From Celeribacter sp. PS-C1 (GTDB taxonomy: Bacteria; Pseudomonadota; Alphaproteobacteria; Rhodobacterales; Rhodobacteraceae), in the NCBI RefSeq assembly GCF_019429625.1, contig NZ_JAHXRW010000008.1:1-64000 (forward strand): DNA of 64,000 nt, in the 5' to 3' direction. This document shows, in pieces, positions 1-64,000 of the stretch. Position numbers and translations under genes: made by a program. Positions within the stretch are counted from its first letter, which is position 1. The number at the start of each line of letters is the position of its first letter. The notes beneath the pieces were generated by a model. The model ran no database searches and had not been told where the DNA came from. It saw only the letters and a list, made by a program, of their open reading frames with translations.

Positions 1-434
1 TGAACGATGGCGCGGCTGCGCTGATCCTTGCCTCGAAAGACGCCGCCGAAAAGCACGGTCTGACACCCATCGCCAAGGTGCTGGGCGGGGCCGCCGCCGG
101 TGTTGCACCGCGGATCATGGGCTTTGGGCCAGCGCCCGCGTCGAAGAAACTGATGGCCCGTCTCGGTCTCACGCAGGAAGACTTTGCGGTGATCGAACTG
201 AACGAAGCCTTCGCCTCGCAGGGCCTCGCCACGCTGCGCGATCTGGGCATCGCCGACGACGACCCGCGCGTGAACCCGAACGGCGGCGCGATCTCCATCG
301 GCCACCCGCTGGGCATGTCCGGCGCCCGGATCACCGGCACGGCGATGCTGGAGCTGAAGCCGGGTGAAAAGTCGCTCTCGACCATGTGCATTGGCGTCGG
401 TCAAGGCATCGCCATTGCTCTGGAGGCCCTGTGA
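1..434 (+). CDS. Thiolase (acetyl-CoA acetyltransferase family), C-terminal part, cut by the window edge
   Basis: About 143 C-terminal residues of a thiolase, readable from base 3; the start lies outside the window. The thiolase cleaves 3-ketoacyl-CoA with CoA in beta-oxidation. Visible landmarks are the NEAFA block, the GGAISIGHPLG block carrying the catalytic histidine, and the terminal CIGVGQG block with the second active-site cysteine; all look intact. It ends 62 bp before the convergent regulator gene. The position fits a last beta-oxidation step for the acyl-CoA genes further right, but its own promoter is not visible, so membership in the same regulon is inference. Substrate chain length cannot be told from this part. 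Confidence 0.93.
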   Translation, partial: NDGAAALILASKDAAEKHGLTPIAKVLGGAAAGVAPRIMGFGPAPASKKLMARLGLTQEDFAVIELNEAFASQGLATLRDLGIADDDPRVNPNGGAISIGHPLGMSGARITGTAMLELKPGEKSLSTMCIGVGQGIAIALEAL

Positions 435-496
435 AACCCCGCGCGCCCATAGGAGCGGCACGCGGGCCAGGTCACCGTCCGCCCGCTATGGACCGT

Positions 497-2149
497 TCAG
501 AGATCCAGTTTCGTGTAGAGATAGGATCGGGAAACGCCAAGGTATTCAGCGGCTTTCTTTTTGTTGCCATTGAACCGCGCCAAAGCATCAGCGATCAACT
601 TCTGCTCGAGATCATCCAGCGCGCCTTTCAACTTGCTCGGCGTTCGCGGACCTCCCTGCAGATCGGGTTTATCACCCTCCCCCATCATGGCCCCGCCATT
701 CTCAAAGTCGCGGACCGAGAGACGCCCCTCTTCCGCAAAAACAAAAGCGCGCTCAAGGATATGGCGGAGTTGCCGGATATTGCCCGGCCAGGATTGATCC
801 ATCAAATAGTGGGTCACATCGATATCGACCTCGGGAACCGTGCGATTGTGGTGCTCCGCGATCTCTCGAACGAAGTGATTGACCAAGAGCGGGATGTCTT
901 CAATGCGCTCTTCAAGGGTCGGCAATCTGATGACAATCGGGCTGATCCGGTAAAACAGGTCCAGTCGGAATTTCCCCTGATCCACGAAGGCCTCAAGATC
1001 GCGATTGGTCGCGCTGCACAGGCGGAAATCGACATGCTTGGGCTTGTCCCCGCCGACACGCTCGACAACCCGATCTTGCAGGACGCGGAGAAGCTTGGAC
1101 TGAACATCCAATGGCATATCTCCAATCTCGTCCAAAAAGATGGTTCCTTTGTCAGCCATCTCGAACTTGCCAGCCTTGCCCTTCTTCGCGGCGCCGGTGA
1201 ACGATCCGGCCTCGTATCCAAACAGCTCACTTTCGACGAGAGATTCAGGAAGCGCCGCCGCATTCACGGTCACCAATCGCGCATCTTGTCTCGCACTCAG
1301 CATGTGAAGCGCGCGTGCAACAAGCTCCTTCCCTGTTCCGCTTTCCCCTTGAATAAGAACGGGAATGTCCAGCGGCGCGATCTTGCGGATTTGTTGGCGA
1401 ACAGACTGAATGGCGGGGCTTTTGCCGATAATCGCGTCCAGAAAACTCTCGCTTTTATCCGTCTGGGTGATTTCTTTGGTGTGCTTCTTGTAGGTCTCGA
1501 CCTCAGCCTCGAGCACATTGATCCGGCGGGCCATGGCCTGAACCTGCTGGGGTCCTTTGAACATGACGCGACCGATCGCGCCGACGATCGCTTCATTTCG
1601 CCGAATGGGATGGCGCGACACCACCCGCTCACGGCTGCCCATCTTTTGAATCTGACCGACTTCGGCGATGCCCGTTTTGAGGACATGATGCAGGCGCGTG
1701 TTCTCGATCACGTCGCGCACAGGGCGACCGAGGCCTTCGCCCGCGCGCAATCCGAAAAACTTTTCATGAACGGGCGAAATATAGGCCAGCTTCGCCTTCG
1801 CATCGACCACGGCCATCGCATCGTAGGGATCCGTCAAAATGTGTTCGATGATGTCGTAGGCAAAATCGACGTTGAGGACGAAATTCAGAACGTTCTCACC
1901 GGGTTCATCCGAAAGCAGAACGATATAGCCACCGGAAACGGGCGCGACATGAGCGATGCATTTTGCATCGGCAAACAGCATCGGAACGATACGTTTTTCA
2001 CGCGCTTGGGCAATCCAGTCTTCGTCGGACACCATCGCCTGGATGCGAGGATCTTCCGCCTTTCCCAAGGCCGCAAGCACCTGTCCGTCCGTGCCTACGA
2101 TGGCAACTCCGACATGGCTACTAGCCGTTGCGAACTCCGTTCGTCCCAT
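497..2149 (-). CDS. Sigma-54-dependent enhancer-binding regulator (PAS, AAA+, Fis-type HTH)
   Basis: A 550-residue activator of sigma-54 RNA polymerase. In order: an N-terminal segment without a phosphoacceptor receiver domain, a PAS-like sensor at about 105-205, an AAA+ core at about 235-455 with Walker A GESGTGKE and Walker B FLDEIGD, and a C-terminal Fis-type helix-turn-helix ending in GNKKKAAEYLGVSRSYLYTK. The sigma-54 contact loop reads GSFTGA instead of the usual GAFTGA. The sensor architecture suggests direct response to a metabolite, not a kinase. The chosen ATG lies 4 nt after GGAGGG; an in-frame TTG four codons upstream overlaps that site and is less likely. It is divergent from rpoN and is the obvious activator for the sigma-54 promoters in this window (inference). 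Confidence 0.95.
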   Translation of the reverse strand: MGRTEFATASSHVGVAIVGTDGQVLAALGKAEDPRIQAMVSDEDWIAQAREKRIVPMLFADAKCIAHVAPVSGGYIVLLSDEPGENVLNFVLNVDFAYDIIEHILTDPYDAMAVVDAKAKLAYISPVHEKFFGLRAGEGLGRPVRDVIENTRLHHVLKTGIAEVGQIQKMGSRERVVSRHPIRRNEAIVGAIGRVMFKGPQQVQAMARRINVLEAEVETYKKHTKEITQTDKSESFLDAIIGKSPAIQSVRQQIRKIAPLDIPVLIQGESGTGKELVARALHMLSARQDARLVTVNAAALPESLVESELFGYEAGSFTGAAKKGKAGKFEMADKGTIFLDEIGDMPLDVQSKLLRVLQDRVVERVGGDKPKHVDFRLCSATNRDLEAFVDQGKFRLDLFYRISPIVIRLPTLEERIEDIPLLVNHFVREIAEHHNRTVPEVDIDVTHYLMDQSWPGNIRQLRHILERAFVFAEEGRLSVRDFENGGAMMGEGDKPDLQGGPRTPSKLKGALDDLEQKLIADALARFNGNKKKAAEYLGVSRSYLYTKLDL

Positions 2150-2203
2150 AGATCCCTCCAATTTTGCGCCCCGAAACGAGGAACAGCCTCCATTCAGCGC
2201 AAT

Positions 2204-2244
2204 AAAATGTCCATTTTGAAGTCAAGTCAACAAAATAATGTCCA
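2204..2244. promoter_or_regulatory. Paired AATGTCCA motifs in the regulator-rpoN divergent region
   Basis: The octamer AATGTCCA occurs at 2206-2213 and again at 2237-2244, 31 bp apart or about three helical turns. The first copy sits in an inverted AAAATG-TC-CATTTT. The flanking sequence is the only AT-rich part of the 247-bp divergent region. This could be an activator or autoregulator site. I did not find the octamer upstream of the three sigma-54 promoters, so the link to the regulator is unproven. Confidence 0.35.
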
Positions 2245-2396
2245 AAAAATGAACACAAACTCAGAAGCGCGATTACGGGGCGGCGCATCTCTCCATGTGC
2301 GACGACGCGCCTGGAGACAGCAGGGCCAGGATCCGCCAGCGCGCTGATAGGCCCCGCACTCATGTCCAACATTTCAAGCAGTAAGGGAGGACTGCC

Positions 2397-3878
2397 ATGT
2401 TACTTGAACGGAACCTTCATCTTCAGCAGAAGCAAAGCCTGCACATTTCAGCGCAGACCATCCAGTCGTTGAAAATTCTTCAATTCAGCCACGGCGAACT
2501 GTCGTCCTATCTCGAAGATCAAGCCGAGCGAAATCCGCTGATCAACCTCAAGCTGCCAAACCCGACCGACGCGATGCCGGAGCCGCCGACCGAAGCCAAA
2601 GGTCAGACGGAGAGGCTTACAGCGACAAACGCGCCAGGGTCCACTTTTGCGACGGAAAAAACGCATGCAATGCAAAGCGGAGGCGACAGCCTTGGTGCCC
2701 GCCCCTCACAAGGCCAAAGTCGCAAATCGCATGACATTCGCGATGCCATCGATGTTATCGAGGCCACCTGCCCCGCGAAGACCACCCTACGCGAGCATCT
2801 TCTCAGCCAGATCGGCTTTGCCTTTCGTGATCTCTCGGACCAGAGACTGGCTGCGGAACTGATTGAGCACTTTGATGGTGATGGGTATCTTCGCGCAAAG
2901 ACAACGACACTGGCTCCTATGCTCGGTGTCGATGCAGAGAAAATCGAAAAGACACTGAAAGTCATTCAGGGCTTCGATCCGGCGGGGGTTGGCGCCCGGG
3001 ATTTGGGGGAATGCCTGAAGATCCAACTCGAAGATCTCGGCAAACTTCGTCCTGAGATGGAAATCATGTTGGACCACATCGATCTCCTCGCAAAATTCGA
3101 CATTTCCCGTCTGGCTTCCCTGACCGGAACGAGCCGGGACGCCGTCCTGGAGATGGCGAAAGAAATTCGCACGCTCGACCCGAAACCCGGTCGCAAATTC
3201 GACGACAGCCCCACTCTTTCCGCCTATCCAGACATTTTGGTCAACCGGACGCGAGACGGTCGGGTCACCGTCGAGCTGAACAGCGCTCTGCTCCCGCGTG
3301 TTCTCGTTGACAGACAATATTATGCAGAAATCAAAACGCAGCGCCTGAACGAGCAGGACAAAAGGTTTGTCGTCGATTGTATGAAAAATGCGGGTTGGCT
3401 GACAAAGAACCTCGACCAACGCGCCCAGACGATCCTGAAAATCGCCACGGAAATTGCCCGCAAACAAGATCGCTTTCTGCGCGACGGGCCGGAGCACTTG
3501 CGACCGCTCGGCCTGAAGGATGTCGCCGCGGCCGCAGGCGTCCATGAATCCACCGTATGCCGGGCCATTGCCAACAAATACATGATGACCGCGCATGGGC
3601 TGTTCGAGCTGAAGTTCTTCTTCTCCAACTCTTTGGCCTCTCTGGACGGCGGCGAAGACCAGTCTTCGGAAACTGTCCGGCATAAGATCAAACAGTTGAT
3701 CGATGCGGAGAAACCGGAGGCGGTGCTCTCAGATGACGCAATCGTTGCGCAACTTCAGTCCTCAGGCATCGAGGTCGCGCGCCGCACAGTGGCCAAATAC
3801 CGCGACATGATGCGCATTCCATCCTCTCCCCAACGCCGCCGCGAAAAGAGGGCGAAAGCAAAATTCAATTTCGCATGA
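2397..3878 (+). CDS. rpoN: RNA polymerase sigma-54 factor (probable second rpoN copy)
   Basis: A 493-residue full-length sigma-54. Region I is glutamine/leucine-rich (QKQSLHISAQTIQSLKILQFS), followed by the acidic/variable region II, the core-binding part, the HTH that reads the -12 element (around DVAAAAGVHESTVCRAI), and near the C-terminus the RpoN box ARRTVAKYRD, which reads the -24 element; the usual last residue of the box is E. The start follows AGGGAGGA with normal spacing. The usual rpoN neighbours (lptB, hpf/raiA, ptsN) are absent; instead it is flanked by an activator gene and a catabolic operon. This points to a paralogue serving a local regulon, as described for multiple rpoN copies in Rhodobacter sphaeroides. 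That it is not the only copy is inference. Confidence 0.97.
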   Translation: MLLERNLHLQQKQSLHISAQTIQSLKILQFSHGELSSYLEDQAERNPLINLKLPNPTDAMPEPPTEAKGQTERLTATNAPGSTFATEKTHAMQSGGDSLGARPSQGQSRKSHDIRDAIDVIEATCPAKTTLREHLLSQIGFAFRDLSDQRLAAELIEHFDGDGYLRAKTTTLAPMLGVDAEKIEKTLKVIQGFDPAGVGARDLGECLKIQLEDLGKLRPEMEIMLDHIDLLAKFDISRLASLTGTSRDAVLEMAKEIRTLDPKPGRKFDDSPTLSAYPDILVNRTRDGRVTVELNSALLPRVLVDRQYYAEIKTQRLNEQDKRFVVDCMKNAGWLTKNLDQRAQTILKIATEIARKQDRFLRDGPEHLRPLGLKDVAAAAGVHESTVCRAIANKYMMTAHGLFELKFFFSNSLASLDGGEDQSSETVRHKIKQLIDAEKPEAVLSDDAIVAQLQSSGIEVARRTVAKYRDMMRIPSSPQRRREKRAKAKFNFA

Positions 3879-3890
3879 ACGCGCGCGAAG

Positions 3891-3906
3891 TTGGCACAGG
3901 ACTTGC
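3891..3906 (+). promoter_or_regulatory. Sigma-54 (-24/-12) promoter of the DUF35-MaoC-MmgE operon
   Basis: TTGGCACAGGACTTGC has the canonical -24 TGGCAC and -12 TTGC with exactly 10 nt between the invariant GG (3893-3894) and GC (3905-3906). Expected transcription start is about 3917, giving a leader of roughly 170 nt before the first gene. It begins 12 bp after the end of rpoN, so rpoN sits directly upstream of a promoter its product should read. Confidence 0.85.
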
Positions 3907-4091
3907 GCCTCTCCGCTTAAGCCAACTGAACCTGAACGAAAACATGCCTGAAGTTTCCAAAGATATCCTGCGCGCCGACGCATCTCACAGATTCGAGCTG
4001 CCTGAGTGAGCCAAGCGATGGGACCTTATGGGACGCAGACATCAGACTATCCGCGCTCAAACAGAGCGCCGACTTTGGAGGAGTGACACCT

Positions 4092-4490
4092 TTGACCGAA
4101 ATATCCCGCTATGCCAACGGCGACTCCATGGAATACTGGAAGGCCGCTCAGGAAGGACGTCTGATCTTTCAAAAATGCGCATCTTGTGGCGAAATCCAGT
4201 TCCCACCGCGCCACCATTGCGCCTCATGCTGGGAAGCCGATCTTGGCTGGACTGAAAGCTCCGGACTGGGAGAAGTGGAAAGCTACACCATCGTACGTCG
4301 CGCTCCGCTGCCCCAACTCCGCGACAAAGTCCCCTATGTCGTCGCCGCAATCCTCGTCGAGGAAGGCCCTCGCATGCTGACGAACCTCGTGGGGGAGGAT
4401 GCACTCAACGTTGCAATCGGCGCGAAGGTCAAAGTCGTTTTTCAGACAGATGCCGACGACGAAACCCTGCCACAATTCCAATTGGCCTGA
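4092..4490 (+). CDS. Zn-ribbon/OB-fold (DUF35) acyl-CoA-associated protein
   Basis: A small protein of about 132 residues with an N-terminal rubredoxin-like zinc ribbon (KCASCG, then HCASCW, two CxxC pairs about 11 residues apart) and a C-terminal OB fold. Members of this family work as partners of thiolases or aldolases acting on CoA thioesters (for example the small subunit in BbsAB or the ChsH2/Ltp2 pairing) and are often next to MaoC genes, as here. It has no catalytic residues of its own that I can name. Start choice: GGAGGA ends directly against a GTG at 4083, so the in-frame TTG at 4092 has better spacing; 4083 remains possible. It is first in a four-gene operon. Confidence 0.85.
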   Translation: MTEISRYANGDSMEYWKAAQEGRLIFQKCASCGEIQFPPRHHCASCWEADLGWTESSGLGEVESYTIVRRAPLPQLRDKVPYVVAAILVEEGPRMLTNLVGEDALNVAIGAKVKVVFQTDADDETLPQFQLA

Positions 4491-4594
4491 CACTGGCCTG
4501 AAGAAGATCCACAAACGCCGTCCACAAACCGGAAGTCCACAGGACATATCCGAAGCGATCTGCGCGGCACAGAAACACCACGAGGAGACATCAA

Positions 4595-5056
4595 ATGACC
4601 GCACCGGTTCGAGGAAAATACTGGGAAGATTTCGAAGTCGGAGAGACGATTTACACCCCCAAACGCACCGTGACCTCCACGGATATCGTCAACTTCGCTT
4701 GCCTGACCGGGGACTTCAATGAAGTCCATACCAACTGGGAATATTGCAAGGAGACGCAGTTCGGCGAACCGATTGCACATGGCCCACTGGTCTATTCGAT
4801 TGTCGGCGGCCTGCAATATGCCTCTGGTATCAACGATGGAACCCTCATTGCCTTGCTGCAGATTGATGGTTGGCGCATGCTCAAACCCGTGTTCCACGGT
4901 GACACCATCCATGCTGAACTCACCGTCGTCGCAAAGAACGAGACCAGCAAACCCGACAAAGGGGTGGTTTCGATGAAACGTGAATTCAAAAATCAAAAAG
5001 GCGAGACGGTACAGGAAATGGACGTCAAAATGCTCTACAAACGCCGCCCGTCCTAA
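4595..5056 (+). CDS. MaoC-family (R)-specific enoyl-CoA hydratase-like protein
   Basis: A 153-residue hot-dog-fold protein. The hydratase-2 signature is clear: FACLTGDFNEVHTN supplies the catalytic Asp and His, and GEPIAHGPLVYSIVGG is the following conserved helix. Members hydrate 2-enoyl-CoA to (R)-3-hydroxyacyl-CoA. The ATG follows GAGGAG with good spacing. It lies between the DUF35 gene and two MmgE/PrpD genes behind the sigma-54 promoter. The neighbouring crotonase-type hydratase on the other strand gives the (S) isomer, so this one probably acts on a different intermediate or as a partner of the DUF35 protein (inference). Confidence 0.92.
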   Translation: MTAPVRGKYWEDFEVGETIYTPKRTVTSTDIVNFACLTGDFNEVHTNWEYCKETQFGEPIAHGPLVYSIVGGLQYASGINDGTLIALLQIDGWRMLKPVFHGDTIHAELTVVAKNETSKPDKGVVSMKREFKNQKGETVQEMDVKMLYKRRPS

Positions 5057-5086
5057 ACCTGTCCTTGCGACCGAAGTGAAAAGCAC

Positions 5087-6469
5087 ATGACTGACACAGC
5101 AGATATATCTTACGACTTCGCCAGAGTGGTCACCGAAACGCAGTATGATGACATCGACGCAGAGTCTCGCGACCGCGCGAAACAGAGCATCATGGACACG
5201 CTCGGTGTGATCATCGCCGCGAGTTCCCTCACTCCAAAAATCGGCGCCATATCTGATCTGACGTTGGAAATGGGCGGCACACCAGAAGCCACGATGCTTG
5301 GCTTCGGCGGCAAAGTGCCGGCCTTGAATGCGGCCTTTGCAAACGGCGCGATGGCGCATTGTTTGGATTTCGACGACCATGCGCCGGAAGGTCATCACCC
5401 AAGCAGTTCCATCGTGCCGTCAGCTTTCGCACTCGCGGAACGCGCAGGTGCCGTGTCCGGCAAGGAAATGATTGCCGCAACGGCCATCGCCCAAGACATG
5501 TTCCTGCGCATTCGCCGCAATGTCTCCTGGAAACAGGACTGGCATCTGACCACAATCATCGGCGGCCTCTCCGCGGCGGCGGCCTGCGCACGCGTAATCA
5601 AACTCGACCACGCCCAAACTGTCAGTGCGATTGGAATTGCCGGCCATCAAGCGTCCGGAACCATGGAACTGGCATATGGGACCGGAAGCGATTTGCGTGG
5701 CATGTATGCCGGCTTCGTATCGAAACAGGCGACCCTTGCCGGATTGATGGCCCAGCGCGGCATTGTCGGGCCCGGATCGATGATGGAAGGTCGGGCGGGT
5801 TTCTTCGCGACCTATTTAGACGGCAAATACGATCGCGACGCGATGCTCGCAGATCTCGGAACAAATTTCACGGGGCATGCGGTTCAATTCAAGGCATGGC
5901 CATCCTGCGGCCTGACACACTCCTACATTCACGCCATGTCCTGCCTGATGAAAGAACAAGGGCTCACACCCGACGATCTCAAACAGATCACAGTCCATGT
6001 CGGAGATTTTCAGGAGCGGCTTTGCACTCCGATCGAAGACAGACGCGCCCCCAAAGTTCCCGTCGATGCAAAGTTCAGCATTCCCTATTGCGTCGCCGTC
6101 GCGGCCGTCCGCGGCACGGTTGGTTTGAGTGATTTCACGGAAGACGCTTTGGAAAACACGGACGTTTTGAGCGTCGCATCCAAAATCGTCGCGGAACCCG
6201 ATCCGTCCGGTGACTGGGACGGGAAACTGCCCTACGGTCGCGTCTCCGTCATCACACAGGATGGGCGCACCTTCACACGGATCGGGGATCAAGTGCCGGG
6301 AGAATCCGAGGCTCCAATGGACTGGGAGTATATTGTGCAAAAATTCCGCGAAGCTGCCTCTTTCTCGCATAAGCCGTTGGAGAACGCTCAGATCGACCGG
6401 GCCGTTGACATGATTCAGGATCTCGAGAACCTGAACGACGCCACCCACATCATTCGCGCCCTCTCGTAA
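5087..6469 (+). CDS. MmgE/PrpD family protein (first of a tandem pair)
   Basis: A 460-residue member of the MmgE/PrpD superfamily, which includes 2-methylcitrate dehydratase and cis-aconitate decarboxylase. The N-terminal all-helical domain carries HCLDFDDH (the family motif region) and HHPSSSIVPSAFALAE; the C-terminal domain begins around KAWPSCGLTHSYIHA. Length matches the family. No citrate/methylcitrate synthase or prpB lies nearby, so a methylcitrate role is unlikely. In this setting it may hydrate/dehydrate or decarboxylate a branched or cyclic carboxylic acid (inference). It starts 30 bp after the MaoC stop. Confidence 0.9.
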   Translation: MTDTADISYDFARVVTETQYDDIDAESRDRAKQSIMDTLGVIIAASSLTPKIGAISDLTLEMGGTPEATMLGFGGKVPALNAAFANGAMAHCLDFDDHAPEGHHPSSSIVPSAFALAERAGAVSGKEMIAATAIAQDMFLRIRRNVSWKQDWHLTTIIGGLSAAAACARVIKLDHAQTVSAIGIAGHQASGTMELAYGTGSDLRGMYAGFVSKQATLAGLMAQRGIVGPGSMMEGRAGFFATYLDGKYDRDAMLADLGTNFTGHAVQFKAWPSCGLTHSYIHAMSCLMKEQGLTPDDLKQITVHVGDFQERLCTPIEDRRAPKVPVDAKFSIPYCVAVAAVRGTVGLSDFTEDALENTDVLSVASKIVAEPDPSGDWDGKLPYGRVSVITQDGRTFTRIGDQVPGESEAPMDWEYIVQKFREAASFSHKPLENAQIDRAVDMIQDLENLNDATHIIRALS

Positions 6470-6492
6470 GCGACGCCAAGAAGGTTTGATCC

Positions 6493-7845
6493 ATGGACAA
6501 AACGACAAGCCGTATGGCCGAGACAATCTCAACCCTGCGGTTTGACGATTTTTCACCGGAGGTCATTCACGAAACAAAGCGACGTCTTCTGGACAGCGTC
6601 GGCTGCGCCGCTGGCGCATTCCAATACCCGCTAAGCCAAACAATGCGAGACCTCGCAGGCCGAGAAAAAGGGCTTCCGCCAGCGCGTGTCTGGTTTACCG
6701 GGGCCGAAAGCACATTGGACGCTGCGGGTCTCGCGAACGGCACGATGGTTCGATATTTGGACCTGAGCGATACGATCCTGAGCAAAGCGGCGGGTCACCC
6801 AAGCGACATGATTGCTGCCCTGGTCGCTCTGGCGGAAACCCTCGAGGCAGATGGAAAAACTCTCATCACCGCAATCGTGGCCGCCTATGAGGCTTACGGT
6901 CAGCTCTGCGATGCCGTCGCTTTTCAAAAATCCGGGATCGATCAATCAACCGCCGCCGCACTCGGAGCCGCGGCAGGGGCCAGCCACCTGTTGAATCTTG
7001 ATCAAGAACAGACGGGTCAGGCCCTGTCTCTCGCCCTTGGCGCCAACGTCAATCTTTACAACGTCCGCCAAGGCGCGCTTTCAGATTGGAAAGCCATCGC
7101 CGGCCCAAATGCCGCCCGCAACGGCGTCTTTGCCGCGCAAATGGCCGCCGAAGGCTTATCCGGTCCAAGCGCGATATTCGACGGCGCCTACGGCCTCAAA
7201 CATATCACTGGGCCTTTCGAGTTCGGTTCCGAAGGAGCACAGCGGCTTCGCATTCTGGACACGCACCTCAAGGCCTATCCGGTCTGCTACCACGGACAAT
7301 CGGCTGTTGATGCAGCCATGGCCCTGACAGGCAAATTCGCCCCCGAAGACATCCAAACTGTGCGTATTGAAACCTATGATGCCGCTTTCTTGGTTATGGG
7401 GAATGACGGCAGTCGCTGGGCTCCCAAAAACCGTGAAACGGCTGATCACAGCATCCCCTATGTGGTTGGCACCGTCTTCATGACAGGAAATTTGCGACCC
7501 TCGGATTATGACGAGGAAAGCCTGAATTCCCCTGCCCTGCAGGACTTCCTGCCAAAAATTGAGGTGCGATCCTCAGAGGCATTTTCGGCGCTTTATCCGG
7601 GACAAGCCCGCACGCGTATCACCGTCGAAACCCGCACCGGACAGATTGAAACCTCGGAGACCTTGCAACCCAAAGGGCACGTCGAAAACCCCATGAGTGA
7701 TGAGGAATTGGTGCAAAAGTTCGATGGGCTCTGGCCAGAGACATTCAGCGACCATGGAAAATCCAGCATTCTCGACAGGATTTGGAACATCGACACTTTG
7801 GACAGTGTCAAAATTCTTGTGGACGCCCTGTGTGACTACAACTGA
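6493..7845 (+). CDS. MmgE/PrpD family protein (second of a tandem pair)
   Basis: A 450-residue paralogue of the preceding protein. It follows an AAGAAGG ribosome site 24 bp after the preceding stop. The region equivalent to HCLDFDDH reads RYLDLSDT here, so the usual FDD(T)H part is changed and the two proteins probably do not have the same reaction or are subunits of one complex. HPSDMIAALVALAE and KAYPVCYHGQSAVDAA are the other family landmarks. It is the last gene of the operon and converges with the metallo-hydrolase gene. Exact substrate unknown. Confidence 0.88.
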   Translation: MDKTTSRMAETISTLRFDDFSPEVIHETKRRLLDSVGCAAGAFQYPLSQTMRDLAGREKGLPPARVWFTGAESTLDAAGLANGTMVRYLDLSDTILSKAAGHPSDMIAALVALAETLEADGKTLITAIVAAYEAYGQLCDAVAFQKSGIDQSTAAALGAAAGASHLLNLDQEQTGQALSLALGANVNLYNVRQGALSDWKAIAGPNAARNGVFAAQMAAEGLSGPSAIFDGAYGLKHITGPFEFGSEGAQRLRILDTHLKAYPVCYHGQSAVDAAMALTGKFAPEDIQTVRIETYDAAFLVMGNDGSRWAPKNRETADHSIPYVVGTVFMTGNLRPSDYDEESLNSPALQDFLPKIEVRSSEAFSALYPGQARTRITVETRTGQIETSETLQPKGHVENPMSDEELVQKFDGLWPETFSDHGKSSILDRIWNIDTLDSVKILVDALCDYN

Positions 7846-7882
7846 CGATATCAATATCGCAGTTTGGCAGACTGGACCTGCC

Positions 7883-8746
7883 TCACTCTAGCAAATGCCA
7901 GACCTGATGCTCTTTCTCGCCGACCCGTCCTTCGGCGACCAGTTTGCTCAGATGTGCCACGAGATTTTGGCCGGCCGCCCAAATCGCCTTTTCATGCGTT
8001 TGATGCGGGTAAATGCGACGGACCAGCTGCGGCAGGGTTTGCGGGCCTTTCAAGAGTGCGGCCAGAACCGCGTCCTCGCGCCTCTGTCGAAGGTTCAAAA
8101 GCCCCTCATAATACGCCCTCGGCTCGACCTTCATCGGCCCATGCCCCGGCAATAAATGCGTCTCATCGCGTGCGATAAGAAGCTCTAGGCTGCGCATATA
8201 GTCGTGCATATCGCCATGTGTCGGAGACACGATACTGCTGGACCAAGTCAAAACGTGATCACCACTGAACAGCAGCCCATCATCCAGACGCGCGAAACAG
8301 AAGTGATCTCGAGTATGGCCCGGCGTGGCGATGACGGATAGATCGCCAATACGACCCCCATCCGACAACGGCAAATCCGGCGTCAAAGTGTTTGCGACAG
8401 GTGGTAGACTTGCAGCATGGATCGGAGCACCCGTTTCCTCCTGCAAGCGCTTCGCTGCGCCCACATGATCGCCATGGCCATGGCTCACGAGGATCGCGCT
8501 GACCTTCCCTTGGGTTGCACTGACGATAGCATCCACATGTGCCTCGATGTCGGGACCCGGATCAATCACGATGTCTCCGCCGGCGGCCTCGACAAGAAAG
8601 GTGTTGGTCCCGTGGTATGTCATGACACTTGGGTTGCGGGCCACGATACGACGAACCCCGTCAAGCACCGTCACGGGGGATCCATATTCCGGCACCTCTT
8701 CGTGCAGAAAATCGATCGTACGGCTTTTCTTCTTATGGTGCGTCAT
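7883..8746 (-). CDS. LACTB2-like metallo-beta-lactamase-fold hydrolase with C-terminal winged helix
   Basis: A 287-residue metallo-hydrolase. SHGHGDH at about 88-94 is the HxHxDH zinc motif; further ligands are in TPGHTRDH, FSGDHV and LPGHG. The last 70 residues form a winged-helix-like tail (LRQRREDAVLAALLKGPQTLPQLVRRIYP) as in the LACTB2 branch. Members hydrolyse thioesters, RNA or other substrates, so the reaction is uncertain; a thioesterase or lactonase role in the acyl-CoA pathway is possible. It lies 79 bp after the LysR gene and may be co-transcribed with it. The ribosome site is weak. Confidence 0.9.
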   Translation of the reverse strand: MTHHKKKSRTIDFLHEEVPEYGSPVTVLDGVRRIVARNPSVMTYHGTNTFLVEAAGGDIVIDPGPDIEAHVDAIVSATQGKVSAILVSHGHGDHVGAAKRLQEETGAPIHAASLPPVANTLTPDLPLSDGGRIGDLSVIATPGHTRDHFCFARLDDGLLFSGDHVLTWSSSIVSPTHGDMHDYMRSLELLIARDETHLLPGHGPMKVEPRAYYEGLLNLRQRREDAVLAALLKGPQTLPQLVRRIYPHQTHEKAIWAAGQNLVAHLSKLVAEGRVGEKEHQVWHLLE

Positions 8747-8825
8747 ATGTTCAAACCTGTTTTGTCCCTACGGGGCTGGTAGGTTTCGCGATGGCGAAAG
8801 ACACATGACAGGCGTGCACTTCCGC

Positions 8826-9725
8826 TCACTCCGCTGGGAGCAGTTCGCGAACGATACCAACGAAATTCTGCAAGATGGCTTCCGAGGCGTCATTGGGCCA
8901 GACGAGGCGAAGCTGGCTTCGGTAGCTGAGATCACGAAGCGGAATGACCTGTATGTCATCTGGATATTGCAAGCTTGGCGACATCACGACCAGCCCCACC
9001 CCCATGCCCACAGAGATCAGGTTGATCTGAATGGCAATGTTGGACACCTGCTGAACGATCCTGGGCTGAAACGGGAAATATGGGTTCACGAGAGACCCGC
9101 CCACAATGATGAATCCTTCTTGGCTAAGATCAGCGAGTGCGAGCGTCTCACTTCCCGCCAAACGATGATCTTGGGGGATCGCGACCCCGATGCCACATTC
9201 TTCGAGCAAAACAGAATTGAACTCGCTGATACTTTCCGATCCCGGCAGCGAAATCGTGTGCATTGAAGGATCTTGTGCAACCCAGACAAAACCAGCGTCG
9301 AGTTTTCCGTTGCGGATATCTTCGATCTGCAGACTACTTTGCAATTCCAAGAGAATGAGATCAGTGTCGGGATAGAGCGCCCCCATTTTCTTGACCGCCT
9401 CTCGAAACATCGGATGGCGCAAACCGAGCGAGCCATAGCCAATCGTCAGCGTGCCCTGTTTGCCTTGACCAACGCGTTTGGTGGTCTGCACAGCCGCCGC
9501 AATATCCTGCAGGATAACCTTCGCATGTTTGAGCATGGTCTCACCCGCCGCCGTCAGCGACACCTTTTGCGCGTGACGGTCAAACAGCTTGACCCCCAGC
9601 TCCAGTTCCAGATCAGCAATGGTTTGGGAGACCGCCGGACGGGTGACCGAAAGCACCTCGGACGCACGACCGAAATGCAGTTCTTCCGCAGCCGCGACAA
9701 AGTATCTGATATGGCGCAGTTCCAA
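8826..9725 (-). CDS. LysR-family transcriptional regulator
   Basis: A 299-residue LysR protein. The N-terminal winged HTH is at about 1-60 (MELRHIRYFVAAAEELHFGRASEVLSVTRPAVSQ is the recognition region) and the rest is the effector-binding domain. The N-terminus resembles the CatM/BenM/CbbR branch used for aromatic-acid regulation. The start is a TTG, supported by GGGAGGAAG 7 nt upstream and by alignment of the MELRHIRYF start. It is in the same direction as the acyl-CoA operon, 76 bp after it. It may add substrate-specific control on top of sigma-54 (inference). Confidence 0.93.
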   Translation of the reverse strand: MELRHIRYFVAAAEELHFGRASEVLSVTRPAVSQTIADLELELGVKLFDRHAQKVSLTAAGETMLKHAKVILQDIAAAVQTTKRVGQGKQGTLTIGYGSLGLRHPMFREAVKKMGALYPDTDLILLELQSSLQIEDIRNGKLDAGFVWVAQDPSMHTISLPGSESISEFNSVLLEECGIGVAIPQDHRLAGSETLALADLSQEGFIIVGGSLVNPYFPFQPRIVQQVSNIAIQINLISVGMGVGLVVMSPSLQYPDDIQVIPLRDLSYRSQLRLVWPNDASEAILQNFVGIVRELLPAE

Positions 9726-9801
9726 TGCTACTTCCTCCCCGAGAGCCGACCATTTTGATTACGATGATCGACGCCAGAAGTCCAACGCGCGAGCGGCCTG
9801 C

Positions 9802-10797
9802 TTAACCCGTCGCGCAGAGTATGATCTTTCCCTGTGCGCGGCCGTCTTGCAGAGCACTTAAAGCCTGTTTGAAGTCCTCGAGTGGCAACTGCTTCGAAAT
9901 CAATGGGGAAAGCCGCCCGGCAGACCACAGATCGAAGATCTTGGCCTGCGCCGCCCTGACGCGCTCGATCTCTCGATCCCTGTGCTCTGTCCACTGAAAA
10001 CCGGTAACAGATAGCCCCTTCAACAAAAGGTAATTGCCCTTGAACACAGGAAAACCGCCCGATGCGAAACCAATGATGACAAGCCGCCCGCCCCAAGCCA
10101 TGGCCCGAACGGCGGCTTCTGAAATCGCGCCGCCCACAGGATCGATCACCACATCGACACCCCGGCCATCGGTTGCCGCGTAAACCTCACGGCGCAAGCT
10201 GTCGCGCAAATCCGTGTCCGAAGCGTCAATAACTGCATCGGCACCACAAGCCAGCGCGACCTCTCGGCCCTCAGCCCCTCGGGTCACCGCGACAACACAC
10301 GCCGCGCCGAGCGCCTTGGCCAAAAGTATCGCGGCCGAGCCAACCCCACCTTTTGCACCGAGGACCATTACCGTCTCTCCGACCCGAAATCGGCCATGTT
10401 CTATCAAGGCAAAATAGGCCGTTTGGAAGGCCAACCCGAAAGCCGCCGCGACATCGCAAGGCACGTTTTCAGGCACCGCAATACAATGCGCCGCCGGGAC
10501 CCGCGCGCGTTCCGCAAATGTGCCCTGATCCGGCAGAACCAAGACTTTCTGTCCCACGGAAAACCCTGACACATTTGCCCCGGTTTCGGAAATGCGCCCA
10601 GCTCCGCCCATGCCGGGAACTGCGGGCAGGTCCGGTTTGCGCTGATATTTACCCTCCACAAAGAGGATGTCGGGATAGTTGGCCTCGCTTGCTTCGAGAT
10701 CAACGATCACGTCATTCGGCCCACAAATCGGATCGGGGCAAACTGCGAACGTGTGGCTTTCAATCGGGCCGAATTCCGAAACGACAACAGCCTTCAC
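9802..10797 (-). CDS. Zinc-independent MDR-family oxidoreductase (quinone oxidoreductase / enoyl reductase-like)
   Basis: A 331-residue medium-chain dehydrogenase/reductase. An N-terminal GroES-like domain is followed by a Rossmann domain (VLGAKGGVGSAAILLAKALGA) binding NADPH. The zinc-binding residues of alcohol dehydrogenases are missing, as in QOR and crotonyl-CoA reductase relatives. The GTG start overlaps the stop of the upstream 3-hydroxyacyl-CoA dehydrogenase gene (GTGA), indicating translational coupling. The job in the pathway is unclear: it could reduce an enoyl-CoA or 2-enone intermediate, or be a general quinone reductase. Confidence 0.9.
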   Translation of the reverse strand: MKAVVVSEFGPIESHTFAVCPDPICGPNDVIVDLEASEANYPDILFVEGKYQRKPDLPAVPGMGGAGRISETGANVSGFSVGQKVLVLPDQGTFAERARVPAAHCIAVPENVPCDVAAAFGLAFQTAYFALIEHGRFRVGETVMVLGAKGGVGSAAILLAKALGAACVVAVTRGAEGREVALACGADAVIDASDTDLRDSLRREVYAATDGRGVDVVIDPVGGAISEAAVRAMAWGGRLVIIGFASGGFPVFKGNYLLLKGLSVTGFQWTEHRDREIERVRAAQAKIFDLWSAGRLSPLISKQLPLEDFKQALSALQDGRAQGKIILCATG

Positions 10798-12302
10798 TGT
10801 GCAGCCTCACGCTGTTTCGCGACACAGGCGCGTCTGGCAGGGGCATAGGAGATATCTCCCGTCGCGCTTTGGATCGCGAGCGAAATATCGTGGTGCCGCG
10901 CAAGCCCGCCGCGCGTCACCCGCTCAATCGGACCATCGGGATACCCGAGCCCCAAACGGCAGGTCTTGTCGATATCTTCGGCCTGCGCCAGACCTTCATC
11001 CAAGAAGCGCAAAGCATCATTGTATTTAGGGCGTAGGAGACGATCCACGATACGACCGGGCAAATCCTTGCACTGGACAACATCAAAGCCGGCAACTTCG
11101 AACACGGCCCGTGCCGCGGCGATCGCGTCTGCGTTTGTGTTTGGTTGGACGACCAATTCAATCAGATTGGAGGGCGCGTCATCTCCATTGCGATAGCGCG
11201 CGAAACCGACCGCATTTGACCCCTCCTGGCCCATATGTTCCCCCGTATGTACGCCGAGACATTCCATATCGAGCTCGACCAAAACGGCAGTTTTTGTATC
11301 GTCGGCGACAAACGCTCCGCCAAGACAGATCGAAATTTCTGCATTTTGCGCCCCTCCGGACAAGAAGGCATCGCCCGCCGGGAAGGAACGGCTCTCTCGG
11401 TCTGAGGAGATGCTGTAGGCTGGGGCCTCTGTCGCTTTTGCACGCGTAGTCCCACTCAGAAGCCCCTGACCGGACTTGTTGCCAAGCCGCCCGGCGGCAA
11501 CCATCCGGCGGCAAAGCGGCGGCACAGATGCACGCTTGTCCAAAGTAATCGGATAGAACGCTTCGCCAAGGCGAACCTGTGTATCAAGACCAATCAGATC
11601 GAGCAGAGTACAGGGCCCCATCTTATAGCCGAGACCCGATTTTATCGCGACGTCGATATCCTCGGGCGTGCAGATCTCGGCCTCAATGGCACGAATGACA
11701 TCATTGTTGAACGGCACCAAAAGCGCATTCAGGATAAAGCCCGGCTTGTCCTGCGTTTCGACGGGCAGTTGCCCGACATGCTCGGTCCAGCCCCAGGCCG
11801 CCTCAAACACCTCACCAGACGTGTTGATGCCGCGCGACATCTCAATCAGCTTCATGACCTGAGCAGGCAGACAGAAATGCATCCCCACCACGCGATCATC
11901 GCGCCCCGAGCCGCCCGCGATCTCGGTGATCGAAAGCGTGGAGGTGTTCGAAGCAAAGATCGTTGTCTCCTTGCAGATGCCATTCAGCTTGCCGAAGAGG
12001 TCCTTTTTGACATCGAGGTTCTCAAAGATTGCTTCGATCACCATATCGCAATCGGCCAGGTCCTCCAGACTGGTGGTGGATGTCATACGCGACAGAGCCG
12101 CATCGGCCTCCGCTTCGCTCATGCGACCCTTTGCGACAGAGGCCTCAAAGAATTTTCGAGCCGCCTCATGTTGGCGCGCAAGCGCCTCTTCGGACAGATC
12201 GAAGCATAGGGTTTCACAGCCCCCACGCGCCGCGACGAGCGCAATACCCGCTCCCATCGTTCCACCCGCACCACAGATTGCAACTTTTCTGATATGTGTC
12301 AT
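10794..12302 (-). CDS. 3-hydroxyacyl-CoA dehydrogenase (PaaH/HBD-like)
   Basis: A 502-residue NAD-dependent 3-hydroxyacyl-CoA dehydrogenase. The N-terminal Rossmann motif is ICGAGGTMGAGIA; MHFCLPAQVMKLIEM carries the catalytic histidine. Two C-terminal 3HCDH helical domains follow, the second near residues 400-490, which explains the length (single-domain forms are about 280). It oxidises (S)-3-hydroxyacyl-CoA to 3-ketoacyl-CoA, the substrate of the thiolase. The ATG overlaps the stop of the acyl-CoA dehydrogenase gene (ATGA). In the proposed scheme it processes pimeloyl-CoA-derived or similar dicarboxylyl-CoA intermediates. Confidence 0.94.
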   Translation of the reverse strand: MTHIRKVAICGAGGTMGAGIALVAARGGCETLCFDLSEEALARQHEAARKFFEASVAKGRMSEAEADAALSRMTSTTSLEDLADCDMVIEAIFENLDVKKDLFGKLNGICKETTIFASNTSTLSITEIAGGSGRDDRVVGMHFCLPAQVMKLIEMSRGINTSGEVFEAAWGWTEHVGQLPVETQDKPGFILNALLVPFNNDVIRAIEAEICTPEDIDVAIKSGLGYKMGPCTLLDLIGLDTQVRLGEAFYPITLDKRASVPPLCRRMVAAGRLGNKSGQGLLSGTTRAKATEAPAYSISSDRESRSFPAGDAFLSGGAQNAEISICLGGAFVADDTKTAVLVELDMECLGVHTGEHMGQEGSNAVGFARYRNGDDAPSNLIELVVQPNTNADAIAAARAVFEVAGFDVVQCKDLPGRIVDRLLRPKYNDALRFLDEGLAQAEDIDKTCRLGLGYPDGPIERVTRGGLARHHDISLAIQSATGDISYAPARRACVAKQREAAQ

Positions 12303-13465
12303 TTGCTGATAAAACTCCGTCCAATGAGCTGGCGGTGAACCTGATTGGTTCCCTCCCAAATCTGAGTGATTTTGGCGTCACGCATCAGACGCTCCGCACG
12401 ATAATCGCGGCAATAGCCATACCCACCGAGAAACTGGACGCATTCCGTCGCCATCTTCATCGAGAGATCGGTGGCCCGCAGTTTGGCGACCGATGCCTCC
12501 ATCCCGAAATCCGTTTCTCCGCCATCCACCAGATCGGCGACATAGTCGATCCAGCGCTCCACCATGAGCAATTCACAAGCGAGATCCGCAAGGGTGAACT
12601 GATTGCCTTGAAAATCCAGAATCTTCTTGCCGCCCTGAACGCGTTCATTGCTGTAGGCAACCATGTCCTTGAACGCGGCGCGGGCAATACCACGCGCATG
12701 CGCAGCCACCGAAGGACGCGACTTGTTCAAAGAGGCCAGAAGGATACGCAAGCCATCTCCTGGCTCGCCGATCAGGTTCGCGCGCGGCACACGCATGTTG
12801 TCGAACGCAAGAGCGCAGGTCGATGAACCGTTGTGACCCATCTTCTTCTCCTTGCCGACGACACTGAAACCTTCGGTTCCTTTTTCGACAATCAGTACGG
12901 AGATCGCTTTCTTCGGGTCTTCGATCTCGGACCATTTCCCGAACAGCAAGATCCGGTCTGCAACATCTCCGTTGGTAATGAAGATCTTGTTGCCCTTGAC
13001 GATGATGTCATCGCCATCAGGTGTGAACGACGTCTTCATGCCGGTCGCGTCAGACCCCGCCGATGGCTCCGTAATCGCCAAGGCTCCAAGGCCTCCCTCG
13101 GCGATCTGTGGCAAGAGCCGCTCTCTCTGTTCGTCGCTTCCGAAGTCGATCAATGGCTTCATGCCATGGTAGTTCGTCGCATAGATGATTCCGGTCGACG
13201 CACAGGCCTCCGAGATAATCGATACGATTTCGAGATAGAGTTTGTAGGACAGCGGCATGCCACCGAAGGCTTCCGGGATGAAGACAGCATTCAATCCCAG
13301 AGCGTTGATCGCTTCGACGTTTTCCCAAGGGAATTCGCCGGACGCATCCACCTGCTCGGCGTTCGGAGAGATAATGTCATCTACCATGCGCTGCACTTGA
13401 TCGAGGATCTGACGTTCCTCGTCGTTCCAATGCCGTTCTCGCGCAATTTTCTCTAGTAGCTTCAT
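12299..13465 (-). CDS. Acyl-CoA dehydrogenase (AliB-like position in the pathway)
   Basis: A 388-residue FAD acyl-CoA dehydrogenase. ITEPSAGSDATGM and GNKIFITNGDVAD are the family signatures of the middle domain; QFLGGYGYCRDYRAERLMRDAK and IWEGTNQVHRQLIGR lie at the C-terminus, the latter in the region usually carrying the catalytic glutamate of short-chain-type enzymes. It forms a 2-enoyl-CoA and passes electrons to ETF. Given its operon partners, the cyclohexanecarboxyl-CoA dehydrogenase (AliB) role is the simplest assignment, but butyryl- or 2-methylacyl-CoA cannot be excluded. Its ATG shares one base with the SDR stop (TGATG). Confidence 0.93.
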   Translation of the reverse strand: MKLLEKIARERHWNDEERQILDQVQRMVDDIISPNAEQVDASGEFPWENVEAINALGLNAVFIPEAFGGMPLSYKLYLEIVSIISEACASTGIIYATNYHGMKPLIDFGSDEQRERLLPQIAEGGLGALAITEPSAGSDATGMKTSFTPDGDDIIVKGNKIFITNGDVADRILLFGKWSEIEDPKKAISVLIVEKGTEGFSVVGKEKKMGHNGSSTCALAFDNMRVPRANLIGEPGDGLRILLASLNKSRPSVAAHARGIARAAFKDMVAYSNERVQGGKKILDFQGNQFTLADLACELLMVERWIDYVADLVDGGETDFGMEASVAKLRATDLSMKMATECVQFLGGYGYCRDYRAERLMRDAKITQIWEGTNQVHRQLIGRSFISK

Positions 13466-14169
13466 CAGTGGTTCATCCCTTGCGCACCGTCGATGTAGAT
13501 GGTCTCTCCGGTCAGAAAGCCGATCTTCTCTGCAAAAATCGCGGAGACCAGACGGGCGACATCTTCTGCTTTACCGGGGGCTCCGACCGGAATACGGCTG
13601 GCCATCCAGGCTTTGACTTTTTCTTTCGCGAGGTAGTCGCGGTTCAAATCCGTTTCGATGTAGCCGGGGGCGACGGTCATGACCCTGATCCCGTCGCGCG
13701 CCCATTCCACAGCCATACAGCGCGTCATTGCCGCGACCGCCGCTTTCGAAGCGCAATATGCGAGGTTGTCAGGAACACCGAGTTTGTCAAAGAACGACCC
13801 GATATTCACAATCGTCCCGCCATCCTCCCTGAGATAGGGATACGCCTCCCGCGCCGCGACCATTACAGCCGTCGCATTCAGCGCCATTGTCTCGTTGAAA
13901 CTCTCGACCGTCAGCGATGCGATCGGGCCACCGATATGGACGCCCGCGTTGTTCACGAGACCGATGATCGGCCCTCGCTTTGCGGCCTCCGCAAAAGCCG
14001 CCTTAACAGCCTGTTCGTCTGTCATGTCGCATTGGATCTGGTGCCCGACAGGCCCGCCCCCCGAACGGGACAGGCATACGATCTCATAGCCGCGCCCCTG
14101 CAACTCCTGTGCGATCGACGCCCCAATGCCCTTGGAGGCGCCTGTCACGATAATCTGCCCCTCACTCAT
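13465..14169 (-). CDS. Short-chain dehydrogenase (BadH-like position in the pathway)
   Basis: A 234-residue SDR. TGASKGIG is the cofactor-binding glycine motif, NNAGV the structural motif, and YCASK the catalytic Tyr-x3-Lys, with a serine in IVNIGSF. It has a FabG-like C-terminus (TGETIYIDGAQGM). Candidate reaction: 2-hydroxycyclohexanecarboxyl-CoA to 2-ketocyclohexanecarboxyl-CoA, the step before ring opening, because the flanking genes encode the hydratase before it and the hydrolase after it. The ATG at 14169 overlaps the hydratase stop by 8 bp; a longer in-frame reading exists upstream but runs into the hydratase gene. Confidence 0.92.
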   Translation of the reverse strand: MSEGQIIVTGASKGIGASIAQELQGRGYEIVCLSRSGGGPVGHQIQCDMTDEQAVKAAFAEAAKRGPIIGLVNNAGVHIGGPIASLTVESFNETMALNATAVMVAAREAYPYLREDGGTIVNIGSFFDKLGVPDNLAYCASKAAVAAMTRCMAVEWARDGIRVMTVAPGYIETDLNRDYLAKEKVKAWMASRIPVGAPGKAEDVARLVSAIFAEKIGFLTGETIYIDGAQGMNH

Positions 14170-14932
14170 CCCTGAACTCCGGTTTACGTTTCTCTTCGAA
14201 GGCAGCCATGCCCTCTTCGGCGTCTTTGGTCTGATAGGCGAGGGTCGACAGATCCGCCTCGACACGGAGCCCCTCCGCAAGAGGCAACTCATGCGCCCTC
14301 TGCACAGCACAGCGGGCAAATTCGAGCGCAGGAAGACTGTACCGCGTGAAGCGATGCGCGAACGCGATCCCGGCCTCCATCAGATCGCCCTCAACCACTG
14401 CGTTGACCAAGCCGATCCGCTCGGCTTCCTCCGCGTTCACATTGCGGCCCGTCATGATGATTTCCAAAGCACGCCCCTCACCGATGAGGCGCGGCAAGCG
14501 TTGGGTCCCGCCATAGCCCGGTATCAGACCGAGTTTAATCTCCGGGAGCCCGAAAATCGCCGCCTGAGACGCCAAGCGGAAGGTACAGGCCAGAGCCAAC
14601 TCTGCCCCGCCCCCAAACGCATAGCCGTTCACCAGAGCGACGGAGGCAATCGGTAGGGCGTCGAGCTTGGCAAACACCGTCTGGCCAAGCTCCGCACCCC
14701 GTTTTTGGGCAATCAGTGAGCGGTTGCGAAGCTCCTTGATGTCCGCGCCTGCACAAAACGCTTTGTCACCGGCACCTGTGACGAGCAGAGCACGCACATC
14801 ACTCATGCGGGCAACATCGTCGATGGCCGATCCGATCTCTTCCAAAATCTGAAAGGACAGCGCATTCAGCGCTTCGGGGCGGTTCAACCGCAAAATGGCA
14901 ATGTCACCGTTCTTTTCGAGTTCAACGCTCAT
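14162..14932 (-). CDS. Enoyl-CoA hydratase (BadK-like position in the pathway)
   Basis: A 256-residue crotonase-fold hydratase. Both catalytic glutamates are present, in GGGAELALACTFR and GLPEIKLGLIPGYGGTQRL, and the oxyanion-hole motif AFCAGADIKEL is intact, so it should be a true hydratase. It acts on a 2-enoyl-CoA; in the proposed pathway this is cyclohex-1-ene-1-carboxyl-CoA. The ATG overlaps the ligase stop (ATGA). It differs clearly from the other crotonase of the operon, which has the BadI/MenB features. Confidence 0.93.
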   Translation of the reverse strand: MSVELEKNGDIAILRLNRPEALNALSFQILEEIGSAIDDVARMSDVRALLVTGAGDKAFCAGADIKELRNRSLIAQKRGAELGQTVFAKLDALPIASVALVNGYAFGGGAELALACTFRLASQAAIFGLPEIKLGLIPGYGGTQRLPRLIGEGRALEIIMTGRNVNAEEAERIGLVNAVVEGDLMEAGIAFAHRFTRYSLPALEFARCAVQRAHELPLAEGLRVEADLSTLAYQTKDAEEGMAAFEEKRKPEFRDE

Positions 14933-16548
14933 GTGACTTTCTCCTCGATATATCTCACGGGAGCCGGCTCGATCTCTCCGCGCCTCACCATGTCGCTCAA
15001 CGCACGCTTCAGGATTTTTCCGCTGGCCGTCAGCGGCAGTTCCGGCACCGCCAGAAACCATTCCGGCATATCGAATTTCGACAAACCTTCGCGTGCGAGA
15101 TGGCTCAACATCTCATCAGCGGACAGATCTCCGATCACGGCCAGACAGACTTTCTCCCCCAGGCGATCATCAGCGACGCCAAAGGCCGCCGCTTTTTCGA
15201 CAGCGCGATGTGTCAAGGCGAGCGCTTCGATCCGGGATGGGTAGATGTTATGGCCACCACGGATGATCAGATCTTTGATCCGACCGTCGATATGGAGATG
15301 ACCATGCTCATCGAAAAAACCGAGGTCTCCGGACAGGAGATAGCCATGTTGGTTGAACGTCTCTTCGGTCGCCTTCTGGTTCGCGAAATAGCCCAGCATC
15401 ATCGCCGCACCACGTCCGCCGATTTCCCCGGATTGTCCTTGCGCCACTTCCATATCCGGATTTTCCGGGTCCCAGATGCGAACGTCGTAGGCCTCACCGC
15501 CTCGTCCGCAAGTGGAGATCATCACCTCAAGCGTGTCTCCCGGATGCGTATACTGATGTGAGGAGCATTCCGTCATGCCATAGACATTTTGCGGCGCGAT
15601 GCCCTGATCCAGAAAAGACTGCGCGACGATCTCGGGGATCGGCGATCCGGCCATGTAGAACGACTTAACCTGACCGATCCGTTCCGCGCCCGCACGTTTC
15701 TGCGCAGCGAGAATATCCATCGCATGTGTGGGCACCCCCAACACATATGTCGCCCCCGTCTCCACGACCCAATCAAAGCGAGACATGCCTTCTGGCGCAT
15801 CATCGGTCACCAGTTGTCCGCCACAGACAAGCCACTGCGCCGCCGCCACCCAAGCGATATGGTGGGACAAAGGGCTCAGCGTGAGGATCACCGCCTCTTC
15901 GTCCAACGCCCAGTCACGCACCAGATCGCGCGCATTTGCCAACAACGTATTGCAGGAATGCATGACGCATTTCGGCTTTCCGGTCGTCCCGGAGGTGAAA
16001 GCGAGATAGGCCACGCTGTCCGGATTATCATGAACCCGTCTTTCAACGGTGATGATGTGCCTCGGCATCTTTTCAGGCGTGTAGACTTTTTCCAGAAACG
16101 GCAACTCCGAGAGCATCGCGTCGAAATCACAATGCCCGCGGTCGGCGCCCCATCCGGCCTCAGTGACAAGCGCCTTGCTGCCAAGTTCGGTCAAAAGATC
16201 GATGATTTCCGCGCATGTATAGGTCCGGTGCAATGACGGGTTGCACGCAATACCCTCGCGCGAACATGCAAGAAATGCGATCACACCTTCCACACGATTT
16301 GACAGCCAAAGCGACACGCGATCCCCGGCCACGATCCCGCGCTCCGCCAGGTCATCCGCCATGGCGTCGACACGTGCCTTCAGCCCCTCCCAATCAAGCG
16401 ACTGCCGACCGTCCCTGAGCGCCAGTGCATTCGGGCGCTTCTTTTCATGCTTGGCCATGAGATCGTAGAACGTCTCGTCGCACCAATGCCCCGCCGCATA
16501 GTGACGGCGCGCTTCAGCAGGATCGTGTAAGGTCAGAATGGGTCTCAT
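14929..16548 (-). CDS. Acyl-CoA synthetase (AMP-forming), cyclohexanecarboxylate-CoA-ligase-like
   Basis: A 539-residue ANL-superfamily ligase that activates a carboxylic acid to its CoA ester with ATP. AYLAFTSGTTGKPKCVM is the phosphate-binding loop, YGMTECS the A5 motif, SGDLGFFDEHGHLHIDGRIKD the A7/A8 hinge and TASGKILK carries the catalytic lysine. The N-terminal layout resembles AliA-type and related medium-chain or alicyclic acid ligases. It is second in the operon, 9 bp after the BadI-like gene, and provides the entry step for whatever the neighbouring ABC importer takes up (inference). Confidence 0.93.
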   Translation of the reverse strand: MRPILTLHDPAEARRHYAAGHWCDETFYDLMAKHEKKRPNALALRDGRQSLDWEGLKARVDAMADDLAERGIVAGDRVSLWLSNRVEGVIAFLACSREGIACNPSLHRTYTCAEIIDLLTELGSKALVTEAGWGADRGHCDFDAMLSELPFLEKVYTPEKMPRHIITVERRVHDNPDSVAYLAFTSGTTGKPKCVMHSCNTLLANARDLVRDWALDEEAVILTLSPLSHHIAWVAAAQWLVCGGQLVTDDAPEGMSRFDWVVETGATYVLGVPTHAMDILAAQKRAGAERIGQVKSFYMAGSPIPEIVAQSFLDQGIAPQNVYGMTECSSHQYTHPGDTLEVMISTCGRGGEAYDVRIWDPENPDMEVAQGQSGEIGGRGAAMMLGYFANQKATEETFNQHGYLLSGDLGFFDEHGHLHIDGRIKDLIIRGGHNIYPSRIEALALTHRAVEKAAAFGVADDRLGEKVCLAVIGDLSADEMLSHLAREGLSKFDMPEWFLAVPELPLTASGKILKRALSDMVRRGEIEPAPVRYIEEKVT

Positions 16549-16557
16549 GCTGCGCCC

Positions 16558-17337
16558 TCACTGACCAAATTTCGACGGGTCCGGTGCGCGTCGCTCATTG
16601 AAACTCGTGTTGAGCTCCTTATGCTCCTCCGTGCCCAGATATTGGCTCAGCAAAAGATCATGCGTGACCCGGGACAGGCCTCCGACACCGCCATGGCGCG
16701 CATTGAACGCCCCTTTGATGGAGGCAAGAGCAAACGCGCCGCGCTCGGCAATCTCGAGCGCATATTCCAACGTCTTTTCTTTAAGTTGATCATCTGGCAC
16801 CACCCGATTGATCAGGCCGATGCGTGCCGCTTCCTCGGCGGAAATTTTCGGATTGGTGTACCAGATGTCCTTGGCACGCTTCTTGCCGACCAGATCTTCA
16901 AGATACCATGTGCCATAACCGGCATCGAAGGAGCCCATCATCGGCCCGACCTGACGGAAGACCGCGCTCTCCTTGGCGATGGTCACATCACAGACCATCT
17001 GGAGGACATTGCCCCCCCCAACTGCGAAACCGTTGACGCTGGCGACGACCGGTTTTTGTAGCTTATCGATGGCTTCATACATCTCGAGCGTCGGCAACAC
17101 GCCCGCATAGAGCTTGGTCTTTTCCATGCCATCTTTCTGGCCGCCGATACAGAAAAAGCGATCCCCGGCGCCGGTCAACACGACAACGCGGGTTCGAGTC
17201 TCTCGCCGAATTTTCTCGATGCAGTCCCGAATTTCGTGGCACATGGTCTCCGTGAACATATTGCCGTTGTCGGGGCGATTGAGGGTGATGATCCCGACAG
17301 GACCGTCTTCCTCGTAAGTAATTTCGCTGAATGTCAT
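16558..17337 (-). CDS. BadI/MenB-type crotonase: probable 2-ketocyclohexanecarboxyl-CoA hydrolase
   Basis: A 259-residue crotonase of the ring-forming/ring-opening subgroup. The diagnostic block QVGPMMGSFDAGYGTWYLEDLVGKKRAKDIWY is split by the family into VGPxxGSFDxGYG and GxKxAxxIW, shared with BadI (ring-opening hydrolase giving pimeloyl-CoA) and MenB (naphthoate synthase). No other menaquinone gene is present and this bacterial group mainly uses ubiquinone, so a BadI-like C-C hydrolase fits better. It is first in the operon, about 170 nt after the predicted sigma-54 start point. GGAGGA abuts the ATG at 17343, so the second ATG at 17337, 6 nt on, is preferred. Confidence 0.88.
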   Translation of the reverse strand: MTFSEITYEEDGPVGIITLNRPDNGNMFTETMCHEIRDCIEKIRRETRTRVVVLTGAGDRFFCIGGQKDGMEKTKLYAGVLPTLEMYEAIDKLQKPVVASVNGFAVGGGNVLQMVCDVTIAKESAVFRQVGPMMGSFDAGYGTWYLEDLVGKKRAKDIWYTNPKISAEEAARIGLINRVVPDDQLKEKTLEYALEIAERGAFALASIKGAFNARHGGVGGLSRVTHDLLLSQYLGTEEHKELNTSFNERRAPDPSKFGQ

Positions 17338-17519
17338 TTTCATTCCTCCCAGAACACTTTTTCAACCCAACGCCGTATCTGCTCTTGCCAAACGCTCATC
17401 GCGTGACGCGGTCATTCCCAAACAAGCCAAGCCCTCTCCGAGCGCCCAGGTTGAGAACCTGGACGAGAGATCGTTAGGGCAACGCCCCGAGCTTTTGCTC
17501 ATGTCATGTCAATGAAAGC

Positions 17520-17536
17520 GCAATTCGCATGCCAAC
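17520..17536 (-). promoter_or_regulatory. Sigma-54 (-24/-12) promoter of the BadI-ligase-hydratase operon
   Basis: Reading the minus strand: GTTGGCATGCGAATTGCG, with TGGCAT as -24, TTGC as -12, and exactly 10 nt between GG (17533-17532) and GC (17521-17520). The only deviation from the consensus is T for C at the sixth base of TGGCAC. The expected start is near 17508, leaving a leader of about 170 nt, very similar to the leader of the plus-strand operon. Confidence 0.78.
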
Positions 17537-17552
17537 TCGGCGAAATCGCAGT

Positions 17553-17587
17553 GGCCCGCACAGTAAAAACTTAAGAACGTGCGGGCC
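17553..17587. other. Inverted repeat between the ABC operon and the sigma-54 promoter
   Basis: GGCCCGCAC (17553-17561) and GTGCGGGCC (17579-17587) form a perfect 9-bp stem around a 17-nt AT-rich loop. It lies 25 bp past the end of the permease gene and just upstream of the sigma-54 promoter. No run of T follows, so it is either a terminator without U-tract or a protein-binding dyad. Confidence 0.5.
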
Positions 17588-17612
17588 TTGGCGCTGAGTA
17601 TCTCGATTGAAC

Positions 17613-18380
17613 TCAGATCGAGATTTCCCGTTTTTGTTTTGCTTTTTCCCAGGGCATCGAAATGCGCGCCAGAAGGCTGACCCCGGTATTCATCAGCACC
17701 GACATGGTGATAATCGCAACGAGAGCCGCGAACACACCCGCGGTGTTGAACTGGCTCGAAGCATGAGACAGCAGGTAGCCGAGTCCGCGGTTTGCCGCGA
17801 TCATTTCACCAACGATCGCGCCGATCATTGCGTAAGGCACGGACAAACGCAGCCCCGTAAACACCCAGACGATGGCCGAGGGTAGCACCACTTTGCGCAT
17901 CACATCGCGCTCATTGGCCCCCATCAAGCGCATGATGTTTACCAGTTCCTGACTCACACTGCGCACACCGGTGTAGGTGTTGAGGAAGACGAGGAAGAAC
18001 ACAATCGTCGCCGTCAGCAGGATCTTCATTTCGATCCCGATCCCGAACCAGATGATGAACAGCGGTGCCAAAGCAATTTTGGGGATACTGTAGAAGGCCA
18101 TAATGAAGGGATTCAGCAGCTCAGCGAGCTTTTCCGCACGCCCGAGGATCAAGCCAATCGTCATGCCGACGAAAGCCCCGAGCAGGAAGCCCGCAATCGC
18201 TTCAATCGCCGTAATCCCGGCATGGAAAAAGATACGTCCGTCCAGCAACCATTCCCAGAAAGTCGCCGCGATGTCGCTCGGCGTGCTGATCAGATATTTC
18301 TGAATCAGTCTCCCGGAGGCGAACTCCCAAAACCCCAAGAATGCCGCGAGGATTCCCAATCTCGATATGAACATGATCAT
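17613..18380 (-). CDS. ABC importer permease (TauC/SsuC/NitT-like)
   Basis: A 255-residue inner-membrane permease with about six hydrophobic segments. The EAA loop is at LMGANERDVMRKVVLPSAIVWVFTGLRLSV. The family imports sulfonates, nitrate, taurine, thiamine precursors or aromatic/aliphatic acids. It starts 3 bp after the ATPase stop. With the adjoining ligase operon and a shared type of promoter, uptake of the carboxylic acid fed to the ligase is the best guess. No solute-binding protein gene is adjacent on either side. Confidence 0.93.
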   Translation of the reverse strand: MIMFISRLGILAAFLGFWEFASGRLIQKYLISTPSDIAATFWEWLLDGRIFFHAGITAIEAIAGFLLGAFVGMTIGLILGRAEKLAELLNPFIMAFYSIPKIALAPLFIIWFGIGIEMKILLTATIVFFLVFLNTYTGVRSVSQELVNIMRLMGANERDVMRKVVLPSAIVWVFTGLRLSVPYAMIGAIVGEMIAANRGLGYLLSHASSQFNTAGVFAALVAIITMSVLMNTGVSLLARISMPWEKAKQKREISI

Positions 18381-18383
18381 GTT

Positions 18384-19211
18384 TTAGTTCTCCCCTGCGG
18401 CCGCCGAAGGCGCCATTTCATCCCAAAGTCGCGCGGTCAGTTGCACATATTGCGCATTGTGACGGATGCTGAACAAATCGCGCTCGCGCGGAAGCGGAAT
18501 GTCGAGCACCTCACTGATCGTTCCGGGACGTCCCGAAAACACAACGCAGCGATCCGCAAGTGCAACGGCCTCGTCCAGATCATGTGTCACGAACAGGACA
18601 GTCTTGTTCAGCTGCGCCACGATGCGGCGAATTTCCATCTGCATCTTGAGACGCAATTGCGCATCCAGCGCAGCGAATGGCTCATCGAACAAAAGCGTTT
18701 CCGGATCGTACGCAAGCAGCCTTGCCAGAGCGCAGCGCTTGCGCATCCCACCCGAAAGTTCACTCGGATAGTGGTCACCAAACCCCGTAAGCCCAACGAG
18801 ATCCAAAAGTTCATCGACACGGTCACGGATCTCGCCCCGAGAAAGTTTGGCGATTTCGAGCGGCACCGCAATGTTGCGCGCCACGGTGCGCCAATGCAGC
18901 AGATGATCGCTCTGAGTCATGTAGCCCACTTTTTGATTGTAGGGCTCGACGGGGACGCCCCCATAGGTGACGGTCCCTTCGGTCGGGGCGAACAATCCGG
19001 CCGTCATGTTGAGCAATGTCGATTTCCCGCACCCAGAAGGGCCGACCAGCGTCAAGAACTCTCCTTCGCGGACAGAGAGCGAAACATCGCGCACTGCCTG
19101 CAAAGCTCCAAACGATTTCGAAACCGCGTCAAACCTTACCAGCTCGGGTTTTGCCTCTGTGTGAGGCGCTGCGCTTCGAGCGACCATTTGGTCTACTTTT
19201 TCTGCTTGCAT
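18384..19211 (-). CDS. ABC importer ATP-binding protein (TauB/SsuB-like)
   Basis: A 275-residue ATPase partner of the preceding permease. Walker A VGPSGCGKST, signature LSGGMRKRCALAR, Walker B TLLFDEPFAALD and the switch histidine in FVTHDLDEA are all present. The ATG at 19211 has GGAGGAG upstream; a longer reading to 19247 is less supported. It sits about 55 nt after the predicted sigma-54 start point and is first in a two-gene unit. Confidence 0.94.
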   Translation of the reverse strand: MQAEKVDQMVARSAAPHTEAKPELVRFDAVSKSFGALQAVRDVSLSVREGEFLTLVGPSGCGKSTLLNMTAGLFAPTEGTVTYGGVPVEPYNQKVGYMTQSDHLLHWRTVARNIAVPLEIAKLSRGEIRDRVDELLDLVGLTGFGDHYPSELSGGMRKRCALARLLAYDPETLLFDEPFAALDAQLRLKMQMEIRRIVAQLNKTVLFVTHDLDEAVALADRCVVFSGRPGTISEVLDIPLPRERDLFSIRHNAQYVQLTARLWDEMAPSAAAGEN

Positions 19212-19276
19212 TAAAGTGTCTCCTCCAAAACCGCTGCCATTCTTCAAATGACAACAGATCTACTGAAATTTGATAT

Positions 19277-19293
19277 CGCAATTGCTGTGCCAA
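19277..19293 (-). promoter_or_regulatory. Sigma-54 (-24/-12) promoter of the two-gene ABC importer
   Basis: Minus strand: TTGGCACAGCAATTGCG, a full match to TGGCAC and TTGC with 10 nt between GG (19291-19290) and GC (19279-19278). It shares TTGGCACAG with the promoter at 3891. The expected start lies near 19266, 55 nt before the ATPase ATG. The other parts of the 386-bp gap between this operon and the next plus-strand gene hold nothing I recognise. Confidence 0.85.
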
Positions 19294-19597
19294 AGCCCAT
19301 GTTCGCGAAGCAAAATCGGCAAATGATAATAATCGACAGAAGAGAACTGGTCTCGACACGTGCAGGATGCCTGCCCTTTAAGCCTCACGGAGTTGCCGCC
19401 CCGCCCCCACTGTATGAGCAGCGGCGTGGCTCAAGGTTAAATTGTCTCGACTGCAGAGCGCTTATTCCGGATTGAAATGGGTTTATATGACGGAAGGAAC
19501 CCGCAGACTTCCCTGAAGGGGAATGATAGCACGCTTCATGCAAAGGCGGGCCGCCTGACGGTCCGCCCCCCTCCCCGCCGGTTCAAGGAGATAGACC

Positions 19598-19954
19598 ATG
19601 GGAATACTCAACGTGCTCGTCGCAGGCCTTGGAGCCTGGATCTTAGGACTGGCGTGGTATCGGCATTTCGGCTCCGAGCGTGGCGGCGACCGTCGCCGGA
19701 CAGTTGCCGTCGCGGCCCTTCCCGTGATGATCCTCGCAGCCGGATTCCTGCGCCACATCTACTTTGTGTCGGGGCTGACAACTGGCATTCCGCTCGGCAC
19801 CATCGCGGGCTTGGGCATCGGTCTGTTTTTCATCGCCCCCTGGCTCTGGCTGCGCGATCTGGCCGAGCGCCGCGACAGGCAGATCACGTTGATCGATGCT
19901 GGCTACGCCTGTGTTGCAACCGCTCTCATGGGCGGTTTGCTTGTGGCCATCTAA
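19598..19954 (+). CDS. Small four-helix membrane protein (DUF1761-like)
   Basis: A 118-residue protein with about four hydrophobic segments separated by short charged loops (WYRHFGSERGGDRRR, RDLAERRDRQ). Size and layout resemble the DUF1761 family of unknown function; this is a resemblance, not a firm match. AAGGAG lies 8 nt before the ATG. It stands alone between the sigma-54 island and the convergent AraC gene. Confidence 0.75.
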   Translation: MGILNVLVAGLGAWILGLAWYRHFGSERGGDRRRTVAVAALPVMILAAGFLRHIYFVSGLTTGIPLGTIAGLGIGLFFIAPWLWLRDLAERRDRQITLIDAGYACVATALMGGLLVAI

Positions 19955-20026
19955 CACCCACGCCAAAACAGTATGACTGCGAGAACGAGTGCTGGCTCGA
20001 ACTGACGTGTCGTGCAGCGGTGCACG

Positions 20027-20941
20027 TCAGTGCGCAACCTCGAGACGCAGCTGCTCGATATCCCTTTTGGGGGGATTGCCGAAAAGACGGGAGTATTCCC
20101 GACTGAACTGCGACGGGCTTTCATATCCGACGCGGAAGGAGGCGCTGGCGGCATCCAAATGATCGTTCAACATCAACTGGCGTGCTTCTGTGAGGCGGAG
20201 CCACTTTTGATATTTCAGCGGGCTCATCGTCGTCAGGTCACGAAACCGCTGATGGAACGTCGAGGCGCTCATCTGCGCGCGCTCTGCCAAATCGTCGACG
20301 CGCAGCGGCTCGGCGTAGTTCAGTTTCATCCAGTTGAGCAAAGCGAGAATGCGCTGGTTCGGACTGCCCGCAGCCACAAAAGACCAGAGACGCCCCCCTT
20401 GATCGCTTAACAAAAGGCGGTAGTGGATTTCCTGCAGGATCAGCGGCGCGAGGACGGGGATTGCCTCAGGTTCGTTCACCAGAGCGACAAGCCGTTCCAG
20501 CGGGGAAATAAGCTGCGGCGTGACCGTTCCGACCGCGACGCTGCCGTGATCTGTTTGCAGCCGCTGCGGCATCACATCACGTGCGACCATCTCCGCCAGC
20601 ATGCGCTGATTGAGGCGCATGACAAGGCCGAGACAGGGTGCCTCCGGACTGGCTTCGATGATTTGGGTCTGACCTGGGATTTCCAGCGAGGTGATCAGAA
20701 ATCCGGAGGGGTCATAGCGATGCGGCGCGCCGTCCACGATCATCTGCTTCGCGCCCTGAGCCACGACCAAAAGCGCGGGTTCGACGAGGCACGTGTCGGG
20801 CTCTGTCGGACGGGTGCGCCGGAAGAAACTCACCCCGTCAATCGGCGAAGCCACGTCCTCTGCCTCGCCGCAATAGGCCTGAATCATCGCCGCGAGTTTC
20901 GCGTGCGGGGCCTGTGTGTCTCGTGTCTCGTTATCGGTCAT
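20027..20941 (-). CDS. AraC-family transcriptional regulator (AraC_N cupin type)
   Basis: A protein of about 304 residues with an N-terminal AraC_N sensing domain (SFFRRTRPTEPDTCLVEPALLVVAQGAKQ is its opening) and two C-terminal HTHs (DLAERAQMSASTFHQRFRDLT and RVGYESPSQFSREYSRLFG). This class often controls an adjacent oxidoreductase or hydrolase. The reading frame stays open to a GTG overlapping the hydrolase stop, but a perfect hairpin lies in that stretch, so the ATG at 20941 is preferred; its ribosome site is poor, leaving the start uncertain. Confidence 0.9.
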   Translation of the reverse strand: MTDNETRDTQAPHAKLAAMIQAYCGEAEDVASPIDGVSFFRRTRPTEPDTCLVEPALLVVAQGAKQMIVDGAPHRYDPSGFLITSLEIPGQTQIIEASPEAPCLGLVMRLNQRMLAEMVARDVMPQRLQTDHGSVAVGTVTPQLISPLERLVALVNEPEAIPVLAPLILQEIHYRLLLSDQGGRLWSFVAAGSPNQRILALLNWMKLNYAEPLRVDDLAERAQMSASTFHQRFRDLTTMSPLKYQKWLRLTEARQLMLNDHLDAASASFRVGYESPSQFSREYSRLFGNPPKRDIEQLRLEVAH

Positions 20942-20966
20942 CGGCAGGGTGTCCAGAATGTGCAGC

Positions 20967-20988
20967 GGGGCCATCTCACGATGGCCCC
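20967..20988 (-). terminator. Perfect hairpin between the hydrolase and AraC genes
   Basis: GGGGCCATC, loop TCAC, GATGGCCCC: a 9-bp perfect stem with a 4-nt loop, 10 bp after the hydrolase stop. No T-tract follows, so it may be a partial terminator or an mRNA-stabilising element separating the two genes. Confidence 0.5.
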
Positions 20989-20997
20989 ACAAAGTTA

Positions 20998-21954
20998 TCA
21001 CAGGTTCTCGGAGAAGAAGCTGGTGAATTTATCAAAGGGGATCTTGTCCATCTGGTCGTAGAGATCCGTATGGGTCGCGCCTTCGACGATGAACAGCTCT
21101 TTCGGTTCGGCCGCATTCTCATAGGCGGTCTTGCTGAAGTAGAGCGAGTGCGCCTCGGACCCGTGGACGAGCAGCACCGGACGCGGCGCGATTTCGTCGA
21201 TGTAGGTCAGGAGCGGCATGTTCATGAAGGACAGCGGCGTGGTCAGCGTCCAAGAGGCGTTCGAGTTGACCGAGCGCGCGTGGAAGCCACGATTTTCGTC
21301 CGTGTAATAGGCTGCATATTCCTTCACGAATTGCGGCGCATCCTCCGGCAGGTTCTGAAGCGCGGTCGGACCGTAGGCTGGCGTGCCGGATTCGGCGTCT
21401 GCCCAGCGCAGTTCATTCAGCGACTTACGGCCTTCCATGCGCTGTTCTTTCGTGGTGCTATCGAAGTAGCCCTGAGACATCATACGGCTGATGTCATACA
21501 TCGTGGTGGCTGCCACGGCTTTGATCCGCGGGTCGGCTGCTGCCGCGTTCAGGCCCATACCGCCAAAGCCGCAAATGCCAAGGATGCCGATACGCTCACG
21601 ATCGACATTGGGAAGCAGGCCAAGAAAATCGACAGCGGCGCTAAAGTCCTCGGTGTTGATCTCGGGCGAAGCGAGATTGCGGGGTTCACCACCGCTTTCA
21701 CCGGTGTAGGAGGCGTCGAAAGCAAGCGTGACAAAGCCGCGCTCTGCCAGCTCTTGCGCGTGCAGGCCGGAGGATTGCTCTTTCACGGCGCCGAACGGGC
21801 CGCTGACTGCGATGGCGGCGAAGGGACCATCACCCTTCGGGGTGTAAAGATCACCGGCAAGCGTGATGCCATAGCGGTTGGTAAAGGTGACTTTGCTGTG
21901 GTCGACTTTGTCGCTTTTCGCGAAGGTTTTGTCCCAGTCTTGAGTGAGGGTCAT
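20998..21954 (-). CDS. Alpha/beta hydrolase with a cysteine nucleophile elbow (dienelactone-hydrolase/YcjY-like)
   Basis: A hydrolase of about 318 residues. The nucleophile elbow is GICGFGG, so the position normally held by Ser is Cys, as in dienelactone hydrolases. The acid is probably the Glu or Asp near LLVHGSEAHS and the histidine is in GATHTDLYDQ. AAAGGACA lies just before the ATG at 21954; an upstream in-frame start at 22089 would add 45 residues without family similarity. The substrate is unknown. The adjacent AraC gene is a plausible regulator. Confidence 0.85.
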   Translation of the reverse strand: MTLTQDWDKTFAKSDKVDHSKVTFTNRYGITLAGDLYTPKGDGPFAAIAVSGPFGAVKEQSSGLHAQELAERGFVTLAFDASYTGESGGEPRNLASPEINTEDFSAAVDFLGLLPNVDRERIGILGICGFGGMGLNAAAADPRIKAVAATTMYDISRMMSQGYFDSTTKEQRMEGRKSLNELRWADAESGTPAYGPTALQNLPEDAPQFVKEYAAYYTDENRGFHARSVNSNASWTLTTPLSFMNMPLLTYIDEIAPRPVLLVHGSEAHSLYFSKTAYENAAEPKELFIVEGATHTDLYDQMDKIPFDKFTSFFSENL

Positions 21955-22193
21955 GATCTGTCCTTTCAATTTCGGCGCGCTGACGGTCGTGTCGGCGTTG
22001 ACTGTTAGATAGTCTCCCGCAGGCCGAGACAGGTAGAAAGATTCACCTTCATTCTTGCCTAATTCTCCGAAGGTGTGGATTTTTGTCAATCACTCGCAGA
22101 GCGCGACGTCGGGTGTGAGCGACCTAATTTCTCATTGACCACTCCACAACATCCTTGCCGACGTCCGCGTTGCGGCACGCCAAATGCAACAAA

Positions 22194-22225
22194 AAATGCC
22201 CCGAACCTGACAGGTCGGGGCATTT
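22194..22225 (-). terminator. Rho-independent terminator after the TRAP large permease gene
   Basis: The arms AAATGCCCCGA and TCGGGGCATTT pair perfectly over 11 bp around a 10-nt loop. On the minus strand the stem is followed by TTTTTTG, a proper U-tract. It lies 28 bp after the dctM stop and ends the gluconokinase-TRAP operon. Confidence 0.88.
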
Positions 22226-22252
22226 CAAATAGTTGGCCTTGTGACGCGCAGA

Positions 22253-23572
22253 TCAGCGACCGGTGATACCCGGGAACATGATGAGCATCGCGAGAGCCAG
22301 AATCTGAAGCGCGATGAAAGGCAGCAGCGACCGGAAAATCTCTCCGAGGCTGATATCTGCTGGCGCGACAGACTTGAGGTAGAAAGCCGCTGGGCCAAAG
22401 GGCGGCGACAAGAAGCTCACCTGCATGTTCATGCAGAACAGAACACCGAACCACACCGGATCATAACCGAGATCGACAATGATCGGCACAAAGACGGGCA
22501 TGGCGAGGAGCGCGATGCCGACCCAGTCGAGGAACATCCCCAAGAGGAAGAGGATCGCCATCATGAACAGGAGCACATGCAGCGGATTGTCGGAGATATT
22601 GGCCACCAGCGACTGGATAAAGGCAAGACCACCCATCAGGTTGAACACGCCCACAAGCGCAGAGGCCCCGATCCCGATCCAGACGATCATACCGACGGTT
22701 TGAAGCGTCTGAAGTGCGGCCCCTTTCATGAGCGCCCAGGAGAACTCTCTGCGCAGAATGGTCGAAAGGATGACCCCCAACACGCCGACAGCAGAGGCTT
22801 CGGTCACACTGGCGATCCCGCCATAGATCGAACCGAGCACGCCGATCACCACAAGTATGGGCAGGATCAGCCCGCGCAGGAGCTTGAGCTTTTCCGACAT
22901 AGGCGTGTGGTCGTCTGCCGGCAGCGCGGGGGCGATCGACGGATTGAGATAGGCCCGGATGAGCACATAGGCGACATAGAAACCGGCGAGCATCAGCCCC
23001 GGAAAGAACGAGGCCGTGAAAAGATCGCCGATTGAGACGTTGGCGGTCAGACCATAGATGATCAGCACGATGGACGGCGGCACCATCGTCCCGAGCGCAC
23101 CGCCCGCACAGACGACACCAATCGCCAAACGACGGTCGTATCCCAGACGCAGCATCTGCGGCAACGCGATCAAACCGAGCAGAACAATCTCGCCGCCAAT
23201 GATGCCGGACATGGCCGCCAGAATAACGGCCACAACGATCGTCTGGATCGCAACCCCGCCGCGCAGGCGTCCGCCTACGAGTTTCATCGCATCAAAGAGA
23301 TCGCGCGCGATTCCGGACCGATCAAGGATTGCCGCCATCAGAACAAACATCGGCACGGAAACAAAGACAAAGCTCGACACGAAGGAGTAAACACGGCTCG
23401 TAATGAGCGGCACAGCCATCGGCCCGAACCATCCGAGCGCAAAGAGGAGCGCGACGAGCAAGGTCACGAAGGCGAGAGGGATACCCGTCAGCAGCAGCAA
23501 AAGCAGCATGCCGAACATCATATAGGTGCCCGTCTCGACCCCAAGCGCCTGTAAAGATCCAAAGAGTTCCAT
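22253..23572 (-). CDS. TRAP transporter large permease (DctM/SiaM type)
   Basis: A 439-residue inner-membrane protein with about 12 hydrophobic helices and the family blocks GxIxGGEIVLLGLIALPQM and CAGGALGTMVPPS. It couples uptake of a binding-protein-delivered organic acid to an ion gradient. The ATG at 23572 comes one base after the dctQ stop; a start 11 codons upstream would overlap dctQ. It is the last gene of the operon gntK-dctP-dctQ-dctM. Confidence 0.95.
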   Translation of the reverse strand: MELFGSLQALGVETGTYMMFGMLLLLLLTGIPLAFVTLLVALLFALGWFGPMAVPLITSRVYSFVSSFVFVSVPMFVLMAAILDRSGIARDLFDAMKLVGGRLRGGVAIQTIVVAVILAAMSGIIGGEIVLLGLIALPQMLRLGYDRRLAIGVVCAGGALGTMVPPSIVLIIYGLTANVSIGDLFTASFFPGLMLAGFYVAYVLIRAYLNPSIAPALPADDHTPMSEKLKLLRGLILPILVVIGVLGSIYGGIASVTEASAVGVLGVILSTILRREFSWALMKGAALQTLQTVGMIVWIGIGASALVGVFNLMGGLAFIQSLVANISDNPLHVLLFMMAILFLLGMFLDWVGIALLAMPVFVPIIVDLGYDPVWFGVLFCMNMQVSFLSPPFGPAAFYLKSVAPADISLGEIFRSLLPFIALQILALAMLIMFPGITGR

Positions 23573-23573
23573 G

Positions 23574-24146
23574 TTAGCGCTTCCCTCGGAAGTAGTTGAT
23601 TGCAAGGATCAGGAACTGCACGGCCATGACCGTGAGAACCGCGAGCAGAAAAATCTTCATGACACCCGGATAGACTGGGTCCCACGCACTCCCAGAGCGC
23701 TCGAGGCGGAATTCGCCTGAGGGCGTAAAGGCAGCGCGCTTGACCATGATCCACGCCGCATAGGCGAACATCGCGGAGGACAGGGCGCAAATCACCGAGA
23801 TGACGACGTCGAGCCAACGACGCGCCCGCGGCGGGAGCGCATCATAGATCAGCACGACGCGGATATGGCTGTCGCGGGCGACGCAGTAGAGACCGCCATA
23901 GACAAAAGCCACGCCGCACAAAAAGATCGTGGTCTCATGCGCCCAGTTCGTCGGGCTGTTGAAGAAATAGCGAAGGACGACCTCCTGAATCAGGATTAGC
24001 ATCGCAACGACGATCCCCGCTGCAAAGATCAGCCCCCCGGACGAGATCACACGACCGAGCAATCCGGCCTCTTGCACGGGCGCGCCCGTCTCGCGTGGTG
24101 TTTCGCCACTCACACTGAGTTTGTTGTTTTCCTTGGCGGTGCCCAT
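23574..24146 (-). CDS. TRAP transporter small permease (DctQ type)
   Basis: A 190-residue protein with four hydrophobic helices and the conserved pattern FFNSPTNWAHETTIFLCG and GGLYCVARDSHIRVVLIYD of DctQ subunits. GGAGG stands 8 nt before the ATG at 24146. It pairs with the large permease that follows immediately. Confidence 0.94.
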   Translation of the reverse strand: MGTAKENNKLSVSGETPRETGAPVQEAGLLGRVISSGGLIFAAGIVVAMLILIQEVVLRYFFNSPTNWAHETTIFLCGVAFVYGGLYCVARDSHIRVVLIYDALPPRARRWLDVVISVICALSSAMFAYAAWIMVKRAAFTPSGEFRLERSGSAWDPVYPGVMKIFLLAVLTVMAVQFLILAINYFRGKR

Positions 24147-24167
24147 CGGATGCCTCCACATCAAAAG

Positions 24168-24197
24168 AAGGGGCCGCCCCATACGGAGCCGCCCCTT
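24168..24197 (-). terminator. Intercistronic hairpin after dctP
   Basis: AAGGGGC (24168-24174) and GCCCCTT (24191-24197) pair around a GC-rich loop, between the binding-protein stop and dctQ. There is no T-tract. Such hairpins usually stabilise the upstream mRNA so that the binding protein is made in excess over the permeases. Confidence 0.55.
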
Positions 24198-24211
24198 GGA
24201 TCAAGCCCAGC

Positions 24212-25219
24212 TTACATGAGACCTTTTTCGGTGAGGTATGCGGTCAGAGCGTCATAGACTTTCTGAGCATTCTCAGAACGCTCCGCGACCTTCTGCCATT
24301 CGCCTTGGGCGATCTGACGGAACTTTGCACGCTCTTCTGCGGACCAGTCATGGATGGTGACCTCGCCGGAGGCGTTTGCCTCTTCAACCGCGGCTTCGTC
24401 AGCTGCACGCAGAGCGGCAACCTGCATCACGGAGAATTCCTGAACAGAGGCTTCGAGCGCCGCCTGCTGATCTTCGGTCAGACTGTCCCATTTGGTCTTG
24501 TTCATCGAGATTTCGACGAGCGGCATGGAATGGAACCCCGGGTACACCGGATGGGGCGCAACATCGTGCATGCCTTGTGCGTGGTTGGTCGAGAACACGG
24601 TGTAGTCCGCAGCATCGATCACGCCTTTGTCGAGCGAGGTAAAGACCTCGGACCCCGGCAGGTTCACAGGGGCTGCGCCAGCGGCGGCAAAGACCTGCTG
24701 AACGAGGCCTTCAGGGGCGCGCATTTTGAGACCTTTCAGATCGTCCACGCCGTTGAGCGGCACTTTGGAAACGAAGGCTTCGAGACCCGGAGTGGTCGCG
24801 CCGATAAACTGAAGACCATAGGGGTTCTCGAGCTCGTTCATGAGCTCTTTGCCGCCACCTTCATACATGAAGTCGAGCATTTCTTCGGGCTTGCCGTAGG
24901 CACCAACGGGGTTGGCAATCAGACCGAAGGCCGGATCCTTGCCCGCAAAATAGGAGGTGTCGGTCACGTGACCATCGAGAATACCCGCCGCAATCGCGTC
25001 TTGGGTTTCGTTGTGGGCGACGATGGATTCAACCGGCAAAAGCTCCACGGCGATGGTGCCGCCGGTTTTCTCAAGGACGCTCTCGGCCCACTGCTTTTGC
25101 AGCAGGAAGTTCGGGTTGCCGGCCGGATCCGACGATTGGAACCGCAGGGTCATATCTTGAGCCATTGCGATGCTGGATGCGCTCATCAGAACCAGAGCGG
25201 CGAGACTAAGTGTTTTCAT
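24212..25219 (-). CDS. TRAP transporter solute-binding protein (DctP type)
   Basis: A 335-residue periplasmic binding protein with a signal peptide ending at about AMA-Q20. ILDGHVTDTSYF and LKMRAPEGLVQQVFAAAGAAPVNLPGSEVFTSLDKGVIDAADYT carry the usual ligand-binding and oligomer blocks (the arginine in KMRAPE is the carboxylate anchor in this family). Co-operonic gluconokinase makes gluconate or another aldonate the likely ligand; this is inferred only from context. Confidence 0.93.
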   Translation of the reverse strand: MKTLSLAALVLMSASSIAMAQDMTLRFQSSDPAGNPNFLLQKQWAESVLEKTGGTIAVELLPVESIVAHNETQDAIAAGILDGHVTDTSYFAGKDPAFGLIANPVGAYGKPEEMLDFMYEGGGKELMNELENPYGLQFIGATTPGLEAFVSKVPLNGVDDLKGLKMRAPEGLVQQVFAAAGAAPVNLPGSEVFTSLDKGVIDAADYTVFSTNHAQGMHDVAPHPVYPGFHSMPLVEISMNKTKWDSLTEDQQAALEASVQEFSVMQVAALRAADEAAVEEANASGEVTIHDWSAEERAKFRQIAQGEWQKVAERSENAQKVYDALTAYLTEKGLM

Positions 25220-25246
25220 GGTTTCCTCCCAGGATTGAAATTGAGG

Positions 25247-25747
25247 TCACGCTTTCAGGGGCGAACGCGTAACGAAGTCTTGTGCGGCGTCGGCCAATTG
25301 GCCGAGGGGGTGCGCGATATCGAGAGTAAGAACGGCCTCTCCCGAAGGTGGTTCAAGATCTGCAAGTTGACTGTCGATCAGACTCACCGGCATGTAATGC
25401 TCCTCCCGAGCCGCCATGCGCGATGCGATCAGATCGCGATCCCCCTGCAGATGAATGACATCGATGGGTCCGAGGTGTTCGCGCAATCTGTCGCGATACG
25501 CTGATTTGAGCGCAGAACATGCGACGACTGACGGCTCGCCGGTTGCGAGCGCTCCCTCAGCCACACGGTCGAGCCAAGACCAACGATCATCATCGGTGAG
25601 AGCCGCGCCACTGGCCATCCGGGCGATGGCTTCTGACGAATGATAGTCGTCGGCCTCGATGAATGGGCGGTGCAGGCGATCAGCCAAAAGCACGGCAAGC
25701 GTGGACTTGCCCGTTCCGCAAATACCCATGACCAAAATATGCCGCAC
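25247..25747 (-). CDS. gntK: Gluconokinase
   Basis: A 166-residue kinase of the GntK/shikimate-kinase-like fold. The P-loop is GICGTGKST, followed by the gluconokinase pattern EADDYHSSEAIARMASGAALTDDDRWSWL and CSALKSAYRDRLRE, then REEHYMPVSLIDSQ. It makes 6-phosphogluconate from gluconate and ATP, feeding the Entner-Doudoroff pathway. It is the first gene of the TRAP operon and starts 35 bp from the nearer of the two LacI-type operator palindromes. Confidence 0.95.
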   Translation of the reverse strand: MRHILVMGICGTGKSTLAVLLADRLHRPFIEADDYHSSEAIARMASGAALTDDDRWSWLDRVAEGALATGEPSVVACSALKSAYRDRLREHLGPIDVIHLQGDRDLIASRMAAREEHYMPVSLIDSQLADLEPPSGEAVLTLDIAHPLGQLADAAQDFVTRSPLKA

Positions 25748-25782
25748 CGTTTTTCTCCCTTTCGTGCTGCCATCTTATCAAA

Positions 25783-25796
25783 TGACAGCGCTGTCA
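25783..25796. promoter_or_regulatory. LacI-family operator 1 (perfect 14-bp palindrome)
   Basis: TGACAGCGCTGTCA, a perfect palindrome with the central CG typical of LacI/GntR-type operators; the symmetry extends one base each side. It lies 36 bp upstream of gntK. With the second copy it is centred 30 bp apart, about three helical turns, so a regulator dimer pair could bind the same face. Confidence 0.88.
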
Positions 25797-25812
25797 TGCC
25801 ATTTATAGTTAT

Positions 25813-25826
25813 TGACAGCGCTGTCA
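25813..25826. promoter_or_regulatory. LacI-family operator 2 (identical palindrome)
   Basis: A second exact copy of TGACAGCGCTGTCA, closer to the regulator gene. It overlaps an in-frame TTG that would extend the regulator, which argues that the true start is downstream and that the regulator represses itself as well as the kinase-transporter operon. Confidence 0.88.
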
Positions 25827-25871
25827 TTCGTCAACGATTATCTATTTGTGTCGAAAGAAGCGGTCAGAAAC

Positions 25872-26888
25872 GTGCCAAAACATTCAAAACGCATAACTCT
25901 TGAGGATGTCGCTCGAGCCGTCGGCGTCTCAACCATCACTGTCAGTCGCGCCCTGAGACGCCCCGAAATGGTGTCAGAAGGGCTTCGAACACGAATCACG
26001 AAAGCGGTCGCAGAGCTCGGCTATGTGCCTGATCCGTCCGCGCGTGCGCTCGCGTCGCGCCGGAGCAACGTCATTGGTGTTTTGATCCCGTCGGTGACGA
26101 ACAACGTGTTTACCGACGTGCTCTCGGGCCTCTACGACACAGTCGCGGGCACGCCCTACAATGTGCAGCTTGGCAATACGCGTTATATCGCTTCGGTCGA
26201 AGAAGACTTGATCCGCATCTTCCTAAGCCAACGTCCGGCAGGGCTCATCGTGGCGGGCATTGACCAGTCGCCGGCCTCGCGCGCGCTTCTGGAACAGGCA
26301 GATTGCCCGATCGTTCAGATCATGGATGTGTCTAATGACCCGGTGGATATGCTCGTCGGCTTTTCACACCGGGATGCAGCCCGCGCCGCGTCCGAACACC
26401 TATTCGCACAGGGCTACCGCGCGCCAGCCTTCATCGGCGCGCGGATGGACCCCCGTTCGGAACGCCGCCTTGCAGGGTTCAGCGACGCGATCAAAGCAGC
26501 TGATCCCAACGGCAAACTGCGCAAGCTCACAACTCAGGAGCCATCCAGCGTTCATTTGGGCGGAGAACTTTTCGACCGATTGCTGACACTCGAACCGGAC
26601 ACGGACGCCATCTTTTGCAACAACGACGACCTCGCACTTGGCGCACAATTTGCCGCGCAAAGACGTGGCCTCCAGATCGGCAAAGACATCGGCATTTGCG
26701 GTTTCAACGATCTTGAAGTGATGTCGGCCGCCTACCCCTCGATCACCAGCGTTCGCACCTTCCGTCGTGAAATGGGGGAACTCGCAGCGCGCAGGATCCT
26801 TGCACGCACAAACGACGAAGACGCCGGCGACCCGATCGTAGATCTCAAATGGCTCCTTTGCGCCCGTGACAGCACCGACCGCAGTTGA
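25872..26888 (+). CDS. gntR: LacI-family transcriptional regulator (GntR-like, gluconate)
   Basis: A LacI-type repressor of about 338 residues: N-terminal HTH and hinge (ITLEDVARAVGVSTITVSRALRRPEMVS, then YVPDPSARALASRRSNVIGVL) and a periplasmic-binding-protein-like effector domain. It resembles GntR of gluconate systems. Divergent from gntK with two operator palindromes between, it likely represses in the absence of gluconate or phosphogluconate. I chose the GTG at 25872 because an AAGAAG site is upstream; the GTG at 25848 is an alternative. Confidence 0.9.
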   Translation: MPKHSKRITLEDVARAVGVSTITVSRALRRPEMVSEGLRTRITKAVAELGYVPDPSARALASRRSNVIGVLIPSVTNNVFTDVLSGLYDTVAGTPYNVQLGNTRYIASVEEDLIRIFLSQRPAGLIVAGIDQSPASRALLEQADCPIVQIMDVSNDPVDMLVGFSHRDAARAASEHLFAQGYRAPAFIGARMDPRSERRLAGFSDAIKAADPNGKLRKLTTQEPSSVHLGGELFDRLLTLEPDTDAIFCNNDDLALGAQFAAQRRGLQIGKDIGICGFNDLEVMSAAYPSITSVRTFRREMGELAARRILARTNDEDAGDPIVDLKWLLCARDSTDRS

Positions 26889-26940
26889 AGGCGCAGTTAA
26901 AGGCAAGGTGCTACACCTTCGCCCCGTCCCTATATGGACA

Positions 26941-26959
26941 GAGGCGGGAACACCGCCTC
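26941..26959 (+). terminator. Hairpin after gntR
   Basis: GAGGCGG, loop GAACA, CCGCCTC: a perfect 7-bp stem 52 bp after the gntR stop. No T-run follows, so termination is uncertain. The rest of the 237-bp gap before the next gene contains short inverted repeats but no clear promoter. Confidence 0.45.
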
Positions 26960-27125
26960 CCCAACGCAATCTCCCGCTCATTAATTACGCAAGCCGCTAA
27001 ATTTCTGGCGCAAAATCGTGCCAGCTTGCGCTGCGCCACCTTAAAACCAGATCGCAGTCGTTGCCCCTCGCGGGAAACCCGCCCCTTTTGGACGGGCATA
27101 ATAATGACAAACGATGAGAAAACTG

Positions 27126-28751
27126 ATGACTGACCAACCAACGGGCACCATGCCCGTTCTATCCGTGCGCGACCTATCGGTGGCGCTGCCGGGCAAACAT
27201 GACCGCCCCTATGCCGTTCAAAATATCAGCTTCGATCTGATGCCTGCGGAGATCCTCTGCATCATCGGCGAATCCGGCTCCGGCAAATCCGTGACCGCGA
27301 ATACCGTCATGGGCCTCCTGCCCGACGTGATGACAATCGAGAAAGGCCATATCGACTTTCAGGGTCGCTCCCTGCTCGATCTTCCCGAATCCGAGCTGCG
27401 CAAACTGCGTGGCCGCGCCGTGTCGATTATCTTCCAGGACCCGCTCTCGGCGCTGAACCCGCTGATGACCATCGGCGATCAAATTCGCGAAGTGCTCGAC
27501 ACGCACAACATGGGCACGCCGGACAGTCGGACCGCGAAAGTGTTGGAAATGCTGACAGAGGTCGGTCTGCCCGATCCCAACTTGATCCAGCATCAATATC
27601 CCTTCCGTCTCTCCGGCGGTCAGCGTCAGCGCGTGATGATCGCAATGGCCTTGGCGCTCGACCCCGACATCCTCATCGCGGACGAACCGACCACCGCGCT
27701 CGATGTGACAACGCAGGCGCAAATCCTTGATCTCATCAGCCGCATTCAACAGCGCAAGGGCATGAGCGTCATGTTCATCACGCACGACTTCGGCGTCGTG
27801 GCCGAAATTGCGGATCGTGTGATCGTGATGGAAAAGGGTCACCTCGTGGAGCAAGGCCCCGCACAACAGGTGCTCGCATCGCCCGCGCATCCCTATACGC
27901 AAAAGCTCATCGCCTCCGTGCCGAAAATGCGCGAAGTGGACCGCGAACGCGCCACGAACCGGCATGTCGCCCTCAAGGTGCAGAACCTGCACAAGACCTA
28001 CCGCACGCGCAGTGGCTTCCTCGGCCGTATACGTGAGGTGAAAGCAGTCGATGACATCAGCTTCACGCTACATAAGGGCGAGACCATCGGCATCGTCGGA
28101 GAATCCGGCTCGGGCAAATCGTCCATGGGCAAAGTGCTCATGAAGCTGATCCCCGCCGACAGCGGCGAGATCCGGTTTCAGGGGGAAAACACCTTGGCCC
28201 TCGACGAAACCAATTTCCGCCCTCTCCGTCCGCGCATCCAGATGATCTTTCAGGATCCGTTTGCCTCGCTCAACCCGCGCTTCACAATCGGTCAGGCACT
28301 GACCGTTGGGCCAATCGCCCACAATCTTTTCACGCGTGATGATGCCCGCAAACGGGCGGAGGAGCTTTTGGAGACTGTTGGCTTGGACCCCTCCGCCTTT
28401 GACCGCTACCCGCACGAATTCTCTGGCGGCCAGCGTCAGCGCGTCGGCATCGCGCGGGCGCTCATGTTCGATCCCGAAGTGATTGTCGCGGATGAGGCGG
28501 TGTCCGCGCTCGATGTGTCTATTCAGGCGCAGGTGCTCGAACTGCTCGACAAAATCCGGCGCGAACGCAAACTCGCGATGATCTTCATCACCCATGATCT
28601 GCGGGTGGCGAGTCAGATCAGCGACGAGATCATCGTCATGCACCGTGGCAAGATGGTCGAATACGGTCCGCCGTCACAGATTTTCCAGGCGCCCGAACAT
28701 GAATACACGCGCTCGCTGATTGCGGCGATTCCCGGCGCGACCGCAGCGTAA
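27126..28751 (+). CDS. Peptide/nickel-type ABC transporter ATPase, fused DppD-DppF form
   Basis: A 541-residue double ATPase. The first half has GESGSGKSV, LSGGQRQRVMIAMAL and DEPTTALDV; the second has GESGSGKSS, FSGGQRQRVGIARAL and DEAVSALDV. It energises import through the permeases encoded about 5 kb downstream. It is separated from them by a terminator and a MarR-led operon, an unusual split. The ATG at 27126 and one 12 nt upstream are both possible; neither has a strong ribosome site. Confidence 0.94.
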   Translation: MTDQPTGTMPVLSVRDLSVALPGKHDRPYAVQNISFDLMPAEILCIIGESGSGKSVTANTVMGLLPDVMTIEKGHIDFQGRSLLDLPESELRKLRGRAVSIIFQDPLSALNPLMTIGDQIREVLDTHNMGTPDSRTAKVLEMLTEVGLPDPNLIQHQYPFRLSGGQRQRVMIAMALALDPDILIADEPTTALDVTTQAQILDLISRIQQRKGMSVMFITHDFGVVAEIADRVIVMEKGHLVEQGPAQQVLASPAHPYTQKLIASVPKMREVDRERATNRHVALKVQNLHKTYRTRSGFLGRIREVKAVDDISFTLHKGETIGIVGESGSGKSSMGKVLMKLIPADSGEIRFQGENTLALDETNFRPLRPRIQMIFQDPFASLNPRFTIGQALTVGPIAHNLFTRDDARKRAEELLETVGLDPSAFDRYPHEFSGGQRQRVGIARALMFDPEVIVADEAVSALDVSIQAQVLELLDKIRRERKLAMIFITHDLRVASQISDEIIVMHRGKMVEYGPPSQIFQAPEHEYTRSLIAAIPGATAA

Positions 28752-28780
28752 CACATCAAAGCACATTTGAGATTTAGAGA

Positions 28781-28809
28781 GGGGCAGCCTTGGTTGCCCC
28801 TTCTTTTTT
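28781..28809 (+). terminator. Rho-independent terminator after the fused ABC ATPase gene
   Basis: GGGGCA, loop of 8 nt, TGCCCC followed by TTCTTTTTT. It lies 29 bp after the stop codon. It makes the ATPase gene a separate transcript from the following MarR operon. Confidence 0.85.
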
Positions 28810-28870
28810 GCTTACTCCGCGGTCATTCGCCGACTTCGATCTGGCGCAAGTGAACGAAAATGAGGCAATG

Positions 28871-28906
28871 GTTGTTTTTCACAACTATCCAGTTGTGTTT
28901 TGCAAC
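28871..28906. promoter_or_regulatory. Phased GTTG/CAAC half-sites: probable MarR operator
   Basis: The core is the palindrome CACAACTATCCAGTTGTG (28880-28897). Together with outer copies it makes four alternating half-sites, GTTG at 28871, CAAC at 28882, GTTG at 28892 and CAAC at 28903, spaced 10-11 bp apart. It ends about 50 bp before the MarR start. Autoregulation by the MarR protein is the natural reading. Confidence 0.65.
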
Positions 28907-28957
28907 TTTATTATTGCGACCGAAGGACCGGGCCTCAAACATGAAGGAAAGATGACA

Positions 28958-29479
28958 ATGACCACTGATCGCACACCGCCCATGACTGACCCTGATCGCA
29001 CCCACGACGAAGAGCCTTTGGAGCTCGCTGGCCTGCACATCGACGTGCTCGCGGGGACGTTCAGCTGGTATATCCGTTCGCTCGATTCCGTTGTGTCCCG
29101 CGATCTCGATCACCGGATGGGGCATCTCGATGTCGCGAAAGGAAAAGGAAAGATCACGGCGCTGTTGATCGTCGACCGTTATCCAGGCGTCCGTCCCTCG
29201 CAAATCGCGGAAGTCCTGATGCGCGACCGGCCGTCCACGGGCCGGATCATCGACACTTTGGTCAAGGCCGGGGATATCCGCCGTGAAGCGGCAGAAGACG
29301 ATCAGCGCGCCCAAGCGCTCTTTATCACCGAGAAAGGTCACGAACTGGCCGAGCAAGTGCGCGGCATCATTCGCGAACAGGAAGACGAGTTCTTCGACTT
29401 CATTGAGCCAGAAGACCGCGAAGCATTCATGCGCATGTTGAAACGTGCCTATCTGAACATGAGGAAAAAACTCGAATGA
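28958..29479 (+). CDS. MarR-family transcriptional regulator
   Basis: About 173 residues with a winged-helix MarR domain: TALLIVDRYPGVRPSQIAEVLMRDRPSTGRIIDTLVKAGDIRREAAEDDQRAQALFITEKG holds the recognition helix and the wing with the conserved Asp-Asp-x-Arg. AAGGA is 9 nt before the ATG at 28958 (3 nt before the alternative at 28952). Its stop overlaps the SDR start (ATGA). It probably controls the whole flavoenzyme-transporter operon. Confidence 0.9.
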   Translation: MTTDRTPPMTDPDRTHDEEPLELAGLHIDVLAGTFSWYIRSLDSVVSRDLDHRMGHLDVAKGKGKITALLIVDRYPGVRPSQIAEVLMRDRPSTGRIIDTLVKAGDIRREAAEDDQRAQALFITEKGHELAEQVRGIIREQEDEFFDFIEPEDREAFMRMLKRAYLNMRKKLE

Positions 29480-30180
29480 GTGACACTCGTATCGCCCTGA
29501 TTTCTGGCGCGAACCGTGGCATTGGGGCCGCTGTCGCGCAGACGCTCTTTAACACTGGCTGGACTGTGTCTCTGGGAATGCGCACCCCTTCGATGCCGGA
29601 CTGGGCAAAGGACGCCCCCGAACGCGTTCATGTCTTTGCCTATGACGCAGCATCGGAACAAAGCGCAAAAGATTGGGCAAAAGAAGTCATGGAGACCCAC
29701 GGGCGCATTGATGCCGTGGTTGCCAACGCCGGGATCATGATCCCGAAAACACCCGTTGAGATTTCCGACGACGAGATGGCGCAGCTTCTCGAAATCAACG
29801 TTCAGGGCCCGCGCCGTTTGGCTGCTGCGTGCTGGGACGGGCTGAAAATCTCGGGCAAGGGCCGCGTGATCATTCTCGGATCGCTCTCGGGCAAACGCGT
29901 GAAATCCGCCCGCGCGGGGTCCTACGCCATCTCCAAATTTGCAGCCGTTGGTCTCGCCCATGCCCTGCGCCACACCGGTTTCGACGATGGCATTCGCGCC
30001 ACAGTCGTCTGTCCGGGATTTGTCGCGACCGACATGGCCATGGCCCTGAGCGACCGGTCAGCAGAGGCGATGACCGACCCGAAGGACCTCGCCGCCGTGA
30101 TCCAAATGCTGATCGAACTACCGAACGAGGCGAGCGTCGCCGAATTCTGCGTCAATTGCCAACTTGAGGAGTCATTCTGA
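29476..30180 (+). CDS. Short-chain dehydrogenase/reductase
   Basis: A 234-residue SDR: ISGANRGIGAAVA (cofactor), VVANAGIM, a serine in ILGSLSG and YAISK as catalytic Tyr-x3-Lys. The C-terminus lacks the long FabG-type tail. It is translationally coupled to marR and followed 1 bp later by a DadA-like gene. The substrate is unknown; it may reduce or oxidise the carbonyl product of the neighbouring oxidases (inference). Confidence 0.9.
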   Translation: MSDTRIALISGANRGIGAAVAQTLFNTGWTVSLGMRTPSMPDWAKDAPERVHVFAYDAASEQSAKDWAKEVMETHGRIDAVVANAGIMIPKTPVEISDDEMAQLLEINVQGPRRLAAACWDGLKISGKGRVIILGSLSGKRVKSARAGSYAISKFAAVGLAHALRHTGFDDGIRATVVCPGFVATDMAMALSDRSAEAMTDPKDLAAVIQMLIELPNEASVAEFCVNCQLEESF

Positions 30181-30181
30181 G

Positions 30182-31513
30182 ATGCCAGGTCCTTTCGTCG
30201 TTCCCGTCCATGGCGATCTCGAATTGCCCAAGAAAGTCGATGTCGTCGTCATCGGTGGCGGTATCATCGGCGCCTCCACCGCGCTCGAACTCGCAGATCA
30301 GGGGCTGAAAGTCGCGCTCTGTGAAAAGGGCGGGATCGGCCATGAACAATCGAGCCGCAACTGGGGCTGGGTGCGCATCACCCGCCGTGACCCCCGCGAA
30401 ATTCCCCTGATGGCCGAAGCCCTGCGCATATGGCCGACACTGGCCGAACGCACAGGACGCGATCTCGGCTACACACGTGCGGGCATCGCCTTTGCCTGCG
30501 CGACAAAGAAAGACTTCGACGAACACGAGAGATGGCTCGAACATCTCAAAGACTACCAGATCGATAGCAGGATGCTCTCGTCCAAAGAGTTCAACGAAAA
30601 GACCCCCGGAATGAAAATGAACATCGAAGGGGCGCTTTTCACCTCCGTCGATGGCCGAGCGGAGCCGCAAAAAGCGGCCCCTGCGATTGCCGAGGCTGCG
30701 CGGGATCGGGGTGCGCATATTCTCACCGAATGTGCCGTGCGCGGGATTCAGACAGCGGGCGGAAAGGTTTGCGGCGTCGTGACAGAGCGTGGCGAGATTG
30801 CCTGTGAGCAGGTCGTGCTCGCCGGTGGCGCATGGTCGAGCCTCTTTGCCCGCAACACGGGCCTGCGCCTGCCGCAGCTCAAGGTCAAAAACTCCGTGAT
30901 CCGCACCAAACCTCTCGAAGGCGGGCCGGAACACGCGATCTGGTCCGAAGGGTTCTCCGTCCGCAAACGTCAGGACGGTGGCTATACCATTGCCGACGGC
31001 TTCCGAAATATCGTCGACATCGTGCCGGACAGCTTCCGCTACATGCGCGAATTTCTTCCGGCCCTCGGCGCGGAGTGGAAATCGCTCATGCTGCGCTTTG
31101 GTGGAAAGTTCTACGACGAGGCCCGCATCCCGAACAAATGGTCGCTCGATGAGGTCAGCCCCTTCGAATACAACCGCGTGCTCGATCCAAAACCGGCCTT
31201 CTCGCTTCAGGACAAAGCACTCGCCAATCTACGAAAGGCGTTTCCGGTGTTCGAGAAAGCCGAGATTGCTCAACGCTGGGCCGGTGCGATCGATGTCACG
31301 CCCGACGCCGTTCCGGTGATCTCACCGATTGACGACATTCCCGGCTTCTACATTGCCACCGGCTTTTCCGGACACGGGTTCGGAATCGGGCCGGCCGCGG
31401 GGCGTCTCGCCGCGGATCTGGTGACAGGGCGGGCTCCGATCGTCGATCCGACGGCCTTCCGCTTCAACCGCTTCAGTGATGGCTCGAAAATCGAGATCAT
31501 CACCGGTTTCTGA
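30182..31513 (+). CDS. FAD-dependent oxidoreductase of the DAO/DadA family (copy A)
   Basis: A 443-residue flavoprotein. VVVIGGGIIGASTALELADQG is the split GxGxxG dinucleotide motif near residue 20, followed by EQSSRNWGWVR; the C-terminal FAD contact is GFSGHGFGIGPAAGRL. The family deaminates or dealkylates amine substrates such as D-amino acids, sarcosine and opines. It is closely similar in layout to copy B at 36609 (same EQSSRNWGWVR and DGRAEPQKAAPAIA blocks), so one arose from the other. GAGGAG precedes the ATG. Confidence 0.92.
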   Translation: MPGPFVVPVHGDLELPKKVDVVVIGGGIIGASTALELADQGLKVALCEKGGIGHEQSSRNWGWVRITRRDPREIPLMAEALRIWPTLAERTGRDLGYTRAGIAFACATKKDFDEHERWLEHLKDYQIDSRMLSSKEFNEKTPGMKMNIEGALFTSVDGRAEPQKAAPAIAEAARDRGAHILTECAVRGIQTAGGKVCGVVTERGEIACEQVVLAGGAWSSLFARNTGLRLPQLKVKNSVIRTKPLEGGPEHAIWSEGFSVRKRQDGGYTIADGFRNIVDIVPDSFRYMREFLPALGAEWKSLMLRFGGKFYDEARIPNKWSLDEVSPFEYNRVLDPKPAFSLQDKALANLRKAFPVFEKAEIAQRWAGAIDVTPDAVPVISPIDDIPGFYIATGFSGHGFGIGPAAGRLAADLVTGRAPIVDPTAFRFNRFSDGSKIEIITGF

Positions 31514-31612
31514 AGACGCACGCGTCCGTTCCGATGGGCGCCGCAAATGTCGGTTCGTGAAACGCAAGCGCGGACCGATCCTCCCCCAACTTGCGACACC
31601 AACAGGGAAACC

Positions 31613-33280
31613 ATGATGACTGACGAGAAGAAAAATTCCGCACATCTCAACCGCCGCCAAACCTTGATGATGATGGGTGCGGCAGGTGCTGCCGGCCTGA
31701 TAGGGCCGATGGCCATCGGCCGTGACCGCGCCTTTGCCGCCAATGCCGATCCGTCCGGCCAACTGGTGCTTGCGTTCTCGCAAGAGCCGACCGTCTTCAA
31801 CCCGCTCATGCCGCACATCGAAGTGGACGAAGGCCTCTACTACGCTGTCTACGACACGCTGTTCGATTTCGATCCGTCCGGTGAGTTTTTCCCGATCCTC
31901 GCAGCCGAAGTTCCCTCCGTGGCCAACGGCGGCATCACCGCAGATGGTCTGAACTGGAGCCTCAAGCTCAAAGAAGGTGTGACCTGGCACGACGGCACCC
32001 CGTTCACCGCAGAAGATGTAAAGTTCTCTCTCGAACTGACCATGGACCCGGATTTCCGCTCCTTCCGCTCCACGGGCTACAAGCTCATGGAAAACATCAC
32101 GGTCGTCTCACCGACCGAGCTGACCTGGACCATGAGCGAGCCTTTCGCACCGATGGCCGCGATCCTCGCCTCCACCTACATCGTGCCTAAGCACGTGTTT
32201 GAGGGTGTAGCCGACAAAAACGACACGGTCCTCAACACCGCGCCGATCGGCACCGGCCCGTTCAAGTTCAAGAGCCGCATGGCCGGTGACCACATCGAGC
32301 TTGAGGCCAACAAAGACTACCACATGGATGGTCCGTTCCTCGAAACGCTTATCATCAAATATGTGCCTGATCTGAACGTCATGTACACGCAGTTCAAATC
32401 CGGCGACATCGACGTCATCGGCCTGCAGTACATCACGCCGGACCACCTCGAAGAGGCGGAAACGCTCGACGGTAAAGTCGTAAAGGTCGCGGGCACCGCC
32501 ACCTTTGAATCCATCGGTCTCAACATGACCCGCCCGCAGTTTCAGGAACTGGCCGTGCGTCAGGCGCTCTATGCTGCCATCGACAAAACCTCGATCATCG
32601 ATGCGCTCTACTACGGCGTGCCGACCCCGACCGAGACCTACATGCCGCGTCAGTCCTACTACTACAACGAGAGCCTGCCGACGCATGAGTTCAGCATCGA
32701 GAAGGCAAACGCGATCCTCGATGAAGCTGGCTGGGTCAAAGGCGCTGACGGCATCCGTGAAAAAGACGGCGTGAAACTCGCCTTCTCCAACTCCACGACC
32801 GCAGGCAACCACCTGCGCGAGCAGGCGCAACAGTTCATCCAGCAGACCTTCGCCATGATCGGCGTCCAGATGGAGATCAAGAACTTCCCGCCGGCCGTGA
32901 TGTGGGGCGACTACTGGATGAATTCCGAATTCGACTCCGTTGTTGTGGGCCTCAACACGCTCGCAGGGGCTGACCCAGATACGTCCGACTATTTCATGTC
33001 CACCATGTCTCCAGCGCTCGGCGGCTCGGGCCAGAACACCTTCGCCTATCAGAACCCGAAAGTGGACGAGCTTCTTACCAAGGGTGCTGCGAACTTCGTC
33101 CCTGAAGAGCGCAAAGCGATCTACGAGGAAATGCAGGCGGTCATGCGTGACGATCTGCCGTTCCTTCCAATGTTCCAATACGCCGTGATCAAAGGCTGGA
33201 AAGACGATGTGACCGGCCCGGAGCCGAACGTGAACAACCGCATCGACACCTGGAACGTGCGGGATTGGAAACGCGGCTAA
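31613..33280 (+). CDS. Peptide/opine-type ABC transporter substrate-binding protein (SBP_bac_5)
   Basis: A 555-residue periplasmic binding protein of the DppA/OppA class. The N-terminus NRRQTLMMMGAAGAAGL contains a twin-arginine pair before the hydrophobic stretch, suggesting Tat export, with cleavage near AFA-A. LNWSLKLKEGVTWHDGTPFTAEDVKFSLE is the SBP_bac_5 hallmark. The ATG at 31613 is preceded by AGGGAAA. It lies between flavoenzyme genes, suggesting it binds the compound they oxidise. Confidence 0.93.
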   Translation: MMTDEKKNSAHLNRRQTLMMMGAAGAAGLIGPMAIGRDRAFAANADPSGQLVLAFSQEPTVFNPLMPHIEVDEGLYYAVYDTLFDFDPSGEFFPILAAEVPSVANGGITADGLNWSLKLKEGVTWHDGTPFTAEDVKFSLELTMDPDFRSFRSTGYKLMENITVVSPTELTWTMSEPFAPMAAILASTYIVPKHVFEGVADKNDTVLNTAPIGTGPFKFKSRMAGDHIELEANKDYHMDGPFLETLIIKYVPDLNVMYTQFKSGDIDVIGLQYITPDHLEEAETLDGKVVKVAGTATFESIGLNMTRPQFQELAVRQALYAAIDKTSIIDALYYGVPTPTETYMPRQSYYYNESLPTHEFSIEKANAILDEAGWVKGADGIREKDGVKLAFSNSTTAGNHLREQAQQFIQQTFAMIGVQMEIKNFPPAVMWGDYWMNSEFDSVVVGLNTLAGADPDTSDYFMSTMSPALGGSGQNTFAYQNPKVDELLTKGAANFVPEERKAIYEEMQAVMRDDLPFLPMFQYAVIKGWKDDVTGPEPNVNNRIDTWNVRDWKRG

Positions 33281-33305
33281 AGCCAGCACGTCCGAACACG
33301 TCCCC

Positions 33306-33364
33306 GAGATGCGGCGCTCCCTTCCCGCCGCATCTCATGGCCAGCCGTGTCCCTTCGGCTGGCC
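33306..33364 (+). terminator. Two tandem hairpins after the peptide-type binding-protein gene
   Basis: Hairpin 1: GAGATGCGGCG with CGCCGCATCTC, 11 perfect pairs (33306-33336). Hairpin 2: GGCCAGCC with GGCTGGCC, 8 pairs (33339-33364). Neither is followed by a T-run. Between a binding-protein gene and its permease gene they probably protect the upstream mRNA end and lower read-through. Confidence 0.65.
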
Positions 33365-33395
33365 CCCATAACAATCGCACAAGGAGGGCGGCGAC

Positions 33396-34346
33396 ATGCT
33401 GCGCTATATTCTCTCCCGGCTCGGCCAGAGCCTCATTCTCTTGCTGATCGTCTCCTTTATCGGGTTCGCCGTTCTGACGCTCGCGCCCGGTGGTCCGCTG
33501 TCGCAATTCGCGCTCAGCCCCGGCATGACACAGGAACAGATTGACAAGATCGCCGCGCAGATGGGCCTCGACCGCCCAGTTGTCGTTCAATACTTCGACT
33601 GGATGTCCAATCTCGTCGTGGGTGACTGGGGCACCTCTTATCGTGACGGGCAATCGGTCCTGCACGTGATAGGCAGCCACCTCTTCGCGACCCTTCTTCT
33701 CATGGGCACCGCGACCGTCATCTCGGTTTCTCTCGGCAGCACGATCGGCATCTTCAGCGCGCTGAAACGCGGCTCGGCCTTTGACTACGCGACAACGGTT
33801 TTCGCCATGGTCGCCCTGTCGATCCCGACCTTCTGGTTCGGCCTGATCGCGATCTACTTTTTCTCGCTTAACCTCGGATGGTTGCCTGCAGGCAATATGT
33901 ACACCGTCGGGGATGGCTCTGTGCTCGACTATGCGAGCCATTTGATCATGCCGGCTGCGGTGCTGGCGCTGGTCGATGTCGCAATCTGGAGCCGCTACAT
34001 GCGCACCTCCACCCTCAACGTGATCAATCAGGATTTTGTCCGCACGGCGAAATCAAAAGGCCTCCCGCGCCGCCGTGTTGTGCTCAAACATATCGTCGGG
34101 AACTCTCTCGTGCCCATGATCACTCTGGCTGGTCTGCAGTTGCCCATGGTCTTGGGGGGCGCGCTTGTCACAGAGACCGTGTTCACATGGCCGGGCATGG
34201 GACGACTGTTCCTCGATAGCCTCGGGTACTCCGACTATCCGGTCGTGATGGGCCTCTTGATGGCCTCTGCCATTCTCGTCCTGGTCGGCAACCTCGCCGC
34301 CGATCTCATCGTCGCCCTGATCGACCCCCGCATTCGTCTCGACTGA
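33396..34346 (+). CDS. Peptide-type ABC transporter permease (DppB-like)
   Basis: A 316-residue permease with six hydrophobic helices. The amphipathic N-terminus MLRYILSRLGQSLILLL is typical of DppB, as are GDWGTSYRDGQSV and the EAA loop at FVRTAKSKGLPRRRVVLKHIVGNSLVPM. AAGGAGGG precedes the ATG. It pairs with the next permease. Confidence 0.94.
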   Translation: MLRYILSRLGQSLILLLIVSFIGFAVLTLAPGGPLSQFALSPGMTQEQIDKIAAQMGLDRPVVVQYFDWMSNLVVGDWGTSYRDGQSVLHVIGSHLFATLLLMGTATVISVSLGSTIGIFSALKRGSAFDYATTVFAMVALSIPTFWFGLIAIYFFSLNLGWLPAGNMYTVGDGSVLDYASHLIMPAAVLALVDVAIWSRYMRTSTLNVINQDFVRTAKSKGLPRRRVVLKHIVGNSLVPMITLAGLQLPMVLGGALVTETVFTWPGMGRLFLDSLGYSDYPVVMGLLMASAILVLVGNLAADLIVALIDPRIRLD

Positions 34347-34359
34347 AGGATTGCCTGAT

Positions 34360-35241
34360 ATGAGCTCACTCACAGCGAATACCCCCGCGCGCCGTCCCTT
34401 CATCAAATCCCGTGCCCTGCGCCGGTTTCTGAGCCACAAGCTCGCTCTGATCGGTCTCATCATGGTGCTGACGCTGACGGCGGCCTGCTTCATCGGTCCT
34501 TTCCTCCTGCCTTATGACGAACTGCACATCGACCTGATGGCCCGCTTTGCGCCGCCGGGAACGGGTGGGCATATCTTCGGCACCGATCCCTTGGGCCGTG
34601 ACATCGCGGCGCGCCTGTTCCACGCCGGTCAGATTTCCATGGCCGTGGGCTTTGCGGTGATGATCATCGCCACCACCATCGGCTCCGTCGTTGGCGTGGT
34701 CTCCGGCTACTACGGCGGCAAAGTCGCCGCAGTCCTGATGCGGATCGTCGATGCGTTCCTCTCTTTCCCATCGGTCTTTCTACTCCTGGCACTGGCCGCG
34801 TTTATCCAACCCGGCCCGGTGATGATCGCTCTCATCATCTCTGCAACGAGTTGGATGGAAGTCGCGCGGATCGTGGAGGCGGAGGTCAAATCGCTCCGCA
34901 ATCAGGATTTCGTCCAAGCCGCACACATGCTCGGCCTGTCGAACCGCTGGATCATGTTCCGTGAGTTGCTGCCCAATGCCATCGGCCCGATCATCGTCGC
35001 CGCGACCCTTACGGTGGCCCGTGCCATTCTGTTAGAAGCCTATATCTCCTTCCTCGGATACGGCATCCAGCCGCCGCTCCCGAGTTGGGGCAACATGCTC
35101 AACGGCGCGCAGCAATACCTGCAATCCGCGCCGTGGCTTGCCATCATTCCGGGCCTTGCAATCACCATCGCTGTGACCGGTTTCAACTTCATCGGAGACG
35201 GGTTGCGCGATGCGTTCGACAGCCGCGCACAGGGTGAATGA
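34360..35241 (+). CDS. Peptide-type ABC transporter permease (DppC-like)
   Basis: A 293-residue permease with six helices and the DppC blocks FGTDPLGRDIAARLFHAGQISM and the EAA loop QDFVQAAHMLGLSNRWIMFRELLPNAIGPI. GAAGGA stands 9 nt before the ATG at 34360; a TTG at 34351 would abut that site. It follows DppB by 13 bp and is followed 1 bp later by another DAO gene. Confidence 0.94.
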   Translation: MSSLTANTPARRPFIKSRALRRFLSHKLALIGLIMVLTLTAACFIGPFLLPYDELHIDLMARFAPPGTGGHIFGTDPLGRDIAARLFHAGQISMAVGFAVMIIATTIGSVVGVVSGYYGGKVAAVLMRIVDAFLSFPSVFLLLALAAFIQPGPVMIALIISATSWMEVARIVEAEVKSLRNQDFVQAAHMLGLSNRWIMFRELLPNAIGPIIVAATLTVARAILLEAYISFLGYGIQPPLPSWGNMLNGAQQYLQSAPWLAIIPGLAITIAVTGFNFIGDGLRDAFDSRAQGE

Positions 35242-35242
35242 G

Positions 35243-36568
35243 ATGAAACCCAAGTTCTCCGAATTCAAAGACACGCTTTGGTATGCGACTGCGCCGGAGG
35301 CCCCGGCCACCCAGCCTTTGCGCGGTGAGGTCACCGCAGATGTCTGTATCGTCGGGGCGGGTTACTCCGGCCTGACGACAGCCCTCGAACTGGCACGACA
35401 AGGCGTTTCTGTCGTTGTTTTGGAGCGTGAGGAGATCGGCTTTGGCGGCTCTGGCCGCAACGCGGGCCACTGCACGCCGACCTTCACCCATTACAGCCTG
35501 CCGGACCTGCGCAAGGTGCTCGGAGAGCCTTGGGCAGAGCGGTTGATCCACCGCCAAACCCGCGCGAATGACAAAGTGGGAGAGATGATCTCCAGCTACA
35601 ATATCGACTGCGAATGGGAGCAGAACGGTTATGTTCAGGGCGCGCTGTTTCCGTCGCACCTCAAGACCCTCGCAAAGCATGCCAAGACTTATAACGAGGT
35701 TGGCGCACGCACGCGGATGCTCGACCGTGACGAAGTGCGCGACATCACAGGCAGCTCGCGGTTTTACGGTGGCTGGCTCCATGAGGAAGCGGGCGGGCTG
35801 AACGCACTTGCTTATGCGCGGGGGCTTGGGCGGGCTGTGCTCTCCGAAGGCGGTCAAATCTTCACCGGAGCAAGTGTTACGGGATGCGAACGCGAAAACC
35901 AGTCATGGGTCGTCAAAACCCAACGCGGATCGGTCCGGGCCGAGAAGGTGATCTACACCACGGGGGCCTATACCGTTGCCGGTTGGCCCAAGCTCGAAGA
36001 AACCTTCCGCATCATGCGCGTGTTCGTCGCAGCGACACAGCCGCTCTCTGCGGCCTCGCAGGCGGCTGTCCTGCCAAAGCGGACAACCATTCAAGACGGG
36101 CGCGGCGATATCTATGTCTACAAATACAACCGCGAGAACCGCATCGTCGCCTCCATGTTCCCGATGGGCGCACGCGGCAAAGATCCGGCCTACACGCGCA
36201 AGGTCCTCTCCGATCGCCTGAAATGGCTCCACCCGGAGCTGCGCGAGGAGTTGCGGTGGGAGTTCTTCTGGTTCGGTGAATTGGACATGCAGCGAAAAAC
36301 AGTGCCGCGTCTCTACGGCCTCGCGCCCGGTGTGGTGGCGATGACCGGCCTCTCGGGGCGCGGTGTGCCGACCGGGTCGATGATCGGCGGCATCCTGTCC
36401 GATTGGGCGCTGGGAGTGTCCGAGACCGACCTCGATCTTCGGATTGAACCCCTGAGCAAACAACCCCTCTACATGAATTTCGCGCCCCAAGCGGCGCTGC
36501 GCGGCTATCGCCTGCGCGACGGTTTGCGGGCTGCACGGCAACGCGCACCGCTCCCTCCACACGCATAA
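35243..36568 (+). CDS. FAD-dependent oxidoreductase of the DAO family (PuuB/gamma-glutamylputrescine-oxidase-like)
   Basis: A 441-residue flavoprotein. VCIVGAGYSGLTTALELARQG near residue 30 is the FAD site; the next block FGGSGRNAGHC and LYGLAPGVVAMTGLSGRGVPTG are typical of the PuuB/OrdL branch. It is less similar to copies A and B than they are to each other. It may act on an amine or amino-acid derivative imported by the flanking ABC system (inference). The start AGGGTGA site overlaps the dppC stop. Confidence 0.92.
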   Translation: MKPKFSEFKDTLWYATAPEAPATQPLRGEVTADVCIVGAGYSGLTTALELARQGVSVVVLEREEIGFGGSGRNAGHCTPTFTHYSLPDLRKVLGEPWAERLIHRQTRANDKVGEMISSYNIDCEWEQNGYVQGALFPSHLKTLAKHAKTYNEVGARTRMLDRDEVRDITGSSRFYGGWLHEEAGGLNALAYARGLGRAVLSEGGQIFTGASVTGCERENQSWVVKTQRGSVRAEKVIYTTGAYTVAGWPKLEETFRIMRVFVAATQPLSAASQAAVLPKRTTIQDGRGDIYVYKYNRENRIVASMFPMGARGKDPAYTRKVLSDRLKWLHPELREELRWEFFWFGELDMQRKTVPRLYGLAPGVVAMTGLSGRGVPTGSMIGGILSDWALGVSETDLDLRIEPLSKQPLYMNFAPQAALRGYRLRDGLRAARQRAPLPPHA

Positions 36569-36608
36569 TTTTTTCAGAGCGCAACGCGCTTCATTTAGGA
36601 GAACCACC

Positions 36609-37961
36609 ATGCCGGGACCGCAACTTGATCCGGTCGAGAGCAACCCCAATCTGCCCACGGAAGTCGATGTGGTGATCATCGGCGGCGGGATCGCGGGGGT
36701 TTGCGCCGCGCTCGAACTTATAGATCGCGGGAAAACCGTCGCGATCTGCGAAAAGGGCGAAATCGGCGCCGAACAATCCAGCCGTAACTGGGGCTGGGTG
36801 CGGCTCACCCACCGTGACCCCCGCGAAATGCCGCTCATGGTTGAATCTGTCCGTCTCTGGAAAGCCATGAACGACAGGATCGGCCACGAGACCGGCTACC
36901 GGCAATGCGGGGTGACCTATACCGTCGCATCCGAAAAGGCGCTGGCGGTCGAACGTCAGGCGGCAGAAGACCTGCAGAAATATCAAATCCCGGCGCGTAT
37001 TCTGACGCGCGAGGAGGTCGAAACAGACTTTCCCGGTTTCTCGATCGACATCAAAGGTGCGCTCTATAATCCCCATGACGGGCGCGCCGAACCCCAAAAA
37101 GCGGCGCCGGCCATTGCCCGCGCCGTTCAGGAACGCGGCGGGAGCGTGCATCAAAACTGTGCCGTGCGCACCCTTGTGACGAAGGACGGCAAAGTCACGG
37201 GCGTCGTGACCGAACATGGGACGATCAAATGTTCGGTGGCATTGCTTGCGGGCGGTGTCTGGTCACGCCTGTTCCTCGGCAATCTCGGCATTTACCTGCC
37301 GCAGTTGCGGACAAAGAACACAGTTATGCGGACAGAGGCAGTGGAAGACGGACCGGAGCAAACCTTGAAAGCACCGGGGTTCGCCATGCGCAAACGTCTC
37401 GACGGGGGCTACACCATCGCCTCTTCTGCTCCAAGCCGCTACCAACTGACCCCGGACAGTTTCCGTCTCCTGAAAGCCTTCTTGCCGACACTGAAAAACG
37501 AATGGCGCGATGTATCCTTGGGGATCGGGCCAGCCTTTTTCGACGCATTGAAAACGCGGCGGCGCTGGACCGCAAAGGATGTCACCCCGTTCGAGAAGAC
37601 GCGTATTCTAGATCCGGAACCCGACACACCTTTGATCGACAAAGTTTTGGATGTGGTGAAGCGCGGCTATCAACCGTTCAAGTCGGCAAAAGTGGCGCAG
37701 CGTTGGGCCGGTTACATTGATGTGCTGCCCGATGTGGTCCCCGTCATTTCCGAAACCGAAGGTGTGAAAAACGGGATTGCAGGGCTCTATGTGGCCACCG
37801 GTTTTTCAGGCCACGGTTTTGGCCTCGGAACGGGGGCCGGGCTTTTGGTGGCGGACCTCATCACCGGCAAGGCACCCTGCGTTGATCCGACCCCCTTCCG
37901 CCTCCATCGTTTTTCGGATGGCAGCAAGATTAGCCCGATGGAGAATATCCTTCAGCGATGA
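36609..37961 (+). CDS. FAD-dependent oxidoreductase of the DAO/DadA family (copy B)
   Basis: A 450-residue paralogue of the gene at 30182. VVIIGGGIAGVCAALELIDRG is the FAD motif; EQSSRNWGWVR, DGRAEPQKAAPAIA and ATGFSGHGFGLGTGAG match copy A. TAGGAGAA lies before the ATG. Having two such paralogues bracketing the transport genes, plus the PuuB-like enzyme, suggests successive or stereospecific oxidations. Its stop overlaps the next gene (ATGA). Confidence 0.92.
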   Translation: MPGPQLDPVESNPNLPTEVDVVIIGGGIAGVCAALELIDRGKTVAICEKGEIGAEQSSRNWGWVRLTHRDPREMPLMVESVRLWKAMNDRIGHETGYRQCGVTYTVASEKALAVERQAAEDLQKYQIPARILTREEVETDFPGFSIDIKGALYNPHDGRAEPQKAAPAIARAVQERGGSVHQNCAVRTLVTKDGKVTGVVTEHGTIKCSVALLAGGVWSRLFLGNLGIYLPQLRTKNTVMRTEAVEDGPEQTLKAPGFAMRKRLDGGYTIASSAPSRYQLTPDSFRLLKAFLPTLKNEWRDVSLGIGPAFFDALKTRRRWTAKDVTPFEKTRILDPEPDTPLIDKVLDVVKRGYQPFKSAKVAQRWAGYIDVLPDVVPVISETEGVKNGIAGLYVATGFSGHGFGLGTGAGLLVADLITGKAPCVDPTPFRLHRFSDGSKISPMENILQR

Positions 37962-38878
37962 CGATTTTACTGAATGTAACGGACCAAGACCGCCTCGATG
38001 CGTTCCATGAGGTGTTCGCGCGCGAATTGCCGGACATTGCGGTTGTGACGAGCGAGATGGCTTACCCACGCGAAGACATTCGATATGTTTTCACGTGGCG
38101 GCCGCTCGACGATTGGTCATCACTCCACAATCTGGAAATCGTGTTTTCGGTCAGCGCCGGCATCGACCAGTTCGACGCGCTGCCGGAGCATATCAAGCTT
38201 GTCAAAATGGTGGATCCGAACAACACCCAGAAGGTGGTCGACTACGTCCTCGCCGCATGCCTGTCCTGCATGCGGGATTTTCCAAAATACGCGGACCGGC
38301 AGAGACAGAAAACATGGATCGCAGACCCGAGTGGCACGACGACCGAAACCACAGTCACCATTCTCGGACTTGGCGAGATCGGAGAAAAGGCCGCGCGGAC
38401 GCTCGCGTCCGTCGGCTTTTCCGTGACCGGATGGGCGCGCAGCCCGCGCGCGATTGAGGGCGTAACCTGCAAGACCGGCAAAGACGGGCTGGACAGTCTT
38501 TTGGCGGATGCTGATATTGTGGTCTGCCTTTTGCCGCTGACCGATGAAACGCGCGGCCTTCTCTCACGCCGGTTCTTCGACCGGATGAAGCCGGGGGCGA
38601 GCCTCGTGCACACCGGTCGCGGGGCGCAGTGCGTCTTTCCCGATCTGGCCGACGCACTCGAAAGCGGACAGCTCGGGAATGCGATTGTCGATGTCTTTGA
38701 AACCGAACCGCTCCCGCCGACCGATCCCATTTGGGAGATCCCCAATCTACTGATCACCCCGCATATCGCAGGCCGGACAGACGCCCAAACTTCCGCGCAA
38801 AACGTAAGCATGAACCTGAAAAGATTGCGCGACGGCAAAAACCTTTTGTGGTGCGTGGATCGAAGCAAGGGCTATTGA
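37958..38878 (+). CDS. D-2-hydroxyacid dehydrogenase (glyoxylate/hydroxypyruvate reductase A-like)
   Basis: A 306-residue NAD(P)-dependent D-2-hydroxyacid dehydrogenase. GLGEIGEKAARTL is the nucleotide motif; the catalytic Arg, Glu and His are in HTGRGAQ, VFETEPLP and TPHIAGR. It reduces a 2-oxoacid such as glyoxylate, hydroxypyruvate or the 2-oxoacid released by the DAO enzymes, or works in reverse. It is coupled to copy B by a 4-bp overlap and is the last gene of the operon. Confidence 0.92.
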   Translation: MTILLNVTDQDRLDAFHEVFARELPDIAVVTSEMAYPREDIRYVFTWRPLDDWSSLHNLEIVFSVSAGIDQFDALPEHIKLVKMVDPNNTQKVVDYVLAACLSCMRDFPKYADRQRQKTWIADPSGTTTETTVTILGLGEIGEKAARTLASVGFSVTGWARSPRAIEGVTCKTGKDGLDSLLADADIVVCLLPLTDETRGLLSRRFFDRMKPGASLVHTGRGAQCVFPDLADALESGQLGNAIVDVFETEPLPPTDPIWEIPNLLITPHIAGRTDAQTSAQNVSMNLKRLRDGKNLLWCVDRSKGY

Positions 38879-39215
38879 GACACCGCACCCTCTCGTGACC
38901 AACGCCGATGCCGCACCCCTGCTAAAGTTCCTCGACTTTTCAGGGCGACAGAAGAAACCAAAACGTAGCGCATCACGGCCAGCGAAAAACTCAGGCGACG
39001 TCTTGAAGCACTTGAAAGGTAAGCAGTTTGACATGCGCGGTCGACATAAGAACGCCCTTCCCCACTCAAGCCACGTTCCGCTGACGCCGCCCGACTTCTA
39101 AATTTCCGGTCTGAGTTCTTCCATAAATATGCTATCTTCAAGCAGGCGGAACATACCGCACGTCAGGCAATGTCTAGGCAAGGAACCCCGAATTTCACAC
39201 GGGAGGGACTTTAAG
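38879..39215. other. Intergenic region without recognised gene
   Basis: Between the hydroxyacid dehydrogenase and the next oxidase gene. A 68-codon open frame at 38895-39101 lacks a ribosome site and recognisable protein features. I see no strong terminator hairpin; the AT-rich stretch near 39120 may hold the promoter of the following gene, whose GGGAGG site is at the right end. Confidence 0.5.
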
Positions 39216-40634
39216 ATGACGATGCTGAAGACACTTCAAAGAACCGATGAGTTTGTGGAGGAAGACGCCCTTGAGGCCTTGGCGAATGGTCTACGTGGCG
39301 GCGTTTTTTCAGATGGAAGCCCGGAATACGAAGAAGGGCGCACCCTCTGGAATGCAATGGTAGATCGCAAGCCGGGGGCGGTCATCCGCGCCAAGGGGGC
39401 TGCAGACGTTCAGGACGCCGTCAATTTCGCGCGCAACAATGGGCTCTTGATGGCAATACGCTCCGGCGGGCATCAGATCGCGGGCCACGCCGTTGTTGAG
39501 GGCGCCCTCCAGCTCGATCTGTCACATATGAACTCCGTTCGCGTGAACCCGTCAGAAAAAACGGTTCGCGTTGAGCCGGGGGCAACGCTAGGAGATGTGG
39601 ATCGCGAAACGCAGGTCCACAATCTTGCGCTTCCAGTCGGCATCAACTCCACGACGGGTATCGCTGGCCTCACCCTTGGAGGCGGCTTTGGTTGGCTCAC
39701 GCGCAAATATGGAATGACGATCGACAATCTCATCTCGGCCGATATCGTGACTGCCGATGGCGCGGTACGCCTCGCGAGTGAAGATGAAAATTCAGATCTT
39801 TTCTGGGCGATCCGCGGCGGAGGCGGCAATTTCGGGATCGTCACCTCATTCGAGTTTGCGGTCCACGACATCGGTTCTGAAGTTTTGTCCGGGCTCATCG
39901 TTCATCCGATTGAAGCGGGCCCCGACCTCCTGAAGGAATACCGGGAAATCGCGAACGCTGCACCAGACGAAATGACGGTCTGGGTTGTCATGAGGAAAGC
40001 CCCTCCATTGCCCTTCCTTCCCGAAGAGTGGCATGGTCGCCCTGTTCTCGTCTTTGCAGCCTGTTACACGGGGGACCTGTCAAAAGGAGAAGAGGCGCTT
40101 GCTGGATTGCGCGCGCTGGGAGAGCCGATTGCGGATGTCATCAGTCCTCATCCCTACGTCGGATGGCAAACCGCCTTCGATCCGCTTTTGACACCGGGGA
40201 TGCGGAACTATTGGAAAAGCCACGACTTCGAAGACCTTTCCGATGAGGCGATCACCAAGTTGACCTCTGCGATTGAGGGCTTACCGGACCCGAACTGTGA
40301 GGTGTTCATTGCCCATGTCGGTGGAGCAATGGCGCGCATCCCGGTGGGTGAGACCGCATATCCGGAGCGGTCTTCGCATTTCATCATGAATGTGCATACG
40401 CGTTGGGAAGAGGCCTCGAAAGACGCTGAGTGTATCGATTGGGCACGACAACTGTTTGATGACATGGCGCCCTATTCGACGGGGAGCGCCTACGTCAACT
40501 TCATGCCGGATGATGAAGTTGAGCGGGTTTCCGGGGCTTATGGTGCAAACATGAAGAAGCTTGGTCAGGTCAAAGCCAAATATGACCCCGGAAACTTGTT
40601 CAGGGTGAATCATAACATCGCACCCGCCGAATAA
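39216..40634 (+). CDS. FAD-linked oxidase, berberine-bridge/PCMH type
   Basis: A 472-residue flavoprotein. RSGGHQIAGHAVVEGALQLDLSHM carries the histidine that attaches FAD covalently in this family; GLTLGGGFGWLTRKYGMTIDNL and RGGGGNFGIVTSFEF complete the PCMH fold, and the C-terminal BBE segment is KYDPGNLFRVNHNI. The second attachment cysteine seen in bicovalent members appears to be missing (YGMTIDN in that region). It oxidises sugars, alcohols or alkaloid-like substrates in known members; here the substrate is unknown. It is a single-gene unit; GGGAGG precedes the ATG. Confidence 0.92.
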   Translation: MTMLKTLQRTDEFVEEDALEALANGLRGGVFSDGSPEYEEGRTLWNAMVDRKPGAVIRAKGAADVQDAVNFARNNGLLMAIRSGGHQIAGHAVVEGALQLDLSHMNSVRVNPSEKTVRVEPGATLGDVDRETQVHNLALPVGINSTTGIAGLTLGGGFGWLTRKYGMTIDNLISADIVTADGAVRLASEDENSDLFWAIRGGGGNFGIVTSFEFAVHDIGSEVLSGLIVHPIEAGPDLLKEYREIANAAPDEMTVWVVMRKAPPLPFLPEEWHGRPVLVFAACYTGDLSKGEEALAGLRALGEPIADVISPHPYVGWQTAFDPLLTPGMRNYWKSHDFEDLSDEAITKLTSAIEGLPDPNCEVFIAHVGGAMARIPVGETAYPERSSHFIMNVHTRWEEASKDAECIDWARQLFDDMAPYSTGSAYVNFMPDDEVERVSGAYGANMKKLGQVKAKYDPGNLFRVNHNIAPAE

Positions 40635-40758
40635 ATCGGGTCGCCGCCATCGGACCTCGCCGAGGCTGGAGAAGATCATAACGGCTCGATCAGATGCGGG
40701 AAGATTTGTTTCCGTCTCGTCGCGGCAAAAATGCGTGCCAGCTCCCAGAAGATAAGGA

Positions 40759-40780
40759 TGGGTGCTGGCACCCACGTTTT
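40759..40780 (+). terminator. Hairpin with short T-run after the oxidase gene
   Basis: TGGGTG, loop CTGG, CACCCA, then CGTTTT. It is convergent with the small membrane-protein gene whose stop is 5 bp further on and could end both transcripts. Confidence 0.5.
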
Positions 40781-40784
40781 CACA

Positions 40785-41003
40785 TCACGTGTTGTCGTCC
40801 GGCGGCTTTTTCACGATCGTCTGAATCCAGAATATGCAAACAGCACTAGTGCCCCCAAGGATCAGGATGGGGCCGCCCGTAAAGAACAACCCCGGGAGAC
40901 CCAGACCCGTCATGGTTTGAAAGAGCAAGACGAGCGCGACACCACCGGCGCCAAGTGCGACCAATCCGAGCACAACAACAGCGACAATCTTAAGGTCGGA
41001 CAT
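40785..41003 (-). CDS. Small two-helix membrane protein, unknown function
   Basis: A 72-residue protein with two hydrophobic segments (IVAVVVLGLVALGAGGVALVL and the LFFTGGPILILGGTSAVCIFW region) and a charged tail KKPPDDNT. GGGAGGAG is 6 nt before the chosen ATG, which supports translation. I do not recognise a family. It lies between a flavin oxidase and the sugar operon and may belong to neither. Confidence 0.65.
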   Translation of the reverse strand: MSDLKIVAVVVLGLVALGAGGVALVLLFQTMTGLGLPGLFFTGGPILILGGTSAVCIFWIQTIVKKPPDDNT

Positions 41004-41156
41004 TTGCCGCTCCTCCCTCTGAAGCACCGTTGCCGTAAAGCGTCCAAGACCTTCACTTCGTAGATGCTTATCTCACCAAGACTGTTTTCGCATCATATCC
41101 CGCCGGTTGCTATGCCGCTTTGACAGATCGCAAGTCACGCGCACACCGAGATCGGC

Positions 41157-42026
41157 CTAAGCCTTTTCCAGCACAACACGCGGCTCGAACCGCCCGTTTA
41201 CGCCGGTCGCAACCTTGAACACACAGCCCTCACCTGCGCGCGGATCACTCAGATCTTCGGTCGCGGTTGTGGCGAAGAGCGTGCTCGCCCCCTCCCCGCC
41301 AAACGCAGGGCAAGACGGCTGTCGAGCGGGAACTGGGTGCTCGGACAGGAAACTGCCGTCGGGGGTATAACGGGCAATGCGGGACGCGCCCCATTGCGCA
41401 TTCCACAGGCAGCCCTCGGCATCGACGACCGCACCATCAGGGTTCAGCCCTTCGCCGGTCAGGTCAATGTGAACCTGCGGGGCATCAGAGGGCCAGCCGC
41501 TCGTGTCTAGCGCCTGACGCATGATCCTGTGCGTTGTGGTGTCCGCGAAATAGGCGGTGCGCCCGTCGGCGGAAAAGCAGATCGCATTCGGGATGGTGAT
41601 CCCGGAATGCAATTTGCGCAACTCCCCCCCAAAATACCGATAAATCGCCCCCGCGCCCGGCTGTGCCTGTTTGCCCATGGTGCCGATCCAAAAGCCGCCC
41701 ATCGGGTCGGCGCGCCCGTCGTTCGAACGGGTTACGGGATCGTCGGCCTCCAAACCGATCAACTCGACACGCGACCCGTCCCTCAGATCAAACAGCGTCA
41801 GCGCGGTCTCGGAGGCGATCAGCAGCTTGTCGTGGTCCACCCAACCCGCCGCAGAGGCATGCGCGTCGAACTGCCAGACCTCTGTGCCGTCCGCTCCACG
41901 GCAATGCAGGCGCTTGCCCATAATGTCGAACCAAAACAAAGCGGCCCGTTCGGGGTGCCACAAAGGCCCCTCGCCAAGCTCGCAGATACGGTCGTCATAC
42001 ATGGTGGCACTCATTGGGGTCGTCAT
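41157..42026 (-). CDS. SMP-30/gluconolactonase-family sugar lactonase
   Basis: A 289-residue six-bladed propeller lactonase. LGEGPLWHPERAALFWFDIMG holds the metal-binding glutamate, SNDGRADPMGGFWIGTMG an Asn/Asp pair of the metal site, and LNPDGAVVDAEGCLW another aspartate. It opens the lactone made by the sugar 1-dehydrogenase of this operon to the aldonic acid. GAGGAG precedes the ATG at 42026, 11 bp after the dgoA stop; a longer frame would overlap dgoA. It is the last gene of the chvE operon. Confidence 0.93.
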   Translation of the reverse strand: MTTPMSATMYDDRICELGEGPLWHPERAALFWFDIMGKRLHCRGADGTEVWQFDAHASAAGWVDHDKLLIASETALTLFDLRDGSRVELIGLEADDPVTRSNDGRADPMGGFWIGTMGKQAQPGAGAIYRYFGGELRKLHSGITIPNAICFSADGRTAYFADTTTHRIMRQALDTSGWPSDAPQVHIDLTGEGLNPDGAVVDAEGCLWNAQWGASRIARYTPDGSFLSEHPVPARQPSCPAFGGEGASTLFATTATEDLSDPRAGEGCVFKVATGVNGRFEPRVVLEKA

Positions 42027-42036
42027 GCGGGGCTCC

Positions 42037-42642
42037 TCAGGTGTAGCAGGCATCAAAGGCCGCGACGATTTTCTCCGCTTTCGCGCGGACACTCAAAGGG
42101 GTGTCGTCCGGTTTGTAAAGCGCCGTGCCGATGCCGAACCCTGCCGCCCCTGCCGCATGCCATTCGGCGAAGTTCTCCGCACTCGCCCCGCCCACGGCCA
42201 GCATCTCGCAGCCCGCAGGCAGCACGGCTTTGATCGCCTTGAGCCCCGCAGGACCGATCAAAGAACCGGGAAAGAATTTAAGCCCGTGCGCGCCCGCGTC
42301 CAAGGCGGCGAAGCACTCGGTCGGTGTCATGACGCCGGGATAGGACAGCATGCCCGCGGCCCGCGTCGCGCGGATCACCGCGGGGTTCATATTGGGCGAG
42401 ACCACCAATTTGGCACCGATCTGCGCCAGCCTTTCGACTTCCGCCACAGAGAGCACCGTGCCTGCCCCGATGGTGGCCCGATCCCCAAAGGCCTCGATCA
42501 GTGCCGCGATGGAGGTAAAGGCCTCCGGCGAGTTGAGCGGCACCTCGATCTTGGTGATGCCTGCGGCGATCAGCTCGGCCGTGACGGCCTCTGCATCGGG
42601 GGGCGTGATGCCACGCAGAATAGCGATGAGATTGCGGCTCAT
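42037..42642 (-). CDS. dgoA: 2-dehydro-3-deoxy-6-phosphogalactonate aldolase
   Basis: A 201-residue class I KDPG/KDPGal aldolase. The Schiff-base lysine is in GLKFFP; IEVPLNSPEA and IGAGTVLS (where the catalytic glutamate region and phosphate loop lie) are typical of DgoA. It splits 2-dehydro-3-deoxy-6-phospho-D-galactonate to pyruvate and glyceraldehyde 3-phosphate. Coupled to dgoK by a 4-bp overlap, so it completes the De Ley-Doudoroff galactose route. Confidence 0.95.
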   Translation of the reverse strand: MSRNLIAILRGITPPDAEAVTAELIAAGITKIEVPLNSPEAFTSIAALIEAFGDRATIGAGTVLSVAEVERLAQIGAKLVVSPNMNPAVIRATRAAGMLSYPGVMTPTECFAALDAGAHGLKFFPGSLIGPAGLKAIKAVLPAGCEMLAVGGASAENFAEWHAAGAAGFGIGTALYKPDDTPLSVRAKAEKIVAAFDACYT

Positions 42643-43574
42643 ATCTGGGTCTCCGATGAGAGATTCTGTGAGAAATCCGGTGAGAAAACAGTGTCGAATG
42701 CAGCGCCAAGGCCCAAAAGGGACAGCGCACTGCCGGACTGGCAGTGGGCCACCGTGCCCAGCGTTTCAAGCGCGGATCGGTAAAGTTCGGCAAGGCTGTC
42801 GTCGCCAATGATGGTGACCGAACGACCCAGCCAGCGCGCGCGGGTGGCGGCAAGCTCTTGTCCGATCAGCAGGCCCGACAAACGGCTTTTGGCCATTTCC
42901 GGGCGCAGTCCGGCGACAAGCCCCTCCGCACGCAGGGAAAAGAGCGCGGCGGTCAGACGCTCGGGCTGTTCCACGGCCTCGCGCACGGCGGCGCTAAAAC
43001 TGGGCATCGACAGAGGCGCATCGCTTTCGACGCTGCGCCGGAGCACCGATTGCCGCGACAGAAGTGCGAAAAGCTCTCCCGTCATGACCGTGCAAAAACC
43101 TTGGATCGTGCCATCAGAAACCTGCACCCATTTGGTGTGCGTGCCTGGCAGACAGAGCGTCCCCTCAAACGCGGGGTCATTCACGAGAAAGCCCGCGATC
43201 TGGGTTTCCTCGCCGCGCATCACATCGGCGGGCTCCGCCTGGCTGGCACCGCCGAGGATGCGGACATCGAGACGGGCGTCTTGTGTCGGCACGCGGGTCG
43301 CCTCGGGCGCAGTCAGGCGCGCTGGGGTCGCGCGATACGGCGCCTCGCACCAACCGTCACGCGCCCCCGCCATGCCGCAAATCAGCACTTGGGTCTGGCC
43401 ATCCTCAGCCAGCAAGTCTTCGGCGATCTCAAGAAAGGCTGGCTCGAACTCCTCGGAAGAGAGCCTGCCCATCCCTTTGTCAGACCGCCGTTCGACCATC
43501 GGCGTGCCCGCTGCATTTAGCGCCCAAAGACGCAGCGCGGAGGTCCCCCAATCGACGGCGATCCGTGTCGTCAT
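42639..43574 (-). CDS. dgoK: 2-dehydro-3-deoxygalactonokinase
   Basis: A 311-residue kinase of the DgoK family. IAVDWGTSALRLWALN is the N-terminal phosphate motif; CGMAGARDGWCEAPY and LCLPGTHTKWVQVSDG are family blocks. It phosphorylates 2-dehydro-3-deoxy-D-galactonate. The ATG lies directly after the aldehyde-dehydrogenase stop; the frame is open further upstream but that part is antisense-like and unrelated. Confidence 0.94.
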   Translation of the reverse strand: MTTRIAVDWGTSALRLWALNAAGTPMVERRSDKGMGRLSSEEFEPAFLEIAEDLLAEDGQTQVLICGMAGARDGWCEAPYRATPARLTAPEATRVPTQDARLDVRILGGASQAEPADVMRGEETQIAGFLVNDPAFEGTLCLPGTHTKWVQVSDGTIQGFCTVMTGELFALLSRQSVLRRSVESDAPLSMPSFSAAVREAVEQPERLTAALFSLRAEGLVAGLRPEMAKSRLSGLLIGQELAATRARWLGRSVTIIGDDSLAELYRSALETLGTVAHCQSGSALSLLGLGAAFDTVFSPDFSQNLSSETQI

Positions 43575-43578
43575 GGCC

Positions 43579-45093
43579 TCACACCAAGTCCTTGGGCAAA
43601 ACATCCATCGGAATGTTCTGATAGCAGACGGGACGCAGGAAGCGGCGGATGGACAGGGTGCCGACGGAGGTGGCGCCGAAGTTGGTCGAGGCCGGATAAG
43701 GCCCGCCGTGCACCATGCTGTCGCAGACCTCGACGCCTGTCGGGAAGCCGTTGGCAAGCACGCGGCCCGCCTTGCGTTCCAGCACCGGCAAGAGACGACG
43801 TGCGAGCGCCGCGTCGCCCTCGTCGAGGTGCAAAGTCGCGGTGAGCTGGCCGCTAAAGCTGCGGGCGACGCGGTCCATTTCGTCCGCGTCCTTCGCGACG
43901 ACCACGAGGCCCAGAGGGCCGAACACCTCTTCGGACAGCGCGTGGTTGCCGAGCCAGTCGGAGGCGGCCACTTTAAAGAGGAACGGCTTGGCCTCGCGCT
44001 GGTCGCACATGTTGGTCAACAGATCCTGAACCCCTGCCTGCGCGCCGATGGTCGCCGCACCAGAGGTGTAGGCCTTGGCGATGCCGTCCGTCAGCATGAC
44101 CTGCGCGCCTTGCTCCGACAACGCGGCGCGCGCGGCCTCGACAAAGGCTTCGGCCTCGCGGCCTTCGATCACCACGGCGATGCCCGGGTTGGTGCAGAAC
44201 TGGCCCGCGCCCATGGCAAGCGAGCCCGCCCAGCCTTTGCCAAGCTCTGCGCCACGGGTCGAGATCGCCTCGGGCAGCATGAACATCGGGTTCACGGACC
44301 CAAGCTCGCCGAAAAACGGGATCGGAACCTCACGCTGTGCGCAGAGATCAAAGAGCGCGCGCCCTCCCGCGAGCGAGCCGGTAAAGCCGACGGCGGTGAT
44401 CAGCGGGTGCTGGACCAAAGTTTGCCCGACGATGCGGTCATCACCTTGCACGAGGGAGAAAACGCCCTTGGGCATGCCGCAGGTTTGGATCGCGGCATGG
44501 ATGGCTTCGGCGATGATCTCGCCGGTGCCGGGATGCGCGTCATGGCCTTTGACGACGACAGGACACCCAGCGGCCAGTGCTGCGGCGGTGTCGCCGCCTG
44601 CGGTCGAAAAGGCGAGCGGAAAGTTCGAAGCGCCGAAAACGGCGACGGGACCGATGGGGCGCTGCATCATCCGCAGGTCGGGACGCGGCAGCGGCTGACG
44701 ATCAGGCAGGGCTTCGTCATAACGCCGGTCGAGATACTCGGCGCTCAGGATGTGACTTGCAAAAAGGCGCAGTTGGCCGGTGGTGCGCCCGCGCTCGCCG
44801 TTCAGACGCGCCTCGGGCAGACCGGTTTCCTGCGTGCCGATCTCTGTGATTGCCTCGGCGCGGGCTTCGATCTCATCCGCGATGGTGTTCAGAAAAGCGG
44901 CACGGGCCTCGCGGGTCGAATAGCCATAGTCCCAAAACGCCTCTTCGGCGGCGTCACATGCGGCATTCACATGCGACGGCGTGCCCTTGGAAAAACTATG
45001 CGACGGTCCGTGCGCGGGAGCGGATTGGAAGCTCTCGTCACCGGCAACCCAAGCGCCTGCGATGAGATGTTTGCCATGCGGGGTGAAGGTCAT
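43579..45093 (-). CDS. Alpha-ketoglutarate semialdehyde (2,5-dioxovalerate) dehydrogenase
   Basis: A 504-residue aldehyde dehydrogenase of the KGSA-dehydrogenase branch. The catalytic cysteine is in GAGQFCTNPG and the glutamate in FGELGSVNP; GASNFPLAFSTAGGDTAAALAAGCPVVVK is the cofactor region typical of this branch. It oxidises 2-oxoglutarate semialdehyde to 2-oxoglutarate, the last step of the non-phosphorylative arabinose pathway. GAGGAC precedes the ATG. It follows the L-KDA dehydratase gene, its pathway partner. Confidence 0.92.
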   Translation of the reverse strand: MTFTPHGKHLIAGAWVAGDESFQSAPAHGPSHSFSKGTPSHVNAACDAAEEAFWDYGYSTREARAAFLNTIADEIEARAEAITEIGTQETGLPEARLNGERGRTTGQLRLFASHILSAEYLDRRYDEALPDRQPLPRPDLRMMQRPIGPVAVFGASNFPLAFSTAGGDTAAALAAGCPVVVKGHDAHPGTGEIIAEAIHAAIQTCGMPKGVFSLVQGDDRIVGQTLVQHPLITAVGFTGSLAGGRALFDLCAQREVPIPFFGELGSVNPMFMLPEAISTRGAELGKGWAGSLAMGAGQFCTNPGIAVVIEGREAEAFVEAARAALSEQGAQVMLTDGIAKAYTSGAATIGAQAGVQDLLTNMCDQREAKPFLFKVAASDWLGNHALSEEVFGPLGLVVVAKDADEMDRVARSFSGQLTATLHLDEGDAALARRLLPVLERKAGRVLANGFPTGVEVCDSMVHGGPYPASTNFGATSVGTLSIRRFLRPVCYQNIPMDVLPKDLV

Positions 45094-45128
45094 GTGATGT
45101 CCTCTCAGAATATCGGAAGTGTCGGGGC

Positions 45129-46040
45129 TTATTTGCCCCAGCTCAGAACCAGCGGATCGAGCGGCTTCAAAAGCTCAATCAAACGCGTGCGAATGGCGGG
45201 ATGCAGCGGCGCGACGGGGTGACGGCACATCTCCGATTTGATGACGCCGCCCTCGACCATCGCGGCCTTGCACGATTGCCAACCGCACTGACGGTTTTCA
45301 TGATTGATCGCCATGGCGACGCGGCCATAGGCGGCGGTGGCCTCGTCATGGCGGCCCGCATGGAAATGCGTCAGAACGGGCTTGATCTGATCGACGATCA
45401 TGCCCGAGGTCATCGAGCCGGTCGCACCCGCGTCGAGATCGGCCAAAAGCGTGATCGCCTCTTCTCCATCGAACGGCGCCTCAATCGCATCGCCGCCCTG
45501 TTCGATCAGAGCGCGGATTTTATTCGCGGCGCGGGGGCATTCGATTTTGAACAGTTTGACCATCTCAATTTCTTTGGCCATCCGCACCAGAAGCGGTACG
45601 GAGAGATCGACGCCCGACATCGGCGCGTCCTGCACCATGATCGGAATGCCGACTTCACCCACGGCGGCGAATTGTTCAAAGGTCTGCTCCGGCGTGCCCT
45701 TCAGCGTGGCGCCATGATAGGGCGGCATCATCATCACGATGTCCGCGCCAAGAGATTTTGCCAGCCGTGCACGCTCGACCGCGATCTGTGTGGCATAGTG
45801 CGAAATGGTGACGATCACCGGCACGCGTCCTGAGACATGTTCAAGCGAGAGGCGCGTGAGCATTTCGCGCTCGGCATCCGTCAGAAGGAACTGTTCGGAG
45901 AAGTTTGCGAGGATACAAATCCCGTCGGCGCCTTGGTCGATCAGGCAGTCCAGAACGCGTTTCATCCCGTCAAGATCAAGCGTGCCATCGTCATTGAACG
46001 GGGTCGGGGCAACAGGCCAAATGCCGGTGTACTGGGTCAT
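45129..46040 (-). CDS. L-2-keto-3-deoxyarabonate dehydratase (DHDPS family)
   Basis: A 303-residue class I aldolase-fold dehydratase. It matches the Azospirillum L-KDA dehydratase pattern closely as I remember it: LCILANFSEQF-like CILANFSEQFLLTD, MPPYHGAT, PIMVQDAP, and FKIECP with the Schiff-base lysine. It converts L-2-keto-3-deoxyarabonate to 2-oxoglutarate semialdehyde. Adjacent to the semialdehyde dehydrogenase. The operon also carries dgoK/dgoA for the six-carbon analogue. Confidence 0.92.
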   Translation of the reverse strand: MTQYTGIWPVAPTPFNDDGTLDLDGMKRVLDCLIDQGADGICILANFSEQFLLTDAEREMLTRLSLEHVSGRVPVIVTISHYATQIAVERARLAKSLGADIVMMMPPYHGATLKGTPEQTFEQFAAVGEVGIPIMVQDAPMSGVDLSVPLLVRMAKEIEMVKLFKIECPRAANKIRALIEQGGDAIEAPFDGEEAITLLADLDAGATGSMTSGMIVDQIKPVLTHFHAGRHDEATAAYGRVAMAINHENRQCGWQSCKAAMVEGGVIKSEMCRHPVAPLHPAIRTRLIELLKPLDPLVLSWGK

Positions 46041-46055
46041 GGTATGTCTTTCGGA

Positions 46056-46985
46056 TTATTCGATGAAGGGCTCTACAGCCGTGCGTCGACCGAGAGAGAG
46101 GGCATCACAAACATGGATCATCGGGCGCAGGTCCATATCCACGGCACCGCGTGTCAGCAGATCGGCCATTTTCGCGTAAAGGCGCGGGTATTCGCCCGCC
46201 AGCGGGTTGTCGTCGTCGAGCGCCTCGTCGACGCCGTCGATCCGGATGCGGGCGCCGCCATCAATGAGCGTGAGCGTGCCTTGCGAGGTGACCGCTTCGA
46301 TGGACCAGATTTGCTCGCCCTCCTGACGGAAGTCGAAGTCGGCGGTGACAGAGGCACCTTCGGGATGCGCGAATGTCAGCTCCGCCGCAATCGGCGTCTG
46401 GCAGTTTTCGGGCACCAAGAGATGCGCGTCTGTCAGGTGAATGTCATGCGGAAGGATTTCCGTGACAATCGAGAGCGCATTGATGCCCGGATCAAAGACC
46501 CCCATGCCGCCCGGCTCCCAAATCCATGCCTGACCGGGGTGCCACCGGCGCACGTCCTCTTTCCACGTCACCTTGAGAGAGGTGAGGTGTTTGTCCGCAA
46601 GCCAGCCTTTGGCGACGGCGACCTTATCCGCCTCGCGCGAATGCCACGTGGCAAAGAGCGAGACGCCATTTTCGCGCGCCAGCCGTTCCAGCGCGTAGCA
46701 CTCCGCAAGCGTCGCGCCCGGAGGTTTCTCCAGCATCACATGACGCCCTGCCCGAAGGGCTTTGGCGGCGACCTCAAAACGCGGCACGGGCGGCAGGCAG
46801 AGAGACACGACACGGATGTCATCGCGCGCCGCAAGCAGCGCGTCGATGTCGTCGAAGTGCTCGACGCCCTCGACCTTGCCATGCCGCGATACCGCCGCCG
46901 ACAGGGTAAAGTCGGTGGAGGCTGCAATCGCAGGGACATGTTGGTCCACCGCGATCTTGCCGATCCCGATGAGTGCAATATCCAT
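46056..46985 (-). CDS. L-arabinose/D-galactose 1-dehydrogenase (Gfo/Idh/MocA family)
   Basis: A 309-residue NAD(P)-dependent sugar dehydrogenase. IALIGIGKIAVDQHVPAI is the nucleotide motif, MLEKPPGA carries the conserved EKP lysine, and TWKEDVRRWHPGQAWIWEPGG and VFDPGINALSIVTEIL match the Azospirillum arabinose dehydrogenase, which also oxidises galactose. It produces the aldonolactone. The ATG overlaps the dehydratase stop by one base (TGATG), with AAGGA 9 nt upstream. Confidence 0.92.
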   Translation of the reverse strand: MDIALIGIGKIAVDQHVPAIAASTDFTLSAAVSRHGKVEGVEHFDDIDALLAARDDIRVVSLCLPPVPRFEVAAKALRAGRHVMLEKPPGATLAECYALERLARENGVSLFATWHSREADKVAVAKGWLADKHLTSLKVTWKEDVRRWHPGQAWIWEPGGMGVFDPGINALSIVTEILPHDIHLTDAHLLVPENCQTPIAAELTFAHPEGASVTADFDFRQEGEQIWSIEAVTSQGTLTLIDGGARIRIDGVDEALDDDNPLAGEYPRLYAKMADLLTRGAVDMDLRPMIHVCDALSLGRRTAVEPFIE

Positions 46986-48730
46986 CAATGGCTGTCCTTT
47001 CCTACGTCATTGCCGCGACAGCCTTTGAGAAAATCGAGATCGGCCCCTGTATCGGCCCCCTCGACATGCTGTTGGTGAAGCCAGGCGTAGCCGCTTTCGG
47101 GTGCACCGCCGAGCGGTTGCCACTCGGCCAGACGCGCGGCGAGGTCTTCATCGGAAATATCGAGGTGAAGGCGGCGGTTCGCCACGTCCAACTCAATGAA
47201 ATCGCCGTTCTGCACCACGGCCAACGGGCCACCGGCGGCGGCTTCGGGCGAGGTGTGCAGCACAACCGTGCCATAGGCCGTCCCCGACATCCGCGCGTCG
47301 GAAATGCGCACCATATCGGTGATGCCTTTCTGAAGTACTTTCGGCGGAAGGCCCATATTGCCGACCTCGGCCATGCCCGGATAGCCTTTTGGGCCACAGT
47401 TTTTCATAACCATGATGCAGGTCTCGTCGATGTCGAGATCCGGATCGTTGATCTTGGCTTTATAGTCGTCGATGTCCTCGAACACGACCGCGCGACCCCG
47501 GTGTTGCAACAGGGCGGGCGTGGCGGCGGAGGGTTTGAGCACCGCGCCTTTCGGGGCAAGGTTGCCTTTGACCACCACAATACCACCCGACTGGGTCAGC
47601 GCCTGATCGGTGGGCAGGATCACGTCTTCGTTGTGGTTCTGCGCGTCTTTGACCTCGTCCCAGATGGAAGCGCCGGAAACGGTGAGCGCGTCCTTGTGCA
47701 AAAGCCCGCCCTCGCCCAGACGTTTGAGCACCACGGGCAAACCGCCCGCATAGAAGAACTCTTCCATCAGATACTTGCCCGAGGGCATGAGGTTGACGAT
47801 GGTCGGCACGTCGCGCCCGCAGCGGTCCCAATCTTCGAGCGTCAGATCAATGCCCACACGGCCTGCCATGGCCAAAAGGTGGATCACAGCGTTGGTAGAG
47901 CCGCCGATGGCCGCATTGGTGCGGATCGCGTTCTCAAAGGCCTCTTTGGTCATGATGTCGGAGGGTTTCAGATCGTCCTTCACCATCTCGACGATGCGAC
48001 GACCGGACATTTGCGCGATGACGCGGCGGCGGCTATCGACGGCAGGGATCGCGGCGTTGCCCGACAACGCCATGCCGAGAGATTCCGCCATCGACGCCAT
48101 GGTCGACGCCGTGCCCATCGTGTTGCAGGTGCCCGTGGACCGCGACATCGAGGCCTCGGCTTCGAGGAACTCGTCCTGCGTCATCTCGCCCGCCTTCACG
48201 GCCTCGGAGTATTTCCACAGATGGGTGCCCGAGCCGACGCGTTCGCCTTTGTAATAGCCGTTGAGCATCGGCCCGCCGGTGACGACGATCGAAGGGATGT
48301 CACAAGACGCCGCCGCCATCATCAGAGACGGCGTGGTCTTGTCGCAGCCCACCATCAGAACCGCGCCGTCCATCGGCTGTCCGCGAATGGTTTCCTCGAT
48401 GGAGAGCGCCGCAAGGTTGCGGAACATCATCGCGGAGGGGCGAAACGTGTTCTCGGAGGCGGAAAACACCGGCACTTCGACCGGGAAGCCACCGGCCTCC
48501 CAGATGCCCGCTTTGATCTTCTCGGCCAGCTCTTTCATATGCACGCCGTTGCAGGGCGACAGCTCGGAGAAGGTGTTCAGAATGCCGATGATCGGGCGCC
48601 CGTCGAACAGATCATGCGGATAGCCCTGATTTTTAAGCCAGCCGCGGTGGTAAATCGTGTCGCGGGAATTGCCGCCATACCATTCCTGAGACCGCAGTTT
48701 GCGGGGCCATTTTGCCGGTTTGAATGCCAT
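46985..48730 (-). CDS. IlvD/Edd-family sugar-acid dehydratase (L-arabonate / D-galactonate type)
   Basis: A 581-residue iron-sulfur dehydratase. The cluster cysteines are in SPCN, GCDKTTP and TGTCNTMGTAST. The subgroup with N-terminal RKLRSQEWYGGNSRDTIYHRGWLKNQG is that of L-arabinonate/pentonate dehydratases, not the branched-chain amino-acid enzyme. It removes water from the aldonic acid to give the 2-keto-3-deoxy acid, the branch point of the two lower routes in the operon. Its position directly before the dehydrogenase gene supports this. Confidence 0.93.
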   Translation of the reverse strand: MAFKPAKWPRKLRSQEWYGGNSRDTIYHRGWLKNQGYPHDLFDGRPIIGILNTFSELSPCNGVHMKELAEKIKAGIWEAGGFPVEVPVFSASENTFRPSAMMFRNLAALSIEETIRGQPMDGAVLMVGCDKTTPSLMMAAASCDIPSIVVTGGPMLNGYYKGERVGSGTHLWKYSEAVKAGEMTQDEFLEAEASMSRSTGTCNTMGTASTMASMAESLGMALSGNAAIPAVDSRRRVIAQMSGRRIVEMVKDDLKPSDIMTKEAFENAIRTNAAIGGSTNAVIHLLAMAGRVGIDLTLEDWDRCGRDVPTIVNLMPSGKYLMEEFFYAGGLPVVLKRLGEGGLLHKDALTVSGASIWDEVKDAQNHNEDVILPTDQALTQSGGIVVVKGNLAPKGAVLKPSAATPALLQHRGRAVVFEDIDDYKAKINDPDLDIDETCIMVMKNCGPKGYPGMAEVGNMGLPPKVLQKGITDMVRISDARMSGTAYGTVVLHTSPEAAAGGPLAVVQNGDFIELDVANRRLHLDISDEDLAARLAEWQPLGGAPESGYAWLHQQHVEGADTGADLDFLKGCRGNDVGKDSH

Positions 48731-48754
48731 TGGAGTGTCCTTTCAATGACAGGC

Positions 48755-49966
48755 TCAGGCCTGTTTGTTCTTATTGTAGACGTCGAAGAAAACGGCCGCG
48801 AGCAGCACCAGGCCTTTGATCACCTGTTGGTAATCGATGCCGATGCCCATGATGGACATGCCGTTGTTCATCACACCCATGATAAAGGCGCCCACCACGG
48901 CCCCGATGATCTTGCCCGAGCCGCCCGACATGGAGGCCCCGCCGATGAACACCGCCGCGATCACGTCAAGCTCAAGCGCAAAGCCCGCTTTCGGCGTCGC
49001 GGTGTTGAGGCGCGCGGCAAAGATCATGCCCGCCAGCGCCGCCAGAACGCCCATGTTGACGAAGGCGAGGAAGGTGAGGCGTTCGGTCTTGATCCCCGAC
49101 AGTTTGGCCGCCTTTTCGTTGCCGCCAAGGGCATAGATGCGGCGCCCGATGACGGTCCGCGAAGTGATGAATGCATAGACCATGATCAGCACGCCCATGG
49201 TGACGACGACGTTGGGCAGGCCCCGGAAGGTCGAGAGTTTGAACATCAGGAACACGATCGCGGCAGAGATGATCGCGATACGTCCCCAGAAGAGACCTGC
49301 GGGTTCGTCCGCGATGCCATACTGCGCGTTGCGGGCGCGGGATTTGAGACCCATCTGGATCACGGCGGCGGCGCCGAGCAGGCCGAGGGCAAAGGAGAGC
49401 ACGTTGAAGTTACGCGCGCCGAAGAGTTGGGCCAGCCCCGTGCCCCAAGCGGCAGGAAAGATGTCTCCGACGAAGCCCGTGGAAAGGATTTGGAACTCGC
49501 GGGGGAACGGGCCGACAGACTGACCTTCGAGGAGCCAGAGCGACAGGCCACGGAAGACGAGCATCCCCGCCAGCGTCACGATAAAGGACGGAATGCGCCA
49601 AAAGGCAACGAAATACCCCTGCGCCGCGCCGATCAGGCCACCGACCACGAGACAGATCGGCACGGTCACGGAGACCGGCATATCCATTTCGACGATGAGC
49701 ACGGCAGCAAGCGCACCGACAAACCCCATGACGGAGCCAACGGAAAGATCGATATGCCCCGCGACGATGACGATCAGCATGCCGAGCGCCATGATGATGA
49801 TGTAGGAGTTCTGAAGGAACAGGTTGGTGATGTTGACGGGGCGCATCAGCGTGCCGCCTGTCACGATCTGGAAAAAGGCCATGATCGCGATCAGCGCGAA
49901 AAGCAGGCCGTAGTCACGCATATGGCCGGCCAGGTGGGCTTTGATGCCTTTCTGAGAATTCGTCAT
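48755..49966 (-). CDS. gguB: Multiple-sugar ABC transporter permease GguB
   Basis: A 403-residue permease of the XylH/MglC/GguB family with about ten hydrophobic helices. The family motif AGHIDLSVGSVMGFVGALAA is near residue 80 and GVVGAFIMGVMNNGMSIMGIG near the end. GGGACA precedes the ATG. With ChvE and GguA it forms the importer for arabinose, galactose and related sugars. It is followed 24 bp later by the dehydratase gene. Confidence 0.94.
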   Translation of the reverse strand: MTNSQKGIKAHLAGHMRDYGLLFALIAIMAFFQIVTGGTLMRPVNITNLFLQNSYIIIMALGMLIVIVAGHIDLSVGSVMGFVGALAAVLIVEMDMPVSVTVPICLVVGGLIGAAQGYFVAFWRIPSFIVTLAGMLVFRGLSLWLLEGQSVGPFPREFQILSTGFVGDIFPAAWGTGLAQLFGARNFNVLSFALGLLGAAAVIQMGLKSRARNAQYGIADEPAGLFWGRIAIISAAIVFLMFKLSTFRGLPNVVVTMGVLIMVYAFITSRTVIGRRIYALGGNEKAAKLSGIKTERLTFLAFVNMGVLAALAGMIFAARLNTATPKAGFALELDVIAAVFIGGASMSGGSGKIIGAVVGAFIMGVMNNGMSIMGIGIDYQQVIKGLVLLAAVFFDVYNKNKQA

Positions 49967-49977
49967 TTTGATGTCCC

Positions 49978-51495
49978 TTATTCGTTGACGATGAGCGACA
50001 TGATGCGCTCCTGGCTGGCTTCTTCGGCGGACAACTCGCCCACGAATGCGCCTTCGTTCATCACATAGATGCGGTCACACATGCCGAGCAGTTCGGGCAT
50101 TTCCGACGAGATCATGACGACCCCTTTGCCCTCGGCGGACAGCTCGTTGATGATCGCGTAGATTTCATATTTCGCGCCGACGTCGATGCCACGGGTCGGC
50201 TCGTCGAGGATCAGAACCTCGGGCGCGGTGTTGAGCCATTTGGCCAACACGACCTTTTGCTGGTTGCCGCCCGACAGGTTGCCGACTTTCTGGAACACCG
50301 AAGGCGTGCGGGTGCGCAGCGCCTCGCGGTATTTCTCCGCCACCTGCGTTTCGGCATGGCTGTCGAGCACCCCGTTGCGCGATACATTGTCGAGTTTCGC
50401 GAGCGTGGTGTTGAACCGGATGGTTTCATCGAGCACGAGGCCAAGATGTTTGCGGTCCTCGGTCACATAGGCCAGCCCCGCCTCAATAGCGCGCGGCACG
50501 TTAGACACATCGACCGGCGTGCCATGCAGCTTCACCGTGCCGTCGATATTGCGGCCATAGCTTTTGCCGAACACGGACATGGCCAGTTCGGTGCGCCCGG
50601 AGCCCATGAGACCTGCGATCCCGACAACCTCGCCCGCACGCACGTTCATGGAAATGTTCTTGATGATCTGGCGCTCGGCATGTTCGGGATGCCAGGCGTT
50701 CCAATCCTCGATCTCGAGCAACATGTCGCCCGCTTTGCGCTCCCGTTCGGGATAGCGGTCGGACATATCGCGGCCCACCATGTCGCGCACGATGTCGTCT
50801 TCGGAGAGCCCCGCCTTGGCGTCAAGTGTCGAGACCGACATGCCATCTCGGATCACGGTGACCGTATCGGAGACATAGCGCACCTCGCCCAGCTTGTGGG
50901 AAATGATGATCGAGGTCACACCCTGCGATTTCAACTCAAGCATCAGGTCCAAAAGCTTTTGCGAGTCGTTTTCCTGAAGTGCGGCGGTCGGCTCGTCGAG
51001 GATCAGCAGGCGCACGTCTTTTGAGAGCGCCTTGGCGATTTCCACGAGCTGCTGCTTGCCGACGCCGAGGCTGTCAATCAGCGTGGTCGGGCTTTCCTTG
51101 AGGCCGACTTTGCGCAGCAACTCTTCGGTGCGGCGGTTGGCCTCGTGCCAGTTGATCACGCCGCCGTTTGCGGTTTCGTTGCCGAGAAAGATGTTTTCAG
51201 CAATCGAAAGCTGCGGGACGAGCGCAAGCTCCTGGTGAATGATGATGATGCCACGGTCCTCGCTGTCGCGGATGCCACGGAACTCGGCGAGGGCACCGTC
51301 GTAATGGATTTCCCCATCGTAAGTGCCAGCCGGGTAAACGCCCGAGAGCACTTTCATCAGGGTGGATTTGCCTGCGCCGTTTTCACCACAGATCGCGTGG
51401 ATTTCTCCCTCCGCAACCGTCAGGCTCACCTTGTCGAGCGCTTTCACGCCGGGGAACTCTTTGGTGATGGAACGCATTTCAAGAAGCGCGGTCAT
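49978..51495 (-). CDS. gguA: Multiple-sugar ABC transporter ATPase GguA
   Basis: A 505-residue double ATPase. The first half has [16 protein letters not shown] and [11 protein letters not shown]; the second half has the degenerate P-loop [27 protein letters not shown] and [17 protein letters not shown], as in MglA/XylG. It energises GguB. It lies 67 bp after chvE, behind a terminator-like hairpin. Confidence 0.95.
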
Positions 51496-51517
51496 GCTGA
51501 TCTCTTGTCCTTTAAAA

Positions 51518-51549
51518 GACCCGCCCGCATGAGGATGAGCGGACGGGTC
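51518..51549 (-). terminator. Attenuator-like hairpin between chvE and gguA
   Basis: GACCCG(C)CCGC and GCGG(A)CGGGTC pair over 10 of 11 positions; on the minus strand the stem is followed by TTTT. It should end a fraction of transcripts after chvE, making more binding protein than ATPase and permease. Confidence 0.7.
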
Positions 51550-51562
51550 GAGGGAGGATGGC

Positions 51563-52615
51563 TTACTTGACCTGATCTTCGGTGTAGTACCCGGAGCCGA
51601 TCAGGATCTCTTCCCAGTTGGAGGCGTCAACGGCGACGGGTTCCAGCAGGTAGGAGGGCACGACTTTGACACCGTTGTCATAGGTATCGGTGTCGTTGAT
51701 TTCCGGCTCGGAGCCGCCGAGAACCGCATCGACCATGCCGACGGTGACTTTTGCCAACTCGCGGGTGTCCTTGAAGATGGTCGAATATTGCTCGCCTGCG
51801 AGGATCGACTTGATGGATTGCACTTCCGCATCCTGCCCCGTCACGATCGGCATCGCCAGATCGCCGGAGCCATAGCCCACGCCCTTGAGCGAGGAGAGGA
51901 TACCGATGGACAGACCATCATAGGGGGCGAGCACGCCGTGCACTTCTTTGTCGGTGTAGTTGGCGGACAGGATGTTATCCATACGCGCCTGCGCTACAGC
52001 GCCGTCCCAACGCAGCGTGCCGACTTTGTCCATGCCCATCTGACCGGACTGGACCACGATCGAGCCATCGTCGATCAGCGGCTGGAGCACGCTCATCGCA
52101 CCGTCGTAGAAGAAGTAGGCATTGTTGTCGTCCGGCGAGCCGCCGAACAGCTCGACGTTGTAGGGACCATCACCAAAGCGGGCATTGAGGCCTTCGACAA
52201 GCGAGGTCGCCTGTTGCACGCCGACTTTGAAGTTGTCGAAGGTGGCATAGTAGTCGACGTCGCCGCTGTCGCGGATCAGGCGGTCATAAGCGATGACCTT
52301 CACGCCCGCAGCCGCCGCGTTCTCAAGCGCGTTCGAGAGCGTGGTCCCGTCGATGGCGGCGATCACAAGTGCGTCGACGCCTTTGGTGATCATGTTCTCG
52401 ATCTGAGCGAGCTGGTTGGGGATGTCGTCCTCTGCGTATTGCAGGTCGGTCGTGTAGCCAGCGGCTTCCAGCTCCTTGACCATGTTGTCCCCGTCGGCAA
52501 TCCAGCGCGCCGAGGATTTGGTCGGCATGGCGATGCCGACTAGGCCGTCAGCATAAGCCGCGGACGCGAAAGCAATGGCCGCGGTCGCCGCGGTCAGCAT
52601 GGTTTTGATCTTCAT
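51563..52615 (-). CDS. chvE: Multiple monosaccharide-binding periplasmic protein ChvE
   Basis: A 350-residue binding protein with signal peptide (cleavage near AYA-D). [84 protein letters not shown] and [15 protein letters not shown] match ChvE of Agrobacterium/Rhizobium throughout. It binds aldoses such as arabinose, galactose, glucose and xylose. GGGAGGAAA precedes the ATG. First gene of the operon, divergent from gbpR. No VirA-like partner is visible. Confidence 0.96.
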
Positions 52616-52718
52616 ATTTTCCTCCCGTTGGGTCCAAGCGCTCCATTCTCCCGCGCTTTGGTCCCGACATTTGCGATGCGACCCGTCTCCACAGGTCAGC
52701 TCGAGAACTAAAAGAAAG

Positions 52719-52734
52719 TTTACATCACTGTAAA
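52719..52734. promoter_or_regulatory. Probable GbpR operator (LysR-type dyad)
   Basis: TTTACATCACTGTAAA: perfect 6-bp arms around 4 bp, containing the T-N11-A spacing of LysR sites. It lies centrally in the 172-bp chvE-gbpR divergent region, 53 bp from the gbpR ATG. Confidence 0.65.
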
Positions 52735-52787
52735 ATGAACTTATCGACCATCTGTATGCTCAAAATGTTATATATAGGGAGCGCGAA

Positions 52788-53705
52788 ATGCAGTTCGTTC
52801 GAACACTGAAGCCCGGATACCTGGAGTTTTTGCTTAAGATTCATGAAGTTGGACAGTTGCAGGTCGCCGCGCGCGTGCTCAACATGACCCAACCCGCCGC
52901 CTCGCGTATTCTCAAAGATATTGAGGAACGCTGCGGCACGACGCTCTTTAAACGCACGCCCAAGGGGATGGAGGCCACCCCGGCTGGGGAAATTTTCATC
53001 AAACACGCCCGTCTTGTGCTGGCGGGTTTGGACAATTTGGAAAAGGAAATCTTCGCGCTGGCGACGGGTGTCGCGGGGGAGGTGAGAATCGGATCGGTGA
53101 CAGGTCCCGCCATGGGCGTCCTGATCCCCGCGATGAAGGCCCTGCGCGACCGCGCCCCCGGAATCTCCATCAGCATCGACGTCGCCCCCTCGGTCGATTT
53201 GGTGCGCGGCCTGGATGAAGGGCGGTTCGATTTCATCATGGCGCGGGTGCCCCCCACACATGACAGTCGGGATCTCCATGTGCATCCGGCGCGCAACGAA
53301 CAGGTGCGACTTCTCGTCAACGACGACCACCCGCTGGTCGGTCGCTCCGACGTAACACTCAAAGAGCTTTCGAACTACGAATGGATCATGCAGGAGCGCG
53401 GCTCGCCGATCCGCGAGGCAGTGGAGACGACATTCTACGCCGCAGGCCTGCCGCCGCCCGCGCGGGTGGTAAACTCCTCGTCGCTTTTGGTCGCGCTGGC
53501 GCTCCTGACAAGCTCCGACATGATCGCACCGCTGTCTGAAGAGGTCACAGCTTTGATGACAAGCGAGGGACTGGGGGCGCGGCTTACCTTGATCGAAGCC
53601 GCAGATCTGATGCCGGTCTCGCCCTATTTCATCATTCGCGAACAAACCCGAGACCTGACCCCGGCAGCGTCACTCTTTTACAAACAAATCCTGGCCGAGC
53701 TTTGA
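52788..53705 (+). CDS. gbpR: LysR-family regulator GbpR
   Basis: A 305-residue LysR protein. The HTH is at VGQLQVAARVLNMTQPAASRILKDIEERCGTTLFKRTPKGMEATPAG, followed by the effector domain (VRIGSVTGPAMGVLIPA). It resembles GbpR, which controls chvE in Agrobacterium and Azospirillum and responds to sugars such as galactose and arabinose. The divergent arrangement with chvE supports this. GGGAG precedes the ATG. Confidence 0.93.
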   Translation: MQFVRTLKPGYLEFLLKIHEVGQLQVAARVLNMTQPAASRILKDIEERCGTTLFKRTPKGMEATPAGEIFIKHARLVLAGLDNLEKEIFALATGVAGEVRIGSVTGPAMGVLIPAMKALRDRAPGISISIDVAPSVDLVRGLDEGRFDFIMARVPPTHDSRDLHVHPARNEQVRLLVNDDHPLVGRSDVTLKELSNYEWIMQERGSPIREAVETTFYAAGLPPPARVVNSSSLLVALALLTSSDMIAPLSEEVTALMTSEGLGARLTLIEAADLMPVSPYFIIREQTRDLTPAASLFYKQILAEL

Positions 53706-54164
53706 CATTGTCGCCCTCCTTCATCTCTTCATCGAAGGCGACACCTCGCACGTGTGTCTGCTCTTGCAGATCGCGTGGATATCTCGGCTGCACTTACCGC
53801 CCCCGCAAGTCATCGACAGCTGCCGCATCTGAACCCGATCTCACCGACGGCTTTTTTCATACCCTGCACTCGGGAGCGGAGGTAACCAAATGAAATATCT
53901 AATAAAATTCTCGACCTGACATCCATGTTGACGCGCAAAGCATCAAAAAATGACATGCAAGTCGATTACAATCTAATCTTCTAACAAAGACGACGCAGCC
54001 CCAAGACTGCGTCGCGAAGCCTCAACGTCACTGAAACTAGGGAAATTTAGATCCGAAAGCGATCTGGCCTAATGGGGGAGCCTTCGCAAATCGAAGTGAG
54101 AAGCCACAGCAATTCGAAAAATCGACATGGCCTCTCATCGGCAACTCTCAATGACAAAAGCCGA
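53706..54164. other. Convergent intergenic region gbpR-rhaI
   Basis: A 459-bp gap at the ends of two convergent genes, more AT-rich than its surroundings at 53880-53990. It contains the terminator-like hairpin listed separately. I see no further gene, RNA gene or repeat. Confidence 0.6.
53991..54014 (-). terminator. Terminator-like hairpin for the rhaD-rhaI operon
   Basis: CGACGCAG and CTGCGTCG pair perfectly over 8 bp around an 8-nt loop; on the minus strand TCTTTGTTAG follows. It is 150 bp past the rhaI stop, so the 3' UTR would be long. Confidence 0.55.
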
Positions 54165-55439
<1,275 letters not shown>

Positions 55440-55460
55440 GTTTTCCTCCCATGAAAGATG

Positions 55461-55487
55461 CGCGCGCCTCGCGTCAGGAGGCGCGCG
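55461..55487 (-). other. Intercistronic hairpin rhaD-rhaI
   Basis: CGCGCGCCTC, loop GCGTCAG, GAGGCGCGCG: a perfect 10-bp stem in the 66-bp gap between the rhaD stop and rhaI. No T-tract follows; probably an mRNA-stability element. Confidence 0.6.
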
Positions 55488-55505
55488 TCACGGTCTCTGT
55501 CCGCC

Positions 55506-57602
55506 TTAGCGGGTAAAGGCCTGCACGTTGCCGGCGTCCACGTTGACGATGTTACCGGTCGATTTTGCCGATTGTTCGGACGCAAAGAAATAGGCCGCCT
55601 CCGCAATGTCCTCAGGCAGGACGGAACGTTTCAGCATGGAGCGCTGGCGATACATTTCCTCCAGCCCCTCTTTGTCCGTGCCGTAGGTGCCAGCGCGCTG
55701 TTCCAGCCACTCGCCTTCCCAAATCTTCGAGCCGCGCAGAACCGCATCGGGGTTCACGACGTTCACACGAATGCCAGCCTCTGCCCCTTCGAGCGCCAGA
55801 CAGCGTGCGAGGTGGATTTCGGAGGCCTTCGCGGTGCAATAGGCCGATGCGTTCGGGCTGGCTGCGAGGCCGTTTTTCGACGCGACGAACACGATAGAGC
55901 CGCCGATCCCCTGCGTGCGCATCACCTTGAACGCTTCGCGCGACACGAGGAAATAGCCCGTGGACAGGATGTCCATGTTCTTGTTCCACAGTTCTAGCGT
56001 GGTGTCCTCAACAGGCGCCGAAGAGGCGATGCCTGCGTTGGAAACGAGGATGTCGACACCGCCGAATTCGACTGAGGTATAGGCATAAGCCGCCGCGACA
56101 GCGTCTTCGTCGGTCACGTTCATCACCACGGAGCGCACAACATCCACGCCGAATTGCTTGGCGAATCCGCTGCGGACCTCATCAAGCGCAGTCTCATTTA
56201 TGTCCGCGAGCATGACGCAGGCGCCTTCTTGCAGATAGCGCGCCGCCGTCGCAGCCCCGATCCCGCCAGCCCCGCCGGTGACAAGCGCCACACGACCGGC
56301 CAGAGATTTCGGTTTCGGCATCCGCTGCAGCTTGGCTTCTTCAAGCAGCCAGTATTCGATGTCGAACGCTTCCTGTTCCGGCAGGCCGCAATACTCAGAG
56401 ACGGCGGAGGAGCCGCGCATCACGTTGATGGCGTTGACGTAGAATTCGCCGGAGATTCGCGCGGTCGCACGGTCCTTTGCGAAGGTGATCATCCCGACAC
56501 CCGGCACCAGATAGACGACCGCGTTCGGGTCGCGGAGCGCGGGGGAATCGTCGTGTTTGCAGCGCTCGTAATAGGCGGCGTAATCCTCGCGGTAGGCTGC
56601 GATCTGCGCATCCAGACCGGCGAGTACCTCGTCGATGTTGTTTTTCGCAGGATCGAAATCCAGCACGAGCGGGCGAATCTTGGTCCGCAGGAAGTGGTCG
56701 GGGCAGGACGTGCCGAGCGCCGCGAGATCACGCATATTCTTCGCATTGACGAATTCGAGCACGGTGTCGGAATCGTCGAAATTGCCAACCATGTGCTGCG
56801 CGCCGGAGACAAAGCCGCGGATCGCGGGCATCAGTTTCGATGCAATTTCACGGCGGGCCGCAGGCGCGAGGCTCTCATGTACCGCTCCACCAAAGGCCGG
56901 AATGTCCGCTGTCTTTTCTTCGAAATAGGTGATCGCTTTGTTGATGATGTCGAGCGTCAGCTCATAGCAGGCTTTCGCATCGTCATCCCAAGTGAAGAGA
57001 CCGTGGGATTCGAGAACGACACCCTTTGCTTCCGGGTTCTCAAGACAGAATTTTTCAAGCCACAAGCCCAGCTCATAGCCCGGCTTCTTCCACGGCAACC
57101 AACCGATGTCGTCGCCAAAGATCTCTTGGGTCAGGGCTTTGGAATCTTTCGAGGCCGCAATCGCGATGATCGCATCCGGGTGCATATGATCGACGTGATT
57201 TTTCGGCACATAGGCATGAAGCGGCGTGTCGATGGAGGCCGCGCGCGGGTTCAGGTTAAAGGTGCAATGCGGCAGGTAGCCGACCATTTCATCTTCGAAC
57301 GCGACACCGCGATATTTGCCTTTCAGCGCGCGGAGTTTGTCCATGTAGAGGGTCGAGAACCCGTCCATTTTGATCGAGCCCACGTCCCCGCCGGAGCCTT
57401 TGACCCATAGAACCTCGGCCTTTTCGCCCGTCAGAGGATCATCCTCCATGACCTTCGCGGACGTGTTGCCGCCACCGTAGTTGGTCACGCGCTTGTCGGA
57501 GCCCAAAAGGTTCGAACGATACAGCAGTTTTTCAGGCTCGCTCATATCTTTCGCTTTGGCATCATCCCAAAGCGAAGCGAGCCGCGTAGACGCGGATGTC
57601 AT
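55506..57602 (-). CDS. rhaD: Bifunctional rhamnulose-1-phosphate aldolase / short-chain dehydrogenase
   Basis: A 698-residue fusion. The N-terminal 400 residues are a class II aldolase (VTNYGGGNTSAK, zinc-site HxH in NHVDHMHPDA and GVVLESHGLFTWDD). The C-terminal 260 residues are an SDR (VTGGAGGIGAATA, NAGIA, catalytic YCTAK). It splits L-rhamnulose-1-phosphate to dihydroxyacetone phosphate and L-lactaldehyde and oxidises the aldehyde. GGGAGGAG lies 8 nt before the ATG. Divergent from rhaR across the nested operator. Confidence 0.96.
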   Translation of the reverse strand: MTSASTRLASLWDDAKAKDMSEPEKLLYRSNLLGSDKRVTNYGGGNTSAKVMEDDPLTGEKAEVLWVKGSGGDVGSIKMDGFSTLYMDKLRALKGKYRGVAFEDEMVGYLPHCTFNLNPRAASIDTPLHAYVPKNHVDHMHPDAIIAIAASKDSKALTQEIFGDDIGWLPWKKPGYELGLWLEKFCLENPEAKGVVLESHGLFTWDDDAKACYELTLDIINKAITYFEEKTADIPAFGGAVHESLAPAARREIASKLMPAIRGFVSGAQHMVGNFDDSDTVLEFVNAKNMRDLAALGTSCPDHFLRTKIRPLVLDFDPAKNNIDEVLAGLDAQIAAYREDYAAYYERCKHDDSPALRDPNAVVYLVPGVGMITFAKDRATARISGEFYVNAINVMRGSSAVSEYCGLPEQEAFDIEYWLLEEAKLQRMPKPKSLAGRVALVTGGAGGIGAATAARYLQEGACVMLADINETALDEVRSGFAKQFGVDVVRSVVMNVTDEDAVAAAYAYTSVEFGGVDILVSNAGIASSAPVEDTTLELWNKNMDILSTGYFLVSREAFKVMRTQGIGGSIVFVASKNGLAASPNASAYCTAKASEIHLARCLALEGAEAGIRVNVVNPDAVLRGSKIWEGEWLEQRAGTYGTDKEGLEEMYRQRSMLKRSVLPEDIAEAAYFFASEQSAKSTGNIVNVDAGNVQAFTR

Positions 57603-57672
57603 GGTGATCTCCTCCCGATCATCAGGTAGTGGATGGTCTTGTATTGAGCCAAATCTGCGTGGACTGCGTCAG

Positions 57673-57749
57673 ATTGTCAATCACAAATAATCAAAAGCAA
57701 TCATTATGCAGCTGCAGAATGATTTATATGACATTTTATGATTGACAAT
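57673..57749. promoter_or_regulatory. Nested symmetric operator between rhaD and rhaR
   Basis: Outer arms ATTGTCAATCA (57673-57683) and TGATTGACAAT (57739-57749) are exact inverse repeats centred on 57711. Inside, 57699-57724 is a 26-bp near-perfect palindrome (arms AATCATT and AATGATT around TGCAGCTGCA, one mismatched pair) centred on 57711.5. It is the likely RhaR control region for both directions. Confidence 0.75.
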
Positions 57750-57794
57750 GATCGTTTTGAGCGCCACGTTTCAGCTACGGGAGGAATTTCATCA

Positions 57795-58595
57795 ATGCAC
57801 GAGAGAGAGCGCCACGGAATCATTCTGTCCGCCATTCAAGAACGGCCCGTCGTGACCGTCGTTGAATTGTGCGGCCTGACAGGTGCGTCTGAGGCCACTA
57901 TTCGTAGAGATATCGCCGCGTTGCACGTCGCCAAGAAGCTGCGCCGTGTCCGCGGGGGTGCCGAAGCATTGGCCCCGAACCCCTTCCCCGGCCTCGCGGG
58001 CCGCACCTTCGCCGTAAACGAAACGCGCAACATCAAGCAAAAGCAAGCAATCGCACGCGCAGCCGTCGATATGATCGAAGACGGAGAGCCGATTATTATC
58101 AACGGCGGCACGACCACATTCCAGATGGTGCACCCGCTGGCCACGCGTCGCTGCCAGGTTTTCACCAACTCGTTTCCGATTGCCGAGCATCTTTTGAAGA
58201 CCTCGAAAAACTCGGTGCTGATTTCCGGCGGCGTGATCTACCGCGAGCAGAACATCGTGCTGTCGCCTTTCGACAATGACGTCACGCGCAACTTCTACGC
58301 GCGCCGCATGTTCATGGGGGCGCAAGGCGTCGCGCCCTTGGGCGTGATGGAAGCCGACCCGCTGCTCATCCAGGCCGAACAGAAACTGATAGGTCAGGCC
58401 GATGAGCTTGTGCTGCTGGTCGATTCCACGAAATTCAAAAACCGGTCCAGCCTTGTGCTCTGTCCGCTTGATCGCATCGACGTGCTGATCACCGACGAGG
58501 GCATTGGTGATCGGGAGGCGGCCATGATTGAGGCCGCCGACATCAAACTCATCGTCGCGCCATCCAGCGCGGCGCAGGAGGACGTCGCGTCCTGA
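57795..58595 (+). CDS. rhaR: DeoR-family regulator of rhamnose catabolism
   Basis: A 266-residue DeoR protein. The N-terminal HTH is RHGIILSAIQERPVVTVVELCGLTGASEATIRRDIAALHV and the DeoR sensor domain carries IINGGTTTFQM and VDSTKFKNRSSLVLCPLDRIDVLITDEGI. GGGAGGAA stands before the ATG. It is the first gene of the transport operon and divergent from rhaD, the usual arrangement in rhizobia. The effector is probably rhamnose, rhamnulose or its phosphate. Confidence 0.93.
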   Translation: MHERERHGIILSAIQERPVVTVVELCGLTGASEATIRRDIAALHVAKKLRRVRGGAEALAPNPFPGLAGRTFAVNETRNIKQKQAIARAAVDMIEDGEPIIINGGTTTFQMVHPLATRRCQVFTNSFPIAEHLLKTSKNSVLISGGVIYREQNIVLSPFDNDVTRNFYARRMFMGAQGVAPLGVMEADPLLIQAEQKLIGQADELVLLVDSTKFKNRSSLVLCPLDRIDVLITDEGIGDREAAMIEAADIKLIVAPSSAAQEDVAS

Positions 58596-58645
58596 CATTG
58601 CTCGGGACGCAAAAATTCAACCAGGAGACTTAGGGAGGACTCCAA

Positions 58646-59638
58646 ATGAAAAAACTATCGAAACTGCTGACCACCGCCGCCATTGCGACCGGCCTGTTTG
58701 CAGGAGCTGCGTCTGCCGAGGACATGCGCATCGCTCTTGTCGTGAAGGCTCTGGGCATTGGCTTCTTCGAAGCAGCCGCAAAAGGCGCCGAAGAAGCCGC
58801 ATCCGAACTGGGTGGCGTGGAAATCATCTACACCGGCCCGACCGACACCACGGCCGAGGGCCAGATCGAAGTGATCAACTCGCTGATTGCACAGAATGTC
58901 GATGCCATCGCCGTGTCCGCCAACGACACCGACGCGCTTGTGCCGACCCTGAAAAAGGCGATGCAGCGCGGTATCACGGTGATCTCCTGGGACTCCGGCG
59001 TGGCCGAAGATGGTCGCCAAATGCACCTCAACCCGTCGTCCAACCCGCTGATCGGCAACATGATCATCAAACTGGCCGCCGATGAATTGCCCGAGGGCGG
59101 CGAAGTGGCCGTGCTCTCCGCCACCACCACCTCAACGAACCAGAACATCTGGATCGAAGAGATGAACAAGGTGATGGGCAACTACCCGGGCGTCGAAGTC
59201 GTCGCGACCGTGTACGGCGATGACCTCGCGGACAAATCCTATCGTGAAGCCACCGGCCTCATGCAATCCTACCCGGATCTCGACGCCATCATCGCGCCGA
59301 CATCTGTGGGCATCGTGGCCGCAGCTCAGGCCGTGGTGGACGCTGGCAAAGTGGGTCAGGTCAATGTGACCGGTCTCGGCCTACCGTCCGAGATGGCGGG
59401 TGCAATCGAAAGCGGCGCGTCCAAATCCTTTGCGATCTGGAACCCGATCGATCTCGGCTATTCGGCGACGATGATCGCCTATCACCTGTCCAAAGGCGAC
59501 GCCGTGGCGGAGCCGGGCGCCAGCATCCCGATGGGCCGCATGGGCGAAGTGACGCTTGATGAGACGAACTCCGGCGCGATGGCCGATCCGTTCGTTTACG
59601 ATGCGTCCAATATCGCAGACTTCAAAGACATCTTCTAA
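58646..59638 (+). CDS. rhaS: Rhamnose ABC transporter substrate-binding protein
   Basis: A 330-residue sugar-binding protein of the LsrB/RbsB group with signal peptide (cleavage near ASA-E24). IALVVKALGIGFFEAAAKGAEEAA and SANDTDALVPTLKKAMQRGITVISWDSGV show the typical sugar contacts. GGGAGG lies 11 nt before the ATG. It is 50 bp after rhaR. Confidence 0.95.
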   Translation: MKKLSKLLTTAAIATGLFAGAASAEDMRIALVVKALGIGFFEAAAKGAEEAASELGGVEIIYTGPTDTTAEGQIEVINSLIAQNVDAIAVSANDTDALVPTLKKAMQRGITVISWDSGVAEDGRQMHLNPSSNPLIGNMIIKLAADELPEGGEVAVLSATTTSTNQNIWIEEMNKVMGNYPGVEVVATVYGDDLADKSYREATGLMQSYPDLDAIIAPTSVGIVAAAQAVVDAGKVGQVNVTGLGLPSEMAGAIESGASKSFAIWNPIDLGYSATMIAYHLSKGDAVAEPGASIPMGRMGEVTLDETNSGAMADPFVYDASNIADFKDIF

Positions 59639-59658
59639 CTCCCGAAGACGGTCTTTGC

Positions 59659-59702
59659 GGGCGGCGCCCTCTATACCCAGACACTGGGCCATAGCGCCGC
59701 CC
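59659..59702 (+). other. Long stem-loop between rhaS and rhaT
   Basis: GGGCGGCGC and GCGCCGCCC pair over 9 bp, enclosing a second stem CCCAG-ACA-CTGGG. It sits in the 105-bp gap after the binding-protein gene. No T-run follows; a 3'-end stabiliser of rhaS mRNA is likely. Confidence 0.65.
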
Positions 59703-59743
59703 AATTCCACTTTTTCGACAGACATACAGCCAATGGGGTAGCC

Positions 59744-61270
59744 ATGGGCCACGCACAGACACATGCCGCGCCGGTTCTCGCGCTTGACGGCATCACAAAG
59801 ACATTCCCGGGCGTCAAAGCGCTCGATGGCGTCACGCTCGAACTCTTTGCCGGGCAAGTGACCGCCCTGATCGGTGAAAACGGCGCGGGCAAATCGACCG
59901 TAGTGAAAACGCTCACTGGGATTTACCAGCCAGATGGCGGGCGCATTCTCGTGGACGGCGAAGAGGTTCGGTTTCCGACCGCGCAGGACGCCTCTGCAGC
60001 GGGTGTGACCGCGATCCATCAGGAAACCGTGCTGTTCGACGAATTGTCTGTCGCGGAAAACATCTTTCTCGGCCATGCGCCCAAAGGGCGTTTTGGACTG
60101 ATTGATCGCAAAGAGATGCGCACGAAAGCGCAGGACATTCTCGACGGGATCGGTGCAGAAATCGATGCGGGCGTCCGACTCAAAGATCTCGGCATCGCGT
60201 CGCGCCACCTCGTTGCGATTGCGCGCGCCCTCTCGGTTGAGGCCCGCGTTGTGATCATGGACGAACCGACCGCCGCACTGAGCCGCAAAGAGATCGAAGA
60301 GCTTTACGAGCTAGTGGATGCGCTCAAGGCGCAGGGCAAAGCGATCCTGTTTATCTCTCACAAATTCGACGAAATCTTCCGCATCGCCGACCGCTACACC
60401 GTCTTTCGTGACGGGCAGTATATCGGCGCGGGCGACATGGCGGACATCACCGAGGCCGAGTTGGTGAAAATGATGGTCGGGCGCTCCGTCGACCAGATTT
60501 TCCCGAAACGCGCCGCACAGATCGGTGAGGATGTGTTGATCGTTGCTGGCTACAGCCACCCCACCGAATTCGAAGACATCCACTTTACCCTGCGCCGTGG
60601 TGAAATCCTTGGCTTCTACGGGCTTGTGGGTGCGGGACGCTCGGAATTTATGCAAAGCCTGATCGGTGTGACACGGCCCTCGAAAGGGGCGATCCGGCTG
60701 AACGACAAAGTGCGGGTCATCCGCTCGCCCGCCGATGCCATCGCCGCCGGGATCGTCTATGTCCCCGAAGATCGCGGCAAACAGGGCGCGATCCTCGACA
60801 TGCCGATTTTCCAGAATGTCACCCTGCCCTCGCTGCCGCGCCTGTCCAAAAACGGCTTCACCCAGATGGCAGAGGAATTCTCGCTTGCCCGCCAATATAC
60901 GGAACGGCTCGATCTGCGTGCGGCCTCGCTCGACACCACGGTGGGGAGCCTGTCCGGCGGCAACCAGCAAAAGGTGGTCATCGCCAAATGGCTCGCCACG
61001 CAGCCGACCGTCATCATTCTGGATGAACCCACCAAAGGCATCGACATCGGGTCCAAGGCCGCTGTGCACGACTTTATGTCTGAACTCGCCTCCGAAGGTC
61101 TCTCAGTCATCATGGTCAGCTCTGAAATTCCCGAAATCCTCGGCATGTCCGACCGCGTGATCGTGATGCGCGAAGGCCGGATGGTGGCCGAGTTGGAAGG
61201 CGACGAGCTGACCCCCGAAACCCTCGTCCGCCACGCGGCGGGTATCTCATCGAAAGGAGAAGCAGCATGA
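59744..61270 (+). CDS. rhaT: Rhamnose ABC transporter ATP-binding protein
   Basis: A 508-residue double ATPase. [16 protein letters not shown] and IMDEPTAALS in the first half; [33 protein letters not shown] and ILDEPTKGIDIGSKAAVHDF in the second. Same class as GguA of the neighbouring operon. Its stop overlaps the next gene by 4 bp. The name follows the rhizobial rhaT (ABC ATPase), not the enterobacterial proton symporter. Confidence 0.95.
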   Translation: MGHAQTHAAPVLALDGITKTFPGVKALDGVTLELFAGQVTALIGENGAGKSTVVKTLTGIYQPDGGRILVDGEEVRFPTAQDASAAGVTAIHQETVLFDELSVAENIFLGHAPKGRFGLIDRKEMRTKAQDILDGIGAEIDAGVRLKDLGIASRHLVAIARALSVEARVVIMDEPTAALSRKEIEELYELVDALKAQGKAILFISHKFDEIFRIADRYTVFRDGQYIGAGDMADITEAELVKMMVGRSVDQIFPKRAAQIGEDVLIVAGYSHPTEFEDIHFTLRRGEILGFYGLVGAGRSEFMQSLIGVTRPSKGAIRLNDKVRVIRSPADAIAAGIVYVPEDRGKQGAILDMPIFQNVTLPSLPRLSKNGFTQMAEEFSLARQYTERLDLRAASLDTTVGSLSGGNQQKVVIAKWLATQPTVIILDEPTKGIDIGSKAAVHDFMSELASEGLSVIMVSSEIPEILGMSDRVIVMREGRMVAELEGDELTPETLVRHAAGISSKGEAA

Positions 61271-62244
61271 CCCTGCTGAAATCCCGCGAGGCGATCCTTG
61301 TTGGCGCCATCCTGCTTCTTCTGGCTCTGGTCGCGAGCCGTTTTCCGGGGTTTGTGACCCCTTCGAACCTCGTCGCCGTGTTCACCGACACCGCGCCGCT
61401 GATCATCCTCGCGCTGGGGCAGATGGTCGTCATCCTGACCCGCTCCATCGACCTCTCTGTCGCCGCGAACCTCGCGCTGACAGGGATGGTCTGTGCTCTG
61501 ATCAACGTCGCGTTTCCGGGCGTGCCGGTGCCGGTTCTGGTCGCGCTGGCGCTCGGGCTCGGCGCGCTTATGGGCGCGATCAACGGGTTTCTGGTCTGGA
61601 AACTGACGATCCCGCCCATCGTGGTGACGCTTGGCACGATGACGATTTTCCGCGGTATCATCTTTCTTCTGACCAACGGCAGCTGGGTCAACTCCCACCA
61701 GATGAGCAGCGCATTCAAGGCCTTCCCGCGGGAGAACATCCTTGGCCTGCCGCTCTTGGGGTGGATCGCCGTTATCGTCACCCTAATCCTTGGCCTTGTC
61801 ATGAGCCGGACCACGTTGGGACGTGCCTTTTTCGCGGTCGGCGGCAACCCGCATGCTGCCGTCTACACCGGTATCAATGTCGGCCGGACCCAGTTTCTCG
61901 CCTTTGTGATATCCGGCATGCTGGCCGGCCTCACCGGCTACCTCTGGGTCGCCCGCTATGCCGTGGCCTATGTCGACATTGCGGGCGGGTTCGAACTTGA
62001 TGTCGTCGCGGCCTGTGTGATCGGCGGCATCTCCATCGCCGGTGGAGTCGCCACCGTCGCGGGCGCCGTCTTGGGCGCGCTGTTCTTGGGCATCATCAAG
62101 AACGCCCTGCCGGTGATTGACGTCTCCCCCTTCTGGCAACTCGCCATCTCCGGGGCCGCGATCATCATTGCCGTGACCTTCAACTCCCGCGCTGGCCGCT
62201 CGAAAGGCCGTGTCATTCTCAAATCCGCGGAGCATGCCCAATGA
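61267..62244 (+). CDS. rhaP: Rhamnose ABC transporter permease
   Basis: A 325-residue RbsC-type permease with about ten hydrophobic helices; LTRSIDLSVAANLALTGM and GGISIAGGVATVAGAVLGALFLGIIKNAL are the family motifs. Overlaps rhaT and rhaQ by 4 bp each, so translation is coupled. One of the two subunits of the rhamnose channel. Confidence 0.95.
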   Translation: MTLLKSREAILVGAILLLLALVASRFPGFVTPSNLVAVFTDTAPLIILALGQMVVILTRSIDLSVAANLALTGMVCALINVAFPGVPVPVLVALALGLGALMGAINGFLVWKLTIPPIVVTLGTMTIFRGIIFLLTNGSWVNSHQMSSAFKAFPRENILGLPLLGWIAVIVTLILGLVMSRTTLGRAFFAVGGNPHAAVYTGINVGRTQFLAFVISGMLAGLTGYLWVARYAVAYVDIAGGFELDVVAACVIGGISIAGGVATVAGAVLGALFLGIIKNALPVIDVSPFWQLAISGAAIIIAVTFNSRAGRSKGRVILKSAEHAQ

Positions 62245-63245
62245 GCCTTGCAGAAACACAACAGACCACTGCCCGTCACATTCCCGACCGGCTGACGACA
62301 CCGCTCGCGCGGACGCTAAAAAGCTGGGAAAGCCTGCTGTTGTTGGTGGCCATCGGAATTTTCATCCTCAACAGCTTTGCCTCGCCTTACTTCCTGAATG
62401 CCTGGAACCTGTCGGATGCGACGTTCAACTTTACAGAAAAGGCGATGATCGCCTTTGCGATGGCACTGCTGATCATTTCAGGCGAGATCGACCTTTCAGT
62501 CGCCTCCATCATTGCGCTCGCCTCCACCGCGATGGGTCTCGTGATGCAGGCGGGGTTTGGCACCCCCGCGATTGTCGCCACGGGCCTCGTCACCGGGCTT
62601 CTCTGCGGCGCGTTCAACGGCGTATTGGTCACGCGTCTAGGCCTCCCGTCCATCGTTGTGACCATCGGCACCATGAGCCTGTTTCGCGGCATCAGCTATA
62701 TCGTTCTCGGCGACGGCGCATTTCGTGGCTACCCCTCTGATTTCGCGTGGTTCGGTCAGGGCTATGTGTTCTGGGTGATCACCGTCGAGCTGACGATCTT
62801 TGCAATCCTCGCTGTGATCTATGGCATCGTGCTGCACAAAACCAACTTCGGCCGCGCGGTCTATGCCATCGGCAACAACGCCACCGCCGCGACCTTTTCC
62901 GGCATCCGTGTGGAGCGCGTGAAATTCATCCTCTTCCTTCTCACGGGTCTGATGTCGGGGCTGGCCTCCGTCTGCCTCACCTCGCGCCTCGGCTCCACAC
63001 GCCCCTCCATCGCCTCCGGCATGGAGTTGGAAGTCGTGACCATGGTGGTGCTTGGCGGTGTCAGCATCCTCGGCGGGTCCGGCTCGATCCCCGGTGTAGT
63101 GATCGCGGCTTTTGTGATGGGCCTCGTGACCTTCGGCCTCGGCCTTTTGAACGTGCCGGGCATCGTGATGTCCATTGTGGTCGGCGCACTTCTGATCGGC
63201 GTGATCGCCCTGCCGCGCATCTACCAGAATCTTCGGAGGAAATGA
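62241..63245 (+). CDS. rhaQ: Rhamnose ABC transporter permease
   Basis: A 334-residue second RbsC-type permease: [20 protein letters not shown] and [29 protein letters not shown]. It forms the channel with RhaP. Its stop overlaps the mutarotase start (TGATG). Confidence 0.95.
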
Positions 63246-63559
63246 TGGAAAAATACGCCTTCCGCATGATCCTGAACGAAGGGTGTCTGGACGAATACCG
63301 CAAACGCCATGACGAGATCTGGCCGGAGCTGGTCACCCTGCTCAAAGACGCAGGTGTCGAGGATTACTCCATCCACTACGACCCGGAGACCCGTCACCTG
63401 TTTGGTGTCCTTTGGCGACGCGACGATCACGGCATGGCGGCCCTGCCTGATCATCCGGCGATGAAGCGCTGGTGGGCGCATATGGCGGATATCATGGAGA
63501 CCCATCCGGACAACCGCCCGAAAGAGCAACCGCTTGAAACCGTGTTTCACCTGCCATGA
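63245..63559 (+). CDS. rhaM: L-rhamnose mutarotase
   Basis: A 104-residue ferredoxin-like-fold mutarotase (YiiL/RhaU family). [36 protein letters not shown] and [18 protein letters not shown] are family hallmarks, with the conserved His and Trp residues. It interconverts the alpha and beta anomers of L-rhamnose. GGAGG is 5 nt before the second of two adjacent ATGs, chosen here. Called rhaU in rhizobia. Confidence 0.94.
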
Positions 63560-64000
63560 CCATGCCGCGCCATATCGCCGTTCTCGATGTCGGGAAAACC
63601 AACGCCAAGCTCGCGTTGGTCGATGCCGACAGCCTGACGGAAATCGCCGTCGTCACCCGTCCGAACACCGTTCTGGCGGGGCCTCCCTGGCCGCATTTCG
63701 ACCTTGAAGGGCATTGGGCGTTCTTTCTCGACCACCTCGCGGCATTCCATGAAAGCCACGGGATCGATGCGATTTCCGTCACCACGCATGGCGCCTCGGC
63801 AGTTTTGCTTGACGCTGAGGGCGAACTGGCTGCGCCGATGCTCGACTATGAGTATGACGGGCCGGACAGCCTCACCTCCGAATATGACGCGATCCGCCCG
63901 CAGTTTTCCGAGACCGGGTCTCCGCGCCTCGGCATGGGCCTGAACGTCGGTGCGCAGCTGTACTGGCAGTTCGAAACCGATCCGGGTCTCCGCGACCGCG
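63556..64000 (+). CDS. rhaK: Rhamnulokinase (FGGY family), N-terminal part, cut by the window edge
   Basis: The frame stays open from the ATG (overlapping the rhaM stop, ATGA) to the window end: 148 codons seen. [17 protein letters not shown] is the FGGY N-terminal phosphate motif and [14 protein letters not shown] the second block; LDYEYDGPD follows. It phosphorylates L-rhamnulose for RhaD. The gene order matches rhaSTPQ-U-K of rhizobia. The C-terminal two-thirds lie outside. Confidence 0.9.

Follow-up and report, generated by a model that had tools for sequence, protein, structure and literature searches.

A probably transferable sigma-54 regulon for CoA-linked acid breakdown, with its own sigma factor, in Celeribacter sp. 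PS-C1

A 64,000-nucleotide stretch of DNA from Celeribacter sp. PS-C1 (assembly GCF_019429625.1, contig NZ_JAHXRW010000008.1, positions 1–64,000; contig C39 in our analysis), hereafter the window, most likely contains a transferable, self-contained sigma-54 regulon for the CoA-linked breakdown of acids, probably alicyclic ones, and the regulon brings its sigma factor along when it moves. The rpoN gene, the divergent sigma-54 activator and the three -24/-12 promoters that an earlier note had read from this DNA were borne out by Pfam and NCBIfam matches, by a GSFTGA loop and by the promoter counts given below. The features are as follows.

1–434, plus strand: 3' end of a pcaF-type thiolase gene; the contig starts inside it
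500–2149, minus strand: sigma-54 activator (bEBP) with an N-terminal PAS-containing sensor, an AAA+ domain with GSFTGA loop and a Fis-type HTH (Pfam)
2397–3878, plus strand: rpoN, with RpoN box ARRTVAKYR (Pfam, NCBIfam, whole-genome search)
3892–3906, plus strand: -24/-12 promoter TGGCACAGGACTTGC before the OB-fold/MaoC/MmgE operon, 13 bp past the rpoN stop
4083–4490, plus strand: Zn-ribbon/OB-fold protein, 63–67% to relatives that follow rpoN in four cassettes
4595–5056, plus strand: MaoC-like hydratase
5087–6469, plus strand: MmgE/PrpD family protein 1 (Pfam)
6493–7845, plus strand: MmgE/PrpD family protein 2 (Pfam)
8826–9725: LysR regulator, inside the island
9802–10797, minus strand: quinone oxidoreductase-type dehydrogenase, last gene of the core operon
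10794–12300, minus strand: 3-hydroxyacyl-CoA dehydrogenase
12299–13465, minus strand: acyl-CoA dehydrogenase (AliB-like position)
13465–14170, minus strand: SDR dehydrogenase (BadH-like position)
14162–14932, minus strand: enoyl-CoA hydratase (BadK-like position)
14929–16548, minus strand: acyl-CoA ligase (AliA-like position)
16558–17343, minus strand: BadI/MenB-like ring hydrolase, with 82–87% orthologues in relatives
17520–17534, minus strand: -24/-12 promoter TGGCATGCGAATTGC of the BadI-to-quinone-oxidoreductase operon
17613–18380, minus strand: ABC permease (SsuC/TauC type)
18384–19211, minus strand: ABC ATPase
19278–19292, minus strand: -24/-12 promoter TGGCACAGCAATTGC of the ABC importer operon

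Because the contig begins inside the thiolase gene, the module may extend past it. The open reading frame at 2397–3878 matches all three sigma-54 Pfam domains (AID, core-binding and DNA-binding) above their cut-offs and passes the NCBIfam rpoN equivalog, which together with its RpoN box identifies it as a sigma-54 factor. The activator has the Pfam sigma-54 interaction domain and Fis-type HTH, and its L1 loop reads GSFTGA, so that AAA+ domain, GAFTGA-type loop and HTH are all present as expected of a bEBP. A PAS match at E ≤ 1 was found in 12 of 12 aligned activator proteins, with the window protein scoring 20.5 bits, just under the PAS cut-off of 22.6.

The window rpoN is the only one found in its genome. 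The earlier note had taken this RpoN for a paralogue used in place of a main RpoN and had said beforehand that a second copy should be sought elsewhere and that a sole rpoN would refute this reading; a whole-genome search of the assembly, which is 99.96% complete, gave one Sigma54_DBD match, the window gene itself, and no second rpoN. Single copies were likewise found in C. indicus, where the sole rpoN is the cassette copy on plasmid pP73A, and in genomes G400 and G246. A specialised paralogue dedicated to these operons, with general duties left to another RpoN as in Cereibacter sphaeroides, would fit the adjoining activator and the local promoters, as well as genomes G259 and G273, in which the cassette copy is one of three and one of two rpoN genes, respectively. 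The single copies in the other four genomes make this reading highly improbable. The single rpoN, taken with the explanation that we prefer, means that RpoN here is the only sigma-54 rather than a paralogue.

Across the family, rpoN scored above cut-off in 130 of 394 genomes. A separate RpoN search of genome contigs gave 12 loci with RpoNs at 29–37% identity. The cassette would bring its own sigma factor because much of the family has no rpoN, and the regulon could thereby run in a host without sigma-54. Since G259 and G273 have other rpoN copies, the idea that the cassette fills a sigma-54 gap is untrue for some hosts.

The window contains five copies of the consensus TGGCAY-N5-TTGC, where dinucleotide shuffles predict 0.39 (at least five in 0 of 100 shuffles), as compared with a mean of 0.51 per 64 kb for the genome itself. 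The three non-coding sites are those of the earlier note. The other two (16872, plus strand; 21857, minus strand) lie inside coding sequence, so chance matches do happen. With two mismatches allowed the window holds 76 matches against 73.4 expected, no commoner than chance; we therefore dropped loose matching as evidence and placed weight only on near-perfect sites.

The whole genome contains 31 consensus sites, of which 20 are coding and 11 non-coding according to a codon-usage score of our own making, for which 16 genes of the window were the training set. Eight of the 11 lie on C39, C4 and C24, which are separate contigs in the assembly, and the other three on C1, C11 and C34. At the end of C4, three non-coding sites stand beside homologues of pP73A regulon genes (42–80% identity), while two on C24 stand beside more distant ones (~30%). 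The broader pattern TGGCAN6TTGC gave 61 matches on both strands against 28 for its reverse. Raw genome-wide counts were also dropped as evidence: among congeners without rpoN, G260 has 53 consensus sites (8 for the reversed pattern) and G410 has 32, so scattered sites need no sigma-54.

These counts bear on whether the window RpoN is simply the general sigma-54 of the organism, lying by chance beside one of many regulated clusters. The 31 sites, with three non-coding ones outside the module contigs, could be read in that way, but most sites are coding, the non-coding ones concentrate on the three module contigs, and scattered sites are similar in number or more numerous in G260 and G410. Furthermore, of eight activator-type AAA+ proteins found in the genome, only the window activator has the GAFTGA-type loop needed for sigma-54. 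No such loop was seen in nine activator loci of the rpoN-less genomes G260, G398 and G410; one of the nine, L173, had no readable frame. A general sigma-54 is thus unlikely. Under the self-contained regulon that we favor, the window genome would have about eight promoters on C39, C4 and C24 and one competent activator.

Relatives carry the same arrangement. The rpoN and activator genes are adjacent and divergent in seven replicons, the window and six others, and all seven cassettes have a site at the place of the 3892–3906 promoter (CGGCAC in the G259 version). Co-conservation of rpoN, activator and promoters in related genomes, which the earlier note had proposed as a check, is thus observed. 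A consensus site also lies upstream of rpoN in three of the seven. Of 394 family genomes, the four that have the activator are also the four that have the BadI orthologue, the three others at 82–87%. Two cassettes are on plasmids of marine bacteria, pP73A of C. indicus (repABC) and pPABY4 of Salipiger abyssi; a search of the window genome for RepC, which covers that plasmid type alone and was run without a positive control, gave no match. Among the plasmid matches listed for the activator, we examined nine records and left out an unannotated Methylorubrum record.

The promoters on these plasmids are far more numerous than in the window genome, at least on pP73A. There, 21 of 22 consensus sites lie between genes, with no more than 243 bp to the start of a gene downstream on the same strand, as do all 19 on pPABY4, and 300 permuted patterns gave a mean of 0.5 site per plasmid. 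The 155 kb plasmid of C. indicus holds 22 of the 44 consensus sites in its genome, and a single contig of G400 holds 15 of 26. The earlier view of a self-contained module of sigma factor, activator and operons is strengthened by the sole rpoN, the sole GAFTGA-type activator, the divergent pair in seven replicons and these promoter-rich plasmids. Among kin in the Hyphomicrobiales and Burkholderiales, the operon promoter is kept in 6 of 6 (two being near-identical Aminobacter) and rpoN adjoins in 0 of 7. For L223, one of two further class members, the 4.5 kb examined contained no match to the consensus. Hypergeometric values were set aside, since their regions had been picked with the data already in view.

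In the RpoN tree of 40 rows, the seven cassette proteins form one clade (support 100/99), apart from the other family RpoNs and with the G273 row on a long branch, and are sister to three rhizobial RpoNs (97/94). The rows were the 29 best family loci (one being the G246 cassette), the other cassettes, G401, one MAG and the three rhizobial proteins. Omitted were eight genus loci with an unrecognised RpoN box, a delta-proteobacterial row, Smithella (final tree), the G396 locus, G259 and G273 copies beyond G259:C7 and the remaining family genomes with rpoN. The activator tree did not separate rpoN-linked from unlinked Roseobacter activators, and C. indicus encodes another close activator, one that does not adjoin rpoN. 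A broader reading, which in our judgement could equally well prove right or wrong, is that a complete sigma-54 system (sigma factor, activator and some 8–22 dispersed promoters) passes from one bacterium to another as a single unit, often on a plasmid. Such a unit would have been built by joining an RpoN of rhizobial type to a catabolic activator that works with the host RpoN elsewhere, and it would bring sigma-54 transcription to lineages without any.

We found no conserved enhancer (UAS) motif upstream of the promoters by EM, dyads or aligned columns, using sites from pP73A, pPABY4, G400, the window, C4 and C24 and leaving aside G246, G259 and G273. The first EM motif was rejected as an enhancer, being the back-to-back promoter itself; gaps of 30–138 bp separate such paired promoters. 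With promoters masked, exact dyads scarcely exceeded shuffles or did not exceed them at all, and EM returned a different motif at each width, yet one above three shuffled controls every time; the aligned columns showed essentially the promoter alone. The missing enhancer motif and the LysR gene within the island are what a decayed module might leave, with the promoters as relics and the operons read from a sigma-70-type promoter, for example under the LysR regulator. We regard such decay as very unlikely, given that the frames of rpoN, the activator and the operon genes are open and that the -24/-12 elements have been retained where relatives with RpoNs of ~39–50% identity also have them.

In a functioning regulon, the PAS/AAA+/Fis activator would sense a signal in the cytosol, which is probably a substrate or intermediate of the pathway. 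Its GSFTGA loop would then, judging from the protein families, remodel RNA polymerase carrying the neighbor-encoded RpoN. This holoenzyme would transcribe from the TGGCAY-N5-TTGC sites observed before the OB-fold/MaoC/MmgE, BadI-ligase-hydratase-SDR-dehydrogenase and importer operons. The importer proposed earlier stands in part: permease and ATPase are all that 17613–19211 encodes, and a candidate substrate-binding protein is on another contig, C4, under a sigma-54-type site.

The roles of the bad/ali genes in the cyclohexanecarboxylate pathway are the basis of our five-enzyme comparison, and the regulators of that pathway are of other types than the window activator. As in the bad/ali pathway of Rhodopseudomonas and Aromatoleum, described as anaerobic (PMC9795900), the window encodes a ligase, an acyl-CoA dehydrogenase, a hydratase, an SDR and a BadI-like ring hydrolase. 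Unlike enzymes of that pathway, the three window proteins compared with NCBIfam models score below cut-off, and so fall outside it by this measure: badI (207 against 467.6 bits), CHC-CoA ligase (219.3 against 792.3) and CHC-CoA dehydrogenase (278.5 against 650).

Other sigma-54 systems offer partial parallels. Cereibacter (Rhodobacter) sphaeroides is described as having four coexisting rpoN copies that serve nif, flagellar and ctrA-related genes, with RpoN1-NifA, RpoN2-FleQ and RpoN3-AprX pairs (PMC11999139). The window resembles it in joining a particular RpoN to a particular activator and a limited gene set, and AprX also carries the GAFTGA/GSFTGA motif (PMC11999139); it differs in that its RpoN is the sole copy found, lies among catabolic genes divergent from the activator, and belongs to a cassette that occurs on plasmids. 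Rhodobacter capsulatus, as PMC6925177 describes it, has one rpoN, in a nifU2-rpoN operon activated by its own regulon, with only NifA and AnfA needing RpoN and NtrC working with RpoD. The single rpoN and the possible self-activation suggested by the sites upstream of three cassette rpoN genes recall that account, whereas the R. capsulatus system concerns nitrogen fixation and the window pair is divergent in a catabolic cassette. Rhizobium etli has a chromosomal rpoN besides its plasmid copy, and the latter, unlike the window gene, has nif-type neighbors and no divergent PAS activator. An rpoN likewise lies on the nif plasmid of R. etli and on a plasmid of Bradyrhizobium DOA9, which is reported to have a chromosomal rpoN too (PMC13207237, PMC9977809). 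The cassette RpoN is sister to rhizobial RpoN.

The sigma factor of this cassette looks pathway-specific, travelling with its activator and promoters. The usual picture of sigma-54 is of a single global factor shared by many activators. If confirmed, the cassette would be a route by which a sigma-54 regulon enters a host without sigma-54, and a natural portable expression system, for which pP73A, with one sigma factor, two activators and ~21 promoters, would be a compact test bed.

An rpoN gene and a sigma-54 activator divergent from it are adjacent in the window, where the three -24/-12 sites claimed in the earlier note are all present:

500-2149, strand opposite to rpoN: sigma-54 activator with a PAS-type sensor, a sigma-54 interaction domain and a Fis-type HTH
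2397-3878, plus strand: rpoN, with three sigma-54 domains, all above cut-off
3892-3906, plus strand: -24/-12 site
17520-17534, minus strand: -24/-12 site
19278-19292, minus strand: -24/-12 site

The earlier note also described this rpoN as lacking its usual neighbours, and indeed lptB and raiA-ptsN, between which rpoN is located in S. meliloti, were not seen beside the window copy. The window has five matches to the consensus TGGCAY-N5-TTGC where 0.39 would be expected; none of 100 shuffles reached five, and the remaining two matches are inside coding sequence. Because the mean per 64 kb is 0.51 in this genome and 1.09 in the rpoN-less genome G260, the position of a site outweighs the number of sites. 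At each of the three window promoters (3892, 17534, 19292), as at 38 of 62 aligned sigma-54 sites, the base 3' of TTGC (-11) is a G; for C. sphaeroides, one study reports this base as important for the choice between RpoN1 and RpoN2 (PMC11999139).

The window rpoN had been taken for a paralogue. That reading did not hold: a check of the whole genome (3.87 Mb, 40 contigs, 99.96% complete) for a second rpoN gave a single Sigma54_DBD match, and therefore the window copy is not a paralogue. Ten proteins account for the 12 PF00158 matches: two resemble Clp in sequence and eight are activators by type. The loop that contacts sigma-54 (GSFTGA) is found in the window's activator and is absent from the other seven of these eight, which we take to resemble NtrC, NtrX, HupR, DctD and AcoR relatives. 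Judged by sequence, the sole sigma-54 and the sole competent activator of this genome adjoin each other. G260, G398 and G410, which belong to the same genus, and the window genome keep AAA+ regulators, presumably NtrC/HupR/DctD-like, in which the GAFTGA loop has changed (GAFPSA, GALPGL, deletions) or gone. Loss of sigma-54 contact has been described for HupR of R. capsulatus (PMC3162934).

Across a family sample of 394 genomes, roughly one per genus, rpoN was over cut-off in 130 and present at E <= 0.001 in 141; among the more complete genomes it was found in 126 of 347, and in the genus Celeribacter in 11 of 20. The window genome, G246 (95% complete), C. indicus and G400 have one copy each, G273 (only 73% complete) two and G259 three. 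By published accounts, C. sphaeroides has four RpoNs, with the partner activator known for some (PMC11999139), the single RpoN of R. capsulatus is required by NifA and AnfA only (PMC6925177), and multiple copies occur in ~5% of organisms in a recent survey (PMC12316311). A further genome of the genus, G401, has a single rpoN on contig C1 with GAFTGA activators ~17 kb to either side (95839, 112901, 130758; open frames of 417 and 391 aa). This is perhaps a flagellar set, and judging by it an rpoN with its activator close by may be a general trait of the family.

Co-conservation of the pair was confirmed in six further replicons: an activator of 64-69% identity is divergent from an adjacent rpoN in G246, G259, G273 and G400, on the C. 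indicus plasmid pP73A and on the Salipiger abyssi plasmid pPABY4. Activators of at least 60% identity occur in 4 of the 394 family genomes, own included, and the genomes with a BadI orthologue (E <= 1e-80) are the same four. In the RpoN tree all seven cassette copies group in a single clade (100/99), its branch split recovered in 100% of 200 bootstrap trees. Three rhizobial RpoNs are its sister group (97/94), and 29 further family rows and an alphaproteobacterial MAG fall outside the clade; the G273 row is a long branch. The activator tree gives no resolution among Roseobacter activators. Counting activators in the 200-bit class that have a GAFTGA-type loop, the window genome, G246 and G400 have one each, and C. 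indicus has two, both encoded by pP73A. A site lies 3' of the rpoN stop in all seven cassettes (six TGGCAC, one CGGCAC) and 5' of rpoN in three. No description of the cassette was found in a title and abstract search (rpoN, plasmid, Roseobacter, Celeribacter, cyclohexanecarboxylate) that covered few subscription papers, nor any paper linking rpoN, plasmid and Celeribacter in literature mostly outside subscription.

On both plasmids the proposed regulon seems to be plasmid-wide. On pP73A, where 7.8% of sequence is non-coding, 21 of 22 sites are intergenic and at most 243 bp ahead of a gene on their own strand; on pPABY4 (9.5% non-coding) all 19 are, at up to 170 bp. Across 300 permuted patterns, the mean was 0.5 site per plasmid and the maximum 7 (pP73A) and 8 (pPABY4), with at most 2 and 1, respectively, upstream of a gene. 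pP73A alone holds 22 of the 44 sites of C. indicus, and a single contig 15 of the 26 in G400. Sites in the rpoN-less genomes are scattered, over the genome in G260 (53, vs 8 of the reversed pattern) and among the matches listed in G410 (32); the 15-mer is therefore in excess in G260 with sigma-54 absent, perhaps for coding reasons. Fifteen back-to-back site pairs (G399:C2, the C. indicus contig with the pP73A sequence, G400:C14, pPABY4 and C24 of the window genome) have -24 elements merely 30-138 bp apart, which leaves little space for a classical enhancer, and motif searches upstream of sigma-54 promoters found no enhancer motif. The core ring-acid operon occurs twice on pP73A (L178/L132, 67844-75424 and 103306-109876); several of its genes share one protein accession between the copies, and each copy has a consensus site upstream.

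In the window genome, 31 TGGCAY sites comprise 20 that score as coding and 11 non-coding, eight of the latter on the window's contig C39 (3), the right end of contig C4 (3) and contig C24 (2). The C4 sites are upstream of homologues of pP73A genes, namely a hypothetical (80%), a CoA-transferase (72%) and an ABC substrate-binding protein (42%), which may be the component lacking from the window importer. One C24 site precedes CoA-transferase and dehydrogenase genes with only ~30% identity to their pP73A homologues; the second reads off the contig end. Contigs C1, C11 and C34 account for the other three. The search for pP73A-type genes near those on C1 and C11 found none; a cupin (65%) lies close to the one on C34, though not on its downstream side. 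RepC had no match in this genome, and C39 is at most a candidate plasmid. It begins within a thiolase gene (window 1-434), and C24 terminates in a divergent site pair (4650-4762). C39, C24 and the C4 right end may be pieces of a single broken island.

Activators at 42-55% identity were found in Aminobacter (two, near-identical), Achromobacter (two), Burkholderia multivorans, Paraburkholderia and Cupriavidus. By annotation and tblastn of 19-32 kb stretches, rpoN is adjacent to none of the seven; the B. multivorans record does hold one, at a distance of ~104 kb. An acyl-CoA operon adjoins the activator in six, with BadI at 77-81% in five of these and TGGCAY-N5-TTGC at the operon head in all six. 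Two additional class members have no rpoN within the 4.5 kb examined, where one has a consensus site. Since these pairs occur without an adjacent rpoN, activator and operon seem able to work with the host's RpoN. The Celeribacter/Salipiger family is the only one, of the cases opened, to bring an rpoN of its own.

The core operon enzymes are, we assume, the five types of cyclohexanecarboxylate breakdown. Matches to the curated cyclohexanecarboxylate models tested were below cut-off, and the assignment therefore goes no further than a probable substrate class, alicyclic acids or similar ring acids. From gene content, sites, positions and co-conservation, all observed directly, we infer a mechanism in which the PAS sensor would detect the substrate or a CoA intermediate, the activator would open RpoN holoenzyme at every module promoter, and the carried rpoN would enable the regulon in hosts that lack sigma-54.
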